Source: a virus. From it: a stretch of DNA of 64,000 nt. The stretch spans positions 1-64,000 of IMG/VR virus record IMGVR_UViG_3300042898_003677, one strand, 5' to 3'. The position numbers and the translations under genes are program-made. Below the pieces are notes generated by a model, which was given only the letters and a program-made list of their open reading frames with translations, ran no database searches and was not told the origin of the DNA. How positions within the stretch are numbered: the first letter of the stretch is position 1; each line of letters opens with the position of its first letter. This document shows positions 1-64,000 of this stretch, piece after piece.

Positions 1-3000
1 TTCCGCTAGTTCCTGAAGAACCTGAAGTACCACTTGAGCCAGATGTTCCTGACGAACCACTTGAACCAGATGTTCCTGATGAACCTGAGCTTCCGCTAGT
101 TCCTGAAGAACCTGAAGTACCACTTGAGCCAGATGTTCCTGACGAACCACTTGAACCAGATGTTCCTGATGAACCTGAGCTTCCGCTAGTTCCTGAAGAA
201 CCTGAAGTACCACTTGAACCAGAACTTCCTGAAGTACCAGATGAACCTGAGCTACCTGATGTTCCTGAAGAACCTGAAGTACCACTTGAGCCAGATGTTC
301 CTGATGAACCTGAGCTTCCTGAAGTACCACTTGAACCTGATGTACCAGAACTTCCACTTGTTCCTGATGTACCAGAACTTCCACTTGTTCCTGAAGAACC
401 TGATTTACCAGATGAACCTGAAGAACCGCTTGTTCCGCTTGAACCTGAGCTACCTGATGTTCCGCTTGAACCTGAAGAACCGCTAGTTCCTGATGAACCT
501 GATGTACCGCTTGAACCTGAACTTCCTGAAGTACCACTTGAGCCAGATGTTCCTGATGAACCTGAACTTCCTGAAGTACCACTTGAACCTGATGAACCGC
601 TAGTTCCTGATGAACCTGATGTACCGCTTGAACCTGAACTTCCTGAAGTACCACTTGAACCTGATGAACCGCTAGTTCCTGATGAACCACTTGTTCCGCT
701 TGAACCAGAACTTCCTGAAGTACCAGATGAACCTGAGCTACCTGATGTTCCACTTGAACCTGATGTACCAGAACTTCCTGAAGTACCGCTTGAACCTGAT
801 GTACCGCTTGAACCTGAACTTCCTGATGTACCGCTTGAACCTGAACTTCCTGAAGTACCTGAAGAACCTGATGAACCTGATGTACCAGAACTTCCACTTG
901 TTCCGCTTGAACCTGATGTACCGCTTGAACCTGAACTTCCTGAAGTACCTGAAGAACCTGATGAACCTGAAGTACCACTTGAACCTGATGTACCAGAACT
1001 TCCTGATGTGCCAGATGAACCTGAAGAACCGCTAGTTCCTGATGAACCTGAAGTACCACTTGAGCCAGATGTTCCTGATGAACCTGAACTTCCACTAGTT
1101 CCTGACGAACCACTTGAGCCAGATGTTCCTGAAGAACCGCTTGTTCCACTTGAACCCGAAGTACCACTTGAACCTGAACTACCTGATGTTCCTGATGAAC
1201 CTGAACTTCCTGAAGTACCACTTGAACCTGATGTTCCTGATGAACCTGAACTTCCTGAAGTACCACTTGAACCTGATGTACCAGAACTTCCACTTGAACC
1301 TGATGTTCCACTTGAACCTGAACTTCCACTAGTTCCTGACGAACCACTTGAACCAGATGTTCCTGAAGAACCTGATGTACCACTTGAACCTGATGTTCCT
1401 GATGAACCTGATGTACCGCTTGAACCTGAACTTCCTGATGTACCGCTTGAACCTGATGAACCTGAAGTTCCTGATGAACCGCTAGTTCCTGAAGAACCGC
1501 TTGTTCCACTTGAACCTGATGAACCTGATGTACCACTTGAACCTGAACTTCCTGAAGTACCTGAAGAACCTGAAGTACCACTTGAACCTGATGTTCCTGA
1601 AGAACCTGATGTTCCTGATGAACCTGAACTTCCTGATGTACCAGATGAACCTGAACTTCCGCTTGTTCCCGATGAACCTGAAGAACCTGAAGTACCAGAT
1701 GAACCTGATGTACCACTTGAACCTGATGTTCCTGAAGAACCTGAACTTCCACTAGTTCCTGACGAACCACTTGAACCAGATGTTCCTGATGAACCTGATG
1801 TACCACTTGAACCTGATGTTCCACTTGAACCTGAACTTCCACTAGTTCCTGACGAACCTGATGTACCACTTGAACCTGAACTTCCGCTAGTTCCCGATGA
1901 ACCACTTGAACCTGATGTTCCTGAAGAACCTGATGTACCACTTGAACCTGAACTTCCGCTAGTTCCCGATGAACCACTTGAACCTGATGTTCCTGAAGAA
2001 CCGCTAGTTCCTGATGAACCTGATGTACCGCTTGAACCTGAACTTCCTGATGTACCGCTTGAACCTGATGAACCTGAAGTTCCTGATGAACCACTTGTTC
2101 CGCTTGAACCAGAGCTTCCTGAAGTACCAGATGAACCTGAGCTACCTGATGTTCCACTTGAACCTGATGTTCCTGAACTTCCTGATGTACCGCTTGAACC
2201 TGAACTTCCACTAGTTCCTGACGAACCACTTGAACCTGATGTTCCTGAAGAACCTGAAGTACCGCTTGAACCTGAGCTACCTGATGTTCCTGACGAACCC
2301 GAAGTACCACTTGAACCTGAGCTACCTGATGTTCCTGACGAACCACTTGAACCAGATGTTCCTGATGAACCTGATGTACCACTTGAACCTGATGTTCCTG
2401 AAGAACCTGAACTTCCACTAGTTCCTGACGAACCACTTGAGCCAGATGTTCCTGAAGAACCTGACGTACCAGATGAACCTGAGCTACCTGATGTTCCTGA
2501 TGAACCACTTGAACCTGATGTACCACTTGAACCTGATGTACCAGAACTTCCTGATGTGCCAGATGAACCTGAAGAACCGCTAGTTCCTGAAGAACCGCTA
2601 GTTCCTGAAGAACCGCTTGTACCACTTGAACCTGATGAACCGCTAGTTCCTGACGAACCACTTGAGCCAGATGTTCCTGATGAACCTGATGTTCCTGAAG
2701 AACCTGACGTACCACTTGAACCTGATGAACCTGAAGTACCGCTTGAACCTGATGTTCCCGAAGAACCACTTGTACCACTTGAACCTGATGTTCCAGATGA
2801 ACCTGAACTTCCACTAGTTCCTGACGAACCACTTGAGCCAGATGTTCCTGAACTTCCTGATGTTCCAGATGAACCTGAACTTCCACTAGTTCCTGACGAA
2901 CCACTTGAGCCAGATGTTCCTGAACTTCCTGAAGTTCCTGATGAACCACTTGAACCTGATGAACCACTTGAACCTGATGAACCGCTAGTTCCTGACGAAC

Positions 3001-5671
3001 CACTTGAGCCAGATGTTCCTGAAGAACCTGACGTACCACTTGAACCTGAAGTTCCTGAAGAACCCGAAGTACCACTTGAACCTGAACTTCCACTAGTTCC
3101 TGACGAACCACTTGAGCCAGATGTTCCTGATGAACCTGATGTTCCTGAAGAACCCGAAGTACCACTTGAACCTGATGAACCGCTAGTTCCTGACGAACCA
3201 CTTGAGCCAGATGTTCCTGATGAACCTGATGTTCCTGAAGAACCTGAAGTTCCACTTGAACCTGAGCTACCTGAAGTTCCTGAAGAACCCGATGAACCAC
3301 TAGTTCCTGAAGAACCGCTAGTTCCTGAAGAACCGCTAGTTCCTGAAGAACCGCTTGTACCACTTGAACCTGATGAACCGCTTGTTCCTGAAGAACCACT
3401 TGAGCCAGATGTTCCTGAAGAACCTGACGTACCACTTGAACCTGAAGAACCGCTTGTTCCTGAAGAGCCGCTTGAACCTGATGTTCCTGAAGAACCTGAT
3501 GTTCCTGATGAACCTGAACTTCCACTAGTTCCTGACGAACCCGAAGTACCACTTGAACCTGAACTTCCACTAGTTCCTGACGAACCACTTGAGCCAGATG
3601 TTCCTGATGAACCTGATGTTCCTGATGAACCACTTGAACCTGATGTTCCCGAAGAACCACTTGTACCACTTGAACCAGATGTTCCTGATGAACCTGATGA
3701 ACCGCTAGTTCCTGATGAGCCACTTGAACCTGAAGTACCAGATGAACCTGATGTACCACTTGAACCTGAAGTACCAGATGAACCTGATGAACCGCTAGTT
3801 CCTGATGAACCACTTGAGCCAGATGTTCCTGAACTTCCTGATGTACCGCTTGAACCTGATGAACCACTAGTTCCTGATGAACCACTTGAGCCAGATGTTC
3901 CTGAACTTCCTGAAGTTCCAGATGAACCTGATGAACCACTAGTTCCTGACGAACCACTTGAGCCAGATGTTCCTGAAGAACCGCTTGTTCCACTTGAACC
4001 TGATGAACCGCTAGTTCCTGACGAACCACTTGAGCCAGATGTTCCTGAAGAACCTGACGTACCACTTGAACCTGATGAACCGCTTGTTCCACTTGAACCT
4101 GATGAACCTGAAGTTCCTGATGAACCACTTGAACCTGATGTTCCTGAACTTCCACTAGTTCCTGACGAACCTGAAGTTCCTGAAGAACCACTTGAGCCAG
4201 ATGTTCCTGAAGAACCACTTGTTCCACTTGAACCTGAGCTACCTGATGTACCGCTTGAACCTGAACTTCCTGAAGAACCGCTTGTTCCTGAAGAACCGCT
4301 TGAACCTGATGTTCCCGAAGAACCACTTGAACCTGAACTTCCGCTAGTTCCCGATGAACCACTTGAGCCAGATGTTCCACTTGAACCTGATGAACCTGAT
4401 GTTCCTGAAGAACCGCTTGTTCCACTTGAACCTGAACTTCCACTAGTTCCTGACGAACCGCTTGTTCCACTTGAACCTGATGAACCTGAAGTTCCTGATG
4501 AACCACTTGAACCTGATGTTCCTGAACTTCCTGATGTACCGCTTGAACCTGATGAACCTGATGTACCGCTTGAACCTGATGAACCTGAAGTTCCTGATGA
4601 ACCACTTGAGCCAGATGTTCCTGAACTTCCGCTAGTTCCTGAAGAACCGCTTGTTCCTGAAGAACCTGATGAACCGCTTGTTCCTGAAGAACCTGATGAA
4701 CCGCTAGTTCCTGATGAGCCACTTGAACCTGAAGTACCACTTGAACCTGATGTTCCTGAAGAACCTGAACTTCCACTAGTTCCTGATGAACCACTTGAGC
4801 CAGATGTTCCTGAACTTCCGCTAGTTCCTGATGAACCACTTGAGCCAGATGTTCCTGAACTTCCGCTAGTTCCTGATGAACCACTTGAGCCAGATGTTCC
4901 TGAACTTCCGCTAGTTCCTGATGAACCGCTTGTTCCACTTGAACCTGAACTTCCGCTAGTTCCTGATGAACCGCTTGTTCCACTTGAACCTGATGTTCCT
5001 GAAGAACCTGATGAACCACTTGAACCTGATGAACCGCTAGTTCCCGATGAACCACTTGAACCTGATGTTCCTGAAGAACCTGATGAACCACTTGAACCTG
5101 ATGTTCCTGAAGAACCTGATGTACCACTTGAACCTGATGAACCGCTTGTTCCACTTGAACCTGAACTTCCGCTAGTTCCCGATGAACCACTTGAGCCAGA
5201 TGTTCCTGAACTTCCGCTAGTTCCTGATGAACCGCTTGTTCCACTTGAACCTGAACTTCCGCTAGTTCCCGATGAACCACTTGAGCCAGATGTTCCTGAA
5301 CTTCCGCTTGTTCCACTTGAACCTGATGTTCCTGAAGAACCTGATGAACCACTTGTTCCACTTGAACCTGAACTTCCACTAGTTCCTGACGAACCACTTG
5401 AGCCAGATGTTCCTGAAGAACCGCTTGTACCACTTGAACCTGATGAACCGCTAGTTCCCGATGAACCACTTGAACCTGAACTTCCGCTTGTTCCACTTGA
5501 ACCTGAACTTCCACTAGTTCCTGACGAACCACTTGAGCCAGATGTTCCTGAAGAACCGCTTGTACCACTTGAACCTGATGTTCCTGAAGAACCGCTTGTT
5601 CCACTTGAACCTGAACTTCCGCTAGTTCCCGATGAACCGCTTGAACCTGATGTTCCTGAAGAACCTGATGT
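1..5671 (-). repeat. Coding Gly-X-Y repeat array of fibre 2, with perfect tandem units
   Basis: The whole stretch is a degenerate 9-bp-based array coding for GTS and GSS triplets. Longer units are superimposed on it. Positions 1-90 and 91-180 are identical 90-bp units, and a third copy begins at 181 and diverges after about 37 bases. Around 4774-4908 a 45-bp unit occurs three times in tandem. These are signs of recent unequal recombination or slippage within the gene. Confidence 0.9.
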
Positions 5672-5998
5672 TCCATCAACACCAGCTATAATCCAATCAC
5701 TTCCGTTACTTGTGACTTGGATGGAATCTTTACTTGTTAATGTTTGTGTTGTTTGACCATCAATAGTTTGGCTACCACTACCGTCTAATGTTATAACACC
5801 GTTACCACTATTTTTAATAACATAAATTTTACCTTTAATGCCAACGGCACTTGGTAATGTTATTTGAAATGTTCCTGATGTTGCATCAATTAAATAATCA
5901 TTTGCTGTAATAGTATACGTACCATTTACAGCGGTGTAAGGGAATGTAATACCCCCCAATGATATGACACCTTTGCGCGCTACAAATTCATTTGCCAT
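1..5998 (-). CDS. Giant Gly-X-Y repeat fibre protein 2 (C-terminus outside window)
   Basis: The frame opens with ATG at 5998 and stays open to the left edge, so at least 1999 codons are present and the C-terminus is missing. Residues 1 to about 107 form a non-repetitive head beginning MANEFVARKG, rich in short beta-type segments (TITANDYLIDA, IYVIKNSGNG, SDWIIAGVDG), of the kind found at the start of phage tail fibres. All that follows is Gly-X-Y triplets in which X is Thr or Ser and Y is Ser, with no Pro. It is probably a long thin fibre or whisker on the virion, with its head on the particle and an unseen receptor-binding tip. It lies just downstream of a second fibre of the same design, separated by a terminator and the late motif. 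Which baseplate position it occupies cannot be told. Confidence 0.85.
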   Translation of the reverse strand, partial: MANEFVARKGVISLGGITFPYTAVNGTYTITANDYLIDATSGTFQITLPSAVGIKGKIYVIKNSGNGVITLDGSGSQTIDGQTTQTLTSKDSIQVTSNGSDWIIAGVDGTSGSSGTSGSSGSSGTSGSSGSSGTSGSSGTSGSSGTSGSSGTSGSSGSSGTSGSSGSSGTSGSSGSSGSSGTSGSSGSSGTSGSSGTSGSSGSSGTSGSSGSSGTSGSSGSSGTSGSSGTSGSSGTSGSSGSSGTSGSSGSSGTSGSSGTSGSSGTSGSSGSSGTSGSSGSSGTSGSSGSSGTSGSSGTSGSSGSSGSSGTSGSSGSSGTSGSSGSSGSSGSSGTSGSSGTSGSSGTSGSSGSSGTSGSSGTSGSSGTSGSSGSSGTSGSSGTSGSSGSSGTSGSSGTSGSSGSSGTSGSSGSSGTSGSSGTSGSSGSSGTSGSSGSSGTSGSSGSSGTSGSSGTSGSSGTSGSSGSSGTSGSSGSSGTSGSSGSSGTSGSSGTSGSSGSSGTSGSSGSSGTSGSSGTSGSSGSSGTSGSSGTSGSSGSSGTSGSSGSSGTSGSSGSSGSSGTSGSSGSSGTSGSSGSSGSSGTSGSSGSSGTSGSSGTSGSSGSSGTSGSSGTSGSSGTSGSSGSSGTSGSSGSSGTSGSSGSSGTSGSSGTSGSSGSSGTSGSSGSSGTSGSSGTSGSSGSSGTSGSSGSSGTSGSSGTSGSSGSSGTSGSSGSSGTSGSSGTSGSSGSSGTSGSSGSSGTSGSSGTSGSSGTSGSSGSSGTSGSSGSSGTSGSSGTSGSSGTSGSSGSSGTSGSSGTSGSSGSSGTSGSSGSSGTSGSSGTSGSSGSSGTSGSSGTSGSSGSSGTSGSSGSSGTSGSSGTSGSSGSSGTSGSSGSSGTSGSSGTSGSSGTSGSSGTSGSSGSSGTSGSSGSSGTSGSSGTSGSSGTSGSSGSSGTSGSSGSSGTSGSSGTSGSSGTSGSSGSSGTSGSSGSSGTSGSSGTSGSSGTSGSSGTSGSSGSSGTSGSSGSSGSSGSSGSSGTSGSSGTSGSSGSSGTSGSSGSSGTSGSSGTSGSSGSSGTSGSSGSSGTSGSSGTSGSSGTSGSSGTSGSSGSSGTSGSSGTSGSSGTSGSSGSSGTSGSSGSSGTSGSSGTSGSSGTSGSSGSSGTSGSSGTSGSSGTSGSSGSSGTSGSSGSSGTSGSSGTSGSSGSSGTSGSSGSSGTSGSSGTSGSSGTSGSSGSSGTSGSSGSSGTSGSSGTSGSSGSSGTSGSSGTSGSSGSSGTSGSSGSSGTSGSSGTSGSSGTSGSSGSSGTSGSSGSSGTSGSSGTSGSSGSSGTSGSSGSSGTSGSSGTSGSSGTSGSSGSSGTSGSSGSSGTSGSSGTSGSSGSSGTSGSSGSSGTSGSSGTSGSSGSSGTSGSSGTSGSSGTSGSSGSSGTSGSSGSSGTSGSSGTSGSSGTSGSSGSSGTSGSSGSSGTSGSSGSSGTSGSSGTSGSSGTSGSSGTSGSSGSSGTSGSSGSSGTSGSSGTSGSSGTSGSSGSSGTSGSSGSSGTSGSSGTSGSSGTSGSSGTSGSSGSSGTSGSSGSSGTSGSSGSSGTSGSSGTSGSSGSSGTSGSSGTSGSSGSSGTSGSSGSSGTSGSSGTSGSSGTSGSSGSSGTSGSSGSSGTSGSSGTSGSSGTSGSSGSSGTSGSSGTSGSSGTSGSSGSSGTSGSSGSSGTSGSSGTSGSSGTSGSSGSSGTSGSSGSSGTSGSSGSSGTSGSSGTSGSSGTSGSSGTSGSSGSSGTSGSSGSSGTSGSSGTSGSSGSSGTSGSSGSSGTSGSSGTSGSSGSSGTSGSSGSSGTSGSSGTSGSSGSSGTSGSSGTSGSSGSSGTSGSSGSSGTSGSSGSSGKSGSSGTSGSSGTSGTSGSSGTSGSSGTSGSSGSSGTSGSSGTSGSSGTSGSSGSSGTSGSSGSSGTSGSSGTSGSSGSSGTSGSSGSSGTSGSSGTSGSSGTSGSSGSSGTSGSSGSSGTSGSSGTSGSSGTSG

Positions 5999-6051
5999 TA
6001 TTTTCTTCTTTTTTCACTTTCCAAAAGAATCGGTTCAAGTTTATTTTATTC

Positions 6052-6059
6052 TATAAATA
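6052..6059 (-). promoter_or_regulatory. Putative late promoter motif of fibre 2
   Basis: The coding strand reads CTATTTATAGAATAAA here, 53 nt before the ATG at 5998 and after the terminator of fibre 1. It is one of twelve copies of the TATTTATN motif in the window. The leader is the longest of the set. Confidence 0.55.
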
Positions 6060-6084
6060 GATTAATAAACTTATTTGGATAGTT

Positions 6085-6123
6085 TAAATAAAAAAAATCC
6101 CCCACTTTTTGAGTGAGGGATTT
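6085..6123 (-). terminator. Intrinsic terminator after fibre 1
   Basis: A 12-position stem with one mismatch (6095-6106 with 6112-6123) and a 5-nt loop is followed on the minus strand by a run of eight T. It lies 18 bp after the stop codon of the 6142-13227 gene, in the direction of transcription. Confidence 0.9.
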
Positions 6124-6141
6124 CTCTTAGTTATAATTAAT

Positions 6142-9100
6142 TTAGAATATTATTCTTGTATTAACTTTAACATCCCAATCTCCTACTGAAACACCAGCTT
6201 GAAGTTGAACGTCAGCACCTACGACTACAACTCTAAACTCTATACCGAGTGTTGAACCTCCTAAGTCAGGTGTTGAGTATTCGGTGAATTCTGCAAAACT
6301 ATCATTCCAAACACCCATAACAACACCACTTCTTCTATAATTTAAGTTATGTTCTATAACAACGTATTCAAAATGACAACTGCTACCTGTTGAACTTGGG
6401 AATGACTCTATAACTGTTGTACCAGGACTTACGGTTGCGTAATCTACAGTTTGAGTTCTTTGACCTCCGTAAAGTGTTAAATACTGTTGGTCATATGTCA
6501 AACCACTTTCAGCGATTGCTCCATTTGCAGTTCCATCAGAAGTTAACACTCTTGTTAATGATGGATTTGTAACTGCGGTAAACCCTGTTCCAGAAGTTCC
6601 ACTTGAACCTGAACTACCTGAAGTTCCTGACGAACCTGAGCTTCCTGAAGTTCCACTTGAACCTGAAGAACCAGAAGTTCCTGATGAACCTGAACTTCCT
6701 GATGTTCCACTTGAACCTGATGTTCCTGAAGAACCACTTGAACCTGACGAACCTGATTGACCTATACCTGCGACTTGGATTAACACATCGTCAGCGTTTG
6801 CCGGTACCCAATCACTTCCTGATAAGTAATCAAGTGCAAATTCCCAATAACTACCATTGTCAGCACCATTACCATTTTGTGTATAGTATATTACATCTGA
6901 ACCACCAACTAATCTTGTAATTTTCCAAAGTGTACCATTACCTAATGTTCCATAAATCGCACTATAGTTAGGTGTATTTGATAATGGAGTTTCACCAATT
7001 AATAGTGTAAACGGTGTTATTGGAAACCCGTCAGCCGGTACTGCATTTCTAACTTTTTGATTTCCAGGACTTCCTGTAGTATAATCCCAAATATTATCAA
7101 TAATATAACCTGAAGAACCTGATGTTCCTGATGAGCCAGATGTTCCTGAGCTACCGCTAGTTCCTGAAGAACCGCTAGTTCCACTTGAACCTGATGTTCC
7201 TGAAGAACCTGAGCTTCCGCTAGTTCCTGAAGAACCGCTAGTTCCACTTGAACCTGATGTTCCTGAAGAACCTGAGCTTCCGCTAGTTCCTGAAGAACCA
7301 CTTGAGCCAGATGTTCCTGAAGAACCGCTAGTTCCACTTGAACCTGATGTTCCTGAAGAACCTGAGCTTCCACTAGTTCCTGAAGAACCACTTGAGCCAG
7401 ATGTTCCTGAAGAACCTGAGCTTCCACTAGTTCCTGAAGAACCACTTGAGCCAGATGTTCCTGAAGAACCGCTAGTTCCACTTGAACCTGAAAGTCCTGT
7501 AGTTGTAACACACCAATAATAAACATCTGGTAATAAAGGTGCTCCAGTACCTGTTCCTCCAATATATGTAACACTAAAGGTAATTCCACCTCCACCAATT
7601 GTTGGGGTATTATTTAATTGATAAATGTAAGTTCCTGATGGTGTGGTAATTATTATTTCTGTACCAGCACCAACATTACTCCAAAAACCGCTTCTATTTA
7701 CACCATTATAATCATTAAATAAAGTCTTAATAGATGTTGCTAAAGTCCAATCGATATTGTTTACCACTTGAGCCTGACCTTGAACTGTCGGTACACTTGT
7801 TATGTGGTCATAAGGGAAACAATTACCATCAATACCTGATGTTCCTGATGAGCCACTTGTTCCTGACGAACCTGATGTACCACTTGAACCTGAACTTCCG
7901 CTAGTTCCGCTTGAACCTGATGTTCCTGACGAACCGCTAGTACCCGAAGAACCTGATGTTCCGCTAGTTCCTGATGAACCTGATGTTCCACTAGTACCTG
8001 ATGAACCTGAAGTTCCGCTAGTACCCGAAGAACCTGATGTTCCTGATGAACCTGAAGTTCCGCTAGTTCCTGATGAGCCACTTGTTCCTGACGAACCTGA
8101 TGTTCCTGATGAACCTGAAGTTCCGCTAGTACCTGATGAACCTGAAGTTCCGCTAGTTCCTGATGAGCCACTTGTTCCTGACGAACCTGATGTACCACTT
8201 GAACCTGAACTTCCGCTAGTTCCGCTTGAACCTGATGTTCCTGACGAACCGCTAGTTCCTGATGAACCTGATGTTCCACTAGTACCTGATGAACCTGAAG
8301 TTCCGCTAGTACCCGAAGAACCTGATGTTCCCGATGAACCTGAAGTTCCGCTAGTTCCTGATGAGCCACTTGTTCCTGACGAACCTGATGTTCCTGATGA
8401 ACCTGAAGTTCCGCTAGTACCTGATGAACCTGAAGTTCCGCTTGTACCTGATGAACCACTTGTTCCTGAAGAACCTGATGTTCCGCTTGTACCTGATGAA
8501 CCTGATGTACCACTTGAACCTGAACTTCCGCTAGTTCCGCTTGAACCTGATGTTCCTGACGAACCGCTAGTACCCGAAGAACCTGATGTTCCGCTAGTTC
8601 CTGATGAACCTGATGTTCCACTAGTACCTGATGAGCCACTTGTTCCTGACGAACCTGATGTTCCTGATGAACCTGAAGTTCCGCTAGTACCCGAAGAACC
8701 TGATGTTCCCGATGAACCTGAAGTTCCGCTAGTTCCTGATGAGCCACTTGTTCCTGACGAACCTGATGTTCCTGAAGAACCTGAAGTTCCAGATGTTCCA
8801 CTAGTTCCTGAAGAACCTGATGTTCCTGAAGTACCACTTGTTCCCGAAGAACCTGAAGTACCACTAGTTCCTGATGAACCTGACGAACCTGAAGTTCCCG
8901 AAGAACCTGATGTTCCAGATGTTCCGCTAGTTCCTGAAGAACCTGATGTTCCTGAAGTACCACTTGTTCCCGAAGAACCTGAAGTACCACTAGTTCCCGA
9001 AGAACCTGATGTTCCAGATGTTCCGCTAGTTCCTGAAGAACCTGATGTTCCTGAAGAACCTGACGAACCTGATGTTCCCGAAGAACCTGATGTTCCAGAT

Positions 9101-12100
9101 GTTCCGCTAGTTCCTGAAGAACCTGATGAACCTGAAGAACCTGAAGTTCCATTTGTACCGCTTGTTCCTGAAGAACCTGAAGTACCACTAGTTCCTGATG
9201 AACCTGACGAACCTGATGTTCCCGAAGAACCTGATGTTCCAGATGTTCCGCTAGTTCCTGAAGAACCTGATGTTCCTGAAGAACCTGATGTTCCACTAGT
9301 TCCTGATGAACCACTTGAACCTGAAGTTCCGCTAGTACCTGATGAACCTGATGTTCCGCTTGTTCCTGATGAACCTGAAGAACCTGAAGTTCCATTTGTA
9401 CCGCTTGTTCCTGAAGAACCTGATGAACCTGATGTTCCACTAGTTCCTGAAGAACCACTTGAACCTGAAGTTCCGCTAGTACCTGATGAACCTGATGTTC
9501 CGCTTGTTCCTGATGAACCTGAAGAACCTGAAGTTCCATTTGTACCGCTTGTTCCTGAAGAACCTGAAGTTCCGCTAGTTCCTGAAGAACCTGATGTTCC
9601 TGAAGAACCTGATGTTCCTGAAGAACCTGACGAACCTGATGTTCCCGAAGAACCTGATGTTCCAGAAGTTCCGCTAGTACCTGATGAACCTGATGTTCCG
9701 CTTGTTCCTGATGAACCTGAAGAACCTGATGTTCCACTAGTTCCTGAAGAACCACTTGAACCTGAAGTTCCGCTAGTACCTGATGAACCTGATGTTCCGC
9801 TAGTTCCTGAAGAACCTGATGAACCTGAAGAACCTGAAGTTCCATTTGTACCGCTTGTTCCTGAAGAACCTGATGAACCTGATGTTCCACTAGTTCCTGA
9901 AGAACCACTTGAACCTGAAGTTCCGCTAGTACCTGATGAACCTGATGTTCCGCTTGTTCCTGATGAACCTGAAGAACCTGAAGTTCCATTTGTACCGCTT
10001 GTTCCTGAAGAACCTGAAGTTCCGCTTGTTCCTGAAGAACCTGAAGTTCCGCTAGTACCTGATGAACCTGATGTTCCGCTCGTTCCTGATGAACCTGAGC
10101 TACCTGATGTTCCGCTCGTTCCTGATGAACCTGATGTTCCGCTCGTTCCTGATGAACCTGAAGTTCCATTTGTACCGCTTGTTCCTGAAGAACCTGATGT
10201 TCCGCTCGTTCCTGATGAACCTGAGCTACCTGATGTTCCGCTCGTTCCTGATGAACCTGATGTTCCGCTTGTTCCTGATGAACCTGAAGAACCTGAAGTT
10301 CCGCTAGTTCCTGATGAACCTGATGAACCACTTGAACCTGAAGTTCCATTTGTACCACTTGTTCCTGATGAACCTGAGCTACCTGATGTACCAGAAGTTC
10401 CTGAAGAACCTGAAGTTCCGCTCGTTCCTGATGAACCTGAAGAACCTGAAGTTCCACTAGTTCCTGACGAACCTGAAGTTCCGCTAGTACCTGATGAACC
10501 TGATGTACCACTTGTTCCTGACGAACCTGATGTTCCTGACGAACCACTTAAACCTGAAGTTCCGCTAGTACCTGACGAACCTGATGTTCCTGACGAACCA
10601 CTTGAACCTGAAGTTCCGCTAGTACCTGACGAACCTGAAGTTCCATTTGTACCACTTGTTCCTGATGAACCTGAGCTACCTGATGTTCCTGAAGAGCCAG
10701 ATGTTCCATTTGTACCGCTTGTTCCTGATGAACCTGATGTTCCATTTGTACCGCTTGTTCCTGATGAACCTGAAGTTCCACTTGAACCTGATGTTCCTGA
10801 AGTACCATCAGCACCGCTTACACCTGATGTTCCGCTCGTTCCTGAAGAGCCAGATGTACCATTTGTACCGCTTGTTCCCGATGAACCTGATGTTCCGCTC
10901 GTTCCTGAAGAACCTGATGTACCATTTGTACCGCTTGTTCCTGAAGAACCTGATGTTCCGCTAGTTCCTGATGAACCTGAAGTTCCGCTCGTTCCTGATG
11001 AACCACTTGAACCTGAAGTTCCATTTGTACCGCTTGTTCCTGAAGAACCTGATGTTCCGCTCGTTCCTGATGAACCTGAAGTTCCGCTTGTTCCTGATGA
11101 ACCTGAAGAACCTGAAGTTCCATTTGTACCGCTTGTTCCCGATGAACCTGATGTTCCGCTCGTTCCTGATGAACCACTTGAACCTGAAGTTCCATTTGTA
11201 CCGCTTGTTCCCGATGAACCTGATGTTCCGCTCGTTCCTGAAGAACCTGATGTACCATTTGTACCACTTGTTCCTGATGAACCTGAAGAACCTGAAGTTC
11301 CACTAGTTCCTGACGAACCTGAAGTTCCGCTAGTTCCTGATGAACCACTTGAACCTGAAGTTCCATTTGTACCACTTGTTCCTGATGAACCTGAGCTACC
11401 TGATGTACCAGAAGTTCCTGAAGAACCTGAAGTTCCATTTGTACCACTTGTTCCTGATGAACCTGAGCTACCTGATGTACCAGAAGTTCCCGATGAACCT
11501 GAAGTTCCGCTTGTTCCTGATGAACCTGATGTTCCGCTTGTTCCTGATGAACCTGATGTTCCGCTTGTTCCTGATGAACCTGAAGTTCCGCTCGTTCCTG
11601 ATGAACCACTTGAACCTGAAGTTCCGCTAGTACCTGAAGAACCACTTGAACCTGAAGTTCCATTTGTACCACTTGTTCCTGAAGAACCACTTGAACCTGA
11701 AGTTCCATTTGTACCGCTTGTTCCCGATGAACCTGAAGTTCCGCTCGTTCCTGATGAACCACTTGAACCTGAAGTTCCATTTGTACCGCTTGTTCCTGAA
11801 GAACCGCTTGAACCTGAAGTTCCATTTGTACCGCTTGTTCCTGAAGAACCGCTTGTTCCTGAAGAACCGCCTGTTCCTGATGAACCTGAAGTTCCACTTG
11901 TTCCTGATGAACCTGAAGTTCCACTTGTTCCTGAAGAACCTGAGGAACCGCCTGTTCCTGACGAACCACTAGTTCCTGACGAACCACTAGTTCCTGAAGT
12001 TCCGTCAGCACCACTTACACCTGATGTTCCTGATGTTCCTGAAGAACCTGATGTACCATTTGTACCGCTCGTTCCTGATGAACCACTTGAACCTGATGTA

Positions 12101-13227
12101 CCATTTGTGCCGCTTGTTCCTGATGAACCTGATGTACCATTTGTACCGCTTGTTCCTGAAGAACCCGATGTACCATTTGTGCCGCTTGTTCCTGATGAAC
12201 CTGAAGTTCCGCTCGTTCCTGAAGAACCTGATGTTCCGCTAGTTCCTGATGAACCACTTGAACCTGAAGTACCAGATGAACCTGATGTTCCACTAGTACC
12301 ATTGATACCACTAATACCAGATGTTCCTGAAGTCCCACTTGTTCCTGAAGAACCAGATGAACCTGAAGTTCCCCCTGTTATTGTAACTGTTATTGCACCG
12401 TCACCATCATTAGTAACAGAAGCACCATTGAATGTTATACCAGTGACATTACTTACGGTTGTAACTCCGTCTCCAACTGTTAAAGGACTACCTCCTCCTG
12501 AGGTAAATCCTGTAATTTGAATGTCGTCACCAAGTGAATTTGTTAATGTTAAAGTTTGTGTACCGGAATTATAAGTTCCACCTGTAATTGGCGCAGTAAA
12601 TCCTGAAATTGTAATAGTACCACCTGTATTATTGTATAAATCTAAATCTGAAGTTCCTGAGAAATAAGTACCACCTGTAATTTGTACATCACTACCCCAA
12701 AATATTTGCCATCTGGCATTATTCTTAGTTACCCCACCAACACCTTCAATTGTTGAGCCTGTCCAAGCATCAAGAAGGGCCGCTCCTTGTGGCGTATCAT
12801 CATAAACCTCATAACCACTACCTAAATCAATGATAGAACCAGCAGTTTCAGCATCATCCCACATTGACGTAAATCCTGTCATCGTGTATTGGTACACAGT
12901 GTCTGTCTCTTGGACATACACCTGCATACCTAATCTTCTACGACCTGAAGAAATACCATCGTTATTTAATGTTAGCGTGTTTGGTAATGAATAAGGTACG
13001 TTATAAGTTAAGTTAATAGGAATTGAGTTTCCTGAGTAGTAAACAACACCCCCATTAATTAAAATGTCATTTGGAATTATGAAATCTAGGTCAGATAAGG
13101 AGTAAACTTCCATATATCCACCAATTCCAAGTACACTAAAATTTGTACCGGTATTATTTTCTCTAATGACTGAATCAGGAGTCTGAAGAATGGTTGTTGA
13201 TACGGGGTTTTTATATTGAAAACTCAT
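6142..13227 (-). CDS. Giant Gly-X-Y repeat fibre protein 1 (2361 aa) with interspersed domains
   Basis: A probable long tail fibre or whisker. The head (residues 1 to about 290) is non-repetitive and rich in Gly, Thr and beta-type segments. A long array of Gly-(Thr/Ser)-(Ser/Asn) triplets follows (about 12360-7840). Two globular islands of about 115 residues then interrupt the array (about 7838-7490, beginning GNCFPYDHIT; about 7110-6750, beginning GYIIDNIWDY), each followed by more triplets. The last 150 residues are a unique C-terminal domain, probably the tip, ending in KVNTRIIF. No enzymatic motif is visible. Two GVSGADG interruptions occur within the array. Without Pro the triplets are unlike ordinary collagen; a polyglycine-II-like or other extended rod is possible. 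The gene has its own late motif and terminator. It is similar in design to the neighbouring fibre 2 and may be a paralogue. Confidence 0.88.
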   Translation of the reverse strand: MSFQYKNPVSTTILQTPDSVIRENNTGTNFSVLGIGGYMEVYSLSDLDFIIPNDILINGGVVYYSGNSIPINLTYNVPYSLPNTLTLNNDGISSGRRRLGMQVYVQETDTVYQYTMTGFTSMWDDAETAGSIIDLGSGYEVYDDTPQGAALLDAWTGSTIEGVGGVTKNNARWQIFWGSDVQITGGTYFSGTSDLDLYNNTGGTITISGFTAPITGGTYNSGTQTLTLTNSLGDDIQITGFTSGGGSPLTVGDGVTTVSNVTGITFNGASVTNDGDGAITVTITGGTSGSSGSSGTSGTSGTSGISGINGTSGTSGSSGTSGSSGSSGTSGTSGSSGTSGTSGSSGTSGTNGTSGSSGTSGTNGTSGSSGTSGTNGTSGSSGSSGTSGTNGTSGSSGTSGTSGVSGADGTSGTSGSSGTSGSSGTGGSSGSSGTSGTSGSSGTSGTSGSSGTGGSSGTSGSSGTSGTNGTSGSSGSSGTSGTNGTSGSSGSSGTSGTSGSSGTSGTNGTSGSSGSSGTSGTNGTSGSSGSSGTSGTSGSSGSSGTSGTSGSSGTSGTSGSSGTSGTSGSSGTSGTSGSSGTSGTSGSSGSSGTSGTNGTSGSSGTSGTSGSSGSSGTSGTNGTSGSSGSSGTSGTSGSSGTSGTSGSSGSSGTSGTNGTSGSSGTSGTSGSSGTSGTNGTSGSSGSSGTSGTSGSSGTSGTNGTSGSSGSSGTSGTSGSSGTSGTSGSSGTSGTNGTSGSSGSSGTSGTSGSSGTSGTSGSSGTSGTNGTSGSSGTSGTSGSSGTSGTNGTSGSSGTSGTSGVSGADGTSGTSGSSGTSGSSGTSGTNGTSGSSGTSGTNGTSGSSGTSGSSGSSGTSGTNGTSGSSGTSGTSGSSGSSGTSGSSGTSGTSGLSGSSGTSGSSGTSGTSGSSGTSGTSGSSGTSGTSGSSGSSGTSGTSGSSGTSGTSGSSGSSGTSGTNGTSGSSGSSGSSGTSGTSGSSGSSGTSGTSGSSGTSGTSGSSGSSGTSGTSGSSGTSGTNGTSGSSGTSGTSGSSGTSGTSGSSGSSGTSGTSGSSGTSGTSGSSGTSGTSGSSGTSGTNGTSGSSGSSGTSGTSGSSGTSGTSGSSGSSGTSGTSGSSGSSGTSGTNGTSGSSGSSGSSGTSGTSGSSGTSGTSGSSGSSGTSGTSGSSGSSGTSGTSGSSGTSGTSGTSGSSGTSGSSGSSGTSGSSGTSGSSGTSGTSGSSGTSGTNGTSGSSGSSGTSGTSGSSGTSGTSGSSGSSGTSGTSGSSGSSGTSGTNGTSGSSGSSGTSGTSGSSGTSGTSGSSGSSGTSGTSGSSGTSGSSGTSGTSGTSGSSGTSGSSGSSGTSGTSGSSGTSGTNGTSGSSGSSGSSGTSGTSGTSGSSGTSGSSGSSGTSGSSGTSGTSGTSGSSGTSGTSGSSGTSGTSGTSGSSGTSGTSGTSGSSGTSGSSGSSGTSGTSGSSGTSGTSGTSGSSGTSGTSGTSGSSGTSGSSGTSGSSGTSGTSGSSGTSGSSGTSGTSGSSGTSGSSGTSGSSGTSGTSGSSGTSGTSGSSGTSGSSGTSGSSGTSGSSGSSGTSGSSGTSGTSGSSGTSGSSGTSGTSGSSGTSGTSGSSGTSGSSGTSGSSGTSGTSGSSGTSGSSGTSGTSGSSGTSGTSGSSGTSGSSGTSGSSGTSGSSGSSGTSGSSGTSGSSGTSGTSGSSGTSGTSGSSGTSGSSGTSGSSGTSGTSGSSGTSGSSGTSGTSGSSGTSGTSGSSGTSGTSGSSGTSGSSGTSGSSGTSGSSGSSGTSGSSGTSGSSGTSGIDGNCFPYDHITSVPTVQGQAQVVNNIDWTLATSIKTLFNDYNGVNRSGFWSNVGAGTEIIITTPSGTYIYQLNNTPTIGGGGITFSVTYIGGTGTGAPLLPDVYYWCVTTTGLSGSSGTSGSSGTSGSSGSSGTSGSSGSSGTSGSSGSSGTSGSSGSSGTSGSSGTSGSSGTSGSSGSSGTSGSSGSSGTSGSSGTSGSSGTSGSSGSSGTSGSSGTSGSSGTSGSSGTSGSSGTSGSSGYIIDNIWDYTTGSPGNQKVRNAVPADGFPITPFTLLIGETPLSNTPNYSAIYGTLGNGTLWKITRLVGGSDVIYYTQNGNGADNGSYWEFALDYLSGSDWVPANADDVLIQVAGIGQSGSSGSSGSSGTSGSSGTSGSSGSSGTSGSSGSSGTSGSSGSSGTSGSSGSSGTSGTGFTAVTNPSLTRVLTSDGTANGAIAESGLTYDQQYLTLYGGQRTQTVDYATVSPGTTVIESFPSSTGSSCHFEYVVIEHNLNYRRSGVVMGVWNDSFAEFTEYSTPDLGGSTLGIEFRVVVVGADVQLQAGVSVGDWDVKVNTRIIF
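6590..6760 (-). repeat. Short Gly-X-Y array before the C-terminal domain of fibre 1
   Basis: A coding array of GTS/GSS triplets links the second island to the C-terminal domain. Confidence 0.85.
7115..7490 (-). repeat. Gly-X-Y array between the two islands of fibre 1
   Basis: A coding array of GTS/GSS triplets. Near-identical blocks of 60 to 100 bp recur within it, for example the stretches starting near 7145, 7215 and 7275. Confidence 0.8.
7840..12360 (-). repeat. Main Gly-X-Y array of fibre 1, with a 315-bp higher-order period
   Basis: About 4.5 kb of triplet-coding repeat. A distinctive block reading cctgatgtaccacttgaacc on the plus strand recurs at 7871, 8186 and 8501, that is every 315 bp (105 residues), inside longer similar blocks with a few indels. 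Asn-containing triplets (GTN) are common from about 9140 to 12200 and absent nearer the C-terminal end. Confidence 0.85.
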
Positions 13228-13243
13228 TTCTTTTTTTTTATTT

Positions 13244-13251
13244 AATAAATA
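13244..13251 (-). promoter_or_regulatory. Putative late promoter motif of fibre 1
   Basis: The coding strand reads ATATTTATTAAATAA, 16 nt before the ATG at 13227 and just after the stop codon of the preceding gene. Confidence 0.55.
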
Positions 13252-13263
13252 TTTTTAATTTCT

Positions 13264-15477
13264 TTATACTAGCGTGCCTCCTCGGAAATACCAAGCGTTT
13301 CCGTTGTTAGTTATGGTCAATCCACCCGCAGGTTTTGTAACATATACTCTGTAAGTACCCGCAGGTATATTTGCTGAGCCTGTGTAGTTTATTATTAAAC
13401 TATTATAAATTGAACTCACAACCGTATCAGTTGCCGGTGGGTTAGCATTACCATTCAAGATTGTAGAATACTTTTGTCCGTTAGTCGCTCCCGTTGATAC
13501 AAACCAAACATAGTACGCCACTTCAGTAGGATTTGGTACTGTCGCAGCAGGAACTTGGATTGTTTGGAATCTATAAGCAACTATCGGGTTACCAAAAGCG
13601 TCATTACCACCACTTGTTGTTGAAATTGGCGCTGTGAATATTGCTGGTTCAGATACACCCCATCCACTGTAGGCAATATAGGTGTTCATTTGTGTATTAA
13701 ATGTCGCCTGTATTGTTGATGGTGAAGTAATGTTAAATCCTCTGAACGCACTTCCTTGTGCCAGCATATAGTTGTTTAACGCAGTTCTGATTGTTGCGTC
13801 GTTTCTATCGATGAACAAATACGCCTGTATTGGTTGTGCCGATGGAGTTGGTGTTGGAGTAGTTGTAGTGGTTGGCGTTGGTGACGCAGTATTAGTAGGT
13901 GTTTGAGTTGGAGTATTTGTTGCGGTTTGTGTTGGTGTTGGAGTCGATGTCTGTGTTGGAGTTGGTGTCTTTGTTTGTGTTGGTGTTTGTGTTGGTGTTG
14001 AAGTATTAGTTGCGGTATTTGTAGGCGTAGGAGTATTAGTCGCAGTTTGCGATGGTGTTGGTGTTTGTGTCGGTGTTGGAGTCTGAGTTCTCGTTGGTGT
14101 TTGTGTTGGGGTCTGAGTTCTCGTTGGTGTTTGTGTTGGTGTTTGTGTTGGACTAGCAGTAATAGACGGTGTTGGAGTGTTAGTCGATGTTGCGGTTTGT
14201 GTTGGGGTTGGCGTATTAGTTGCTGTTTGTGTTGGAGTATTAGTCGCAGTATTAGTTGGAGTATTAGTTGCCGTATTAGTTGGCGTCTGAGTTGGAGTAT
14301 TAGTGGCAGTATTGGTTGGTGTTTGAGTATTAGTCGCAGTATTAGTTGGCGTTTGCGTTGGCGTTTGAGTTGCAGTATTAGTTGGTGTAGGTGTTGGAGT
14401 CTGAGTTGCGGTATTAGTTGGAGTCTGAGTTGGACTAGCAGTAATAGACGGTGTTGGTGTCGGTGTGATATCAGATGTAACTGAAGGTGTAGGTGTATTT
14501 GTTTGTGTCGCAGTTTGTGTTGGTGTAACCGTATTAGTCGCAGTAATTGTAGGTGTCTGCGTAGCAGTTTGTGTTGGTGTATTAGTGGCAGTTTGAGTTG
14601 GTGTCGCGGTTTGAGTTGGTGTGTTAGTTGCAGTTTGTGTTGGTGTGTTAGTTGCAGTTTGTGTTGGTGTGTTAGTTGCAGTTTGTGTTGGTGTGTTAGT
14701 TGCAGTATTAGTTGGTGTTTGGGTAACCGTTGGTGTTTGAGTAGGCGTAGAAGTATTGGTCGGTGTTTGAGTAACCGTTGGAGTTTGTGTTGGAGTTGAA
14801 GTTTGTGTCGGAGTTTGTGTTCTTGTCGCTGTTTGTGTCGGAGTTTGGGTTCTTGTTGGAGTCTGTGTAGGTGTTGCAGTCCTTGTGTTAGTTGGGGTCT
14901 GTGTTGGTGTTGAAGTATTTGTTGCGGTGTTAGTTGGCGTGTGAGTGTTAGTTGGAGTCTGTGTTGGTGTTGAAGTTGATGTATTTGTTGGCGTAGGTGT
15001 TTTAGTTTGGGTTGCAGTATTAGTTGGTGTGTGAGTTTGGGTATTTGTAGGTGTATTTGTTGGAGTATGCGAAGGGGTATTTGTTACCGTATTAGTAGGT
15101 GTGATAGTCGGTGTTACAGATGGTGTCGCGGTAGATGTCGGGCTAACAGTTTGTGTTGGCGTACTTGTGGCACCTGGAGTCGTAGAAGTAGGTGTTGGTG
15201 TTGGCGTAGTTGTTGGCGTATAAGTTGGGGTAGGTGTTGGTGTTGGGGTGAAATCAAAGCACACCACATAACCATCAATCATTTGTTGTCTGGTTATATC
15301 AGTGGCATATGCCGGCTCAGAAGTTGAATTTATGAATATATCAAATGGACCAATTGCGTTAGAACTAGCTGGTATTCTAACAATATAACAAGATGGCCCG
15401 GTGACTGTAATCTGTTTTTGAACCTCAGTATTACACCCCGTTGCCTTATTGACACAAATTATAGTTTCTAACGACAT
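13264..15477 (-). CDS. Thr-Pro-rich linker protein, fibre or adhesin (737 aa)
   Basis: Three parts are visible. A head of about 75 residues with several Cys ([16 protein letters not shown]) ends in a Cys shortly before the linker. Residues about 77-545 are a Thr-Pro-Asn-Gln-Ser linker made of TPT, TNT and TQT units. The C-terminal domain of about 190 residues begins [10 protein letters not shown] and ends YFRGGTLV. The linker should form an extended, stiff, protease-resistant rod holding the C-terminal domain away from the particle. The C-terminal domain is not recognised and would be the candidate receptor-binding part. The gene lies between the SprB-repeat protein and the giant fibres, so a host-contact role is inferred. 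Short Thr-Pro runs also occur in two other proteins of this window. Confidence 0.75.
13840..15250 (-). repeat. Thr-Pro coding repeat region
   Basis: Low-complexity coding DNA built on a 6-bp unit for Thr-Pro, with longer periods caused by TNTPTQT-type units. For example, the block reading tgcagtttgtgttggtgtgt (plus strand) is repeated in tandem around 14630-14710. Confidence 0.85.
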
Positions 15478-15486
15478 TTTTTTTAA

Positions 15487-15494
15487 TATAAATA
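15487..15494 (-). promoter_or_regulatory. Putative late promoter motif of the Thr-Pro protein
   Basis: The coding strand reads GTATTTATATTAAAA only 9 nt before the ATG at 15477, the shortest distance of the set. If it is a -10 element, the transcript would be almost leaderless. Confidence 0.5.
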
Positions 15495-15547
15495 CATAGG
15501 TTTCCTTGTTTCAAAAATCGTTTTTAGTAAGTTTTTTTGAAAAGGGA

Positions 15548-15570
15548 AAAATAATCCTCAAGATTATTAG
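15548..15570 (-). terminator. Intrinsic terminator after the 15583-15909 gene
   Basis: A 7-bp stem (15550-15556 with 15562-15568) with a 5-nt loop is followed on the minus strand by TTTCCC. It is short and A/T-rich, weaker than the others, but correctly placed after the stop codon. Confidence 0.6.
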
Positions 15571-15582
15571 TATTCATACATC

Positions 15583-15909
15583 TTAATCGACCGTAATACT
15601 ATAATCACAAGACTCGGCAGTAACAGAAATTGTATAGGTGCAAGATGCGATTTCCACAGAAATATCAAATCCACATCCATAGCTACAATCAATAATTTCA
15701 AACTTTTTACATCCTCTGTTATCGATTAAAGTAACCATAACAGCAGGAGCATTATTGAATAAACTTGGTGGATAAAAATTTGCTGCGGGAGGTATTAAAC
15801 CTGTGTTGGTAATTGTACCAATTAATGATTCATTATTTCCATAAACATCAGAAACATAAACATATATTGGAGTTTCTCCCGTAACCGCTTCAATTCTTAT
15901 CTGTGTCAT
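15583..15909 (-). CDS. Small Cys-containing structural protein (108 aa)
   Basis: No family is recognised. The start is taken as the ATG at 15909, which overlaps the TGA of the SprB-repeat gene in an ATGA arrangement and so suggests translational coupling. An in-frame TTG lies three codons upstream. The sequence is rich in Val, Thr and Ile (TPIYVYVSDVYG, ISVTAESCDYSITVD) with five Cys in the second half, suggesting a small all-beta domain with disulfides. As the last gene of the 22260-15583 operon it is probably a virion accessory protein or a partner of the SprB-repeat adhesin. Confidence 0.65.
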   Translation of the reverse strand: MTQIRIEAVTGETPIYVYVSDVYGNNESLIGTITNTGLIPPAANFYPPSLFNNAPAVMVTLIDNRGCKKFEIIDCSYGCGFDISVEIASCTYTISVTAESCDYSITVD

Positions 15910-18374
15910 TGTAGGCAAATAATGTCATAAACTATAAGTAACTCAACAGTAATTTCTTGGTCAGTTAAAGGACCTCCTTGAGTTGCCTGAATAGTAATTT
16001 GATTGGTTAATGGGTTAACTGTAACATTTGAAACCCCGTTAATACTTTCCAACATTGTGGTAATTGTGTTGTACCATAAATTATCACTTGGTACATCAAC
16101 CAATGTTGTTCCTGTATAGAATGTTGTTGTTAAAATAGTGTTGAGTGGTTGAACTTGGACTTTAGCGGTATAAATTGCGGTGTTAATCGAACAATCCGTA
16201 TTACCTGATGTTAAGTCGTTAAATCCTTCAACTAATATTTGATTGATACCTCGTTTGGTTGGTGAAACGATATTGAAGGTTTCTGAACCCATTGTATAAC
16301 ATTGGAGTGATACATACGTCGCATCACAATCGATAATCGTTTGTGCTGCGTTTGAACAACCATTAGAGTCAGTTACAATCAATCCATAAGTACCACCCGT
16401 TAAACCTGAAACTGTTATCTGTTGTGGATTACCCGCAACATTATCAGACCAATCAAATGTAAATGGTGGAACTCCACTAGAAATAAACGCTGTAATTGTT
16501 CCTTCATTACCAGTTCCACAAGACGTACTGTATAATGAGAACTGAACACTTGGCGTTGTTGTAATTGTGAATGGTTTGTATTGTGTACATCCTGAAGCAT
16601 CCGTAACACTTAAAACGTGTTGACCAGGCGCAACATTATTAAACGTAACCGCAGTTAAAGGCGTATCAATAATTGTTTGAATACCGTCAATAGAATAATC
16701 ATATGGACTTGTTCCACCTGAAGATAAAACAATATTAATACTACCATAAGGATTTCCACAAGTAGAACCCGAAGTTTGTAATGCAATTGTAAATTTATCT
16801 TGTGTTAAAATGGTAACATCTTGTGTGAATAAACAACCCGAACTATCTTGAACAAAAATTGTATAGTCACCTCCAGTTAAATCAGAATAGGTATACTGTG
16901 TAAAGTTAGATGATTGTGATGTGGTGTTACCTTGGTCATCAACTAATGTATATGTATAGGGTGCAGTTCCACCCAATAAACTAACCAAGATTAATCCGTT
17001 GTTAGAATTACAATAAGAGTTTTGTGTTGATACATTAACGGATTGTATACCATTAGGACTTGTTAAAGTTGTTTCTTGTGTGAATGAACAAAGACCAGCG
17101 TCCGTAACAGTAAATCCATAGTTACCACTACTTAACCCTGAAAGTGTATATGTCTGACTATAACTAATTTCTTGAGCCCCCGTAGACGCTGAATAATAGT
17201 ATGGCGCAGTTCCACCAGTAATTGTTAAGGTTAATGAACCATTGGCATTGAAGCAACTCGGGGTTGTTGCAGAAAATGAACCAAACCCAACAGGTTCAAC
17301 TCGGGTGACAATTCCTTGTTTGGTTAAACTACACCCGTTGTAGTCTGTAACCGTAACCGAATAAACACCTTCAGTTAATCCTGTTATACTGTCTGTGGTT
17401 TGTCCATTACTCCATAGGTAAGAATAGGGTCCTATACCCGTTTGTCCTGTAACATAAATCTTACCAATATTGTTCTGACCACAAGCAGCGTTTGGTACCA
17501 CATAGAGTCCATAATCGTAAGTAACCGAACTTTCGATTATGAAGTCTGAACTTCTACAAGTACAACCACCCAAGTCAACTGCCTCCAAGTAGTAAGTTCC
17601 CGCAGATAAACTTGAGAACACTACCGTGTTTGTGTTGACCGTTTGAGAAGCAACAAAATCGTCATCAGTTGTATACAAATAATAATTAACCGAGGAATAA
17701 ACACTTGAGCAAGTACCCGTCACCGCTCCATTGTCTGAACCACAAGTTGTTGATTGTACGCCTGTGACTGTTGTACAACATCCTGAAGATACAGGAATGT
17801 TGATATAAAATTCATTATTTATTGGCAATGTAGAGTCGTTCGCTCTAACCAAGTAGTTTCCGGCTGCAAGTCCTGTCTTGTAATCTCCAAGACCTAAATT
17901 AGGACTATACCAATCAAAGGTATAAGGTGGAACTCCTCCTGTTCCAAATATCTGAACTGTACCCGTTCCATTGTCACAAGCTCCAGTTACCGACAGATAA
18001 TAATCAAACGCCCCACCATTACCAAAAGGTCCTGATGGTGTAACACTCGGTGTAATACTTGGGGTAATTGATGGAGTCGGAGTTAGTGTTTGTGTTGGTG
18101 TAACAGTAACTGTTGGAGTTGGTGTTACGGTTGGTGTTGGCGTTGGTGTGGATGTCGGACACGGAACCGATGCCTTACAAACCGCACAACTAGGATAATC
18201 AGGATTTAAGAACGTGTCAGAACCAGGTCCCGAAGTCGGTACCGAAGTTCTCGCATAACAAGTACTATTGTAAACAACACAATCGCCCAAACTAAAGTTT
18301 GTTAACTCAATCTCAAAAACTCTATAGTCTGAGGAGTCACAACAGTTTTGGAAAAAATAATAACCTAAAGCCAT
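15906..18374 (-). CDS. SprB-repeat adhesin-like tail protein (822 aa)
   Basis: A Cys-rich head of about 70 residues is followed by a Thr-Pro linker (about 73-115), then seven tandem units of 60 to 85 residues, then a C-terminal region of about 150 residues. The best unit contains GPYSYLWSNGQTT, GLTEGVYSVTVTDYNGC; others show GGTAPYTY and GVPPFTFDW. This pattern (P-Y-x-a-x-W-x-x-G, G-x-Y-x-v-x-V-T-D-x-x-G-C) is the SprB repeat, known from gliding adhesins and other large surface proteins of Bacteroidetes. Cys at conserved places suggest disulfides. The protein is probably a receptor-binding or surface-attaching fibre acquired from a flavobacterial host or shaped to resemble its proteins. The ATG overlaps the upstream TAA by one base. 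Confidence 0.8.
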   Translation of the reverse strand: MALGYYFFQNCCDSSDYRVFEIELTNFSLGDCVVYNSTCYARTSVPTSGPGSDTFLNPDYPSCAVCKASVPCPTSTPTPTPTVTPTPTVTVTPTQTLTPTPSITPSITPSVTPSGPFGNGGAFDYYLSVTGACDNGTGTVQIFGTGGVPPYTFDWYSPNLGLGDYKTGLAAGNYLVRANDSTLPINNEFYINIPVSSGCCTTVTGVQSTTCGSDNGAVTGTCSSVYSSVNYYLYTTDDDFVASQTVNTNTVVFSSLSAGTYYLEAVDLGGCTCRSSDFIIESSVTYDYGLYVVPNAACGQNNIGKIYVTGQTGIGPYSYLWSNGQTTDSITGLTEGVYSVTVTDYNGCSLTKQGIVTRVEPVGFGSFSATTPSCFNANGSLTLTITGGTAPYYYSASTGAQEISYSQTYTLSGLSSGNYGFTVTDAGLCSFTQETTLTSPNGIQSVNVSTQNSYCNSNNGLILVSLLGGTAPYTYTLVDDQGNTTSQSSNFTQYTYSDLTGGDYTIFVQDSSGCLFTQDVTILTQDKFTIALQTSGSTCGNPYGSINIVLSSGGTSPYDYSIDGIQTIIDTPLTAVTFNNVAPGQHVLSVTDASGCTQYKPFTITTTPSVQFSLYSTSCGTGNEGTITAFISSGVPPFTFDWSDNVAGNPQQITVSGLTGGTYGLIVTDSNGCSNAAQTIIDCDATYVSLQCYTMGSETFNIVSPTKRGINQILVEGFNDLTSGNTDCSINTAIYTAKVQVQPLNTILTTTFYTGTTLVDVPSDNLWYNTITTMLESINGVSNVTVNPLTNQITIQATQGGPLTDQEITVELLIVYDIICLQ

Positions 18375-21352
18375 TAGTTACAATTGATACTTAAGTTTAT
18401 GCAGACATTTAATTCTACCGAGTCTTGTAAATTCTGAGTCGCACAACTCAGATTTGTTATTGTCAACTTATTACCGTTTAGGGTATAAGTAAAACCATAT
18501 TGGAATAATTTGTATAAATTATCTATCAAGGTTGTTCTCCACATAAAGTTTGTTGGTGCATCGTTGATTCCATAACCCTGATAGAAGTATTGATTAATAA
18601 TTACCTGTCCCCCAATTTTTAACTCCAAATACCACTGAGAATTAATTGAGTTCTGAATACACTGTGTCAGTGTTAAACCTGACTCTGTCAAGAAATTATC
18701 AACTCTGTTGTTCAATATGGACGTGAAACTTGAAACATTAGTATCTCCATTCAACCAAGGGTAAATAAAGAAGTCCACATACTCCGTATTACAATCGTAA
18801 TCGAAAATGTTTGTTGTGATGAAACAAGGTTCAGCAGGAACAGGAATGATTTGACAACCCCTTTGTCTTCTATAAACATATTTCTGTCTGTGGAAAATAG
18901 AGTTTTCTAATCTTGTTCCTGAATTCCAAATTGTTGTGGCGGGTATCATATTTTCAATCAACTTCATCCAATATGGACCTAACGAGTTTACATATTCAAT
19001 AAGTTTTTGATACGTGTATTTGTTGTTAGGTAATCCAACTGTCTGTTCTGATTGAAGGTATTTCCAAAATATAGATTGCAGTGTTAGATATCCGCCAGTC
19101 TTACCGTCACTTGAATACATCCTATTACGAGTGTTAATCATATTCTGCCAAAAAGTCTGAGCAAATTCAAAGAATGTTTTGCTCTGAGGTTGGGGGTCAA
19201 TAAACGTATCATCAACACCATATGGGAATATGAAATCGGCAGTAAATCCTGATGATGGAATTGGATAGTCGTATTTGTTTGACTGGTCCCAAACATCGTA
19301 AGTAAAACCTTGTCCAACGTTTAAGAATATGTCAACGTTTTTAACGTTAAGAACTAGCTTATCGTTATCGGTATAGTAATATGAATTAAAACCACCTTCA
19401 ACTGAAACTCTTAACTTATTGTCATCATCTAACCAAGATTTTTTATTATCAACAACTTTAACAATTTTGAATCCCTCTTTCATATATGGGAATTGTTCAA
19501 ATCTTTGAAGGTAAATTCCACCATAAGTGAAAGGTTGTAATTGTGTTTGGATATTGGTGTTGTCCCCCGTAAATGTTAAACCATTTAATTGTAATTCGTT
19601 AGGACTTCTGTGTTGTGGAGTTTGTTCATACCAACCAGCGCCTTCTTGGAAGAATGTTGAGTTTGTTCCCAATCCTGGTGTTGGTGCTTTAGGCCAACCA
19701 AAAATATCTACAGGATAATCATCCCTCAATATTGTCACATCATCATATTGTGTATTTGTTGTGTAGGCACTATACAAAACACCTTTCAATTTATAAGTGT
19801 TTGCACTATCTAAACTTGGTACCGTATTTACGTATGTTCCACCTGATAACTGAGCGAATTGCGTATTAAATTTCGCCATATCAATTCTTTGGTCAGCCAA
19901 GTAAACGTGCTCATTATAATCAATCAAAGCATCAGGCGCCCCAATTAATCTTAATAAGAATTCTACGGACCTTCTTGTTCCTTTAGATTTGAATAGGTAG
20001 GCAGAATTTAAAATAAGGTTTCTATAGAACTGATAGTTTAACTCTGTAGGTGTTAATGACGCCGCATAACCAGGGTATTCACTTATACCTGTATTACCAA
20101 ATACAGAATCTAAAAAGTTTTCATTTGTAATTGGTGAGAAATTGTTAGACCATCCTAAAGTTTTTGATAAGTTAACCAATAACTGTGATGGAATATCGTT
20201 TTGAGGAACATAATTAACGTTATTCATAAATGCCAGTGCATCAATGAATTGTTTTATTTGGTCAAAACTTCTACCATATAGTTGTAAAACTTTTTCAACT
20301 TTATGGTCCATAGTATCAAATTCTTTAATTGAATCCGTAACTAAAAATCTTGATATTAAGTTTGTTTTGAATGAATCCAAATACTCAGCCATATCAGCCA
20401 ACTTGGCAAGATAAGTATCAAAAGATGCCGACCTAATGTCTAAGTTCCAAGGACCATCTTTTGGCCAAGTAACCGTGTCGTAAGCAGTATAAAACTGACC
20501 CGCATCGTTCTGTCTTGGGACTTGGAAATTTGCAGTGTATGGTGGTTGGATTTGTCTATTAAGTAAGAATTTCTCAATCTCATCAAAATTCTCTAAAAAT
20601 ACTTTGTCCGTAATATAGTCGTTTAACTTGACAAGGTAGTCGTCATATATTGTTGTTGCGGTTCCAAATGGTTGACCTGAAACAATCAGTTGAATCTGAC
20701 CTGAACTTAAACTTTGTGCTGGTGTAAATCCGATTACTTGATAATCAATTCCAGAGAACGTTAAAGCGTAATTCAAATATGACTTTGTCATATCTCGATA
20801 TTCCGACGCAATAATTTCACGAGCGGCTAAATTTGTTGTCGCACTTACCGAAAAATCTATTATAAACGGATTATTAATTCTTTCAACAGGGATTTTAAAT
20901 ATTGTTTCGTCTTCAACAGAATCATAAACAATATTTGTCGCCGTAGCGCCAGTTGTAAAATCTGTCATTAGATAATACACATCCAATGAAGCAGGAAAAA
21001 AATTAATTATCTTTTGGATTGATACTGAAAATCTTTTTGCCAAAGAACCATACAACGAAAAGTTTAATACTTGGGAGACATCGTAATTAGGATACACTCT
21101 GAATTGTGTTGCCTGTATTCTTCTACTCTCATTTAAATCGTTGATGTCTAACCCTTCCAAATTTATTGGTTCGGAAAAAGTTCCGATTGAAAAGGTTCTG
21201 TTAACTTTTTCGGTTACACTTGTTGTAAAGTCAAAAACAGCCGAGGTAAGACCTCCCCCATCAACAACTTGGAATCCAACGATGTTGTCAAAAGCACCTG
21301 TTCCATTTCCTGGTCTTGGTGGGTAAAAAAACTTGTTGCTGTTAATTGCCAT
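18374..21352 (-). CDS. Large baseplate/tail structural protein (992 aa)
   Basis: No exact family is recognised. A central segment (FLLRLIGAPDALIDYNEHVY, about residues 465-485) resembles the motif seen in phage tail proteins that carry tail fibres on the baseplate. There is no signal peptide or membrane segment. Aromatic residues are frequent. The C-terminal 150 residues contain several Cys (GCQIIPVPAEPC, DYDCNTEY). Its start overlaps the upstream stop (TAATG), and its stop overlaps the next gene in the same way, so the 302-, 992-, 822- and 108-residue proteins are made from one tightly coupled operon. An adaptor between baseplate and the SprB-type adhesin is the most likely role, by position. 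Confidence 0.6.
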   Translation of the reverse strand: MAINSNKFFYPPRPGNGTGAFDNIVGFQVVDGGGLTSAVFDFTTSVTEKVNRTFSIGTFSEPINLEGLDINDLNESRRIQATQFRVYPNYDVSQVLNFSLYGSLAKRFSVSIQKIINFFPASLDVYYLMTDFTTGATATNIVYDSVEDETIFKIPVERINNPFIIDFSVSATTNLAAREIIASEYRDMTKSYLNYALTFSGIDYQVIGFTPAQSLSSGQIQLIVSGQPFGTATTIYDDYLVKLNDYITDKVFLENFDEIEKFLLNRQIQPPYTANFQVPRQNDAGQFYTAYDTVTWPKDGPWNLDIRSASFDTYLAKLADMAEYLDSFKTNLISRFLVTDSIKEFDTMDHKVEKVLQLYGRSFDQIKQFIDALAFMNNVNYVPQNDIPSQLLVNLSKTLGWSNNFSPITNENFLDSVFGNTGISEYPGYAASLTPTELNYQFYRNLILNSAYLFKSKGTRRSVEFLLRLIGAPDALIDYNEHVYLADQRIDMAKFNTQFAQLSGGTYVNTVPSLDSANTYKLKGVLYSAYTTNTQYDDVTILRDDYPVDIFGWPKAPTPGLGTNSTFFQEGAGWYEQTPQHRSPNELQLNGLTFTGDNTNIQTQLQPFTYGGIYLQRFEQFPYMKEGFKIVKVVDNKKSWLDDDNKLRVSVEGGFNSYYYTDNDKLVLNVKNVDIFLNVGQGFTYDVWDQSNKYDYPIPSSGFTADFIFPYGVDDTFIDPQPQSKTFFEFAQTFWQNMINTRNRMYSSDGKTGGYLTLQSIFWKYLQSEQTVGLPNNKYTYQKLIEYVNSLGPYWMKLIENMIPATTIWNSGTRLENSIFHRQKYVYRRQRGCQIIPVPAEPCFITTNIFDYDCNTEYVDFFIYPWLNGDTNVSSFTSILNNRVDNFLTESGLTLTQCIQNSINSQWYLELKIGGQVIINQYFYQGYGINDAPTNFMWRTTLIDNLYKLFQYGFTYTLNGNKLTITNLSCATQNLQDSVELNVCINLSINCN

Positions 21353-22260
21353 TATCCTGTAATCGTCGTGAAGTTTTTAGTGAAATCAATGTTATTACCT
21401 CTATCTTGACGAACTTCATATAACAACGCATTAAATTGGTCACGAATTTCAAACAAGTTGTATTGTTTGTAAATGTTGTTTTGACTATCATACATTGTGT
21501 ATACACCGTCATCAATAGATTTGGTTTGGTTACCGTAAAGGGCAATTGCAAGTGATGAGATATCGTATTCAACAATATCAATTTCAACTGTCACAGGATT
21601 GAAGTAGGTATTTGTGATAATGATACCTTGTCCTGGCTGTCCAATAAATGGTGTTGCGTTAGGTTTATTTGTTGGTGATGAAGATGGTGTTACTGTTAGG
21701 AATAATAAATTTGTTACCCCATCAACATATCTATATCTAACCGCCTTTTGAGTTGTGTTTATTTGATTTGTAACCACAGGTTCACAATAAAAACAAGATG
21801 TAACAATTCTAAAAAAGTTTGGTATTTTAGAACCATCAGCATTCAAATACTCAATTCTAAAACCTATAAGACCTTGTGGTACAAATTTATTTCTATATTG
21901 TGAAGGCACGTTATTTAGGTCTACAATAATACCTTTTACGTTAGGTAATGCACTAAGAACACCACAATCAGTAATTGTGGTTCTAATTTGTGCAGGTCTA
22001 ATCATCAAAGTGTAGATTCCTATGTCAGTAAATTCATCTGCAGGTAATGTTAGGTTGTATAAACCTCCCAAAATCTCAACATTAGCATTTCCACCTGTTT
22101 GTTCATTATTGAAGTATGGTCTCAATATTGAAGGTGCGTCAAGGGTCTTGAGAACAAAATCCTCAGTCTCATCTCTCGATGGCGTGTAATTTAAGATTAT
22201 CTCAACATCTTCGGGTGAGACATCTGCCGGTCTAATCGTTCCGTATGTTCCAATTGCCAT
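21352..22260 (-). CDS. Baseplate-associated protein of unknown function (302 aa)
   Basis: Not recognised. The N-terminal part (IRPADVSPEDVEIILNYTPS) and the regular alternation of polar and Val/Ile/Tyr residues suggest a soluble, mostly beta protein. It is the first gene after a late motif (22278-22285) and heads the operon that ends at the terminator near 15550. The stop codon overlaps the start of the 992-residue protein. A virion role is inferred from the operon alone. Confidence 0.55.
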   Translation of the reverse strand: MAIGTYGTIRPADVSPEDVEIILNYTPSRDETEDFVLKTLDAPSILRPYFNNEQTGGNANVEILGGLYNLTLPADEFTDIGIYTLMIRPAQIRTTITDCGVLSALPNVKGIIVDLNNVPSQYRNKFVPQGLIGFRIEYLNADGSKIPNFFRIVTSCFYCEPVVTNQINTTQKAVRYRYVDGVTNLLFLTVTPSSSPTNKPNATPFIGQPGQGIIITNTYFNPVTVEIDIVEYDISSLAIALYGNQTKSIDDGVYTMYDSQNNIYKQYNLFEIRDQFNALLYEVRQDRGNNIDFTKNFTTITG

Positions 22261-22277
22261 TTTTTAGTTCTTATTTT

Positions 22278-22285
22278 AATAAATA
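22278..22285 (-). promoter_or_regulatory. Putative late promoter motif of the 302/992/822/108 operon
   Basis: The coding strand reads CTATTTATTAAAATAA, 17 nt before the ATG at 22260 and two bases after the stop codon of the upstream gene. Confidence 0.55.
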
Positions 22286-22287
22286 GT

Positions 22288-23355
22288 TTATGCCTTTTTT
22301 TCTATGACAAAATATCCATATCCATAGTTAATCATATCACTTAAATTGTCTACCTCACCAATTCTTCTAACAGGTTCATATGCAGCAATCTTACCCCTTT
22401 CAACATATACATCTGTTGTTATTTGTGGTTGGTCAACAGATTTCATCAGTAATGGGTTTTTTATAATCGGTACCGCAGTGATATTATCCTCTGTAAAACC
22501 ACTACTATTTTCAAAGTATATTGTTTGTCCGTCAACATAATCATAGTAATCAACACCATTTACAGTGTATGCGGTATAAACAGGATTCATTTGAGTTATT
22601 GCCCCAATAATCGCACCTTTTTGAATTACAGGAACCCCAATAATATATTGAACGTTTCCGTATTGTTCCAACATTTTTAATTGTGATGTTGTGTTACCAG
22701 AAACAACAAAAGGAACTTGTTCGTATGATTTTGTTTCTTGAGCCTCAATTGTGTTAATTGCGTCACCGCTAAAAATGTAATCATAACTAACAGGTGTTGC
22801 GGACCAACTACCACCTAATGGTTGGAAAAATGCTTTACCAAGTGGGTTGTAAATAACCGTATTTGAGAAAGGAACCTTAACATCTTTTTTAACAGTATTA
22901 ATTCCAAATGGATTAGTCTGTTTCATTGTTATGGTATAACCAGAAGAGAACAAAGGATATGTATGTTGAAGTGTCCCTCCATTAAAATTTTCAATCGGGC
23001 TATTGTCTCCCCAATCAATAGTGTATTGAGAAAATTCCAAGAATTTTTTTAAGTCTGATGAGGTGTTATAAACAGTAAACAAATATGGATTTGCAGTGGT
23101 TGATGAGAATACAAAGTTTGTCGTTACATCTGATTGAAAAGCTGCTCCATCAAAAGGACTATAATATCCCATTTCAATGGTAGTGTCAGTTAACATAATT
23201 GGGACGGTAAGTCCTGTCATTATTGACGTTCCATTTGGACCACCACTTAATACTTGGGACATACCAGAATAAACCCCATAAGTTTCACCATTTACGGTAA
23301 CTTGTGAAAGGTCAGACTTTATAAACTCAGGTGATACAACAAATCTATAATCCAT
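22288..23355 (-). CDS. PKD-domain tail protein (355 aa)
   Basis: Residues about 105-165 hold a PKD-like (Ig-fold) domain, shown by YTIDWGDNSPIENF, then TLQHTYP and YTITMKQTNPFG; the WGD and H-x-Y pairs are the usual landmarks of that fold. The flanking regions are not recognised. PKD domains often act as spacers or adhesion modules in phage tail proteins and Bacteroidetes surface proteins. The gene follows the 276-residue protein with its start overlapping the preceding stop, and ends the operon that begins at 31072. Confidence 0.65.
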   Translation of the reverse strand: MDYRFVVSPEFIKSDLSQVTVNGETYGVYSGMSQVLSGGPNGTSIMTGLTVPIMLTDTTIEMGYYSPFDGAAFQSDVTTNFVFSSTTANPYLFTVYNTSSDLKKFLEFSQYTIDWGDNSPIENFNGGTLQHTYPLFSSGYTITMKQTNPFGINTVKKDVKVPFSNTVIYNPLGKAFFQPLGGSWSATPVSYDYIFSGDAINTIEAQETKSYEQVPFVVSGNTTSQLKMLEQYGNVQYIIGVPVIQKGAIIGAITQMNPVYTAYTVNGVDYYDYVDGQTIYFENSSGFTEDNITAVPIIKNPLLMKSVDQPQITTDVYVERGKIAAYEPVRRIGEVDNLSDMINYGYGYFVIEKKA

Positions 23356-24173
23356 TAGGGTGCAACATATTCATACCATTTTATCGGTGATGCCACCGTA
23401 CCAACTCTTTCAAAAGTTATTGTATCATACATTGTGTATGTTTGAGTCGGGTAATCCAAAGCCACTAAATAATAAAAATTAAATAATGAGTTAGGGCCAA
23501 AACTATTGGTTACTTGTTCTGATTGTGGTCTATTAACAAATCTTGTAAATGAACCGTCTTTTGCGTTCCAAAACTTACAAGAAACATAAAACTTATCTAT
23601 ATCCAAATATGTTCGTGATTTCAACCAATAAATAAAATAACCGTCTTTATCTCCAACCCAATCCAAAACATAACTTGGTTTCATAATTGAAACATCCTGA
23701 CCTTGCATTACAGCAGGCATTTTCAAACCTTGGGTTACTGGTAAAATAACAGTTAAATAAATTGTTTGACCTTTATCACTTGGTGAGTTATAATAATCAA
23801 GTTTCCAAAATGAATTTTTAAAACCATTTGAAAAGTAATATACCTCATCCGTTGAGAAGTCATCGGCTCTGTAATCAACAATCCAGTTTTGTGTAGAACC
23901 TGTCCCACTTATTGAGCCACCCGAAAAGAAATAAAAATCATAATTTAAACTGGTGTCATAAACACCTAAATTAGTATTGTTAACATCGGTAACACCTGAA
24001 TGTGAAAACCTATCAGTTTCAAAGTCTATAGGTCTACCAGCAACATCCCTATCAATTTCAGTTTGAATTGCATTGATTTCATTTTCGGTGTCGAGAAGTT
24101 CCCAATCCAATTGAACAGGTATATTTAAAATCCTGTCACTATTACGTGGTACGGTTAATGTTATTTTATTCAC
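23355..24173 (-). CDS. Baseplate-associated protein of unknown function (about 272 aa)
   Basis: Not recognised. The start is uncertain: a GTG at 24173 (MNKITLTVPR) overlaps the upstream TAA by 8 bp, like the neighbouring junction at 25860/25853, and is preferred to an in-frame TTG at 24200. The protein is rich in Tyr, Phe and Trp with beta-type segments (FYVSCKFWNAKDG, FNFYYLVALDYPT). No membrane segment or signal peptide is seen. It sits between two structural genes of the same coupled operon. Confidence 0.55.
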   Translation of the reverse strand: MNKITLTVPRNSDRILNIPVQLDWELLDTENEINAIQTEIDRDVAGRPIDFETDRFSHSGVTDVNNTNLGVYDTSLNYDFYFFSGGSISGTGSTQNWIVDYRADDFSTDEVYYFSNGFKNSFWKLDYYNSPSDKGQTIYLTVILPVTQGLKMPAVMQGQDVSIMKPSYVLDWVGDKDGYFIYWLKSRTYLDIDKFYVSCKFWNAKDGSFTRFVNRPQSEQVTNSFGPNSLFNFYYLVALDYPTQTYTMYDTITFERVGTVASPIKWYEYVAP

Positions 24174-25860
24174 AGTCGTCAATAATTGGTTGTGCTCCAA
24201 TAGACACCCCTTGTATTATATCTTGATAATTACTTCCTTCTGGAATTAACTTGAATATAACACTCTCAAAAGGGTATTGAGCATTGTTTAAGAATGGGTA
24301 AATAACCCCTCTGTTATTATCATCAAACTCACCAACACTATACGGTTCTCTCCATCTGAAAAGATTATCAGATGATGAATAGAATGCATAATTAGGTACG
24401 TCTTCAGTTATATCAGGAACACCTGTTTCAACATAACTTGAATACACTTTGAGAGTTGTTGGATAGTGAACTTTGTAATAATATCCACCCGTATTTCCTG
24501 TTGGTGAATCAACAGTTTTAAACACATCTTGATTGAATTTTATCTTTTGAATGTATGGTGATATCACTCTCTCAATTTGTTCATAATCATTCCACTCACA
24601 AAAATCACCATCAATTAAATCACCAATATTTAAAACATTATTATAATAAAAAGTCTCTGTTGAACCATTTGTTTTTGTGTGGCTTGAAACGGTTATGTTA
24701 GTATCTGAATATGAGTTGTTATCGTCCCACCAAGAATTAATATCTTTAGTTATATTAAAAAACCATCCTTGTTTTAAACCACTATTATTAAATGGTTTAT
24801 TAAAATAACCGCTATAACCCTTATTAACTATCGATAAAAATATTTCAGGTAATGGTCTCTTTTGGTTATCAACAACACCATTCAAATCCAAGTCTTTTTT
24901 CATCGTAAAGTTATAATTTAACGATGATGTCTTTTTAGATACCCTATCTAAATTATTAGGCGTAATTGATGAAAATTCGTATTGTCTAACATTTTTAAAT
25001 GGGTTTAATTCAAAACCTGTTTTAGTAACATATATGTCTGATTCATTAGCCAATACTTTGTTTCTTCTTACATAATACTTTGACTTAGTTTCTAAGTTGT
25101 CAGGATTGGCAATTCTTTTAAATGTCCCTAAGGTACCATTACTAAAAGTTGTACCAGTGTATCCAACGTCAATTAAGTTAAAAATGTATTCACTACTATT
25201 TGACTTCGAATCACCTAAAGAAAATACGTTAAAAACTTTTTGATTTCCATTATAGGTTAATGATAGTTCAACATAATCAGCAACCGTTAATCCGTGAGGC
25301 ATAAAACATTGGAATGAGATTATATTTGCACCACCTTGTTTAGAATTAAATACCACAAATGGTATACCATCTTGGGCTTGGAAATTTAGAGTGTTACCAC
25401 TATAAGTCGCCTCCATATTTTTTGTATAATCATTTTCAGCTGCGTGAGTAATGTAATAAGTCCAATTGTATGTGTACGCGCTCTGTGCAACATAAACAAA
25501 ATGATTATCATTAACATATGGTCTAAAAAAATCAAACTCATAATATTGTGGAAACCCTTTCCATATCCCAGAAAGTTTTGACTGTACCGCGTCAACATAA
25601 AAAAGATTATATTGGAATGGTAAATAATCTGTGGTTCCAGTGTAGGTGTTGTCGTATATGTAATCAACTTTAAATGTTGGTCGATAAGTTTCAGAAATTT
25701 CTCTTTCGTCTTCATATAATTGTGCAAGACTAATTGATGTGTTTCTAACGAATTGTATTAACTCTTTCTGCGTTTGATTTAAATCAATAGTAACTTGAGA
25801 GTCTAATATTGGTGCAGACTTAAAACTTAAACGTGATGGAACTATAGTAAAATTATTCAT
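24166..25860 (-). CDS. Baseplate-associated structural protein of unknown function (564 aa)
   Basis: Not recognised. The start ATG at 25860 overlaps the stop of the 1739-residue gene by 8 bp (ATGAATAA). The first 60 residues include a segment that may be helical (TQKELIQFVRNTSISLAQLYEDEREI). The rest is rich in Tyr, Asn and Phe, as in extended beta-rich virion proteins. No catalytic motif was found. Coupling to the 1739-residue protein suggests that the two assemble together at the baseplate edge. Confidence 0.55.
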   Translation of the reverse strand: MNNFTIVPSRLSFKSAPILDSQVTIDLNQTQKELIQFVRNTSISLAQLYEDEREISETYRPTFKVDYIYDNTYTGTTDYLPFQYNLFYVDAVQSKLSGIWKGFPQYYEFDFFRPYVNDNHFVYVAQSAYTYNWTYYITHAAENDYTKNMEATYSGNTLNFQAQDGIPFVVFNSKQGGANIISFQCFMPHGLTVADYVELSLTYNGNQKVFNVFSLGDSKSNSSEYIFNLIDVGYTGTTFSNGTLGTFKRIANPDNLETKSKYYVRRNKVLANESDIYVTKTGFELNPFKNVRQYEFSSITPNNLDRVSKKTSSLNYNFTMKKDLDLNGVVDNQKRPLPEIFLSIVNKGYSGYFNKPFNNSGLKQGWFFNITKDINSWWDDNNSYSDTNITVSSHTKTNGSTETFYYNNVLNIGDLIDGDFCEWNDYEQIERVISPYIQKIKFNQDVFKTVDSPTGNTGGYYYKVHYPTTLKVYSSYVETGVPDITEDVPNYAFYSSSDNLFRWREPYSVGEFDDNNRGVIYPFLNNAQYPFESVIFKLIPEGSNYQDIIQGVSIGAQPIIDDCE

Positions 25861-28800
25861 CTGCCAAATATTTTTCCTTAAATTTATCTAAAGCGCTGGC
25901 ACCATTTATTAATCCAAAATAAAAATGATTTGGTGCACCAACTAAAAATGTTCTTGGGTAATTACCAGCGTTTAATGATAATAATCCATTGTTATCTACA
26001 TTATAGATATAACCACGAGCATATAAATCATTGGTAAGAGCGTTTGAACCTAAGAAGTATGTTGGACTGACAGGGTTGGTTCTACTAAGTGACTGATACT
26101 TGTATTGTTGTATATTTGAACCATCCGTTGCCCAGTTATTATTTTCACCTCCAAATATAGTATTAGAACCGCCAAATGTAGTTGTCCTCCACTGATAAAA
26201 TGGAACCGTTTGTGATTTAATACCATAAACATATTGATACGCGTTTGCAGTAGGATTAGGTCTAAAATTTATTCTACCAGGTGTTATAAAGTCTTTATAC
26301 TGAAGGTCTTCCGTTGTTGAAGAGAAAAACACCGCCATAACTGATTTAGAGCCCGGAGCACCTAAAATTTGAATCTCACTTGTTGATGTGTTACCAGTAC
26401 TTTCATATGCGTCGGGTGAAAATTTAACAACACCAAATTCAGAATTTATTGACATAAGTTGCGCCAAATCCCCATCAACTCTTCTTTCTTCTCTTGAGAA
26501 TAATTGGTTAACAACACCATTAGGATTACCCAATGTTAATAATTTACTTAAGTATTCAGAATTTGAAATTCTACTAACAACAAAGAGGTTAACTAAGTCT
26601 GAAGTGTCCCCATAGCTTGACGGTGTGATTTGATTTATCACGTATCCTCTCATACTTGGTTCTAAACTAAGCTCTGCGTAAATAAAATCTTTAGGTCCTA
26701 AGTTTATAACTGTTGTTGGGAATAATAAATTTCTAGTATTTAAAGAACCAGTCTCATTTAGAGGTGTTGGTATCTTACCAATAAATCTATTTATTGTTGC
26801 ACTATATGGACTACTTCTCATATAGAAGTTAGCACTTGATTTATCATAGTAAACAAACTCCTTACAATATAATATTTCATCCAAAGTGTTATCACTATTA
26901 AAAATAGGTCTTGTTTGAATTGGTACCGTAAACAGTGTTCCGTTTATCCAGTTATTTGTAAAAGTTTGAGCTAAAACTCCTCTACATAAAGCGTAAAAGA
27001 ATCTAAATCTTAGACCCCATTCTTTAAACGCCAATAAATCTTTGCGAATGGCAGCTCCATTAATTTTTGGTCCGTCAGGCATAATCACATAACACCCTCT
27101 TTCAACAACATCAGTTGCGGGGCAGTTAGGGTTTATACTAAATGTTGTTCCTTGATTCTCATAACAACTTAGACTAACCATATTAGCACAATCAAAACTT
27201 TCTAAAACGTTTGTACTTGCTGGTAAATCTTGGATGTCAGGTTCTACAGTTTCAAATCCCGTTGAGAAGTTTTCAGTTGTAAAATCTTCACTGTCGGTGT
27301 TTAAAACATATATCGCAAAACCATTGTTTTGTTGTAATACAGGGACAATAGAATCCCAACTTGACCCATCTAAATAATCCGAACTAGGTAGTCTATCAGT
27401 TCTCATAACATTATAAAACTTAGATTGAATATTGTTATTAAAACTTGTACCAGTAAATTTAGGTAATAGTGAAAAAGACAGGTATAATGAACTCGTGTTA
27501 TTAGGTTTCTCAGATGATATTGTATAGTAGTAATCACCACCCGATAAATCTTCTGAGTTATCATATCTAGCCCAATTTGGTGTCGAAGAATAACTGTTGT
27601 TTACACTATTAGTTGTTAATGATTGGGCTCCGCTAAGTGTTGGTCTGTTAAAGAATCCGGTTACAAACGAAAAATTACTCGATGCGTTCGGACCATAAAA
27701 ATAAGTTCCAAAATTAGTAGATTTATCTAAACTACTATAGTATCCAACATTCTCTGATGTAAAACCTGAAAAGTCATTACCCGCTCTAAAAAATTTAGAT
27801 GGTATGAAAATCTCAGTTTGATTACTATGATTTTGAACTGAGATTGTTGATGAACTATTTAACGCTTGAATTGGTACATTTATTCTTGTTTCACCCGTAA
27901 TAATAATATCATTTTCATTCGGAAACCCAAGTATTTTACCAACCCCATACTTGTTAGTATATTTCGGTGAATATGGGTCAACACCTCTTTGTAATATCAG
28001 AACATATTGATTATCAAAATCACTAAAGACATCTCGTGTCTTTAATGTTTTAGTTGATAAATCACTACCATCACTGTTACCAGGCCAAGCTAAAAGATTT
28101 CTAGCGTTGTATTTTATAATTGTTGATGAGTCTAACATTTCAACAAACCCCCCATAACTTATTGGTGGTGGACAGTTACCAACAACTGTTATACTACCTT
28201 GGTCTATAGTTGGTGGTTGACACGCACAAATATCCATACTAATAGGGTCGTATCTTCCAAATCCATCATCAACTGTAGGACCTAACGATACTGTTTGAGG
28301 TGTGTTATTACAATCTATGTAGTTTATAGTTGTAGAAGTAGGTGCATTTGTATACGGTTCTATTGTTGTTATAGTATATGTTTGACAAGTAGAACAACCT
28401 TGAGATGCACTCAAGTTAAACGCCTCACTCATTGTGATTGCAGTGATAACTTGATAATACTCAATATCCATAGGATATTTGTAATTCGTTTCGGTTGAAC
28501 CTGTATTCAAATAGTAGGTAACACTACTATTTGTGAATTGACCTGTTGCGTAATCAATCTGTATCGGTCCTGCAGATGGAAATAAAGTTTCTCCTGAGAT
28601 ACCAGTAATGTAAGCACCATCAAAAGTTTCTCCTGTGTATAGATAGTTAACGTCTTTACTGCTTTGTGGATTTACAAAAGTAAGTAATGTACCAGTTTCA
28701 AAATTAGTTGATGTTACAATTGTTAAGCTGTTGTCATAGTGATTTACACCCGTATTTCCGGTGTAGTTAAAACTGACACTCATTTTATTGATATCATCAA

Positions 28801-31072
28801 AATATTTTTTTCTTGTGTTGAATGTATTAATTCTCGCTCCCATAGGTATACTTGTTGAGTAAGCAAAGAATTTTCTTGGTACTAACTTCACATTTAACAC
28901 CTCATATTTAGAATCAGGTAATCTACTAACTTCAGACTCGGTTGATTTAAATTGATAAATTTCATTAACCTTCTCAACTCTAGTACCCATAGCTTGCGAA
29001 AAAGTTAATGCAACAACACCTTTGTTTGCTTCAGACAATTCTGTATCATCACCCGTTTGATATGGTAATGAACCCTCATTTATTTTTTCAAAATACAATC
29101 CATTATTAGAAAATTGACTTAGTAATGAAAAAGGAACTGAACCATTATCATCTGAAGTATCACCAGGTTTACAATCACACGCAGTACAACCGGGGTATGT
29201 TATCATTGGTAATCTTATAGGACCAAATCTTTTTGATTTAAAATTTTGATAGTTTTGTATCAATCTTATACCTAAAATTAAAAGACCCGCTCCAACAGCC
29301 GCGGACAGAATCATTACACCTATCGCAGGAAAAGCCGCTCCTGCTTGAATAAAGAATGATACTGATAGATAAAAAATTAATCCGATTACAACAGGTGCTA
29401 ATACCCCTGAAATTGCGTTCCAAAGAGACCCCAAAATATTCCATACTACGATTTGTATTGAACCGAATAGTTGGACTATTTGCATCAATATTGCAAATAA
29501 GAAATATATTGCATCAAAGTTTTTAAAACCTTCATTTACGGGAAATTTATTAACTGTTGACGCACATTCATCGTCATCAATTTCTTTAATACCAATAAAT
29601 TTTGCACGATTAGTCCCTCTCTTATATTGGTCAATTAAAGATGATACTGTGTAGACTTTATTAAAATCAAACTCATAAAAAGTATCTTCACAATTTATTG
29701 CCGCAGCCAGTTTCTGATTTTGTATACTTGCAGGAACCGCCTTGTTACCTGTATATCCCGACCATTCTAACCCAAAATAATATGAGCTTTGTAATTCACT
29801 TTCAACTGCGGCTGAAGTGGTATTATATGTCGGGTCTTGGAAAGGATTACTCCACCCATACTCCCTCACATTTGGAACTAAATAATATGGTCTTCTAACT
29901 TTTTCAGTTGCTTGAGGAGATTGTGCCCACTTAACTTTGAATCTATATTTTGCTTTAGTTGGTATTCCGACTGACGGGTCATTTGAAAAAATTCTGCTTC
30001 CGTCTTCAGCGGTTATCACGTAATTTAAATTCATTGGTAACTCAGTAACCCAAGTACCATCTTGGTCAATTACATTACCTGAATTTGGTAATCTATATTC
30101 TTCAAGTACAGGTCTACCTTGGTCATCTTGGAATATAGTTTGTCTCACAGATAATATCTGACCGGGTCCTGATGTTAAATTACAAAGATTGCCTAAATTG
30201 TCTTTTGGTTTACAAGCGGATTGAATCATTCCTGGAGGTCCATCGTTACCAAAGAAAGGCGCAGCAACTCTAAACTTATCTATAGTTGAAACCATAGAAC
30301 CAATAAAAACCGCTGTCGGTTCTATTTCAATATTTGCTTCTTGTCGTAAATCAAAATCAACTCTATTAACGGCAGCAAGACATTGATTTGGGTCACCCCA
30401 AAATGGACTAACGTCAATTACTTTCTGTAATGAAACTATTTGTGGTAATGTATCAATATCTGTAGATGAGTTGAATCTATCTCCCCCAACTTGAGCTTCA
30501 GTTGCCCTACCCATTCTTATAAGGTCTTGAGGTGTGAGTGAGAACTCTCCGATGTCACTCAAATCTAAATCCATCAATATTACTTGGTCTCCTGTAGGAA
30601 CACCAAAAATCATATAGTCACCACTTTCATTTGTGGTTACAGTATATTTGTAATATTTGTCATATAATTGAGCTGCGACAGGGTCTTTTAAAACATCTTC
30701 TCTTGTTGGGAATGTTCCTGTTGCGGCGTGTTTTACGTATTGAGGTTCATAAGGTAATAGATTATACCTATACCCATCAACGTTTTTATCGTTTGGTGTC
30801 GCGTATGAATAAATTTCATAAATTTGGTCATTCACAACATCTTCTTGTGTGACAGGAATGAAAATTGATACTTTAGCGTTTGCTAATCCTAAACCACCAT
30901 TGGCAATAACTCTACCCACAATAACTCCGTATTGTGAGCAGTCTCGACTATAAACGTCATTTTGTGAAATCTGTAATGATAAGATTTCTAAAAAATCAAA
31001 ATCTTGTTCTAATTCTAAGGTGATATGTTTATCGACCCCAACTTCTGTTTTTATCCTATATGACTTTCCCAT
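25853..31072 (-). CDS. Very large baseplate protein with Ig-like domain and membrane-like segment (1739 aa)
   Basis: The N-terminal 170 residues include a carboxypeptidase-regulatory-like beta fold (GVIVGRVIANGG, then NESGDYMIFGVPTG), a domain often used in Bacteroidetes surface proteins. Residues about 520-610 are strongly hydrophobic (FLFAILMQIVQLFG, APVVIGLIFYLSVSFF, GVMILSAAVGAGLLILGIRL) and look like three to four membrane helices, followed by a Cys-rich stretch (YPGCTACDC). The remaining 1100 residues are a long Ser/Asn/Tyr-rich region with no recognised fold. It follows gp6 and begins an operon behind a late motif. By position and size it could be the gp7/gp10-like wedge periphery, but no direct similarity to those proteins is visible. 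The hydrophobic block is odd for a virion protein. Confidence 0.65.
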   Translation of the reverse strand: MGKSYRIKTEVGVDKHITLELEQDFDFLEILSLQISQNDVYSRDCSQYGVIVGRVIANGGLGLANAKVSIFIPVTQEDVVNDQIYEIYSYATPNDKNVDGYRYNLLPYEPQYVKHAATGTFPTREDVLKDPVAAQLYDKYYKYTVTTNESGDYMIFGVPTGDQVILMDLDLSDIGEFSLTPQDLIRMGRATEAQVGGDRFNSSTDIDTLPQIVSLQKVIDVSPFWGDPNQCLAAVNRVDFDLRQEANIEIEPTAVFIGSMVSTIDKFRVAAPFFGNDGPPGMIQSACKPKDNLGNLCNLTSGPGQILSVRQTIFQDDQGRPVLEEYRLPNSGNVIDQDGTWVTELPMNLNYVITAEDGSRIFSNDPSVGIPTKAKYRFKVKWAQSPQATEKVRRPYYLVPNVREYGWSNPFQDPTYNTTSAAVESELQSSYYFGLEWSGYTGNKAVPASIQNQKLAAAINCEDTFYEFDFNKVYTVSSLIDQYKRGTNRAKFIGIKEIDDDECASTVNKFPVNEGFKNFDAIYFLFAILMQIVQLFGSIQIVVWNILGSLWNAISGVLAPVVIGLIFYLSVSFFIQAGAAFPAIGVMILSAAVGAGLLILGIRLIQNYQNFKSKRFGPIRLPMITYPGCTACDCKPGDTSDDNGSVPFSLLSQFSNNGLYFEKINEGSLPYQTGDDTELSEANKGVVALTFSQAMGTRVEKVNEIYQFKSTESEVSRLPDSKYEVLNVKLVPRKFFAYSTSIPMGARINTFNTRKKYFDDINKMSVSFNYTGNTGVNHYDNSLTIVTSTNFETGTLLTFVNPQSSKDVNYLYTGETFDGAYITGISGETLFPSAGPIQIDYATGQFTNSSVTYYLNTGSTETNYKYPMDIEYYQVITAITMSEAFNLSASQGCSTCQTYTITTIEPYTNAPTSTTINYIDCNNTPQTVSLGPTVDDGFGRYDPISMDICACQPPTIDQGSITVVGNCPPPISYGGFVEMLDSSTIIKYNARNLLAWPGNSDGSDLSTKTLKTRDVFSDFDNQYVLILQRGVDPYSPKYTNKYGVGKILGFPNENDIIITGETRINVPIQALNSSSTISVQNHSNQTEIFIPSKFFRAGNDFSGFTSENVGYYSSLDKSTNFGTYFYGPNASSNFSFVTGFFNRPTLSGAQSLTTNSVNNSYSSTPNWARYDNSEDLSGGDYYYTISSEKPNNTSSLYLSFSLLPKFTGTSFNNNIQSKFYNVMRTDRLPSSDYLDGSSWDSIVPVLQQNNGFAIYVLNTDSEDFTTENFSTGFETVEPDIQDLPASTNVLESFDCANMVSLSCYENQGTTFSINPNCPATDVVERGCYVIMPDGPKINGAAIRKDLLAFKEWGLRFRFFYALCRGVLAQTFTNNWINGTLFTVPIQTRPIFNSDNTLDEILYCKEFVYYDKSSANFYMRSSPYSATINRFIGKIPTPLNETGSLNTRNLLFPTTVINLGPKDFIYAELSLEPSMRGYVINQITPSSYGDTSDLVNLFVVSRISNSEYLSKLLTLGNPNGVVNQLFSREERRVDGDLAQLMSINSEFGVVKFSPDAYESTGNTSTSEIQILGAPGSKSVMAVFFSSTTEDLQYKDFITPGRINFRPNPTANAYQYVYGIKSQTVPFYQWRTTTFGGSNTIFGGENNNWATDGSNIQQYKYQSLSRTNPVSPTYFLGSNALTNDLYARGYIYNVDNNGLLSLNAGNYPRTFLVGAPNHFYFGLINGASALDKFKEKYLADE

Positions 31073-31084
31073 TCAGGTTTTATT

Positions 31085-31092
31085 GATAAATA
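31085..31092 (-). promoter_or_regulatory. Putative late promoter motif of the 1739-aa protein operon
   Basis: The coding strand reads CTATTTATCAATAAAA, 12 nt before the ATG at 31072, inside a 93-bp gap after gp6. No clear terminator precedes it. Confidence 0.55.
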
Positions 31093-31165
31093 GTTATTTT
31101 GGAATTTTGAAAAGGAATTCCACACGTATTTAAAAAATAACCTAAACGTAAATTAAATAAACAAG

Positions 31166-33004
31166 TTAAGAGAAGGAAACATTTTGGAAATTCTTAACAC
31201 GAACCTTAATATCTTTTTGTGGGTATCTAATTTGATACACTTGGTTAGGTTCTGCAAATATGGTATCATCTACAGGTCTGATAATTTTTAACTCAGGGTC
31301 AGCATATGCCATCGAAGTTTGTGATGATGAATACTGTGCACCAACTTTGTTTTCAACTATTATTTCAGTTACCGTAATAACACCATTTTGGTTTTGAATA
31401 ATACTTTTTAATTCTGATAGATATACATTCTGACCAAGTTGTCTTACTTGAGGGTTAAAGTAATCTCCAATTTTATTAACAACATCGGTAACAATTTGAC
31501 CTGAGTTTTGAGACGCGTCTAATACAACAAAAACCTCCACAGCCAAATCTATAACTTCGGCAGAACCAACAACTACATAATCATTCATCATTCGATAGTT
31601 TGATAAATAAGTTGCAACATTTTGTCGTAAAGTATTTGATACGAGTGGTGTTAATTTTCCTGAAGTATCATAAGACAATAAGTTAATTTGTATTTTGTTA
31701 TTGTTTTCAGTGATTGATACTTTTGCCGGTGCACCAAACTGACTTGGCATTGTTCTTAAAATTGCTTCGTAGTCATTTACAGTAACCGCTCTTTTTTGTG
31801 CTGCAAAGTTATATGTAACATAGTTTCTAACTTCTTCAACATTTGGCGCATTAGCACCTCCAATAGCCGCTATCGGGTTGGTACATCTTAATGAATTAAT
31901 CACACTACTGTTGGTTTGTTGTGAAGGACCATTAACAAAGAATGATACCGTTCCAACTTGGTTAATAACATTAACCCCCAAGTTAGTTGCAAGTCCACCA
32001 CCAACTCTATACTGAACAAATAAGGTCGTATTAGGAACTAATGTTGAACCTAATGAAAAGTTATTTGATAAAGTTTGTAGGTTAACTGGGACACCTAAAT
32101 TGGTAAAGGCATTTAATTGGTCTTGTGCTGAGGTTGTTCCACCACCAAAGGTCATCTTACAGAAACCTTCAGGTGTAAATTCAGAAATGAATTTGTTATT
32201 AGTTTGTAGATACCTACCTACTTTAATACCCGGGTCGTCTGAAACTTTAGTTGGGTCTTCGATGAAGATTCTATCTTCAGCCAAAGCATCCACCTCATAC
32301 CATCTATTCGCTAAACCTAAAAATTCCGCAGCTGTTGGTGTGTTTGTATAGTTTGTACCATTTTTCAATAATACACTTGTAATACCTAAAACATTCTTAT
32401 CAGGTAAGAATAATTCATAGAACGGTTTTACATCGGCAGGTCCAATAACTTTTTTGAAAACTTTTGTTAATCCATTAACAACTTGTTCTCTTTTAGTAAT
32501 CGTATAGTTAATCAAGTTTCCATTAGCGTCAAAGTTTGGAATCTTGAGTCTATTAGGAAATCCTTGTGAGTTGTATGGTGAAGCGAAATCAATCTCGTAT
32601 TGGTTTTCAAAAACAATACCCGCACCAAAAACTTGGGACCCTCTGTTTAGAATACCCAAATATCTTTCATCTTCTTTGTCACCATATGCTGGTACAGTAA
32701 TTGAGAAATCAACAACTGACACTGAAGGTCTTTGACCTGGAACTTTTAAACCATATGTTCTGGCAATGTTATAAATTGATGAACGTTGTTGTGCATATTG
32801 TAATACAGTTTCTTGTATGCTTCTATCAATATGGTAATGTAGGTTATCGGCAACCGCAGCATTCAAATCTAAGAATACTGAAAATACTGACGCGTCGTTG
32901 AAATCCTGTATTAATTCAGGATAATATGTTCTAACATAATTTTGTAACTCCAGTCTTATACTTTCGTAATCCCTTGAAGTGTATGAGATTTTATTATTTG
33001 CCAT
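31166..33004 (-). CDS. Baseplate wedge protein gp6-like (baseplate J family, 612 aa)
   Basis: The N-terminus (KISYTSRDYESIRLELQNYV, then FNDASVFSVFLDLNAAVADNLHYHIDRSIQETVL) is the hallmark of the T4 gp6/baseplate-J family: a Y-T-S-R-D-Y start, a helix with D-x-x, and a region that arranges wedge dimers. The central part contains beta-type segments and a conserved GGANAPNVEEVRNYV region followed by AVTVNDYEAIL, also typical of baseplate J. Length fits T4 gp6 (660 aa). In the virion gp6 forms the inner baseplate ring joining wedges around the hub. It is encoded directly after gp25, as in many contractile phages. Confidence 0.92.
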   Translation of the reverse strand: MANNKISYTSRDYESIRLELQNYVRTYYPELIQDFNDASVFSVFLDLNAAVADNLHYHIDRSIQETVLQYAQQRSSIYNIARTYGLKVPGQRPSVSVVDFSITVPAYGDKEDERYLGILNRGSQVFGAGIVFENQYEIDFASPYNSQGFPNRLKIPNFDANGNLINYTITKREQVVNGLTKVFKKVIGPADVKPFYELFLPDKNVLGITSVLLKNGTNYTNTPTAAEFLGLANRWYEVDALAEDRIFIEDPTKVSDDPGIKVGRYLQTNNKFISEFTPEGFCKMTFGGGTTSAQDQLNAFTNLGVPVNLQTLSNNFSLGSTLVPNTTLFVQYRVGGGLATNLGVNVINQVGTVSFFVNGPSQQTNSSVINSLRCTNPIAAIGGANAPNVEEVRNYVTYNFAAQKRAVTVNDYEAILRTMPSQFGAPAKVSITENNNKIQINLLSYDTSGKLTPLVSNTLRQNVATYLSNYRMMNDYVVVGSAEVIDLAVEVFVVLDASQNSGQIVTDVVNKIGDYFNPQVRQLGQNVYLSELKSIIQNQNGVITVTEIIVENKVGAQYSSSQTSMAYADPELKIIRPVDDTIFAEPNQVYQIRYPQKDIKVRVKNFQNVSFS

Positions 33005-33010
33005 CTATTC

Positions 33011-33481
33011 TTAAATATTGATAATCACAAAATCACTTTGTGCAAATGCCGTATTATCTACTGCATAATCTATTTTAACTTTTGCGGTATATTCTGATGT
33101 TCCTTTACCAGGTACTTTATAAACGTATTCGTTAGATTGCATTGGTAAATTTTCTCCTCGGGCATATTCAACTTCAACTGTAGGGTCCGCAGGTTCAATT
33201 GAAATATTGTTTATAATTAGGTTCGGCATAAATTGACTAACCGCATCCCTTATGTCTGCCTCAATAGCATCAAAGGTTAAACCATCAAAAGGTTCAAAAA
33301 TAAACTCATATATTCTAGTCCCAAAAGTTGGTAAGTAATACCTTGAACCCTTTCTTGTTAGAATCAAATGCAATAAATCTGAACGTATCTGATTATACTG
33401 CGTCTCTGTCAACAAAAGGTAATCACCCTGAGTTGAGTTTTCAAAAGGGAAATTCAATCCATATGTTAAACCTTCAGCCAT
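33011..33481 (-). CDS. Baseplate wedge protein gp25-like (156 aa)
   Basis: The region SDLLHLILTRKGSRYYLPTFGTRIYEFIFEP, followed by a helix and by PNLIINNISIEP, is the GPW/gp25 signature: an N-terminal helix, then G-x-R-x-x-x-P-x-F-G-x-x-I and a short beta domain. T4 gp25 has 132 residues; the extra residues here are at the C-terminus. gp25 sits at the junction of baseplate wedge and sheath and starts sheath assembly. The gene is the first of its operon, behind a late motif at 33512, and is followed seven bases later by gp6. Confidence 0.9.
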   Translation of the reverse strand: MAEGLTYGLNFPFENSTQGDYLLLTETQYNQIRSDLLHLILTRKGSRYYLPTFGTRIYEFIFEPFDGLTFDAIEADIRDAVSQFMPNLIINNISIEPADPTVEVEYARGENLPMQSNEYVYKVPGKGTSEYTAKVKIDYAVDNTAFAQSDFVIINI

Positions 33482-33511
33482 TCTATACTAATATAAATTG
33501 TAATTATTTCT

Positions 33512-33519
33512 TATAAATA
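33512..33519 (-). promoter_or_regulatory. Putative late promoter motif of the gp25-gp6 operon
   Basis: The coding strand reads TATAGGTATTTATAAGAAA, 30 nt before the ATG at 33481 and just after the nrdA terminator. The surrounding bases are almost the same as at 43012-43019. Confidence 0.6.
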
Positions 33520-33526
33520 CCTATAA

Positions 33527-33556
33527 AATAAAAAATCCCGACATAGTGTCGGGATT
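33527..33556 (-). terminator. Intrinsic terminator after nrdA
   Basis: A perfect 10-bp stem (33534-33543 with 33547-33556) with a 3-nt loop is followed on the minus strand by a run of T. It separates the nucleotide-metabolism genes from the gp25-gp6 operon. Confidence 0.92.
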
Positions 33557-33566
33557 AGTGTCTCGA

Positions 33567-36002
33567 TTAAGATGAACAACCAAAACATTCAAATTCACTA
33601 TTCTCAGGTTTTGGTGGTAGATTCATATTCGAATAATCTACTTTTGGTGTTTCGGGTGTCGCAACCTTTGGTTTTTGAATTTTAGAAATGTCAACCGCCA
33701 AATGTTTAGCCCCCGTAGAAATCGCCTTTGTTCTTACATAGTAACACAAAGTTTTCAAACCTTTCCTCCAAGAGTGGAAATGTGATGATGTGATTTTTGA
33801 TAGAGTTGGGTTACCCATATAAATGTTCATTGATTGTGATTGGTCAATAAACGGACCTCTATCAGCCGCCATATCAATCAACTCTCTTTGTGAAATTTCC
33901 CAAATGGTTTTATATTTTGGAATGAGGTGTTCGATTCTCTTAACCTTTTTGTTATAACTTTTCTCCTCAGGGTCCAAGTAATTGTTAAAGTTAATGTTTT
34001 GAATAGAACCTTCGTTCAAGATAATTTCATTCTTCAACTCTTCACACCAAATACCAATTTTTTCAAAATCACTAATAAGATACTTGTTTACAATCATAAT
34101 CTCACCGCCAACAACTCTTCTATTAAAGATTGCCGAGTGAGCTGGTTCTGTCATTTCATATGAACCTGTAATCTTAGCCGAAGATGCTACAGGCATCTGA
34201 GCAGTAAACAATGAATTACAAACACCCCATTTTGCAACATCATCCTTTAATCCGTTCCAATCCCAAAATCCTGAAAGTTCTTCTTCTTTAAGACCCCACA
34301 TATCAAACTGAAATACTCCTTGTGACATTGGTGAACCTTCAAAAAACTTATATGGCTGGTACTGACCTGTTCTACACAATTCATTACTTTCACTAATAGC
34401 AGCGTAATAGATTGTTTCAAAAATATCTTTATTTAATTGACGTGCTTCCTCTGACGTGAAAATATAATCTAACAAGTAGAATACGTCTGCCAAACCTTGA
34501 GTTCCAATTGCAATTGCTCTCTGTTCCATTCCACCTTTTCTACCTTGTTCAGTTGAATAGTTATTAATGTCAACAACTTTGTTTAGAGCTCTAACAACTT
34601 TTCTTGTTTCATCGTGAAGAAGTCTCAAATCAAACTTACCATCTTTAATGAAATTCTTAAGAACCATAGAAGACAAGGTACAAATTGCCGTTGTGTCCTC
34701 ATCAGTGTATTGGTAAATCTCATTACACAAATTAGATTGTTTTACAACACCAATGTTTTGGTGATTTGTTTTGTTGTTTGCATTGTCTTTAGAAGACAAA
34801 TATGGAACACCCGTCTCAATTTGTGACTCAACAATTTTAGACCAAATTGTTTGTGCCGATACTTTCTTACCCAAACCTAAAGCAACTGCTTTGTTGTAGT
34901 TGTCTTCATATTCTTGACCATAACATTCTTGTAATGGTTTGACACCCGCCTTTAGAATATCATTAGGACAGAACAAATACCAGTCACCATTTGTTTCAAC
35001 CGCTCTCATAAAATTATCAGGAATCCAAAGAGCGGTAAATAAATCACGAGCTCTTAATTCTTCAGCACCTGTGTTCTTCTTGATTTCTAACAAATCAATA
35101 ATGTCTTTGTGCCAAGGTTCAATATAAATTGCCGCGCTACCAGGTCTACGACCTTGTTGATTAAAATATCGTAATGATTCGTTAACAATCTTAAGATACT
35201 TTAATAGACCGCCTGCATATCCACCTGAAGAACTGATACGACTTTCTTTACTTCTAATGTTTGACATACACAAACCAATACCAGCAGCGTCTGAAGAGTA
35301 TGTTGAGATGTCGTTTAACGTTCCTAACAAACCATCTCGTGAGTCGCTATTATTATAATGTAACACACAAGAAGCCAACTGAGGTGTTTTAGTTCCTGAG
35401 TTAATCATAATTGGTGTTGCTGGTGAGATTAACTGATTTGAAAGTGAGTTGTAGTATTCAACCGCTTCTTCAAATGTTCTTGTAACCCACAATGCAACTC
35501 TCATATACATATGTTGTGGTCTTTCTACAACTTTACCTTCAGGTGTTTTCAATAGATACATTTCTTGGAGAGACCTCCAAGCAAAATAATCAAAATTGTA
35601 ATCATTCTCGTGTTTAATAACATCATCAATGTTCTTATCACCATACTTGTCAATAATCTTGATTAACGCATCATTAACCACACCACTGTTATTTAACATT
35701 CTCATAGTTTCTGAAAAACTATCAGAAGTCTCTTTGTGGTATGAAGAGATTGCAACTGAAGATGCAAGTCTTGAGTAATCGTGGTGACTACCTGTGTATG
35801 AGGCAGCAATCTCATAAACCAACTTATCAAGCTCTTTAGTTGTAATATTGCCTTCAGTTGGTACTGAAGTTATAACTTTAATGAAAATTTCATCAGAGTT
35901 TACATTGAGACCTTTAGCAGAACGTTTAATTCTTAGATATATCTTCTGAGGATTAAACGAAGCATCGTCTCCATTTCTTTTTTGGATTTTTAGTGACATC
36001 AT
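33567..36002 (-). CDS. nrdA: Ribonucleoside-diphosphate reductase large subunit, class I (811 aa)
   Basis: It reduces ribonucleotides to deoxyribonucleotides for phage DNA synthesis. The N-terminal 90 residues look like an ATP-cone domain (KIQKRNGDDASF). The active-site landmarks are all present: Cys212 in LASCVL, the N-x-C-x-E triad Asn424/Cys426/Glu428 in SNLCNEI, Cys441 in AICTL, a Tyr-Tyr pair in TLCYYVRT for radical transfer and a C-terminal Cys-x-x-Cys (ECFGCSS) that reloads the active site. The length is that of cellular and phage class I enzymes. It lies 16 bp after nrdB and ends at a strong terminator. Two Met codons are adjacent at the start; the first is taken. Confidence 0.97.
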   Translation of the reverse strand: MMSLKIQKRNGDDASFNPQKIYLRIKRSAKGLNVNSDEIFIKVITSVPTEGNITTKELDKLVYEIAASYTGSHHDYSRLASSVAISSYHKETSDSFSETMRMLNNSGVVNDALIKIIDKYGDKNIDDVIKHENDYNFDYFAWRSLQEMYLLKTPEGKVVERPQHMYMRVALWVTRTFEEAVEYYNSLSNQLISPATPIMINSGTKTPQLASCVLHYNNSDSRDGLLGTLNDISTYSSDAAGIGLCMSNIRSKESRISSSGGYAGGLLKYLKIVNESLRYFNQQGRRPGSAAIYIEPWHKDIIDLLEIKKNTGAEELRARDLFTALWIPDNFMRAVETNGDWYLFCPNDILKAGVKPLQECYGQEYEDNYNKAVALGLGKKVSAQTIWSKIVESQIETGVPYLSSKDNANNKTNHQNIGVVKQSNLCNEIYQYTDEDTTAICTLSSMVLKNFIKDGKFDLRLLHDETRKVVRALNKVVDINNYSTEQGRKGGMEQRAIAIGTQGLADVFYLLDYIFTSEEARQLNKDIFETIYYAAISESNELCRTGQYQPYKFFEGSPMSQGVFQFDMWGLKEEELSGFWDWNGLKDDVAKWGVCNSLFTAQMPVASSAKITGSYEMTEPAHSAIFNRRVVGGEIMIVNKYLISDFEKIGIWCEELKNEIILNEGSIQNINFNNYLDPEEKSYNKKVKRIEHLIPKYKTIWEISQRELIDMAADRGPFIDQSQSMNIYMGNPTLSKITSSHFHSWRKGLKTLCYYVRTKAISTGAKHLAVDISKIQKPKVATPETPKVDYSNMNLPPKPENSEFECFGCSS

Positions 36003-36018
36003 AATTCTACAAATTTAA

Positions 36019-36966
36019 TTAAAAATCGTCAGTAAACGAAATTGTTTCATTTAATTTAGCTTTTTGGTACTCCACAGTTCGTGATTCGAAGAAGTTACCT
36101 TTTGTTTCAACAGCAATCTGTTCCATAAATTTAAAAGGTTGTTCAACATTAAACTCCTTCTTACATCCTAATTTAACCAATAAACCATCAACAACAAACT
36201 CAAGATATTGTTTCATAAGATTTGAATTCATACCAATTAATGAAACAGGTAGTGATTCAGTAATAAACTCTTTTTCAATCTCAAGAGCCGACAATAAAAT
36301 CTCTTTAATTCTTTTTTCACTTGGTTTGTTTTCTACGTGATTATTCAACAAGTGAATTGCGAAATCACAATGTAGGTTTTCGTCTTTAAAAATCAAAGCA
36401 TTTGCATTACATAAACCTTGCATAATACCTCTTGATTTCAACCAAAAAATAGAACAAAATGAACCTGAAAAGAAAATACCTTCAACCGCCGCAAACGCAA
36501 CAAGTCTTTCTTGGAAAGAAGCATTTTTAATCCAATTCAACGCCCAATTAGCCTTTTTCTGAACTGCAGGTAATCTATCAATAGCGTTGAAACACTCATC
36601 TTTTTCATCAGGACTTGATACGTATGTATCAATCAATAATGAATACATTAAGGAGTGAATGTTCTCCATCATAATTTGAAAACCGTAAAAGAATTTTGCT
36701 TCAGGGTACTGAACTTCTTTAATAAAGTTTTCCGCCAAGTTTTCATTTACGATTCCATCAGAAGCCGCAAAGAACGATAAAATATTTTTAATAAAGTATT
36801 GTTCATTCTCTGAAAGGTTCTCCCAATCTCGTATATCGTTTGACAAGTCAACTTCCTCAGCAGTCCAAAAAGCTGCTTGGTGTTGTTTGTAATACTCCCA
36901 AATATCATTATACTGAATTGGGAAAATAACAAATCTGTTAGGGTTTTCTATTAATATCTTTTCCAT
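36019..36966 (-). CDS. nrdB: Ribonucleoside-diphosphate reductase small subunit, class I (315 aa)
   Basis: It forms the di-metal tyrosyl-radical subunit that works with the large subunit. All the expected ligands are seen: Asp70 (FFAASDG), Glu101 and His104 with radical Tyr108 (ENIHSLMY), Glu162 (AVEGIFFSG), Glu196 and His199 (KDENLHCDF). Because the radical Tyr is kept, a standard Fe or Mn tyrosyl enzyme is expected. The length is near that of other phage R2 proteins. The gene order nrdB-nrdA is the reverse of the common bacterial order. It starts 8 bp after the helicase gene, so the three are probably cotranscribed. Confidence 0.97.
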
Positions 36967-36974
36967 AATTTAAA

Positions 36975-38354
36975 TTAAGCTTGTTTTTGTTGTTCTCTTT
37001 GTTTTCTCTTGTCCAAGAGTTCTTTAACTCTGTCTTTTCTCTTTTCTTCTTGTTGTTCTTCAAATCCTAAGAATGTTGTTGAAGACTCAGTGTCAATAAT
37101 AATCAATTCATTATCGAACTTACAATTTTCAAACACAATACCGTCAGAACCAATTCTTGACTTTGTGATTGCAATTGTTGCTAATTTCATTTCTTTTTGT
37201 TGTAATGTCTTCGCAACTGATATAATCACGTGACCTACTTGTGCCTTCTTGATTGACCCACCCATTTGGTCTGTAGTTACAACTTCAGAAGATATTGATG
37301 AACGGTTACCTTGAGTTGCGGTCCAACCAGCAATATTCATTTCGTGACACATTGCCTCAAAGTGTCTCATAACCGAACCTTCAGCCTTCCACTCATCATT
37401 TCTAAGATTGTCAGGAACAACACAGTCAATGTAATCCAAAGTAACCATATCAATCTTAGTACCATCAGCAACCATCTTACGAATTTGATTTTTAATCTGA
37501 TTCATAGTCATAGTATCTGAAGGTAACTTCTTCAATATTAGTTTGTTTGGCATTGAGTTCTGTACTTCTTGTACCTTTTCAATAACCTCATCTTTTCTTG
37601 TTGCGAGATTATCAGGTTCAATACCAGTCCAAATGGTAAAATGTTTTCTCTGAATAATTTTTGGGTTATCCTCGAAGAATATTTGAAGTACGTTGTATCC
37701 CATATTGAATGCACTGTTTGCAATTTTGGTAAGAATAGTTGTCTTACCAACACCTGTAGGTGCTAAGATAACACCAATTTCTCCTTTTGCCAAACCTCCT
37801 TTTAACAATCTGTCAATACCAGGTATTCCAATAGGAATTGGGTGTCTAAAATCATCATTTAAGACATCATCTAAACCAGAGAAAATTTCAATGACACCAG
37901 TCTCTCTTTCACCCACTTGTAAAGCTTGTCTAACCAAACCTTCAACTTTATCATACGATTCGAAGTCCCCCTCGTTGATAATCTTTTGGGCTTTATTCAT
38001 TACCTTCTGTAACTCTTGTTGTTTACAGAATTTTAACGCCTTTTCTTGTACAAACACAGCACCTTCAAATGGTGCCTCTTGGACTTTTTTCAAAGTATCC
38101 AAGAGGATTTTTAATACCATTTCTACTGAAGTTTCCGCCTTAGCGATTTGTTCAAGAGTTTCAAAAGATGGTGTAGACTGGTATTTGGCATAATACTCTC
38201 TAACCATCGTAATGATAAGTTTAAAGTAATTGTTATCAAAATAGGTGGGCTCTATCACATCCACAATGGACTGTGCGAATTCTTTGTCTACGATAATTTG
38301 GTTGAGTAATTGTATTTGAAACGTGTTTCCTAGATATTCGAAATTCTTATTCAT
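36975..38354 (-). CDS. Replicative DNA helicase, DnaB/T4 gp41 type (459 aa)
   Basis: It is the hexameric helicase that should open the phage replication fork. The N-terminal 140 residues resemble the DnaB N-terminal domain (FAQSIVDVIEPTYF). The RecA-like C-terminal domain starts with PIGIPGIDRLLKGGLAKGE, followed by Walker A APTGVGKTT (residues 198-206), Walker B-like MVTLDYIDCV and the SAGG-like segment DQMGGSIKKAQVGHVIISVAK. It is a helicase without a fused primase; no primase is seen in this window. It is followed at once by nrdB. Confidence 0.92.
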   Translation of the reverse strand: MNKNFEYLGNTFQIQLLNQIIVDKEFAQSIVDVIEPTYFDNNYFKLIITMVREYYAKYQSTPSFETLEQIAKAETSVEMVLKILLDTLKKVQEAPFEGAVFVQEKALKFCKQQELQKVMNKAQKIINEGDFESYDKVEGLVRQALQVGERETGVIEIFSGLDDVLNDDFRHPIPIGIPGIDRLLKGGLAKGEIGVILAPTGVGKTTILTKIANSAFNMGYNVLQIFFEDNPKIIQRKHFTIWTGIEPDNLATRKDEVIEKVQEVQNSMPNKLILKKLPSDTMTMNQIKNQIRKMVADGTKIDMVTLDYIDCVVPDNLRNDEWKAEGSVMRHFEAMCHEMNIAGWTATQGNRSSISSEVVTTDQMGGSIKKAQVGHVIISVAKTLQQKEMKLATIAITKSRIGSDGIVFENCKFDNELIIIDTESSTTFLGFEEQQEEKRKDRVKELLDKRKQREQQKQA

Positions 38355-38372
38355 ATAGAGCTTTAGAGTATT

Positions 38373-38380
38373 GATAAATA
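38373..38380 (-). promoter_or_regulatory. TATTTATC motif before the helicase gene
   Basis: The coding strand reads ATATTTATCAATACTC, 18 nt before the ATG at 38354 and next to the stop codon of the 38381-38833 gene. It is the only copy in front of a replication gene, so late re-expression of helicase and reductase, or a chance match, are both possible. Confidence 0.4.
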
Positions 38381-38833
38381 TTACTTACTTAGGTCATAAC
38401 CCGCGTAATTGTATGTTAAATTTTCAACGGAAAATAATTCTGTAAAGTTACGAAGAAATTCCTTCAGGAAAGGTCTAACATCGACAGTGTAACGGATTTT
38501 TGGTGGGAAAAGTTTTCCATCAAAAATTCTGTGAAGTAATACATTGTCACCCAATTTTAAGAAAATGTTAAAGTTTTCCGCATCGTCGGTGTTTGACGTA
38601 TTTAGGATTTCAGGGTCTTCAGCAATCGCATCTTGATTGTCCATCATATACGTTACTGTTTTCATCTTCAAATCATATTGAAGGGTTTCTTGAACGTATT
38701 TTAACATCTCAAGTGTCTGTACTGAACGATGTGCACTTGGGTTATAATTACGAACATTAAAGAATCTTTGAACAACAATGTTGTCGTTCAATGTTAGGAG
38801 GAGCTCCAATTTAACTACTTGTTCTTCTTTCAT
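38381..38833 (-). CDS. Conserved-looking protein of the replication module (150 aa)
   Basis: Not recognised. The sequence is acidic and hydrophilic, with two similar halves in outline (LNDNIVVQRFFNVR near the start and LGDNVLLHRIFDGK at about residues 92-105), which suggests an internal duplication of an N-(I/V)-(V/L)-x-R-x-F unit. It lies between the exonuclease and helicase genes with short spacers, so a role in replication or recombination is likely from position alone. Confidence 0.6.
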   Translation of the reverse strand: MKEEQVVKLELLLTLNDNIVVQRFFNVRNYNPSAHRSVQTLEMLKYVQETLQYDLKMKTVTYMMDNQDAIAEDPEILNTSNTDDAENFNIFLKLGDNVLLHRIFDGKLFPPKIRYTVDVRPFLKEFLRNFTELFSVENLTYNYAGYDLSK

Positions 38834-38839
38834 AAAAAA

Positions 38840-39847
38840 TTAATTAAGGGTTTGTTTGTGTTTTCTTTTTTCTTTTCTTGTTAGTTTCAATATTGGTTTG
38901 ATAAAGTTTACAAATGAATCGTCATCTTTTGGAAGATACTTAAAGAACCCGTCATCATTCATCATCTGAATTATGTTTTTAGATGTACGACCTTCAGGGT
39001 CCAAAGACTCCTCATAAAATAACCTCACCATTTCCATTGCATCTTCAGAAATAATTGGGTTATGTAAGTCAACGATTTGTTTGTTGGTCTTATAAAAATG
39101 TTCACCAAATTCTCCATTTTTTGTAACACCATTTAAAATATTTTTCAATACTTTGTTGTCTTTGTTTTGTTCTTGTAAAAGTTTTGCCTTTGTTAAAATA
39201 TCGTCAACAGAAACGGGTTTTTCAAGCACCTCAGGGAACAATTTTAGAAAGGTTTTTTCACCCAAACTGTAGATACCAAATATGTTGTCAGACTTATCAC
39301 CTAACATAACTTTTGAAACAAAAATATTTTCGTGAGGTATCCATTCTTTTTCCAAACGGACTTTGTCTCCTTTTTGATAAAGGTATTTTTGAATGGGTGA
39401 GTAGATGGATACCTTCTCACTCAAAAGTTGCATATAATCTCTATCAGATGAAAAAATTGTTTTGGTCTCCGTATCAGAAATGATACAATAGTATGCAACC
39501 AAGTCATCAGCTTCGTTATTATCAATATCGATTTGTCTAACGAAACATTCTTCCAAGTATTGTTTTACTCGGTTCTTTTGGAAGTAATATGACTGAAGTT
39601 TTTCCTCAGTCATATTATTCTTCCGATTTAGTTTGTAATCAGGATATAGTTCACGTCTTTTGACTGAGTTGTTGTTACCGTCCCAAAAAACGATGACCTT
39701 GTCGTATTCGTTTTGTTCCAACTGTTTACGTAAGGTGTTGAGGAAGTGGAATACCCCTCCAATGTGATTTCCGTCAACATAAAACTCTCTGACTCCGTGG
39801 AATCCGATTTTAAATAAGTTATCTCCATCTACTAATAATGTTCTCAC
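38840..39847 (-). CDS. FEN-family 5'-3' exonuclease, RNase H-like of T4 rnh type (335 aa)
   Basis: It should remove RNA primers and 5' flaps during replication. The acidic metal-binding residues of the family are visible: Asp7/Asp9 (LVDGDNLF), Asp56 (VFWDGN), Glu112/Asp114/Asp115 (NEADDLVA), Asp135/Asp137 (SSDRDYMQL) and the pair in MLGDKSDNIFGI (around residue 185), followed by the helix-hairpin-helix region. There is a Lys/Arg-rich tail (KLTRKEKRKHKQ). The length matches T4 RNase H (305 aa) better than the exonuclease domain of Pol I. It follows the UvsX gene by 17 bp. Confidence 0.92.
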   Translation of the reverse strand: MRTLLVDGDNLFKIGFHGVREFYVDGNHIGGVFHFLNTLRKQLEQNEYDKVIVFWDGNNNSVKRRELYPDYKLNRKNNMTEEKLQSYYFQKNRVKQYLEECFVRQIDIDNNEADDLVAYYCIISDTETKTIFSSDRDYMQLLSEKVSIYSPIQKYLYQKGDKVRLEKEWIPHENIFVSKVMLGDKSDNIFGIYSLGEKTFLKLFPEVLEKPVSVDDILTKAKLLQEQNKDNKVLKNILNGVTKNGEFGEHFYKTNKQIVDLHNPIISEDAMEMVRLFYEESLDPEGRTSKNIIQMMNDDGFFKYLPKDDDSFVNFIKPILKLTRKEKRKHKQTLN

Positions 39848-39864
39848 AAATTTGGGGTTTATGG

Positions 39865-40866
39865 TTAGTCCTCTTTTTCCTCACTCAAAGTGAAATCACC
39901 GTCTGTTCCGATTACTTCTTTCCAATAATCAGAGTATTCTTTTTTGTAACGCTCAATAGACGCTTTCTCTTCGGTAGTATCTTTTCCCGCCAAGAATCCG
40001 TGAGGTGTTACAATAATCTTACCATCTTCGTAACCCAAACCATTGATGTGATTTTTCATTACAGAAATCTTGGTACGAGAAGCAAACTTAACAGTTCTCT
40101 TGTCTTTAGTCGCTGTAATCTTAGTTGTACCAGCACCTTTTTGATTTCCAAATAAAAATACTAAAGAAGAGTTCAACCAAACAGATTCACCACCTTTAGC
40201 TTTAATTTTTGGTTGCCCAAAAGGATTATCAGGTAGTTCAACCCAAGGTTGATTTACTATAACTAAAGTATTTTCATATTTTGAATCAGATTTACGAGAA
40301 CCTGAAATTCTTTGGTTAATACCCATACCAATCTTATCAGATAAGGTTGCTGCGTTATGTTGTTTACCCCCTTTACCTTCATAAGTCATTTTAGATGGAA
40401 TAGAACCAATAGAGTCCCACAAGAAACATAAACTGTAATCCAATTCACCCTTTTCTTGTGCATCTAACAATTGATTAATATAATCAGTGATTTGTTCAAT
40501 GTAATCAAAGTTATTGTTAAAGATAAAGAAACCATCCCAATCTAATTCTCCTGTCTCTGTATCGACAATCTCATCACACTGAAGACCCATAATTTTTGCG
40601 TGTTCAAAGCTCCACTTCTGTTCAGTAATAATGAACACAGGTAGAATTTCTTTTTTCTGAGCATCAACTGCAGTCTTAATCATAGCGGTTGTTTTACCAG
40701 TGTCTGAGTGACCTAAGAACATATTGATGTGTCCAATCGCAGGACCAGGTAAACCAACAGCATCCAAGAAGTCAGGACCACAGTCAAAAAACCTTTGGGG
40801 TTTGTATTTGGCTGAAGTAGAAAACTTCTTCTTTACTGAACTAAAATCATTTTTCTTGATTGCCAT
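39865..40866 (-). CDS. RecA/UvsX-like recombinase (333 aa)
   Basis: It should form filaments on ssDNA and drive strand exchange and recombination-dependent replication. Walker A is GHSDTGKTT (residues 52-60), preceded by FFDCGPDFLDAVGLPGPAIGHINMF; a Walker B-like FLWDSIGSI and a following loop (KGGKQHNAATLSDKIGMGINQRI) match the DNA-binding loop region of UvsX/RecA. The ATG at 40866 (MAIKKNDF) is chosen; a longer frame to 40977 would run deep into the upstream gene. The start lies inside the 3' end of the 76-residue gene, by 20 bp. The acidic tail (LSEEKED) is usual in this family. Confidence 0.93.
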   Translation of the reverse strand: MAIKKNDFSSVKKKFSTSAKYKPQRFFDCGPDFLDAVGLPGPAIGHINMFLGHSDTGKTTAMIKTAVDAQKKEILPVFIITEQKWSFEHAKIMGLQCDEIVDTETGELDWDGFFIFNNNFDYIEQITDYINQLLDAQEKGELDYSLCFLWDSIGSIPSKMTYEGKGGKQHNAATLSDKIGMGINQRISGSRKSDSKYENTLVIVNQPWVELPDNPFGQPKIKAKGGESVWLNSSLVFLFGNQKGAGTTKITATKDKRTVKFASRTKISVMKNHINGLGYEDGKIIVTPHGFLAGKDTTEEKASIERYKKEYSDYWKEVIGTDGDFTLSEEKED

Positions 40867-41077
40867 AATTGTATTTGTAAAACATTTGTAATGTTTGTAA
40901 TTTATCACTAGCATTTGCAAGTTTTTCAATAAACTTGTCCATTTCTTCAATGTGTTGTGGGTGTTCACCAATCCCAACAGGATTTTCCATATACACCATC
41001 AAAGTTGCTTCTGCCTCAGCAATTTCACTCTCATATTTCTTGATAAGTGATTCATACATTTTTTCTCTGATTTTCAT
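40847..41077 (-). CDS. Small coiled-coil protein upstream of uvsX-like gene (76 aa)
   Basis: Not recognised. The product is mostly charged and helical (YESLIKKYESEIAEAEATLMVY, then EEMDKFIEKLANASDKLQTLQ), giving a probable helical hairpin. Its stop codon overlaps the start of the recombinase gene by 20 bp, so translation is probably coupled. Position between the ssDNA-binding protein and the recombinase suggests a helper such as a recombination mediator, but there is no visible similarity to UvsY, which is longer. Confidence 0.7.
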   Translation of the reverse strand: MKIREKMYESLIKKYESEIAEAEATLMVYMENPVGIGEHPQHIEEMDKFIEKLANASDKLQTLQMFYKYNYGNQEK

Positions 41078-41089
41078 TTTTTTTTAAAT

Positions 41090-41134
41090 TAAAAAGGACA
41101 CTCTCAAAGACAGTTTGACCTTGAGAATGTCCTT
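41090..41134 (-). terminator. Intrinsic terminator after the gp32-like gene
   Basis: A 14-position stem with one mismatch (41094-41107 with 41121-41134) and a 13-nt loop is followed on the minus strand by TTTTTAATTT and more A/T. It lies 10 bp after the stop codon. Since no promoter is obvious before the next gene, partial read-through would lower recombination genes relative to gp32. Confidence 0.85.
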
Positions 41135-41144
41135 CACATTATTA

Positions 41145-41984
41145 TTAGAACGGCAAGTCCTCGTCAACTTGTGAACTTGCTTGTGGGTCTTCGTAGTTAC
41201 TTGAAGATGAGCTACCTCCAAAAGATTCAGTGGCTTCTTCATCATTACTATAAACGTAACCACCTTTTTCAGAATCCCAACGTGGAACTTCACCTCGAGC
41301 AATCGCTTCCAAATATTCTACAGGTTTCTTAGAATATGCGTCTCTCCAAGTCAATTCATCTTCCAACCACTCTTTCATAACTTTTTTGTCTTCGTGAATC
41401 GGACAAGGGTCGTCATACATAATAGTTGAAACTGCGGTGTAGAAAGCACCTTTAGGAGTTTTTTGTTTGGTCAACTCAATGACAAGGTCACGTCCTTTTT
41501 CAGGGTCGGTGATGTCACCTTTGTTTCTCCAAATTGGAATAATTTTATCAAGGATACCGTCTTGTTTGTAGTTGTGTTTGAATCTCCAAAACTTAACACC
41601 GTCTTCAGGGTGGTCACGGTCAATAACTTTAACTACGTAGAACTTACGTGAGCGATATTGGTCCGCTAATTTCTTATCAGACTCTTTACCTGTTGAGATT
41701 AGTTCTTCGTAAACCTCAGTAAGTGGTGAACGTTCATTATCGTTCTTTCCTGGGTCATAGAACTTTTGCCATTTACCACCAACTTGAACTTCGTGGTACC
41801 AAGCTTCTTTGAATGGTGAACTTCCATCACCTGTGGGTAGAATACGGACTCTACGCTGTCCTGAATTTGATTTTTCATCTAGGAGAAGTGTGAAATACTT
41901 TTTCAATCTTTCCTCTGAACTCATTCCTCCTCCACCGGATTTGGATTGTTCGTACTGTGCTAATACTGCGTCAAGTGAACTCAT
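41145..41984 (-). CDS. Single-stranded DNA-binding protein, T4 gp32-like (279 aa)
   Basis: It should coat ssDNA and coordinate replication, repair and recombination. The order of features is that of gp32: a short basic N-terminal region (EERLKKYFTLLLDEKSNSGQ) followed by the R-V-R-I-L-P start of the core (RRVRILPTGDGSSPF), an OB-type core with many aromatic residues (HEVQVGGKWQKFYDPGK, KFWRFKHNYKQ) and an acidic flexible tail with a Ser run ending DEDLPF, the type of tip that recruits partner proteins. The length is close to T4 gp32 (301 aa). No clear zinc motif is seen. It is a separate unit with a host-type promoter and its own terminator, as expected for a protein needed in large amounts. 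Confidence 0.88.
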   Translation of the reverse strand: MSSLDAVLAQYEQSKSGGGGMSSEERLKKYFTLLLDEKSNSGQRRVRILPTGDGSSPFKEAWYHEVQVGGKWQKFYDPGKNDNERSPLTEVYEELISTGKESDKKLADQYRSRKFYVVKVIDRDHPEDGVKFWRFKHNYKQDGILDKIIPIWRNKGDITDPEKGRDLVIELTKQKTPKGAFYTAVSTIMYDDPCPIHEDKKVMKEWLEDELTWRDAYSKKPVEYLEAIARGEVPRWDSEKGGYVYSNDEEATESFGGSSSSSNYEDPQASSQVDEDLPF

Positions 41985-42013
41985 AAAAATTAAATGTTAA
42001 AAAATTAGTGTTA

Positions 42014-42045
42014 CAAATATAGGGTTTAAAAAATTACTAGTCAAA
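42014..42045 (-). promoter_or_regulatory. Bacteroidetes-type promoter of the gp32-like gene
   Basis: On the coding strand TTTG (42042-42045) is followed after 20 bases by TATATTTG (42014-42021), a full match to the Bacteroidetes vegetative promoter (TTTG, 19-21 bp, TAnnTTTG). It lies 29 nt before the ATG at 41984 and directly after the terminator of the upstream operon. It suggests transcription by the unmodified host RNA polymerase. Confidence 0.75.
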
Positions 42046-42051
42046 TAAAAT

Positions 42052-42078
42052 AAAAAGGGTCGTGTTACCACAACCCTA
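42052..42078 (-). terminator. Intrinsic terminator after the 42110-42769 gene
   Basis: A 9-bp stem with one G-T pair (42056-42064 with 42069-42077) and a 4-nt loop is followed on the minus strand by TTTTTATTTTATTT. Confidence 0.88.
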
Positions 42079-42109
42079 AATGTAATCAAGAAATCATAAA
42101 AGTCAAAAG

Positions 42110-42769
42110 TTATCTACTCTTAAATCCTCTAAATTCGTCTTCTTCGTCGTCATCAAATGTCTTCTTTATTTCAGCCGGATTTACATCTTCAACTTCATCC
42201 GATGTTAGAATATATTCGTGTTTACCTGATTTTTCAAAGTCTTCTTTCTTATCGTCAAAAAAATCTGATAGTTTTTGATTAAATGGTCCTGAATCTAAAC
42301 TTCTTAGTTGTAATTTTTCTTGCGGTGTCTTTTCTCTGTATTTTTCAATTTTCGTTTCAATACTATTAAGTTTTTCTACTAAACCGTCCATTTCACTTAA
42401 TTTTGTTTCTAAATTTTGGATGTATCCAAAAAGTTGTTCAAAATACTTATCTTGCTTAGAATCTATTTTTTCAGTAGTTTTAACAATATCAGTAACGTCT
42501 ATCTCCTCAGTGTTTGAATCACCCTCAGCAGATTCTCCCTCATCATCAATCTTTGTAACCTCATCATCAGTTGCAACATCTATTTTTTCAGGAGTTACAG
42601 GGGCCGCCTCAGGAGCTGCAGCATCCGCAGGTGCCGGTGGTAATGCCGCCGCATCAAGAGCTGGTTCACCTGCCGCTTCAGGAGCAACAGGTAGTTCCTG
42701 TTCTGTGATATAATTGTTTATACTATGATATCTTTGTATTTCTTTTAGAATCTTTTTGTCAATACTCAT
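42110..42769 (-). CDS. Ala/Pro-rich acidic coiled-coil protein (219 aa)
   Basis: Not recognised with confidence. A short helical N-terminus (KKILKEIQRYHSINNYITEQ) is followed by an Ala/Pro/Glu-rich linker (about 26-65), an acidic stretch, a coiled coil (KYFEQLFGYIQNLETKLSEM, about 107-150) and an acidic tail (DDDEEDEF). The N-terminal pattern and build resemble small virion or scaffold-type proteins of T4-related phages. Its local base composition is richer in G and C than its neighbours because of Ala codons. It shares an operon with the preceding 74-residue gene and has the late motif, so a late role is likely. Confidence 0.6.
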   Translation of the reverse strand: MSIDKKILKEIQRYHSINNYITEQELPVAPEAAGEPALDAAALPPAPADAAAPEAAPVTPEKIDVATDDEVTKIDDEGESAEGDSNTEEIDVTDIVKTTEKIDSKQDKYFEQLFGYIQNLETKLSEMDGLVEKLNSIETKIEKYREKTPQEKLQLRSLDSGPFNQKLSDFFDDKKEDFEKSGKHEYILTSDEVEDVNPAEIKKTFDDDEEDEFRGFKSR

Positions 42770-42773
42770 TTTC

Positions 42774-42998
42774 TTAACCGTTTAAAAGTTGTTTTATACC
42801 GTGTGGAGTCTCTACTCTAACTCTTCTGTTAGCAGTGACATCGTGTCCTGCTCTTTCAATAAGGCCATCTCTTTCTCTAACGATATAACAATCGCCAGTG
42901 TCTAAGTCACAAACTTGCTTGGTTCCGTCACCATTATCCTTTGATGACATTCTTACATTTTTACCAAGATACTGATTTAACATATTATTTAGGTCCAT
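42774..42998 (-). CDS. Small basic protein of unknown function (74 aa)
   Basis: Not recognised. The ATG at 42998 (MDLNNMLNQYL) is chosen over a TTG two codons upstream. The sequence contains DLDTGDCYIVRERDGLIERA, which looks like a small beta hairpin, and a basic NRRVRVE segment. It is the first gene of a two-gene operon behind a late motif and four bases before the next start. Confidence 0.6.
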   Translation of the reverse strand: MDLNNMLNQYLGKNVRMSSKDNGDGTKQVCDLDTGDCYIVRERDGLIERAGHDVTANRRVRVETPHGIKQLLNG

Positions 42999-43011
42999 AA
43001 CCAATTTTTCT

Positions 43012-43019
43012 TATAAATA
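43012..43019 (-). promoter_or_regulatory. Putative late promoter motif of the 42998-42110 operon
   Basis: The coding strand reads TATAGATATTTATAAGAAA, 13 nt before the ATG at 42998. The flanks are almost identical to those at 33512-33519. Confidence 0.6.
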
Positions 43020-43039
43020 TCTATAAAATTCAAATAATT

Positions 43040-46000
43040 TTATTGTGGGGTCGTACTAGGGGTTGGGCTTGGAGTACAAGTAGGTGGAATGTTGTTTATT
43101 ATATTTTGATTGTTAGCTGTTGGTGTAGGTGTTGGTGTGATTTTAAACACAGGTATTGTACTAACAAGTCCAAGATTCTTCGCCAACCTATTACCTTCAA
43201 TTAAGTTGAATGACAACTGTGTATCTGAGGTTAAATCAGTTCCTCTATTTGCTGGCCAGTTTTGTAGATAGAAAGTTTCAATAGATTTGTTTTGAATATC
43301 CCCGACTCTATTTATCAATCTATCTCTCATAAATAACATAAATTCTACAGGGTCAACAAAATTAGCAACAGGATATGAAAGTGGTAATCCATTTAGATTT
43401 TCAATATCCATACAAGAATATGTTGGTTCAAAATAAGTTCTTAACTCACCATAATTATAATCTAAAGTAATTCTTCCAAAGTTATTGTTTAAACCAATGA
43501 AGTTTTTACTGTCTTTGTTACCACTTGCAGCCCAAGATATTAAGAATATTATAAATCTTAAGTTTTGATATCTTTCAATCTCAATAGCATCTGTAGACGT
43601 TGTACTAACATTTTGAATTAACAAGTCATAGAATTGTTTTGCCGTTAACTTAGTTTGAGTTCCACTTACTGATGTATATCCAGCTTGTTTATAAGGTGTT
43701 TCCAATACTTTTGAGTCACAAGAATTTTGTGCGGATTGTTGTGTATTAGAATTTGTTGACACGTTTGCATTATTACCTTGGGTAGTTGTCGCATTGGTTC
43801 CCTTATCATCATCTTTCCTTTGAGTAACAGCGGTTATCAATTTACCAACCAAATTTTGATTAATACTTTGTAATAAGTTTTCTGTGTATGGATACGACAA
43901 CACACTTTGTCTAACACCCGTAAATTTGGTTTCAAACTGACCAGGTGTAATAGTGTGCGTAACATCAGTAATTAAGTAAGAACCATTAAACATCGGTACG
44001 TGTCTAAGGTTGAAATACATTGTTGGTTGAATCATCGCATTACCTAAACCAACCACATCACATTGATATGACCTGTTCTGATAAATGTTATACAACGAGT
44101 TGTTTTGTGTTGCGGTATCTCTACCAGATGCTGCGTTGGCCATATTATTTATGGTCCACACAGATTCAGCGGTCGCCTTACCGTTATCTTGTGACACTGA
44201 AAAAGAATAAAATATATTTTGGTTTCTAACCCCAATGTCTACCGTAAATCCAACACATCTATTAGATAACGCCCAATCTGTTTTATTTGTTTGGTTTTCA
44301 ACATTTGGGTTACCAACAGGATTTCTTAAGTCAAAAGTGTCGGTTCTAAATAAATAATTGTTAACACTCTTATCTGTAGTATCAATATACGATGATGGTC
44401 TATTGGCATAGAAACAAACTAATTTTGGTCCTGACCTTCTGTAGTCAACAGTTAGGTAAGTTCCCCACATTTCATTAGCAAAATCAATCGTGCTTGGTAT
44501 ATTAGGTACCGCGTTTAAAGTAGGTTCTTGTACATTATAAAAGTTAACATACGCAGGCATTGGCATTATCGTAAAGTGATTATCGGTCAAAATACCTGCT
44601 AAAAATACAAACACACCCATATTAAGGTTGATTGTGTCTTCACTGATAATTTGTTTTAACTTGAAAATATCCACAACAACCTTATCTCCAATATTTCTTG
44701 ACGCTCTGTCAAGGAACAACATATCTTCAAATAAGGTGTATCGTTTGTAATCAGTACCCGCAATCCACTTATCATTCAATGCTTTGAATGCTTCATATAA
44801 ATCTACTTTAGCTTGTTTTGAATCAAACTTACTCTGTATTGTTTTTTCAGGTAATTCACTAATTTCGGGTAATCCCTTTCTTACATTTATTAGTGTGTTA
44901 TCTAAACCAACGTTTTTAAATGCGTTATATGTGTTCAAATATCCTTGGAGTTGACCTGTAAATTCAGTGATAGTTAAATTTGGATTTTCAAGTCTTTGGG
45001 TGGCATACATTCTAATAACTTGTGATAACTCTGTAATATTTGCAGACGTAAAGTTAATATTAGACTGAACAAAAAAGTCGGTTATGTAAGAACCATTATT
45101 ATCGTAAATAAGTTCAGGTATTGTTGAAAACCCAACTTCAAGTTGTAGTGTTCTCCACGCGTCAGGGTTTGACGCTATAGAGTTCTGCAAACTAACCGTA
45201 CCACCATTGGTTGGCAAATTGTTCTGATATGGTCCAAATTGTAACGGATTGATTACTTGAGATGTATTAGTAATATATCCGATATATGAGTCCACCGCTC
45301 TTCTGTTGTAACGAGTCGGGTTACCCATTCTCAATACAACGTCATATTCCATAATGTTTTGGATTTGAGCAATCGAATTACTGAATTGACTCTGTATTAT
45401 TGTTTCAAATAAATCTTCAGATGTGGCGCTACTTAATGGTATTTGAACACTCATCAATGAACGCATCATCTTTTGGAAGTTTCTGTATGTTGTTTCCAAA
45501 TCAGAAAACTGTTCAAATCCACCACCTACTGAAAGTGACGCACCAGGGTCAATTACATTAGAATTTTCCTCATTGATATTAAAATTTGTTAACGCTTTAC
45601 TGAAGTTTAAAAATTCATTTTCTAATATGTCCAATATTTGTTTGTCAAATACTGAGAACACATCATCAATTTTTGAATATTCATTCGTCTGAATCAACTC
45701 AAATGGGACATTACCAAATAGATTGTTTTCATCAAACATATAACTTCCTGTACCAGGTCGATATATTGTTTGGTTATCGTAATAACCGTAATTTGGTAAA
45801 CTCCAAAATGCTCTAACCGAACCGTTAAATAACGCTTCATTATTATACAACTCTTGTGTTAATAATCCTGTAGTACTAAAACAAGCGTTGTTCACTTGGT
45901 TCATTTGTGACCCAAACGATGGTATTACATAATATTGATATGTTGGAGTTGTTGGTGGTTCATCACAAACAACTGTATTTGGAACTGATGGTGTAATACT

Positions 46001-49000
46001 ATCAGGTAATAAAACACTATATGTTTTAATATCAATAACCCTTGTTTGTAAATCCTTGGTTGTATTTTTATTAATATTTGATTCTGAAAGGTTTTGAATC
46101 TTTAAACCATTTTTAATGGACTCATTAATTTCACCATCAGTATATGCAGTATACAAGTCTTGAGAGTTGTAAAAGTAATTGAACTCATTAATCAATTTAG
46201 GGTAGAACCCTACCTGCATTGTGGTGTATTTAACATTATTGTCAACCGTTTCTGTTTGTAATGTTATTTTACCAACACCATTTAATGTATAAGTCTTGGC
46301 GGTGTTTTGATTAATAGGGTCGTAGTTTTGTTTGTAATCAAAATTACCCCAACATCCACCTAAAATATCCTGATTGGTTTGTACTTGTGTTTTATATCTA
46401 TGCCAAATCGCACCATATTTTAATACCCAAACATATGGAACCTTGTGTAACGCACCAAACTTTTTGAAACTTGCAAAAATATAATCTAAAGGTGTTGTCA
46501 CACCAGCAAGATTTGTTTTATATCTGTCCTTAAATGTTGCGAGTGGTAGTGAGTTTAAGAATAAAAACGCTGCCGCGACATAAGGATATTGTTCTTTATT
46601 CTTTTCTTTAGCAACACCCTCCAATATTGCGTTAACAAAATAAGGTGTGTTCAACATAGAGGTTGTTGTTCTTACGGGTAAACCTGTTGTTGGGTAATCA
46701 ACATAACCTTCTGTCGGTAACAAAGTTGCTGGTTGTCTTGTTATGTAAAACGTATTAACATTTGTTGTTAGTGCCGGTATTGCAGTGTTTAGATAGTTAA
46801 AGTTTGTTACAGGTCTGTTTGTATTATAATCATCAATACCCGTAAAATTTGAAATTATATTTTTTGGTTCGTAAACTTTATATGTGTTTGATGTGTTGTT
46901 TGCAACGTCAACCGAACCACCTAAAATATACTGACTTAAATTTTTAATGTTCCAATCCTGATTTGTAAACGGGAAAGTATCTACAATTTGTATTGGGTTT
47001 GTGCTAGTACTCTTTAAGAATTGTTGTAATTGTGGCGTTTGTGGTAATGAAACAAAAGAGTTTGAAACAGTATTTGACAAGTATTTTGTACTAAGAATTG
47101 AAAACGGGTTCTGAGTATAATTCTTAAGATATGGTGTAATATAAATGTCTTGTATAAATTCACCCCAAAATAAACCAGTTCCTTGGTTTGAAAACGCTTC
47201 TAATGTTTGGGTAAAATTATTAGCAGTAAAAGGATATTCTTTTAACTTTTGAGTTAAGTATGGATTACTCAATCCTAAAGATTCTATAATGTTAGTACCT
47301 TCCGTAATACCAATAATGTCACCAACAAAAGTTTTAGACGTATTGTCATTTGTAACTCTACCAAATCCTGTATAAAATTGGTATATTAATTGTCTCTCAT
47401 ATATTTCATAAAAATATTTTAACTCTTCTTTATTAAGATAAGCTAACCCAATATTAGGGAATTCTAAAGCATTTAGATTTAATCTTTTTACTGTTGCAGC
47501 ATCATTGTCTGCGGGAGGTTGTGAAATTGGTGGGTCATTTCTTTGCGCAGTACCTTTTAAATATTCTTCAACAAATTCGACCTCAGGCCATTTGTCGTAA
47601 AGATACCCTTTTGATTGATTTACAAACGCAATATCACCAGGATATGTTAATGTATATCTTGGTTGGTCATCGGTACCGTTATTTTCAACAAAAACTTGTG
47701 GCCAAGGGTATACAGGTTGTTGGGAATTATCTATAAATTCTTGACTAGCGTTTGCTGTTAACGGAACGTAGTTGACATCATCAGGACTTTTTATAGAAGT
47801 ACTATTGTTATTTAAAACAACATTTTTTCTCACAGGGTCTTGTCTAACAGAATATGCCTGAATATGAACATCATCCATCAATCTGATAAACGCCTCTGTT
47901 GATGCCATAATCACCGCACTAATATTTCTAACTGTAGGTCTAAATCCAATTCCAGTATCAGCTCTTTCTACTTTATCAGCCAATTCAGCACTTAATTTGG
48001 TTTCCAATTCAGTAACTTTAGCGTCAATTTGAGATTCCATACTTTTTATTATGGTGTCAAATCTATTGGCACCAACAAAAACATAAAAGTTTTTCTTAAC
48101 TTCTTTCAATCCTTCGGGTGTCGCCTCTACCACTACACTAAAATATTGTTCAGCACTTTTTACAATAAATGCACTAATTTCTTCAGGTGTTGGGTATTTT
48201 ATCGAGGTTCTGTCTATAAATGTTTTTTCCCAATCAATATTATCCAATTGAAAGTTTTCAATATAAATCGAAGGAGTTATTGGGTTTGGTATCTTAAAGT
48301 TTTGTTTTGCTTCAGCACCAAACGTACCGTTTTGTGCCAACTTAGTATTGTATGTTTGTGTAATAGCACTTAACTCACTTTGAGCGGTAACTCTTTGTGA
48401 TTGTGTTAGATTCTTTTTGAAGACATAAGCATACTGACCATCCTTTAAAACAAATGGTTTTGGGTCCAAAAATGTTGTAAACCAAGAATTTTTGGCGTCT
48501 CTGACACTTTTATAATATTGGTTAAGTGTTTTTTTATAAGATGTCGCATCCGTAATCGGCTGCATATCAACTTTCCTATATGAATTAATAATGTTCTGTT
48601 CAAATTGTTGTAATTTGTAACCTAATTCCATTATTGTTAGTTCAGGAAAATTCTTATCAATTAAACCTTTGGCTTTGTATTCAGAGTAAACTTCGTGCAT
48701 TTTTTGTCTACCCCTCTCATTAACTCGAGTAACACTCAGGTTGTTTTGAGATTGAGCATTTGACGGAATATTCTGACCCGCATTGTTCGCCGAATTATCA
48801 TCTGCAGACTCTGTTTCAACAATAGAGTTTGTGTATGTAAATGTTTTAGAATACATATGGGGTAATGCAATCAAATGCCCCATCTGAATTTCATTTAAAA
48901 TGTTATATTTGTATCCGTAAAATTTACAACTAACTTGGTAGTTACCACTCATTGTATTAAATCTCGCCTCAAATGTGTGTAGATTTAATTGGTATCTAAC

Positions 49001-49624
49001 CGCCTGTCCATAGTAACCCTTAAGTGTTAAATAAAATGGTGGATATGGTAAATGAAAGAAGGCTGCATATGGTGACTGTTCTCCTTGTTCAAATAATGCT
49101 TTACCTCTAACATCTTCAAATTCAATCGATACTTCAGGTATAAAAGATGTTTTGGTGATTACCGAAATACTTGTAATACCTAACAACCCGGGGTCTATAG
49201 TCCTACCATTCTTGTCCGTAACTGTTGAACCTCGGTAAACTTTTCTCCCATACTCTTCTACAACCTCTTCAGACCTTTGGAGTCTTGCTTTACCTTGATT
49301 TGAATTTAAACCTGTTAAATCATCGTAGTAACCCGTATTCATAAACTGGTCACTGTTTGGTTTTAAAAAGTTAATAGATGCAATGGATATTGTTTCGGTT
49401 TGTGTCGTTGGGGATGCCCCTACGTTTAACCTTGTTCTTGGTAGTAGTTCACACTCTAAGTTGGCATACATTACCAAATTTTCGTGGTCAACTAATCTTT
49501 CTTCAATTACTGTTTGACCGTTTACACCACCACGCACAACTTTGTTAGGGTCAACAACAATGATATTGTCAAATGACTCTGCATAAATACTACCTGAATT
49601 ATCCCCAAAAGAATTACCTGCCAT
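43040..49624 (-). CDS. Very large baseplate hub protein, gp27/gpD-like domains (2194 aa)
   Basis: The first 300 residues contain a tail-tube-like fold (GITSISVITKTSFIPEVSIEFED, YPPFYLTLKGYYGQAVRY). At about residues 1830-1980 there is a hub-type domain with CVGFTVDIGVRNQNIF, YQCDVVGLGNAMIQPTMYF and GSYLITDVTHTITPGQFET, similar in outline to the last domain of gp27/gpD/gp44-type hub proteins. A separate domain of about 170 residues follows, then a Thr-Pro tail (KITPTPTPTANN, CTPSPTPSTTPQ). The middle 1400 residues are not recognised. It is far larger than T4 gp27 (391 aa), so several hub or spike functions may be fused. It overlaps the gp53-like gene by 11 bp. Confidence 0.7.
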   Translation of the reverse strand: MAGNSFGDNSGSIYAESFDNIIVVDPNKVVRGGVNGQTVIEERLVDHENLVMYANLECELLPRTRLNVGASPTTQTETISIASINFLKPNSDQFMNTGYYDDLTGLNSNQGKARLQRSEEVVEEYGRKVYRGSTVTDKNGRTIDPGLLGITSISVITKTSFIPEVSIEFEDVRGKALFEQGEQSPYAAFFHLPYPPFYLTLKGYYGQAVRYQLNLHTFEARFNTMSGNYQVSCKFYGYKYNILNEIQMGHLIALPHMYSKTFTYTNSIVETESADDNSANNAGQNIPSNAQSQNNLSVTRVNERGRQKMHEVYSEYKAKGLIDKNFPELTIMELGYKLQQFEQNIINSYRKVDMQPITDATSYKKTLNQYYKSVRDAKNSWFTTFLDPKPFVLKDGQYAYVFKKNLTQSQRVTAQSELSAITQTYNTKLAQNGTFGAEAKQNFKIPNPITPSIYIENFQLDNIDWEKTFIDRTSIKYPTPEEISAFIVKSAEQYFSVVVEATPEGLKEVKKNFYVFVGANRFDTIIKSMESQIDAKVTELETKLSAELADKVERADTGIGFRPTVRNISAVIMASTEAFIRLMDDVHIQAYSVRQDPVRKNVVLNNNSTSIKSPDDVNYVPLTANASQEFIDNSQQPVYPWPQVFVENNGTDDQPRYTLTYPGDIAFVNQSKGYLYDKWPEVEFVEEYLKGTAQRNDPPISQPPADNDAATVKRLNLNALEFPNIGLAYLNKEELKYFYEIYERQLIYQFYTGFGRVTNDNTSKTFVGDIIGITEGTNIIESLGLSNPYLTQKLKEYPFTANNFTQTLEAFSNQGTGLFWGEFIQDIYITPYLKNYTQNPFSILSTKYLSNTVSNSFVSLPQTPQLQQFLKSTSTNPIQIVDTFPFTNQDWNIKNLSQYILGGSVDVANNTSNTYKVYEPKNIISNFTGIDDYNTNRPVTNFNYLNTAIPALTTNVNTFYITRQPATLLPTEGYVDYPTTGLPVRTTTSMLNTPYFVNAILEGVAKEKNKEQYPYVAAAFLFLNSLPLATFKDRYKTNLAGVTTPLDYIFASFKKFGALHKVPYVWVLKYGAIWHRYKTQVQTNQDILGGCWGNFDYKQNYDPINQNTAKTYTLNGVGKITLQTETVDNNVKYTTMQVGFYPKLINEFNYFYNSQDLYTAYTDGEINESIKNGLKIQNLSESNINKNTTKDLQTRVIDIKTYSVLLPDSITPSVPNTVVCDEPPTTPTYQYYVIPSFGSQMNQVNNACFSTTGLLTQELYNNEALFNGSVRAFWSLPNYGYYDNQTIYRPGTGSYMFDENNLFGNVPFELIQTNEYSKIDDVFSVFDKQILDILENEFLNFSKALTNFNINEENSNVIDPGASLSVGGGFEQFSDLETTYRNFQKMMRSLMSVQIPLSSATSEDLFETIIQSQFSNSIAQIQNIMEYDVVLRMGNPTRYNRRAVDSYIGYITNTSQVINPLQFGPYQNNLPTNGGTVSLQNSIASNPDAWRTLQLEVGFSTIPELIYDNNGSYITDFFVQSNINFTSANITELSQVIRMYATQRLENPNLTITEFTGQLQGYLNTYNAFKNVGLDNTLINVRKGLPEISELPEKTIQSKFDSKQAKVDLYEAFKALNDKWIAGTDYKRYTLFEDMLFLDRASRNIGDKVVVDIFKLKQIISEDTINLNMGVFVFLAGILTDNHFTIMPMPAYVNFYNVQEPTLNAVPNIPSTIDFANEMWGTYLTVDYRRSGPKLVCFYANRPSSYIDTTDKSVNNYLFRTDTFDLRNPVGNPNVENQTNKTDWALSNRCVGFTVDIGVRNQNIFYSFSVSQDNGKATAESVWTINNMANAASGRDTATQNNSLYNIYQNRSYQCDVVGLGNAMIQPTMYFNLRHVPMFNGSYLITDVTHTITPGQFETKFTGVRQSVLSYPYTENLLQSINQNLVGKLITAVTQRKDDDKGTNATTTQGNNANVSTNSNTQQSAQNSCDSKVLETPYKQAGYTSVSGTQTKLTAKQFYDLLIQNVSTTSTDAIEIERYQNLRFIIFLISWAASGNKDSKNFIGLNNNFGRITLDYNYGELRTYFEPTYSCMDIENLNGLPLSYPVANFVDPVEFMLFMRDRLINRVGDIQNKSIETFYLQNWPANRGTDLTSDTQLSFNLIEGNRLAKNLGLVSTIPVFKITPTPTPTANNQNIINNIPPTCTPSPTPSTTPQ

Positions 49625-49937
49625 AATAATAGAAATACGTGTCTACTGCGGATTTATAATCTTGTAAAGATGTTATCAAAGGATATGGGACAGTTAATAT
49701 TGCGCCATCAAATATGTTATTTTCTAAACCACCAAATTGAGGATTGGCTTGTAATATTAACCAACCAAAGAATGGGGTTCCATAATATTCCTGAGAGACC
49801 TTATCAAGTCTACTTCTTCCAACTTTATAAATGTATACTTTATCGGATGGTTTTGGTGAAATATTGACAAAGGGAACAACTGTTTGTTGTCCGTTTATCA
49901 AAAATTGGTTATATCTATTATAATACTGAAGTGCCAT
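49614..49937 (-). CDS. Baseplate wedge protein gp53-like, LysM-type (107 aa)
   Basis: The segment SRLDKVSQEYYGTPFFGWLILQANPQF, then FDGAILTVPYP, is a LysM-like fold: a short beta-strand, L-x-x-V-x-x-x-Y-Y-G, then W-x-x-x-x-x-A-N-P and a final strand I-L-x-V-P. T4 gp53 and many small contractile-tail baseplate proteins have this pattern, in which LysM serves as a structural clamp rather than for peptidoglycan binding. The gene sits between the two giant hub proteins, with an 11-bp overlap at its 3' end. Confidence 0.8.
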   Translation of the reverse strand: MALQYYNRYNQFLINGQQTVVPFVNISPKPSDKVYIYKVGRSRLDKVSQEYYGTPFFGWLILQANPQFGGLENNIFDGAILTVPYPLITSLQDYKSAVDTYFYYYGR

Positions 49938-49938
49938 T

Positions 49939-52900
49939 TTATAATAATTGAACTTTACCGATTACAACATCTGTTGTTATTTCTGTTGACCATACTGTCT
50001 TATTAGTATCCGAATTATTTTTCAAACCTAAAGACTTAATTAAATCTATTTGTGGTGGAACAGGTAATGTGTTTATAGTATATGTAAATAATCTACCTTT
50101 ATTTATATCATTATATGGTGTGTAAATAACATATTTCTTTAACGGACCCGTTGCTAATCCATCCAAGAAAGTAGTTGCCGCATTATTTTCGTAATTGTAA
50201 ATTGTCTTAATTGGTGTTTCGCTTGAGGGTCTTGGTCCTATCCAATAAGCGTCAAATTGTTCCCCAAAGTTAGTCGCCTGATTTCCAATAATAGTTGGAT
50301 TGTTTAATATGTTAGCAATTAACGCATCTTTAAATGATTGATATAAATTAGAATCAGTAACATCTTTATTCAAAATAAAATACTGTCTTCTGTTAGAATC
50401 ATTCTCCCAAAATTCAGGGTATTTTAACAATGTTATTGGTTCAAAAACCGAACCACTATCATAGTTTTCAGTATCACCAACAGATGGTATTAAAGATGAT
50501 TCATATTGTTGATTATCAAACGTAAACTCTTCAGTATTTTCAATATCAAGTGTGAATTGGAAAAGACTGTCGGTTATTGTTGTCAAATCATCAGTTAATT
50601 CATTGTAAGTAGATTTTGTCGCCCCCGCATAATTTGCAGATACTTTATCCGTACCTTCTATCTCATAAACAACAATGTTACCATTAGACTCTTTAAATCC
50701 ATCAGTACCATCTTTTAAGTTAGGGTATGTAATAACATTAGTCCTATTTAATTGTTGGATGTAAGAAGTTTGTGTGTTAACTAATTCGTTAATTATTGAT
50801 GTTAAAGCATTTTGGAAACCACTTTGTTTATTTCTAATAAAACTAATATAATTCTCTTTCAATTGCCTAATTGATTTGTTAGAGAAGTTTTTGGTTGGAT
50901 TACTCATCCAAAGCATAAACCCTTCAAGATTATCATCAATATCATTTATAAATTTAGAGAAAACAGAATCAACTGATTGTTGGATTGTTGATGGTTTACC
51001 AAAGATATACTTTTGTTCAATATTGTAATAAAAATCTCCATATTGATAATTTCTATTGTAAGCAATAATTTGTCTAACAGCATTATTATATTGTTTCAAA
51101 ATATCCTTATTTTTATTTAATACTGTTGTAAAATAATTTTGTGTTGACCCAACAAACTGCGTCATAAATTGTTGATAATCAATTGTACCTGTCGTCTCAT
51201 TTTCACCAATTTCGGTTGTTAAAACTTTACCAATAGTCTCAGCGTTTGACTCAGTTTGTTCATCTTCAGTATCAGTTACTACAGGTGGTGGAACTTCAAT
51301 ACCTAAGTTTTTGATAAACTGTTGGTCTAAAATTTTATAACTATCATCAGTGGCGTCTGCTCTGTCGTCATAAATTTCAGTATTAGCGTAGAAGTTAAAT
51401 GACAACGCATTTTGTAATTTATCAACCGCCGTTTTTAATCCTTGTCCACCAACAAAATTGAATGATAATTGAATTTTAGCAATCATAGGTTGGACACCAA
51501 TACCTTCAGGATTTAAATCTAATTGCTCATATGAAATACCTAAAGAATTTGGTATAATTTTAGAATGGTAGAAATCCCCAACTCTTAATATTAAGACAGG
51601 TGGCGCGCCAAACGCAGTGTTTACAGCATTATTGTATTCTAACGATGATGACCCGTCAGTAGCGTTTTTAACCGTAGGTATTGTATCACCAGGTCTCATA
51701 CACTGTTGTAAGAATGTTAGTCTACCGTTTAAACCTTCAGGTGTTATTGAATGGAATGCAGGGTGAAAGAATTTTAATTTATCTCTAAGGTTGTCATAAA
51801 CCATAGGGGTTTCTTGTCTAATCAATTCAAAATAGTCACACTCAGATAATAATTTTCTTAAAACTCTTTTAGTGATATTATCTCTAAGACTTGTTGTTGT
51901 TTCAACAACTTGTTCTACAGTTGTTTTGGTTGAAACCTCTGTTGATATCTGTGATTGATATTTTGGTGATGATTGGTCAATAATTGGTGGTGTTTTTGGT
52001 ACACTTGGGATATTGACATTAAGATTGAATTTAACCCTTCTACAAGACATCGCATTTACACTATAGATGGCTTCAGGTCTTGATAATCTATCAGCATCCA
52101 AATTAGCACAATTAAATGTCTCAAATTTCATATTATTTTGACCAACAGGTTGTACAGTTGTATTTTCACCTTTCGGTATTAATACTAAAGTTAATTGTTT
52201 TGTTACGTCAATAGCATTTGCCAATTGTCCAATAGAACGGATGTATTGAACAACAGAATCCAATCTTCTTTGGGATAGAGCGTCGTTATAATTTACGGTT
52301 TGTGGTTTTGACGCACTACCTTCTAATATTAACTCAACTTTTGCGTCAGGATTAATTTTTAAAGTTTCATCTAACTTATACAACATCTCCTGTAGTTTAT
52401 TCTTATTAAACTCAATAACACTTGGGAAGAAGTTGTTTACCGCAGATGGGTTGGCACTATCTCTGTCATAAATTGCTCTCGTATTAGCGTTTGTATAAAC
52501 AGAATAATAACTAGTATAATTTTCAACAGTTTGGTCTTTAAGTGGGTAATCGTTTTCAAAATACAAACCATAATTGTTAAAACTTTCCAAGTAAGTTTTA
52601 GTTTGGTCCGTATTGTTTGCCGTTTGTGACCCAATATTAGTATTACCACCACCAGGAGTTCCATTCGCCCCTGTTGACCCATCACCTGTTTGTACCGTAT
52701 TAACAAGATATCTTATCTCTTCAGTTGTAACATTTTTACTTTGGATTTTTTGTTGAATTTCAAATAAATCTTGTGTGTTGAATTGGTAGTATTTTTCAGC
52801 CAACTCATATAAGTCATATTTTTTACAACCTGCAAAGAACGAATCTAACAACCCTTGAACTCTTTCTCTTGACTGTTCATTAGCTAATACTCGATTAACA

Positions 52901-55005
52901 ATTAAGTTTAACACTGATGGGTGGTCGACAACAATTTGCCATTGTAGACTTCCAGTTCTTGATGTGTTGTTATATGTGTATACAGGTTCTACTCTACCAA
53001 TAAAGTCAGTTGGTTTAAAGTTGGCTTGTACTTGCTCACTAAACTCTAAACCATAAGGTGGGAACCACATAACTCGACCACCATTAGGTCCTCTCTCACA
53101 CACAGGTAAATCTTGAACACTTAAACCAGGTCTGTTTGATGTTCTCCAAGCTAAGTTTTCAATAGAGAACATATATTTTTTAGCACCTTCAGGTGTGATA
53201 TTTGTAGAGTCATTACCCTTCATTGGAGCAATGTTTAAGTTGTATGTATTGTCTAAAACAGAGTATGCAAACTTTCTACCTGAGGTTGTAATACCATCTT
53301 GTTTTTGTAAATCATTGTATTGTAAATAAGGAGTATCTTTTTGGAAAACTCTACAATATTCCGCACCTCTTTCTTGTCCAGTTGCGCCAACATATCTAAT
53401 AACTCTTGAACCTTTTGTAAGTTCTTTGTAACCATCATTAAAGACTTTAGATACTTGGTCAATAGCGTTTCCTACGTGTTGTAGTCTTCTACCACCTCTT
53501 GGTTGGGAATCAATAAGTCTTTGAGTTTGGTCTAAAATAGAACCATCCCTAAAATCATTATTAGTTGATTCTGTGTTCTGATAACCTAATGACGGGAAGT
53601 CAGGGTCATCAGCAATTATTTCACCACCTATACCAACTTTTTTACCAGCGTTACCTCTATACTTAGGTGACACCCAAGTAAATCCTCCTAATATATCACC
53701 ACCACTACTGTATGTCGGTCCGTTAGCCCCCAACTTAACAGCCTTACTCGGTCCTTCATATAACTGAGCGAGTTCTTGTGGACCATATACAGGTGCAGAT
53801 ATTTCTCTACCAAATTGGTCAACAGGTAAATCACCAGATGGTGAAAAAATATCACCAGGTTCAGACTTAGGTGAACCAATATAATAATTCGAATCATCTT
53901 CTGTTCCACCAACTAAACCACCTCTTAACCTATCAAAGAATGTTCTGTTGTATCCTGGCTTATATCTGTTGTAATCTAAATTACCAAATAATAAATTTTT
54001 TGTTCCTGTTCCTGTATTTTCTAAAAACAACACTGAACCCGATTTAGGTGACCCTAATAATCTACCAAAAAATCTACCTAAACCTGAAAATAAATTAGCT
54101 TGGGAATATGCCCCCGCCAATTGTTGTGTTGTAAACCCTTGTTTAGAATTAATTGATGGGTCCCAATATGAACCAGGTATAATTGAGTATGGGGCATAAG
54201 TCCCTGAAATCCTAGCAATAAAATCGGCCGCAGCACCTAAAACAGTTCCACCAACAGTAATTTTGTATACAGGTTCTAATATGGGTGTTCTACCCATTAT
54301 TATATTCAATATACCTGTACCACCAGCAGCATTTAATATGTTTATACGGTCTAAAGTATTTTGTCTAATACCATCAGCAATTCGTTGTTCAAAACCATCT
54401 TTAAGTCTACGAGCACCTAATTGTGCAATAAACGAGTCTTGACTCAACAACCCATCACTACCTTGTGGGTCATTTCTTAAAAGGATTGAAGATGGTGAGT
54501 AAAAAGACGAAACAAATGTTGGGTATGGTTGATTGTTATAATACTTTTGTCCAGCTAAACTTGGGCTAACCGTATCAAAACTATCAAAAAACGGAGCAGA
54601 ATCTAAAACCGCGTTTGAATTATTACCAAAAACATTTAATGGTTTCCAAGCAGGTGCAACACCGGGAAATCCTACCTGAGCAGCTTGTGGTCCTTCATCA
54701 ACTAAATCAGCATCTTGGAATCCATATTCACCCTCATTTGAATTAGTATTGTTTAAGGTATTTGGATTGGCAACTTGTGTATAACCCCCATCAGCACCAT
54801 ATTGATTTAATGGATATAAATCGTTTGCAAAAACAGGAGTATCAATTAAAGCATCGTTACTATCTACGGGTGATAAGTCTCTTTGTATAACTTCATAGTT
54901 CTGTGGAGGACTAAAAGCATAAGACTTTTTATATGGCACGAGATTCCTTACTACTAATTTTTTTCTAAAAACTTCTGAGCTAGGAAAATCTAATGGACTT
55001 GGCAT
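49939..55005 (-). CDS. Baseplate hub/tube-initiator protein with OmpA-like domain (1688 aa)
   Basis: The region YMFSIENLAW (about residue 640) to VMWFPPYGLEFSEQV and LQWQIVVDHPSVLN, and the later GAPPVLILRVGDFYHSKIIPNSLGISYEQ, resemble tail-tube-initiator or baseplate-spine proteins. Residues about 850-925 form an OmpA-like domain: SVIEFNKNKLQEMLYKLDE, KINPDAKVELILEGSAS, NDALSQRRLDSVVQYI. The last fits the OmpA_C helix motif (N-x2-LS-x2-R-x3-V-x3-I). The Arg used for diaminopimelate binding in OmpA is kept, but the Asp of G-H-T-D is replaced in EGSAS. The gene follows the tape-measure gene and heads an operon with the gp53-like and 2194-residue proteins. It is much larger than T4 gp48 or gp54. 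Confidence 0.7.
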   Translation of the reverse strand: MPSPLDFPSSEVFRKKLVVRNLVPYKKSYAFSPPQNYEVIQRDLSPVDSNDALIDTPVFANDLYPLNQYGADGGYTQVANPNTLNNTNSNEGEYGFQDADLVDEGPQAAQVGFPGVAPAWKPLNVFGNNSNAVLDSAPFFDSFDTVSPSLAGQKYYNNQPYPTFVSSFYSPSSILLRNDPQGSDGLLSQDSFIAQLGARRLKDGFEQRIADGIRQNTLDRINILNAAGGTGILNIIMGRTPILEPVYKITVGGTVLGAAADFIARISGTYAPYSIIPGSYWDPSINSKQGFTTQQLAGAYSQANLFSGLGRFFGRLLGSPKSGSVLFLENTGTGTKNLLFGNLDYNRYKPGYNRTFFDRLRGGLVGGTEDDSNYYIGSPKSEPGDIFSPSGDLPVDQFGREISAPVYGPQELAQLYEGPSKAVKLGANGPTYSSGGDILGGFTWVSPKYRGNAGKKVGIGGEIIADDPDFPSLGYQNTESTNNDFRDGSILDQTQRLIDSQPRGGRRLQHVGNAIDQVSKVFNDGYKELTKGSRVIRYVGATGQERGAEYCRVFQKDTPYLQYNDLQKQDGITTSGRKFAYSVLDNTYNLNIAPMKGNDSTNITPEGAKKYMFSIENLAWRTSNRPGLSVQDLPVCERGPNGGRVMWFPPYGLEFSEQVQANFKPTDFIGRVEPVYTYNNTSRTGSLQWQIVVDHPSVLNLIVNRVLANEQSRERVQGLLDSFFAGCKKYDLYELAEKYYQFNTQDLFEIQQKIQSKNVTTEEIRYLVNTVQTGDGSTGANGTPGGGNTNIGSQTANNTDQTKTYLESFNNYGLYFENDYPLKDQTVENYTSYYSVYTNANTRAIYDRDSANPSAVNNFFPSVIEFNKNKLQEMLYKLDETLKINPDAKVELILEGSASKPQTVNYNDALSQRRLDSVVQYIRSIGQLANAIDVTKQLTLVLIPKGENTTVQPVGQNNMKFETFNCANLDADRLSRPEAIYSVNAMSCRRVKFNLNVNIPSVPKTPPIIDQSSPKYQSQISTEVSTKTTVEQVVETTTSLRDNITKRVLRKLLSECDYFELIRQETPMVYDNLRDKLKFFHPAFHSITPEGLNGRLTFLQQCMRPGDTIPTVKNATDGSSSLEYNNAVNTAFGAPPVLILRVGDFYHSKIIPNSLGISYEQLDLNPEGIGVQPMIAKIQLSFNFVGGQGLKTAVDKLQNALSFNFYANTEIYDDRADATDDSYKILDQQFIKNLGIEVPPPVVTDTEDEQTESNAETIGKVLTTEIGENETTGTIDYQQFMTQFVGSTQNYFTTVLNKNKDILKQYNNAVRQIIAYNRNYQYGDFYYNIEQKYIFGKPSTIQQSVDSVFSKFINDIDDNLEGFMLWMSNPTKNFSNKSIRQLKENYISFIRNKQSGFQNALTSIINELVNTQTSYIQQLNRTNVITYPNLKDGTDGFKESNGNIVVYEIEGTDKVSANYAGATKSTYNELTDDLTTITDSLFQFTLDIENTEEFTFDNQQYESSLIPSVGDTENYDSGSVFEPITLLKYPEFWENDSNRRQYFILNKDVTDSNLYQSFKDALIANILNNPTIIGNQATNFGEQFDAYWIGPRPSSETPIKTIYNYENNAATTFLDGLATGPLKKYVIYTPYNDINKGRLFTYTINTLPVPPQIDLIKSLGLKNNSDTNKTVWSTEITTDVVIGKVQLL

Positions 55006-55017
55006 CTTATTTTATTT

Positions 55018-55025
55018 AATAAATA
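55018..55025 (-). promoter_or_regulatory. Putative late promoter motif of the hub operon
   Basis: The coding strand reads CTATTTATTAAATAAAA, 12 nt before the ATG at 55005, in the 37-bp gap after the tape-measure gene. Confidence 0.55.
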
Positions 55026-55042
55026 GAAACTATACTATTTTT

Positions 55043-56725
55043 TTATTGGTTTTTAACAATCGCTCTATTACCACTTTCAATAACTTGTTGGTAGATTTTG
55101 TTTTTAAACTCTGTTGAGTTTAGTATATCTTCAAATTCTTTTCTTGTCATTCCTGGAGATGTTTCAACTTGAAACTTAACAGTACCATTCATAGACACAT
55201 CTTGTTGGATTTTAACATTTTTTTCCTTCAATCCAACACTATCCTGTATCATTTTAATAGTTTTATTATACATTCCTTCAATCTCACTCTTAGGTTTGTT
55301 ATCTCCCAAGTTAGCTAAGAATGTTTTCATCATTTCAGCTGACTTATCTTTAGTACCTTCATAAGCACTTTCAATAGCACTTAACGCTTCATCGATACTT
55401 TTAGCGTCTTTTTTCTGAGCCGCGTTATAAACCAAAGACCTAATATCATCACCGACACCTTCAAACATTTTTCTAATGTCTTGGGAACTACCCATAGCAC
55501 TAAAAGACGCCCCTTGCACGTCTTCTCCAACTCTTCTAAAACCTTCTAAGTTTCTAAATACTGAGGTTTGTCCAACAAGAGAAGCTGCTAATCCATCTGC
55601 CATAGATTTCAAATAATTAGTTTGAAGTTCGTCAAAAGATAATTGTTTTAAGGCGATTTCCTCCATAGTTTTTGGAGTATCTTCTTGTTGTTTTACAAGT
55701 TTTTCAAACTGTCCCTGAGATAGTTCTGAAAGTTTCTTATATCCTTCCTCATCAGATACTTTAACAATATATTCACCACCCTCATCTCTTTTAGCTAAAT
55801 TAGCGACTAAAGTCTTATCTTCATCAGATGCGTCAATACTAAAACTTATATCAGCTAAACGAGTATCTAAATCTAACGCAGCAATTGCAGCTTTTTTCAA
55901 GTTTTCTGCCCCCAATCCAGTTTCTTGACCAATTTCCTTTAACATTCTTAACCCATATGGATTAATTTCAAATCTCTGCGTTTCTTCGTTGAACTGAGCA
56001 TATGTTTTGGCCATATTGATAATACTATCTTGTAGTTTACCAGGGTCATTAATCGAAGCATCCATTAATGCAAACGGGTCAACCAAAGTCCCCATTGTTA
56101 CACCAAGTCTTTGAAATGTTGACGCCATTTTTATTGCCCCCTCAGGGTCCATAACTGAGTCCGCGAATTCAGCCGTCTTATTCATATCATACCTCAACAT
56201 AGACGCTTGAGCCGCCATTTTTGTTAAACCCATAACACCATCTTGGAAATTAAATCGGTTCATCATATCCATATTCTCTACAACGTCCTTCATAATTTCC
56301 CTAGCATTTAACCCTAAACTTTGGATATAACTTATACTATCAACGGTTCGTTCAGCGATTAAAGACGCTTCCATACCAGCTTTACCAAAAGATTCTGTAA
56401 GGTTTTGAACTTCTGTATCAAGGTATTTACCAGCGGCATAAAGTTCTGTGATTGTTTCGGTAGTGGCAATCATATTTCTTCGAGACCCTTCAGCGACTTG
56501 GGCAATTACCCTACCAGCATCAGCTGCGGTACCACCAAGTCTTGTAACCTCTCTTACACTATCAGCAACACTTGTCGAAAACTCTGTAACCCTTGTTCTT
56601 GATTCACCAAAAGCGTTATTGGTTTTTGTAACAGCATCACTAATTTGGTTGAAAATATCAGCGGAAGTTTTTAAAGGTTTAAAAAACTTTTCTAAATTTT
56701 CAAATAATTCATCCATTTGACCCAT
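55043..56725 (-). CDS. Tail tape-measure protein candidate (560 aa)
   Basis: The protein is mostly helical and rich in Ala, Ser and Met with repeated coiled-coil stretches (IFNQISDAVTKTNNAFGESR, VAEGSRRNMIATTETITELY, YNAAQKKDAKSIDEALSAIE). There is no enzyme motif. It follows the gp26-like and 59-residue putative chaperone genes, the place of the tape measure in contractile phages. The length is close to T4 gp29 (590 aa), so a tail of T4-like length is expected. No strong hydrophobic segment is visible, as in gp29. A late motif precedes it. Confidence 0.72.
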   Translation of the reverse strand: MGQMDELFENLEKFFKPLKTSADIFNQISDAVTKTNNAFGESRTRVTEFSTSVADSVREVTRLGGTAADAGRVIAQVAEGSRRNMIATTETITELYAAGKYLDTEVQNLTESFGKAGMEASLIAERTVDSISYIQSLGLNAREIMKDVVENMDMMNRFNFQDGVMGLTKMAAQASMLRYDMNKTAEFADSVMDPEGAIKMASTFQRLGVTMGTLVDPFALMDASINDPGKLQDSIINMAKTYAQFNEETQRFEINPYGLRMLKEIGQETGLGAENLKKAAIAALDLDTRLADISFSIDASDEDKTLVANLAKRDEGGEYIVKVSDEEGYKKLSELSQGQFEKLVKQQEDTPKTMEEIALKQLSFDELQTNYLKSMADGLAASLVGQTSVFRNLEGFRRVGEDVQGASFSAMGSSQDIRKMFEGVGDDIRSLVYNAAQKKDAKSIDEALSAIESAYEGTKDKSAEMMKTFLANLGDNKPKSEIEGMYNKTIKMIQDSVGLKEKNVKIQQDVSMNGTVKFQVETSPGMTRKEFEDILNSTEFKNKIYQQVIESGNRAIVKNQ

Positions 56726-56741
56726 AGCGATTCTTTTTTTC

Positions 56742-56749
56742 TATAAATA
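56742..56749 (-). promoter_or_regulatory. Putative late promoter motif of the tape-measure gene
   Basis: The coding strand reads CTATTTATAGAAAAAAAG, 16 nt before the ATG at 56725 and after the stop of the 59-residue gene. Confidence 0.58.
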
Positions 56750-56763
56750 GGACTACTTTGATT

Positions 56764-56943
56764 TTATGGTTTTTGATTATCCTCAATCCACTTATTTAAA
56801 AGATATTTTCTGTAAAAAATGGGCATAGACAAAAACTCCCCCCATCCTATATGAAGAAGTTTTGCCATATAATAAAATTCGTCTAATTGAGTTTGCCTAT
56901 GTTCAGAAGAAAGGGCGAAAAAATTCAACCCCAAACCCAACAT
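56764..56943 (-). CDS. Small overlapping gene, putative tail/hub assembly chaperone (59 aa)
   Basis: This frame is +1 relative to the gp26-like gene and overlaps its last 41 bp. An ATG at 56943 follows directly on a TGA in the same frame. The product includes LDEFYYMAKLLHIGWGEF and LSMPIFYRKYLLNKWIED, with aromatic residues and the M-P-x-x-x-R-x-x-L/F pattern common in tail-assembly chaperones and gp51-like proteins of T4-related phages. It could be made from its own ATG, or by +1 frameshifting at TTT-TTT-CGC (56915-56923), which would yield a 292-residue fusion with the gp26-like protein. It ends just before the tape-measure promoter, the usual place of tape-measure chaperones. The gene is real in my view; its mode of expression is open. 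Confidence 0.65.
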   Translation of the reverse strand: MLGLGLNFFALSSEHRQTQLDEFYYMAKLLHIGWGEFLSMPIFYRKYLLNKWIEDNQKP

Positions 56944-57643
56944 TCACTGTGAGCTTTTCTCCTGACGGGGCTATAACGACGCGACTTAAGTCTAATTTGG
57001 GTTCATTGTCATCCATAAATTTCTTTATGAATTTTGAGTCTGCTAAAGGCATTTGTTCTGAGAACTTAGCAATTTCACCTTTATCAGTATTTCCATCCAC
57101 TGAGACAATTTCTCTTTGGAGTCTTAAAGTTCTTCTTGGTGCGATTCTACCTTGGGGGTATGTATTTAACTGATTTGTTAATTCGATTGATTGTCCGAAT
57201 GTAAGTGGTCTTAATTTAACATTTTTTCCTGACATTGGTAACATAACGGTCCAAGTTCCATCTTCATCGGGAGACTTTCCTTTATTGATATCCAATTCAC
57301 TCAAATCAACATTTGTTTTGAATGGGTTACCTGTTTTTGGGTCAGTTACCGTAATTTCCATATCAGAACCAAAAGATGTATTACGTAAGAAAATTAAAAT
57401 CGCTTCAACATCACCTTCCATTAATTCTTCAGGTCTAAGACCTGGTTCATAAATTTTGGCTCTTAATAGATTCAATGTCATATCTCTACCACCAGCCATA
57501 AGAATATTTTCATCTGCAGCTGTTAGGTATCCGACTTTTACACTGTCTTTTTTATTTTTGTAAAAAATTCCTTTTGATGGTAGCGGTACCACATCGTGTG
57601 GTAATGAAAATTCCATCTGTCCATATTGTGCTGATTCATCCAT
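56903..57643 (-). CDS. Baseplate hub assembly protein, gp26-like (246 aa)
   Basis: The N-terminal region MEFSLPHDVVPLPSKGIFYKNKKDSVKVGYLTAADENIL has the L-P-S-K-G-x-x-Y and T-A-x-D-E-x-I-L pattern of the T4 baseplate protein family (gp26-like). Later, GDVEAILIFLRNTSFGSDMEITVTDPKTGNPF and KVRLRP-type segment KLRPLTFGQSI also fit. T4 gp26 has 208 residues. In T4 it acts in assembly of the central hub. The last 41 bp overlap a 59-codon frame in +1 phase. It lies after the tube gene and its terminator and has no late motif of its own, so it probably depends on read-through. Confidence 0.72.
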   Translation of the reverse strand: MDESAQYGQMEFSLPHDVVPLPSKGIFYKNKKDSVKVGYLTAADENILMAGGRDMTLNLLRAKIYEPGLRPEELMEGDVEAILIFLRNTSFGSDMEITVTDPKTGNPFKTNVDLSELDINKGKSPDEDGTWTVMLPMSGKNVKLRPLTFGQSIELTNQLNTYPQGRIAPRRTLRLQREIVSVDGNTDKGEIAKFSEQMPLADSKFIKKFMDDNEPKLDLSRVVIAPSGEKLTVNVGFGVEFFRPFF

Positions 57644-57645
57644 AA

Positions 57646-57675
57646 TAAAAAACCGTAGAGTTTAGCTCTACGGTT
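57646..57675 (-). terminator. Intrinsic terminator after the tail tube gene
   Basis: A perfect 10-bp stem (57651-57660 with 57666-57675) with a 5-nt loop is followed on the minus strand by TTTTTTATTAT. It lies 35 bp after the tube stop codon and directly before the gp26-like start codon, so it would reduce gp26-like expression relative to the tube. Confidence 0.92.
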
Positions 57676-57710
57676 AAATATAAATTGAAAAAAAAGTAAA
57701 TAAACAATTC

Positions 57711-58199
57711 TTAATAAATTAACACACAACGGTCCATTCTAAGTGTTGTTGCAATGGTTGCTAATCCATCCTGACTGTAATTCAACTGGTTAAAGTTAAC
57801 ATCACTTAAGAATGTTCCATATAATATCCATTTTTCTACTACAACACCTGTTGGGTCTAACATCTCAAGGTCGACATCTTTTTTGTAACCCGCAGCATAA
57901 CCCATACGACCAGTTACTGATTCCGCACATAAACGAACCCATTCCATCATAGCTTGTGCGGCTGAAGGTCCAATTGGGTCACGGAATGTTACCGGAATTG
58001 TCTGCCAGTTAAATCTACCCGCAACGAATGTAGATGTATTTAAAAACGGTATTTCAACCGGATTAATTGTAATGTGTGGTCGAGCAGCGCTCTCAACAAA
58101 CCATTCGTTGATACCCAAAGATGATGGGAACCTTAGAATGAATCGGTTCATTCTTTTAGGTTCGTAAGGTATCGGCATTTTCATTAATAAATCAGCCAT
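57711..58199 (-). CDS. Tail tube protein, gp19-like (162 aa)
   Basis: It forms the stacked hexameric rings of the inner tail tube. The sequence pattern is that of gp19: N-terminal KRMNRFILRFPSSLGINEWFVESAARPHI, then INPVEIPFLNTSTFVAGRFNWQTIPVTFRDPIG, a helix (QAMMEWVRLCAESV) and the final beta-strands (VEKWILYGTFLSDVNFNQLNYSQDG). The length is identical to that expected of T4-type tubes (163 aa). It has its own late motif and strong terminator, as fits a highly expressed protein. Confidence 0.95.
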   Translation of the reverse strand: MADLLMKMPIPYEPKRMNRFILRFPSSLGINEWFVESAARPHITINPVEIPFLNTSTFVAGRFNWQTIPVTFRDPIGPSAAQAMMEWVRLCAESVTGRMGYAAGYKKDVDLEMLDPTGVVVEKWILYGTFLSDVNFNQLNYSQDGLATIATTLRMDRCVLIY

Positions 58200-58232
58200 T
58201 GTTCTTTGTTTCTTTTACTTTGTTAATTTATC

Positions 58233-58240
58233 TATAAATA
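58233..58240 (-). promoter_or_regulatory. Putative late promoter motif of the tail tube gene
   Basis: The coding strand reads GTATATTTATAGATAAA, 33 nt before the ATG at 58199, in the 126-bp gap after the HAD-like gene. I see nothing else definite in that gap. Confidence 0.55.
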
Positions 58241-58325
58241 TACAATTTGTAGTTTTTTTACCTATTGACTTTTAAAGGTTAATTTTCTACTATTGCATTG
58301 TATCTAGTTCTAGTTTCCAGTTTAT

Positions 58326-59150
58326 TTAATATTGCTTTTTAATTCCTCCAGCTGTTGAATAAGTAGTTAATCCTTCTTCTTTGTCTTTAAAATATCCTTT
58401 AATTGCTTCTAGGTTTTTTAAATCATCATCGGAAAACCCTATTTTAGGTTCAGCAGGAATAAATTTATTTGCAATGTCTTTTTTGAGGGTCGCCCTACCT
58501 TTAAGTAAAGAAGCCATCGATTTAATATAATAAATAAAATCTTCTAAAGCTTTTATTTTTGCTTGTTCAGGGTTTTGAGCTCCTGACGCATCACCAAAAC
58601 TTACAGGGTTATAACGATTCATTTCTAAATATGAACGTATAAGTTGTGTATCAGTCATTTTTTCTTCACCCGCAAACTCACGATATTTTCTTAAGTTCTT
58701 TAAAAGTTTTTCCTTATCTATACCCTGATAATTGTTTATGATGTAGTTGAAAACTCCCTCTTTAATTGTGTTCGGGTTATGACCTCTTGCGGTGATTATC
58801 GCAAAAATGGACCCGTTGTTAACCGCTTCTACAAAGTCATCCCAAGCAGGACCTGGTTTAGCTCTCATAGCATCTATTAAAAACTGTCCATCACCAGGTG
58901 TTCTGAAGTTTCTAAATGGGTCATCAGAAAATCCTACAATAGTCTCACCCTTGTAATCGAATTTTTCTTTTCCTATTTTACTTCTGTATTCGGCGAAATC
59001 ATCTGTAGACATTTCTACATCATCACCATCTTCACTCTGTAAAATAATTTTAGTTGGCATATGGACAATGTTATCATCCCAGTCAAAAGCGTAATACTTA
59101 AGGTCTGGTGTCCCGTGTTTTGATATACCTTCTTTAAATTCTCTTTTCAT
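58326..59150 (-). CDS. HAD-superfamily-like protein between sheath and tube genes (274 aa)
   Basis: HAD motif I is present as YYAFDWDDNIVH (Asp23 and Asp25) and motif II as FAIITARGHN (Thr in the usual place). Asp residues that could form motif IV are in SFGDAS, preceded by a Lys-rich region. This arrangement suggests a phosphatase or nucleotidase-like enzyme, or a degenerate HAD used structurally. The substrate is unknown. ATG at 59150 (MKREFKEG) is chosen because the longer frame from GTG at 59180 runs through the sheath terminator. The start codon lies six bases after the hairpin, so expression probably needs read-through of that terminator. HAD genes are not part of the T4 sheath-tube order; this is an insertion. 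Confidence 0.65.
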   Translation of the reverse strand: MKREFKEGISKHGTPDLKYYAFDWDDNIVHMPTKIILQSEDGDDVEMSTDDFAEYRSKIGKEKFDYKGETIVGFSDDPFRNFRTPGDGQFLIDAMRAKPGPAWDDFVEAVNNGSIFAIITARGHNPNTIKEGVFNYIINNYQGIDKEKLLKNLRKYREFAGEEKMTDTQLIRSYLEMNRYNPVSFGDASGAQNPEQAKIKALEDFIYYIKSMASLLKGRATLKKDIANKFIPAEPKIGFSDDDLKNLEAIKGYFKDKEEGLTTYSTAGGIKKQY

Positions 59151-59155
59151 ATTGG

Positions 59156-59182
59156 CAAAAAGTGGGGTGATTAACCCCACTT
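59156..59182 (-). terminator. Intrinsic terminator after the tail sheath gene
   Basis: A perfect 9-bp stem (59160-59168 with 59174-59182) with a 5-nt loop is followed on the minus strand by TTT. It lies 15 bp after the sheath stop codon and six bases before the HAD-like start codon. The short T-run would allow read-through. Confidence 0.85.
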
Positions 59183-59197
59183 ATAATTAGTAGTTTA

Positions 59198-62100
59198 TTA
59201 GATATTTTCAAACGAAGCTCCTGTTGGAGTAATGAAGAATTCGATATCGATGAATTCAAGTGCCTTCGTTGGTTTTAAGTAAATTTTACCTGTTAATGTA
59301 TTTCTGTCTAAATCTTCAGGTGAAGAACTTACTGTTACACGGAAGTCGTAAAGACCTCTATCTCTTCTGATTGAATCCAAGATTGGGTTTACAGAATCCA
59401 AGAATTGTTGTCTTACGATTTCGTCGTTTTGTTCAAACAATAATCTTACAGCTACCGCTGAAATCAACTTACGAGCTTGTAGTAACAATCTTCTTACGTT
59501 CAATCTGTTCAATGCTGAATCAGAAACTTGTAGAGTTTTGTTACCCCAAATTACTGTTCCTACGTCTGCGAAAGTTGCGATAGGGTTGATACGACCTTGG
59601 TAAAGAGTATCTCTATCTTCTTGAGTTAGTTTTAATCTTGCTTTGATTGAGTTTACAAGACCTCTTGTGTAACCCGCAGATGCGAACCAAGGGAATGAAA
59701 TGTTATCAGTCAATGCTAAGTTTCTACAAACTTCACCTGTTGGGGGTAGATAGATTTGAGTGTTGTTAACAGTATCTCTTGTTAAAATCCAAGGATAGAA
59801 CGTTGCTGTATAACTTGAGTCGATACCTGTTTGGTCAAGATTATCAACCGCTTCTTGAGGGTAAATAATTTCAAATTGACTGTTAGCGTCAGGTGTATAC
59901 ATATTGTAATCAGGTGTTGTTACAATGTAAACAGAGTCCGCTCTTTCGTTAGACACCATTCCGATTGCCAATTCACACAAGTTAGAATTGTTAACATAAT
60001 CGATACTTGCGGTTGCAAATACATTGATGTTTGTTGATTCAGGGTTGTTGAACGACAAGATACCAAGTAAGTATGCGTAGTAGTCGGTGTTAGCAAAGTC
60101 TTGAGTGTTGTTAGCAACAACTATTCTTTTAAATGTACCGTCTCCTGTAGCGTTAGGGTATCTAACTGATGGGTAAGCACCTTGTAAGAAACCTGATGCA
60201 CCTAATGCGAATCTGTCTTGGTTTGTTCTAAACTCTCTATAGATATCCCATCCGTCAAATCCACCTTGGAAACACATAGTGTATTTTCTTGAATATAAGA
60301 AGTAGTATGGGTTTTCTTGAGTTGTAGGTTCGTCAGAGAAATTAGCTACACCACAAACAAACGCCGCTTGTCCACTAGTTACGAATGCATCACCGATAGT
60401 TACAATTGTTGCTCCTGAATCCATATGGAAACCTTGTGTTAAGTAATTCCAAGGTGCCGATTCTGTAGCCAAGTACCAGTTAGTAACAGGATTTTGTTTA
60501 CCTTTGTATTGTAACAAGTCAGAATCAATACCTAAAGAACTTGAAAAACCTAAGTAAGTTCTTCTTACGATATCTCCTGATGAGGTTACAATGTTAGAAC
60601 CACCTGCAGTTGTACCAAATGGTGGGTCAAATACTGTTTCACCTGGATAATAATATTTGTTTTTGATTATTGCGAAAGGTGATGGATTTGATGCTGTTTC
60701 GTAAACTCTTGATTCTAAACCATAGAATCCACAAGGAAGTGCATCTATTACATATTCGTCAGATAACTCAATCATAATATATGCCGAGTTTAAAGGATAT
60801 TCACCATCTGATGAACCAACTTTTTTAGCTACGAAACTGTTTGAACCCGGGTCCATCGTACAGTTTGTGTATTTTTCATAAACAACAGGATTAGCATCTG
60901 TGTCAAAGAAATCACGAACTAAGATGTCAAATGTCATATTACTGAACGAAAGGTTAGCAATTGAAATTTTAACTTCTGTGTTAGCTGAGTTACCATCAGA
61001 GATAGAAACAAATCTAAATAATTTGTAAACCTTGTTACCTCTTAATTCAGATACAACATAAGGTGTTTTAGGTGTTTGATATCTATCAAGGTACCAAGCG
61101 ATTGTCGTTGTAGATGAAGTATCTCTCGCTTCAGGTAAAGCAACCATTTCTGGCTGAATACCTCTAATGTAACCTTTATTATAACCATAGTTTAAAAGAC
61201 CAGGGTAAGACTCCTCAACAAATACAGGAACTTGAGTTCTTGGTTTGAAGAAGTTTGTCACACCTAATACTTTTGTAATATAATTTGAATTATTTGATTG
61301 GAATGATACATCAAATGTAAATCCTGAACCTTGATAAGTTGCCCCACTCAATTGGAATGTTGCAAAAGGACTTTGTGATATACCTGAGTATGCGCCTGTT
61401 GTAACCATTTGTAAATCTGTAAGACCTGTAACTTGGTAAGTCATACCGTGGTCGTTAGCGTCATAGATTGAAATACCTCTTGAACGTAGAGTTGCAACAA
61501 CCAAGTTATTGTAATCTGTATAAGCAGTACCACTATAAGTGTAGATACTACCTGACAATGTTCCGTAGAATGTTCCCGAAGCGCCTGTAAAGTAATTTGA
61601 AACCGCATAATCCCAAGAATAACCTGAGTAACCATTACCTGTTGTTGGATTGAATGCTGCGTAGAACCAAGTGTCGTTGTTTCCGTCAGTTAAATCGTTA
61701 GCTTCCAAATCAATACTATCACAACCAAATTGGTTAGTTAAACCTGTAAATGTTCCATCAAGGTTTGTATAACCTGTTGTTGGGATTGCTCCGTAAACAA
61801 CTGCAGTTGTTGCTGAAAGATTTGTATTACCTGATATACTTTGTACAAACGATGTGATGTCTGAATTATAAGTTGATGTTGAACCATCCGCTAATGTATA
61901 CTGAACATTCAACTCATTAGATAACACTGAAGGTAATGACGATGTGAATGTAATCGTACTACCTGATGAATATCCACTAAAGTTTGCAGTAAAGTTTTGA
62001 GGGATAGCATATCCTGTGTCAATTCCAACAGTTGTTCCATCAACATTGGCAATTAATCTAATTGACCAAGATGGACCAGCATCATACCCTGACAAACCTA

Positions 62101-62398
62101 AAATTCTTGTTACGAATAATTGGTTAGATTGTTGTAGGTAAGACTTTGCAATGTAAGCCGCCTCATATTTAGGGATTTGAGTTCCGATAAATTTTACTGG
62201 TTCTGTTCCACCAAAAAATGTTTGGAATTCATCGTAATTTGTAATGAAGATTGGTTCGAAGGCTGGACCCTTTAAAGTCTCCCCAACTAATCCCAAAGTT
62301 GTAACACCTACGCTTTGTGCTACGAAAGATAAGTCTGTTTCTGAAGTATAAACGCCGGGTGAGACGAAAACCTTTTGATTTGCTTGTGCTGTTGCCAT
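59198..62398 (-). CDS. Contractile tail sheath protein, gp18-like (1066 aa)
   Basis: It forms the contractile sheath around the tube. The N-terminus (KVFVSPGVYTSETDLSF, then GLVGETLKGPAFEPIFITNYDEFQTFFGG) is typical of phage sheaths. The C-terminus also fits: RLNVRRLLLQARKLISAVAVRLLFEQNDE, then a domain with GLYDFRVTVSSSPEDLDRNTLTGKIYLKPTKALEFIDIEFFI. At 1066 residues it is well above T4 gp18 (659 aa). The extra length lies in the middle and is Ser/Thr/Tyr/Gly-rich, probably surface-exposed insertion domains. It has its own late motif and terminator. Confidence 0.95.
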   Translation of the reverse strand: MATAQANQKVFVSPGVYTSETDLSFVAQSVGVTTLGLVGETLKGPAFEPIFITNYDEFQTFFGGTEPVKFIGTQIPKYEAAYIAKSYLQQSNQLFVTRILGLSGYDAGPSWSIRLIANVDGTTVGIDTGYAIPQNFTANFSGYSSGSTITFTSSLPSVLSNELNVQYTLADGSTSTYNSDITSFVQSISGNTNLSATTAVVYGAIPTTGYTNLDGTFTGLTNQFGCDSIDLEANDLTDGNNDTWFYAAFNPTTGNGYSGYSWDYAVSNYFTGASGTFYGTLSGSIYTYSGTAYTDYNNLVVATLRSRGISIYDANDHGMTYQVTGLTDLQMVTTGAYSGISQSPFATFQLSGATYQGSGFTFDVSFQSNNSNYITKVLGVTNFFKPRTQVPVFVEESYPGLLNYGYNKGYIRGIQPEMVALPEARDTSSTTTIAWYLDRYQTPKTPYVVSELRGNKVYKLFRFVSISDGNSANTEVKISIANLSFSNMTFDILVRDFFDTDANPVVYEKYTNCTMDPGSNSFVAKKVGSSDGEYPLNSAYIMIELSDEYVIDALPCGFYGLESRVYETASNPSPFAIIKNKYYYPGETVFDPPFGTTAGGSNIVTSSGDIVRRTYLGFSSSLGIDSDLLQYKGKQNPVTNWYLATESAPWNYLTQGFHMDSGATIVTIGDAFVTSGQAAFVCGVANFSDEPTTQENPYYFLYSRKYTMCFQGGFDGWDIYREFRTNQDRFALGASGFLQGAYPSVRYPNATGDGTFKRIVVANNTQDFANTDYYAYLLGILSFNNPESTNINVFATASIDYVNNSNLCELAIGMVSNERADSVYIVTTPDYNMYTPDANSQFEIIYPQEAVDNLDQTGIDSSYTATFYPWILTRDTVNNTQIYLPPTGEVCRNLALTDNISFPWFASAGYTRGLVNSIKARLKLTQEDRDTLYQGRINPIATFADVGTVIWGNKTLQVSDSALNRLNVRRLLLQARKLISAVAVRLLFEQNDEIVRQQFLDSVNPILDSIRRDRGLYDFRVTVSSSPEDLDRNTLTGKIYLKPTKALEFIDIEFFITPTGASFENI

Positions 62399-62434
62399 TT
62401 AGTTATTCTTTTCTAAAAATGAATTTATTTTTAT

Positions 62435-62442
62435 CATAAATA
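62435..62442 (-). promoter_or_regulatory. Putative late promoter motif of the tail sheath gene
   Basis: The coding strand reads AAATATTTATGATAAAA, 36 nt before the ATG at 62398. It lies in the 124-bp divergent region shared with the rightward gene at 62523. Confidence 0.5.
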
Positions 62443-62498
62443 TTTGATTAAAACACAAAAAACTTGACTTTTGAATATGTATTTGTAAACGGTAAGAA

Positions 62499-62520
62499 TT
62501 TATTCTGCCTTTATTCTGCC
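62499..62520 (+). repeat. Two tandem 11-bp repeats, probable operator
   Basis: TTTATTCTGCC occurs twice without a gap and without a mismatch (62499-62509, 62510-62520), ending two bases before the ATG of the rightward gene. A spacing of 11 bp is one turn of the helix, which suits two adjacent DNA-binding dimers on one face. Confidence 0.6.
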
Positions 62521-62522
62521 TT

Positions 62523-62687
62523 ATGGACAAAACACCTCATAAAATAAAGAATTTAAAGATTTCTGTTGAAGCACACACAATGTTAAAAAAACACTGTGAA
62601 AAACACGGTTTAAAGATTTATAAGTTTTTGGAAAACTTAATTGCCGAAAAGTGTAAAGAAAAAAAAGATATCTACGGAGAGGATTAA
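62523..62687 (+). CDS. Ribbon-helix-helix-like small regulator, the only rightward gene (54 aa)
   Basis: The product begins MDKTPHKIKNLKISVEAHTM and continues LKKHCEKHGLKIYKFLENLIAEKC. A short basic strand (IKNLKISVE) followed by two helices is the plan of ribbon-helix-helix (Arc/CopG/MetJ-type) DNA-binding proteins, and the length fits. Its stop codon overlaps that of the convergent 62684-63727 gene. No Shine-Dalgarno site is seen. It is transcribed divergently from the tail sheath gene. The tandem 11-bp repeats directly before the start suggest autoregulation, and perhaps control of the sheath promoter about 57 bp away. The family call rests on pattern only. Confidence 0.65.
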   Translation: MDKTPHKIKNLKISVEAHTMLKKHCEKHGLKIYKFLENLIAEKCKEKKDIYGED

Positions 62688-63727
62688 ACCAACTTGGCAA
62701 CAAAGTCTATATTTGCTTCTTGACCAACAGTTTCTTTATTAACCTCAATCAAAATAATATCATTTGTGTTGAGTTGGATTAAGTCTAAATCAGAACCATA
62801 GTAATCGCCATTTATGTAAACATCAAATGAATCAACATTTGTTGTACCCATTAAATTTAAATCAATTCGGTAATCAACAATATCACTTAAACTTGTATTA
62901 CCCGATGTGTAAATAAAATTGAATGGAAATTCATTTGGGTTTGGTGGCATAATCTCTGCTCGTTTAGCATTTGCCAAACTTGCATCAACTTCAAATAATT
63001 CTAATACTCTACTAACCGCGGGTTTTACTTGGAACTCTTCTTCGTCAATCAAGTAACCTAACATTGTAAAATCATAACTTTGGACATAATATTTTCTTTT
63101 GTCCAAATCCATAACAGAATTATCCGTAACGTTATCCATAATGATTGGAACATACTGACCTTTAATAAAGGTATATGCCTGTCTTGATGAAAAAGTTTGC
63201 ATCACATTTTTATTAAATGTGTTTAACTCTCTCATTCTATTACAGATTATTTTTACACTATATTTTATATCCACAGGAACAGGTTGGGGGATTGTATAAA
63301 CATCATACCCTTTTACGTTTCCGTTCCAAGTAGGAACTGTAGCATAATAAAATTGTTTTCTATTTGGAATAGTATACTGTGTGGATGGATTGGTTCCGTA
63401 TTTAACTTCAGGATTTCTAACTGTTGTAATAAATGGTGGGTTCGTATTGAAGTCAGGGTCTTTGAAGTTCCAAGTTTCAGTAAACTGTGACCAATTTTGT
63501 GTTGTGATAATTTTATCAATAACAGGAACTGTTTTACCCTCAACAACAAGTTTTAAAGAATCCTTAACAAAATCGAGCATACCCCTATCCAAATCAGCGT
63601 GTAATACGGACTTTGGTAGATATGTCCCATCTTTTTGAATATACTCAAGAAGTTCTCGTCTTCTTTCGGATAAAATTTTTGGTGGAACTAAATCTATGTT
63701 TGGTTTTATTTGCTTTGGGAACCCCAT
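62684..63727 (-). CDS. Tail completion/neck protein candidate (347 aa)
   Basis: The middle part (QPVPVDIKYSVKIICNRMRELNTFNKNVMQTF, then FTMLGYLIDEEEFQVKPAVSR) resembles T4 gp15/gp3-type tail terminator and sheath-stabiliser proteins: a beta-strand, a helix with N-x-x-M-Q-x-F, and a later strand. The call is by pattern and by place, upstream of the sheath gene, as in T4, where gp15 lies shortly before gp18. ATG at 63727 is chosen, right after the upstream stop codon; an in-frame TTG lies five codons earlier. The C-terminal 90 residues are a separate Asp/Asn-rich part. I am not sure of the role. Confidence 0.5.
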   Translation of the reverse strand: MGFPKQIKPNIDLVPPKILSERRRELLEYIQKDGTYLPKSVLHADLDRGMLDFVKDSLKLVVEGKTVPVIDKIITTQNWSQFTETWNFKDPDFNTNPPFITTVRNPEVKYGTNPSTQYTIPNRKQFYYATVPTWNGNVKGYDVYTIPQPVPVDIKYSVKIICNRMRELNTFNKNVMQTFSSRQAYTFIKGQYVPIIMDNVTDNSVMDLDKRKYYVQSYDFTMLGYLIDEEEFQVKPAVSRVLELFEVDASLANAKRAEIMPPNPNEFPFNFIYTSGNTSLSDIVDYRIDLNLMGTTNVDSFDVYINGDYYGSDLDLIQLNTNDIILIEVNKETVGQEANIDFVAKLV

Positions 63728-63728
63728 A

Positions 63729-64000
63729 TTAGTTATTAACAATAAAAATTTTATTTTTACGATTTACCATATCAACCGCATTGGCGTGAAATACTGGTTC
63801 TTCAGTATCTTTGTAAACAAATGAGTCATAAACATCGGGCTTATATGTTACAACAATACCGTTTGGTTCTTTAGGGATATTTTCACAAGGGTATTGACAA
63901 AAATCTTCCAAGTAACCAATAACAAATGCGTGAACATTTTTTGATTTTTCACGACGAACTCGGTCTCTACCACCCTTTCTAACTCTGAACTCCACATCAC
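63729..64000 (-). CDS. Small neck or tail protein of unknown function (5' end cut by window)
   Basis: The frame is open to the right edge, so the start may lie outside; a GTG at 63995 would give 88 residues. The N-terminal part is basic (RVRKGGRDRVRREKSKN) and the rest contains GYLEDFCQYPCENIPKEPNG. No family is recognised. The stop codon lies one base before the start of the next gene, so they are coupled. By position it is probably a head-tail connector or neck gene. Confidence 0.5.
   Translation of the reverse strand, partial: DVEFRVRKGGRDRVRREKSKNVHAFVIGYLEDFCQYPCENIPKEPNGIVVTYKPDVYDSFVYKDTEEPVFHANAVDMVNRKNKIFIVNN

Follow-up and report, generated by a model that had tools for sequence, protein, structure and literature searches.

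The heptamer TATTTAT is probably the -10-type core of late promoters in T4-superfamily phages of Bacteroidota, where a phage-encoded gp55-like sigma factor would act as its reader and a subset of the late transcripts would be leaderless. The motif was recognized in a 64,000-nt window at the start of a virus record of 150,075 nt (bases 1-64000), and the remainder of the record was fetched and analysed as well. Genes lie on both strands of this record, including large plus-strand gene blocks, and their start codons were called with a simple longest-ORF caller. The protein content places the phage in the T4 superfamily, with homologues of the gp23-type capsid (PF07068, 7e-73), the gp18/gp19 tail sheath and tube and the gp21-type protease, together with a baseplate hub, baseplate wedge proteins, UvsX, a gp32-like SSB, a DnaB-type helicase, and a PolB-type DNA polymerase. 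The phage is distantly related to T4, and its host, judged from gene content and promoter type, is probably a member of Bacteroidota. The comparison covered the entire genomes of two relatives, G1 (171.6 kb) and G2 (176 kb), as well as Mel-JY01, listed as a Microcystis phage, and RM378, a distant, cultured Rhodothermus phage with 42% GC.

Occurrence and Strand Bias of the TATTTAT Motif

The 12 minus-strand sites listed in the original prediction are all present, 8-54 nt ahead of the called start (Table 1). The accompanying statement that all but one of them precede structural genes was too strong, as the site at 38374 belongs to a DnaB-like helicase gene and that at 43013 to a 76-aa gene without assigned function. 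In the whole record, the motif also occurs 67 nt ahead of the DNA polymerase gene. Counting against a late-promoter reading, the capsid gene has no motif of its own, and some of the genes that carry one are non-structural.

Table 1. TATTTAT sites and associated promoter and terminator features in the 64,000-nt window.
Feature	Coordinates	Strand	Distance to start (nt)	Downstream gene or context	Conservation
TATTTAT core	6053..6059	-	54 to called start	ORF ending 5998 (at least 1998 aa, likely tail fibre)	
TATTTAT core	13245..13251	-	17 to ATG	6142-13227, 2361-aa collagen-like tail fibre	
TATTTAT core	15488..15494	-	10 to ATG	13264-15477 (737 aa)	
TATTTAT core	22279..22285	-	18 to ATG	21352-22260 (302 aa)	Kept in G2 orthologue
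TATTTAT core	31086..31092	-	13	25853-31072 (1739 aa)	Kept in G2 orthologue
TATTTAT core	33513..33519	-	31	33011-33481, gp25-like baseplate gene; directly after terminator	Kept in G2 orthologue
Intrinsic terminator-like hairpin and T tract	33534..33556	-		Just upstream of the 33513 promoter	
TATTTAT core	38374..38380	-	19	36975-38354, DnaB-like helicase	
Host-type promoter TTTG-N20-TATATTTG	42014..42045	-		Before SSB (gp32-like) gene 41145-41984; SSB without TATTTAT	
TATTTAT core	43013..43019	-	8 to called TTG, 14 to in-frame ATG	42774-43004 (76 aa); start uncertain	
TATTTAT core	55019..55025	-	13	49939-55005 (1688 aa)	Kept in G2 orthologue
TATTTAT core	56743..56749	-	17	55043-56725 (560 aa)	Kept in G2 orthologue
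TATTTAT core	58234..58240	-	34	57711-58199, tail tube	Kept at 40 nt in G2, 37 nt in Mel-JY01
TATTTAT core	62436..62442	-	37	59198-62398, tail sheath	Kept at 36 nt in G2

Within the window, the minus strand carries 18 copies of TATTTAT, 12 of them in the 1,446 non-coding nt, and the plus strand carries five, none of which is non-coding. The comparison of non-coding and coding copies against a shuffled control, which had been proposed together with the original prediction, bore it out, with 12 non-coding copies observed against a mean of 1.04 and a maximum of 5 when the non-coding stretches were shuffled 1000 times with their dinucleotide counts preserved. Over the whole record, 34 of the 75 leaders contain the motif in the sense orientation and 5 in the antisense orientation, compared with an expectation of 0.6 from the genome frequency and with a mean of 2.7 (maximum 9) in 1000 sets of leaders simulated by an order-1 Markov model. 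TATTTAT was also the top enriched 7-mer of the leaders, and no 7-mer exceeded 18 across 1000 simulated sets. These counts confirm that the observation is real and genome-wide.

The ratio of 34 sense to 5 antisense leaders indicates that the motif works in the normal promoter orientation, and the idea that TATTTAT is genuinely the T4 signal in reverse complement was therefore rejected. The earlier description of the core as the reverse complement of the T4 late core was misleading and reflects a coincidence: in promoter orientation, TATTTATA differs from TATAAATA at two central positions only.

Conservation of the Motif in Related Phages

Relatives were gathered via the candidate sigma factor described below, and at least 584 loci were confirmed among 599 candidate stretches from IMG/VR; a second clade of these relatives shows a sigma identity of 57-63%. 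The occurrence of a gp55-like sigma in every relative compared reflects its use as the search query, and the motif enrichment in those genomes is independent of that. TATTTAT was found in 39 of 97 leaders of G1 and 37 of 84 leaders of G2. Reciprocal-best orthologues in G1 keep the motif in 24 of 30 cases, compared with 5 of 71 (Fisher p=4.5e-13), and those in G2 in 16 of 22 cases, compared with 6 of 41 (Fisher p=1.1e-5). Directly downstream of the sigma gene, the next gene has TATTTAT in the 45 nt upstream of its called start at 88 of the 96 loci compared; the distance to the ATG is 4 nt in nearly all cases, the flanks are variable, and seven of the eight misses resemble start-codon miscalls. 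At one of these sigma-adjacent loci, an in-frame stop was observed inside the sigma gene.

More distant phages carry similar words. In Mel-JY01, which has a sigma of 24% identity, ATATTTAT was counted in 14 leaders in the sense orientation and in none in the antisense orientation, with 1.2 expected. In RM378, the top leader word is TATTTAA, present in 27 leaders (1.7 expected, simulation maximum 7); the same word is a minor variant in the genome studied here, where leaders without the exact motif contain it 9 times in sense and 3 times in antisense.

A Candidate Sigma Factor as Reader of the Motif

A gene at positions 104907-105659 of the record, outside the window, encodes a 250-aa candidate sigma factor. 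Scans of many small genes with PHROGs and Pfam for gp55, gp33, and gp45 gave no direct gp55 match, and the protein surfaced only via the Sigma70_r2 model, of which it is the one weak match in the genome (E=0.003 for this genome alone and E=0.13 in the Pfam scan). With a profile built from 30 relatives of the protein, T4 gp55 was recovered from the PDB (E=0.016), and among 390 phage proteins the profile matched those of Mel-JY01 (3e-15), RM378 (p020, 1e-7, a distant homologue annotated as hypothetical), and T4 (gp55, 4e-5), the next best match being at 0.38. When IMG/VR was queried with the Mel-JY01 sigma, no relatives were obtained. Profile-profile comparison with hhalign paired residues 40-123 of T4 gp55 with residues 54-136 of the candidate (E=3e-4), at a modest probability of 41%. 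Overall, residues ~18-146 of T4 gp55 could be aligned, and its Y97 and R57 are matched by invariant residues, Y110 in the case of Y97. In T4, Y97 stacks on A-12 of the promoter. The T4 pocket residues H95 and T99, considered as a possible basis of the changed specificity, are replaced in the candidate, but position 95 also varies among the aligned gp55 relatives. The protein has a gp55-type region 2 that is homologous to that of T4 gp55.

A single-sequence structural model was poor (pLDDT 46) and was replaced by an AlphaFold model built with 30 relatives (pLDDT 75), in which two helical domains are predicted; the second (residues 160-249) is confident (pLDDT ~80-90) and has no counterpart in T4 gp55. 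Foldseek searches of the PDB placed full-length sigma factors at the top and aligned T4 gp55 over 133 columns (TM-score 0.59 by target length), and the best named viral matches were phage sigma factors. At 250 aa, the protein departs from the gp55 plan, in which ~185 aa end in a C-terminal tail for the sliding clamp and region 4 is lacking; the Sigma70_r4 model found no match in the candidate. The sliding clamp gp45 and the coactivator gp33 were not recognised by PF02916, PF09116, or blastp, which are weak tests for diverged proteins, gp33 having no dedicated model and the record being possibly incomplete; with neither detected, there is no support for a T4-like coupling to replication.

The earlier proposal of a late promoter that is served by a sigma of the phage itself has good support, and the genome encodes a gp55-like sigma outside the window. 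Recognition of the motif by this protein we infer from homology and co-occurrence, which make it the likely reader of TATTTAT. More tentatively, it could represent a natural single-chain late sigma, in which a gp55-like region 2 is joined to a domain that binds the beta flap and resembles region 4 or gp33, and which would drive leaderless late mRNAs in a Shine-Dalgarno-ignoring phylum, alongside a phage-encoded bS21; this extended proposal is possible but rather doubtful.

TATTTAT may also be a late promoter read by another factor, such as a host alternative sigma, a phage-altered host sigma-A, or another phage protein. The motif is similar to a portion of the -7 element of Bacteroidota, TAnnTTTG, its spacing to the presumed start (4-5 nt) equals that of host sigma-A, and RM378 also carries a second annotated sigma. 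However, promoters of Bacteroidota sigma-A (sigma-ABfr) have the form TTTG / TAnnTTTG (PMC6847099), and the TATTTAT sites do not conform to it, as neither T-12 and A-11 nor G-5 of the host element is conserved and the -33 TTTG is absent. Host-type promoters and TATTTAT moreover share just 1 of the 41 leaders that contain either (TATTTAT alone in 33, TAnnTTTG alone in 7), the host type being used before the SSB gene and a few others, and the Sigma70_r2 and Sigma70_r4 models found no further sigma in the genome. A reader other than the gp55-like sigma is therefore considered unlikely.

Position of the Motif and Predicted Transcripts

In three related genomes, TATTTAT was found before 84 of 184 genes that follow tandem gaps of at least 10 nt and before 23 of 72 genes at strand switches, compared with 5 of 208 genes within tight operons. 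Terminator-like hairpins lie within 70 nt upstream of 12 of 112 motif sites, compared with 3 of 400 windows placed at random and 5 of 121 leaders that lack the motif, and at one divergent gene pair two copies stand back to back (84487-84493 and 84507-84513). This position at unit starts, the rarity in tight operons, and the upstream terminators suggest the behaviour of a promoter and not that of a ribosome-binding or processing signal. The original prediction also raised a role in mRNA processing or translation. Such a role, be it as a cleavage site or in starting translation on ribosomes that, in this phylum, disregard Shine-Dalgarno sequences, would be in line with the A-rich leaders and with the many copies lying no more than 20 nt from the start codon. 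The near absence from tight operons, the location after terminators, the back-to-back copies, and a spacing to the start codon that ranges from 4 to 69 nt contradict it, and such a role appears very improbable. That TATTTAT is a mere by-product of AT-rich leaders, which are 75% A+T and contain many similar words, has a negligible probability and is refuted by the shuffles, the Markov controls, the strand asymmetry, and the conservation at orthologous sites.

Among 112 sites, a single one lies less than 4 nt from the ATG and 34 lie at 4-6 nt, mostly with a T immediately ahead of the ATG. The base preceding TATTTAT is rarely T (7 of 112). The frequent A reported after the core held in a modified form, as an A-richness at the fifth to seventh nucleotide after the motif (67-77% A at 69 sites with leaders of at least 12 nt). 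Upstream of the motif, no 4-5-nt word rose above the shuffles as a possible -35 element, and an A-rich tract was all that was detected.

Under the late-promoter reading, host RNA polymerase carrying the phage gp55-like sigma would open the DNA at TATTTAT independently of any sequence-specific -35 element, and RNA would begin ~5 nt past the last T. The RNA polymerase of F. johnsoniae starts 4-5 nt after the -7 element (PMC6847099), and this spacing, combined with the start codons at 4-6 nt, suggests that ~30% of the late mRNAs may be leaderless or nearly so, the others having leaders of up to ~60 nt. For comparison, the leader exceeds 10 nt in 87% of the transcripts predicted for F. johnsoniae (PMC6847099). 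Early genes, such as that of SSB, would retain the host-type TTTG/TAnnTTTG promoters.

Additional support for the promoter reading was obtained from the structural gene block. The bS21 gene (118315-118500) lies opposite the portal-protease-capsid block, an arrangement also described for freshwater bS21 phages with predicted Bacteroidetes hosts (PMC9723584). Metatranscriptomes of the latter indicated that no single operon spans the block, the capsid gene being paired with the gene upstream of it and the protease gene with the gene downstream of it (PMC9723584). In the genome studied here, TATTTAT precedes the gene at 115197-116705, upstream of the capsid gene, and the protease gene, with none before the capsid gene or the gene after the protease. 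The units predicted by this map match those in the metatranscriptomes, and late, unit-wise transcription fits the map. The words "promoter" and "sigma" are both absent from the text of PMC9723584.

Comparison with Late Promoters of T4-Like Phages

Late promoters of phage T4 have the core TATAAATA and are served by the sigma gp55, the coactivator gp33, and the sliding clamp gp45 (PMC2988020, PMC7892883), with gp55 flipping A-12, A-9, and A-8 of the core (PMC7892883). In the same orientation, TATTTAT retains A-12 and A-8, whereas positions -10 and -9 are changed. Both systems have a lone short -10-type element before structural genes, the lack of a conserved -35 element being a trait of T4 late promoters, as well as a phage sigma with a gp55-like region 2 and the capsid, sheath, tube, and baseplate genes of the T4 superfamily. 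However, the core is not that of T4, as TATAAAT occurs in 2 leaders of the genome compared with 34 for TATTTAT; no gp33 or gp45 was recognised; and the sigma has an additional C-terminal helical domain. The start codon lies as near as 4 nt to the motif, whereas the closest TATAAAT-ATG pair in the T4 late region is 15 nt apart. Late promoters have also been described for cyanophage S-PM2 (NATAAATA) and vibriophage KVP40 (TATAAATA) (PMC2984593); in these phages, as here, a gp55-dependent late element was deduced from sequence, but its centre is AAA, compared with TTT flanked by TA and AT in the present motif. A text search for papers that mention TATTTAT together with phage and "late promoter" had no result. 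These comparisons support the view that TATTTAT represents a new version of the T4 late promoter/gp55 type, its specificity having no earlier description in the papers searched.

Implications for Bacteroidota Phages

If the proposed reading is correct, a late-gene map would become readable for widespread aquatic Bacteroidota phages, in line with the number of sigma loci recovered, and their transcription units and late genes would be predictable from sequence alone. It would also define a late-promoter specificity together with a candidate reader, for which the cultured relative RM378 could serve as a testing ground. Two features predicted for this system are unusual, namely the leaderless late mRNAs and the two-domain late sigma. 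The former would link late transcription to the puzzle of phage-encoded bS21, and the latter would provide a natural test of why the late sigma of T4 stays split in two.

Sigma Genes and Adjacent Gene

The gene following that of the gp55-like sigma, the candidate reader of TATTTAT, encodes a conserved protein (P0003, 123 aa) and carries its own TATTTAT 4 nt 5' of the ATG in nearly all relatives; P0003 is a candidate sigma partner. The sigma genes of two relatives read with in-frame stops at the coordinates used (L072:10001-10741 and L117:10001-10693), possibly frameshifts or assembly errors. This phage sigma was also found beside a glycosyltransferase-like gene on the bacterial MAG contig JAKPTO010000001.1 (L101), which is probably a phage contig binned into a bacterial MAG. 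Two sigma candidates occur in Rhodothermus phage RM378, an annotated ECF-like sigma and the distant gp55-like p020 (annotated as hypothetical), and either could be the reader of TATTTAA in this phage.

Other Genomic Features

Coordinates and strands of the features described
Feature	Coordinates	Strand	Remarks
Giant fibre-like genes (two)	window 6142-13227 and 1-5998	-	
737-aa gene	window 13264-15477	-	
Sugar genes (many)	record 75677-78536	-	
Sugar genes (many)	record 87110-104907	+	
P0003 gene	record 105677-106048	+	immediately 3' of sigma gene
bS21 homologue	record 118315-118500 (L004:17315-17500)	+	outside window; PF01165, E 3e-6
tmRNA gene	record 135226-135621 (L005:15226-15621)	+	tag peptide GNTFAKLSALGLMREEKVAVA
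RM378 sigma candidates (two)	L149 28329-28928 and L147:17032-17826	- and +, respectively	

The GC content of the giant fibre-like genes, the larger of which has many collagen-like tail fibre matches, is mostly 46-48%, compared with 31-38% in the window past 16 kb. At the 737-aa gene, the GC skew is locally very strong (+0.435 on the plus strand, 14-16 kb) and opposite to its surroundings. The phage also encodes a homologue of ribosomal protein bS21, with the variant TATTTAA in its leader and the head-gene block lying opposite, and a tmRNA gene adjoined by an array of 10 tRNAs (about 136-144 kb of the record). The sugar genes comprise glycosyltransferases (among them families PF11397, PF01755, and PF00852), a nucleotide-sugar epimerase, and cytidylyltransferase-like and kinase-like genes, a set suggesting glycan synthesis or the decoration of DNA or virions.

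Follow-up and report, generated by a model that had tools for sequence, protein, structure and literature searches.

The DNA analyzed here (the window; 64,000 nucleotides) is the beginning of a 150-kb virus contig whose genes include those for a T4-like baseplate wedge, hub, tail tube and sheath, as well as UvsX, DnaB, a single-strand binding protein and a ribonucleotide reductase. The gene of interest (Table 1) starts with ATG and shares one base with the stop codon of the gene upstream. In its protein, the family HMM delineates seven consecutive units, at residues 122-198, 200-282, 287-359, 363-440, 444-525, 528-607 and 611-684; as divisions of the conserved core, the units extend over residues 122-196, 199-284, 286-358, 360-438, 442-523, 527-606 and 609-688. 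The gene is part of a conserved baseplate gene run, and the baseplate wedge, sheath, tube and hub genes all share its strand, in agreement with the tail operon location originally predicted. The N-terminal part of the protein is variable. The Cys-rich module has a match in one relative alone (L108), and most family members begin directly at unit 1 without it. The Thr-Pro linker may be found at either the N- or the C-terminal side in relatives; more generally, Thr-Pro-linked terminal modules vary across the family both in their presence and in the end they occupy, and the majority of members lack a tip module altogether. The conserved C-terminal domain had been overlooked in the original prediction.

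Table 1. Features of the seven-unit gene and of selected neighboring genes in the window
Feature	Coordinates	Strand	Remarks
Seven-unit gene, 822 aa	15906..18374	minus	ORF: Cys-rich N-terminal module, Thr-Pro linker, seven SprB-type units, C-terminal domain
Cys-rich N-terminal module, residues 1-72	18159..18374	minus	Variable
Thr-Pro linker, about residues 73-114	18033..18158	minus	Optional across the family
Conserved core, residues 122-822	15909..18011	minus	Seven units and C-terminal domain
C-terminal domain, ~134 aa, residues 689-822	15909..16310	minus	Homolog of the C-terminal end of the tail protein encoded upstream; putative anchor
Upstream partner gene, 992 aa	18374..21352	minus	Adjoins the seven-unit gene in nearly all relatives
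302-aa tail-operon protein	21352..22260	minus	Highly conserved; independent marker gene
Baseplate wedge subunit, T4 gp6-like	31166..33004	minus	Assigned from its position and a PHROG hit; first in the run of baseplate genes

The Pfam SprB profile (PF13573) matches the 822-aa protein with an E-value of 7.5e-24 (83.5 bits against a cut-off of 28), covering six stretches, four of which individually exceed the curated cut-off. All 36 aligned relatives match the same profile at E <= 0.01, and none of the Ig families Ig_2, Ig_3 and I-set was detected by Pfam in the 822-aa protein at E <= 0.1. The SprB profile also passes its gathering cut-off on the Ig-domain whiskers of Buttiauxella and Citrobacter phages (L183:1474-3762 and L184:1432-3993), proteins that are fitted better by Ig_3 (the Ig score of the whisker control is 7e-21). 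Therefore, a Pfam SprB match alone cannot distinguish SprB repeats from ordinary phage Ig whiskers, and SprB assignments in phages need a second test. We scored individual units against two models, one of bacterial SprB repeats, gathered with the phage-unit HMM, and one of whisker Ig domains, derived from a small set of 15 units from five related phages. The bacterial SprB model was preferred by every one of the 329 family units (median 52 versus 16 bits), and the Ig model by 15 of the 15 whisker units. On the Pfam result and the two-model scoring, we rejected the reading of the units as ordinary Ig-like domains. Thus, the units of the 822-aa protein are supported as SprB-type, and the original prediction of seven SprB repeats preceded by a Thr-Pro linker stands: the profile does match, and the units do not side with phage Ig domains.

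SprB and other SprB-repeat adhesins of Bacteroidota have the same repeat as the phage protein, including a cysteine pair (TxC ... DxxGC) that is present in 250 of 271 bacterial units and 267 of 329 phage units, although it is missing from unit 1 in all 47 family proteins. However, the bacterial arrays comprise from 1 to 47 detected units (median 17, with some ORFs cut by locus ends) and carry T9SS sorting domains, whereas the phage protein has exactly seven units and a C-terminal domain of its own. Whiskers (fibritin) of Straboviridae, virion proteins of T4-like phages, resemble the seven-unit protein in their array of tandem Ig-like units, and that of Buttiauxella phage GuL6 cross-matches Pfam SprB at 53.7 bits; they differ in their better fit to Ig_3, in the lack of the cysteine pair (0/15 units) and in the presence of Fibritin_C.

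The family to which the protein belongs is both widespread and uniform. Two scans of viral contigs yielded at least 94 loci (14 and 80, overlapping), which represent at least 47 non-redundant proteins including the one in the window. Among the matches listed, identity of the non-redundant relatives ranges from about 37 to 100% (47 proteins), and 47 of 47 have exactly seven units followed by the ~134-aa C-terminal domain. In a tree of units from 20 phages together with 271 bacterial units, the units at each position group together as a separate clade, whichever phage they come from; in an IQ-TREE analysis of five phages, support was 96-100 for six of the positions and 89/4 for unit 6. As an independent marker, chosen to avoid selecting for SprB, we used the neighboring 302-aa protein. 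Among its best 80 matches, the seven-unit gene was located about 3 kb downstream of the marker gene in all 59 loci with enough sequence, a count from which distant members may differ. Given the invariant seven-unit layout, the position-specific clades and the 59 marker loci, we conclude from sequence comparison that the seven-unit protein is an old and fixed core component of the tail. The same three observations led us to reject a recent date for the host adhesin capture that had been proposed. The comparison with bacterial units, also suggested in the original prediction, was informative as to the monophyly of unit positions across phages, but not as to the direction of movement: at the deep branching of phage and bacterial units, an AU test of a single origin of the seven units apart from the bacterial ones gave p 0.223 (72 columns), a value that neither establishes nor rejects it, and the unit trees indicate no direction of domain transfer between phages and bacteria. 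What can be said is that a domain family of host adhesins sits in the phage tail in a strictly fixed seven-unit form, and that the gene defines a core tail protein shared by an uncultured but widespread phage clade, whose hosts are very probably Bacteroidota.

The family is already present in public data under a label. A 714-aa protein of an uncultured Caudovirales phage (A0A6J5LD72, UniProt/BFVD), named 'SprB repeat' and without assigned function, is 33% identical across the whole core and seems to belong to this family, not to a separate kind. As far as we could find, the family is undescribed, and our literature search returned no publication in which SprB repeats are treated as tail proteins of phages. 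A SprB array is also encoded in LR756502.1, a 642-kb megaphage record labelled 'uncultured phage', where a 1675-aa protein with 15 SprB units lies around 514-519 kb (L182:4441-9465), near genes for SpoVR, rhomboid, gyrase A and glutamate synthase. In contrast to the seven-unit protein, it has PKD and T9SS type B sorting domains and lacks the phage C-terminal domain; judged by this composition, it is a host-type adhesin. Either it represents a real captured host adhesin or the record holds bacterial DNA.

The C-terminal domain links the seven-unit protein to the product of the adjoining gene. The 992-aa protein is kept at 44-66% identity in relatives, and its C-terminal end (~residues 860-992) is paralogous to that of the seven-unit protein, with an hhalign P of 2.3e-7 calculated for one comparison. 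The domain also matches the C-termini of 992-aa proteins by HMM in many relatives, and in two separate models both domains display the same helix-strand-strand-helix-strand-strand-strand order. None of the bacterial proteins of our set matches the phage domain at E 1. The simplest reading is that the two proteins have a shared attachment domain, by which they may be held in place. Since relatives may bear extra modules at either end, the idea that the C-terminus is buried is weakened.

AlphaFold modeling of residues 115-822 produced a chain of beta-sandwiches (mean pLDDT 82), whose inter-domain arrangement is not to be trusted because of the low pTM (0.32); the model of the 992-aa protein is poor except at the C-terminus (mean pLDDT 43). 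The core is thus predicted to be a flexible chain of Ig-like beta-sandwich domains. Among solved structures in PDB, the chain is matched best by fragments of GhpA, the grappling hook protein of Aureispira (E 6.5e-21, 16-19% identity); however, GhpA, a surface protein of a bacterium, has about 5000 residues, and the likeness is one of local fold only (TM-score about 0.2 over the chain). The best viral structural match is the 714-aa 'SprB repeat' protein mentioned above (E 3e-62). In PDB, the family profile matched gp24, a neck-whisker protein of a phage (E 4.4e-5), and gave weak matches to decoration proteins (E 0.014 and 0.068). A search of the tail proteins against solved structures by sequence gave no informative match, and in the 822-aa protein no known receptor-binding fold was identified.

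Drawing on the seven units and their family, the fixed layout, the operon position, the shared C-terminal domain, the absence of a T9SS signal and the predicted fold, we propose that the protein is probably a core structural tail fibre of a T4-like clade, a seven-domain rod anchored in the baseplate, with variable tips or weak surface binding. The seven Ig-like SprB-type beta-sandwich domains would form an extended rod, which would be incorporated into the virion and held there by the C-terminal domain, an anchor of the same kind as the C-terminal end of the neighboring baseplate-operon protein. The free part of the rod would carry optional, fast-changing modules on Thr-Pro linkers and might contact the host surface weakly and reversibly. 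The matches to gp24 and the decoration proteins, together with that to PHROG 2973 'Hoc-like head decoration' (E 9e-13), invite a different explanation, in which the protein decorates the surface of head, neck or tail in the manner of Hoc, pb10 or whiskers, keeping the phage near its hosts by non-specific sticking to polysaccharides and having no function in the baseplate. The PHROG match keeps a head or neck position under consideration, but the gene resides in the baseplate run, beside a protein with the same C-terminal domain, and the units are uniformly closer to bacterial SprB than to whisker Ig domains, so we consider decoration unlikely. The exactly seven units, the near-constant length, the separate constraint on each position and the absence of a tip module in most members would also suit a purely structural spacer that determines distances within the baseplate without binding anything. 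Such a role, however, fits poorly with the divergence of the units, for which the lowest identity between members is 21-43%, compared with 75-80% for the 302-aa neighbor in two distant members, and with the gain and loss of tip modules, reminiscent of adhesive fibres; we therefore regard it as quite improbable.

Which bacteria a tail fibre of this kind would meet can be judged from several features of the genome. A Shine-Dalgarno motif precedes only 1 of 25 genes in the window and 1 of 32 in Flavobacterium phage immuto, compared with 7 of 12 in enterobacterial phages (4/6 in Buttiauxella and 3/6 in Citrobacter phages). The closest named matches of the baseplate wedge, sheath and helicase are found in immuto and Mel-JY01, at about 27-33% identity. 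The rarity of Shine-Dalgarno motifs and the presence of immuto among the closest cultured phages point indirectly, but with high probability, to a Bacteroidota host, in keeping with the flavobacterial-type host that had been suggested. Mel-JY01 (PP395634.1, L181) is assigned to a cyanobacterium (Microcystis), yet it stands among the closest cultured relatives beside the Flavobacterium phage. Among the tail genes examined and the ORFs scanned, no seven-unit protein was found in either immuto or Mel-JY01, and two conserved tail-operon proteins had no match in the cultured phages searched. Bacterial loci with related arrays belong to Bacteroidota by title in 78 of 79 cases, the exception being a Nitrospinaceae MAG; one conserved tail-operon protein searched in 396 Bacteroidota genomes had no match.

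The proposed link to gliding motility fared less well. No T9SS sorting domain (TIGR04131 or TIGR04183; type A/B) was detected in the 822-aa protein at E <= 0.1, whereas 10 of 10 bacterial SprB controls have one. In F. johnsoniae, an sfGFP fusion containing no SprB sequence other than the 368-aa C-terminal region is propelled and binds SprF (PMC9143113), and thus the repeats are not the part of SprB that engages the motor. Use of the gliding machinery for hitching is therefore unsupported rather than impossible. On the other hand, gliding proteins play a part in how some flavobacterial phages adsorb (PMC13288928), and SprB itself possibly does so as well (PMC7345892). Contact with the host surface accordingly remains plausible and, if proved, would offer a starting point for learning how these phages locate gliding bacteria. 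The adsorption data and the grouping of the units with Bacteroidota SprB repeats are what speaks for a captured host adhesin module that attaches to the same surfaces or hitches to gliding; with the layout fixed across a diverged clade, the sorting domain missing and track coupling assigned to the SprB C-terminus, we find this view very unlikely. There is a small chance at best that the rod binds host SprB arrays, like with like, as the obligate first-contact fibre of the whole Bacteroidota phage clade and a look-alike of the host adhesin, and that movement of the adhesin brings the phages to a site of entry. Since bacterial members of the domain family are surface proteins, one could also imagine display on the infected cell, for example to block superinfection. 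This is extremely improbable: the 822-aa protein has no hydrophobic N-terminal stretch resembling a signal peptide (by simple hydropathy), core family members start with MA-x-F-x-Y, which is not signal-peptide-like either, the T9SS domain is absent and the gene sits in a run of tail genes.

Other products of the region have unusual features of their own. The 2361-aa protein encoded at 6142-13227(-) is built largely from triplet repeats of Gly-Ser/Thr-Ser (SGTSG-like), interrupted by small domains, and many related contigs stop in or near this region, perhaps because of assembly failure. The 737-aa protein at 13264-15477(-) has two globular ends around a very long Thr-Pro repeat. The small domain encoded at 15583-15918(-) can be recognized by eye downstream in relatives as well (L014:16984-17631 and L017:14317-15453), where it is the N-terminal head of Thr-Pro-linked proteins and possibly an adaptor for tip modules. 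The tail sheath at 59198-62398(-) has 1066 residues, of which most sheath matches span only ~713-1066; the N-terminal part is a large extension or insertion, partly common to LR756508 and Mel-JY01. Finally, single or paired SprB-like units occur in other tail-operon proteins of relatives (L014:17646-18767, L014:18789-20591 and L017:21585-22103).
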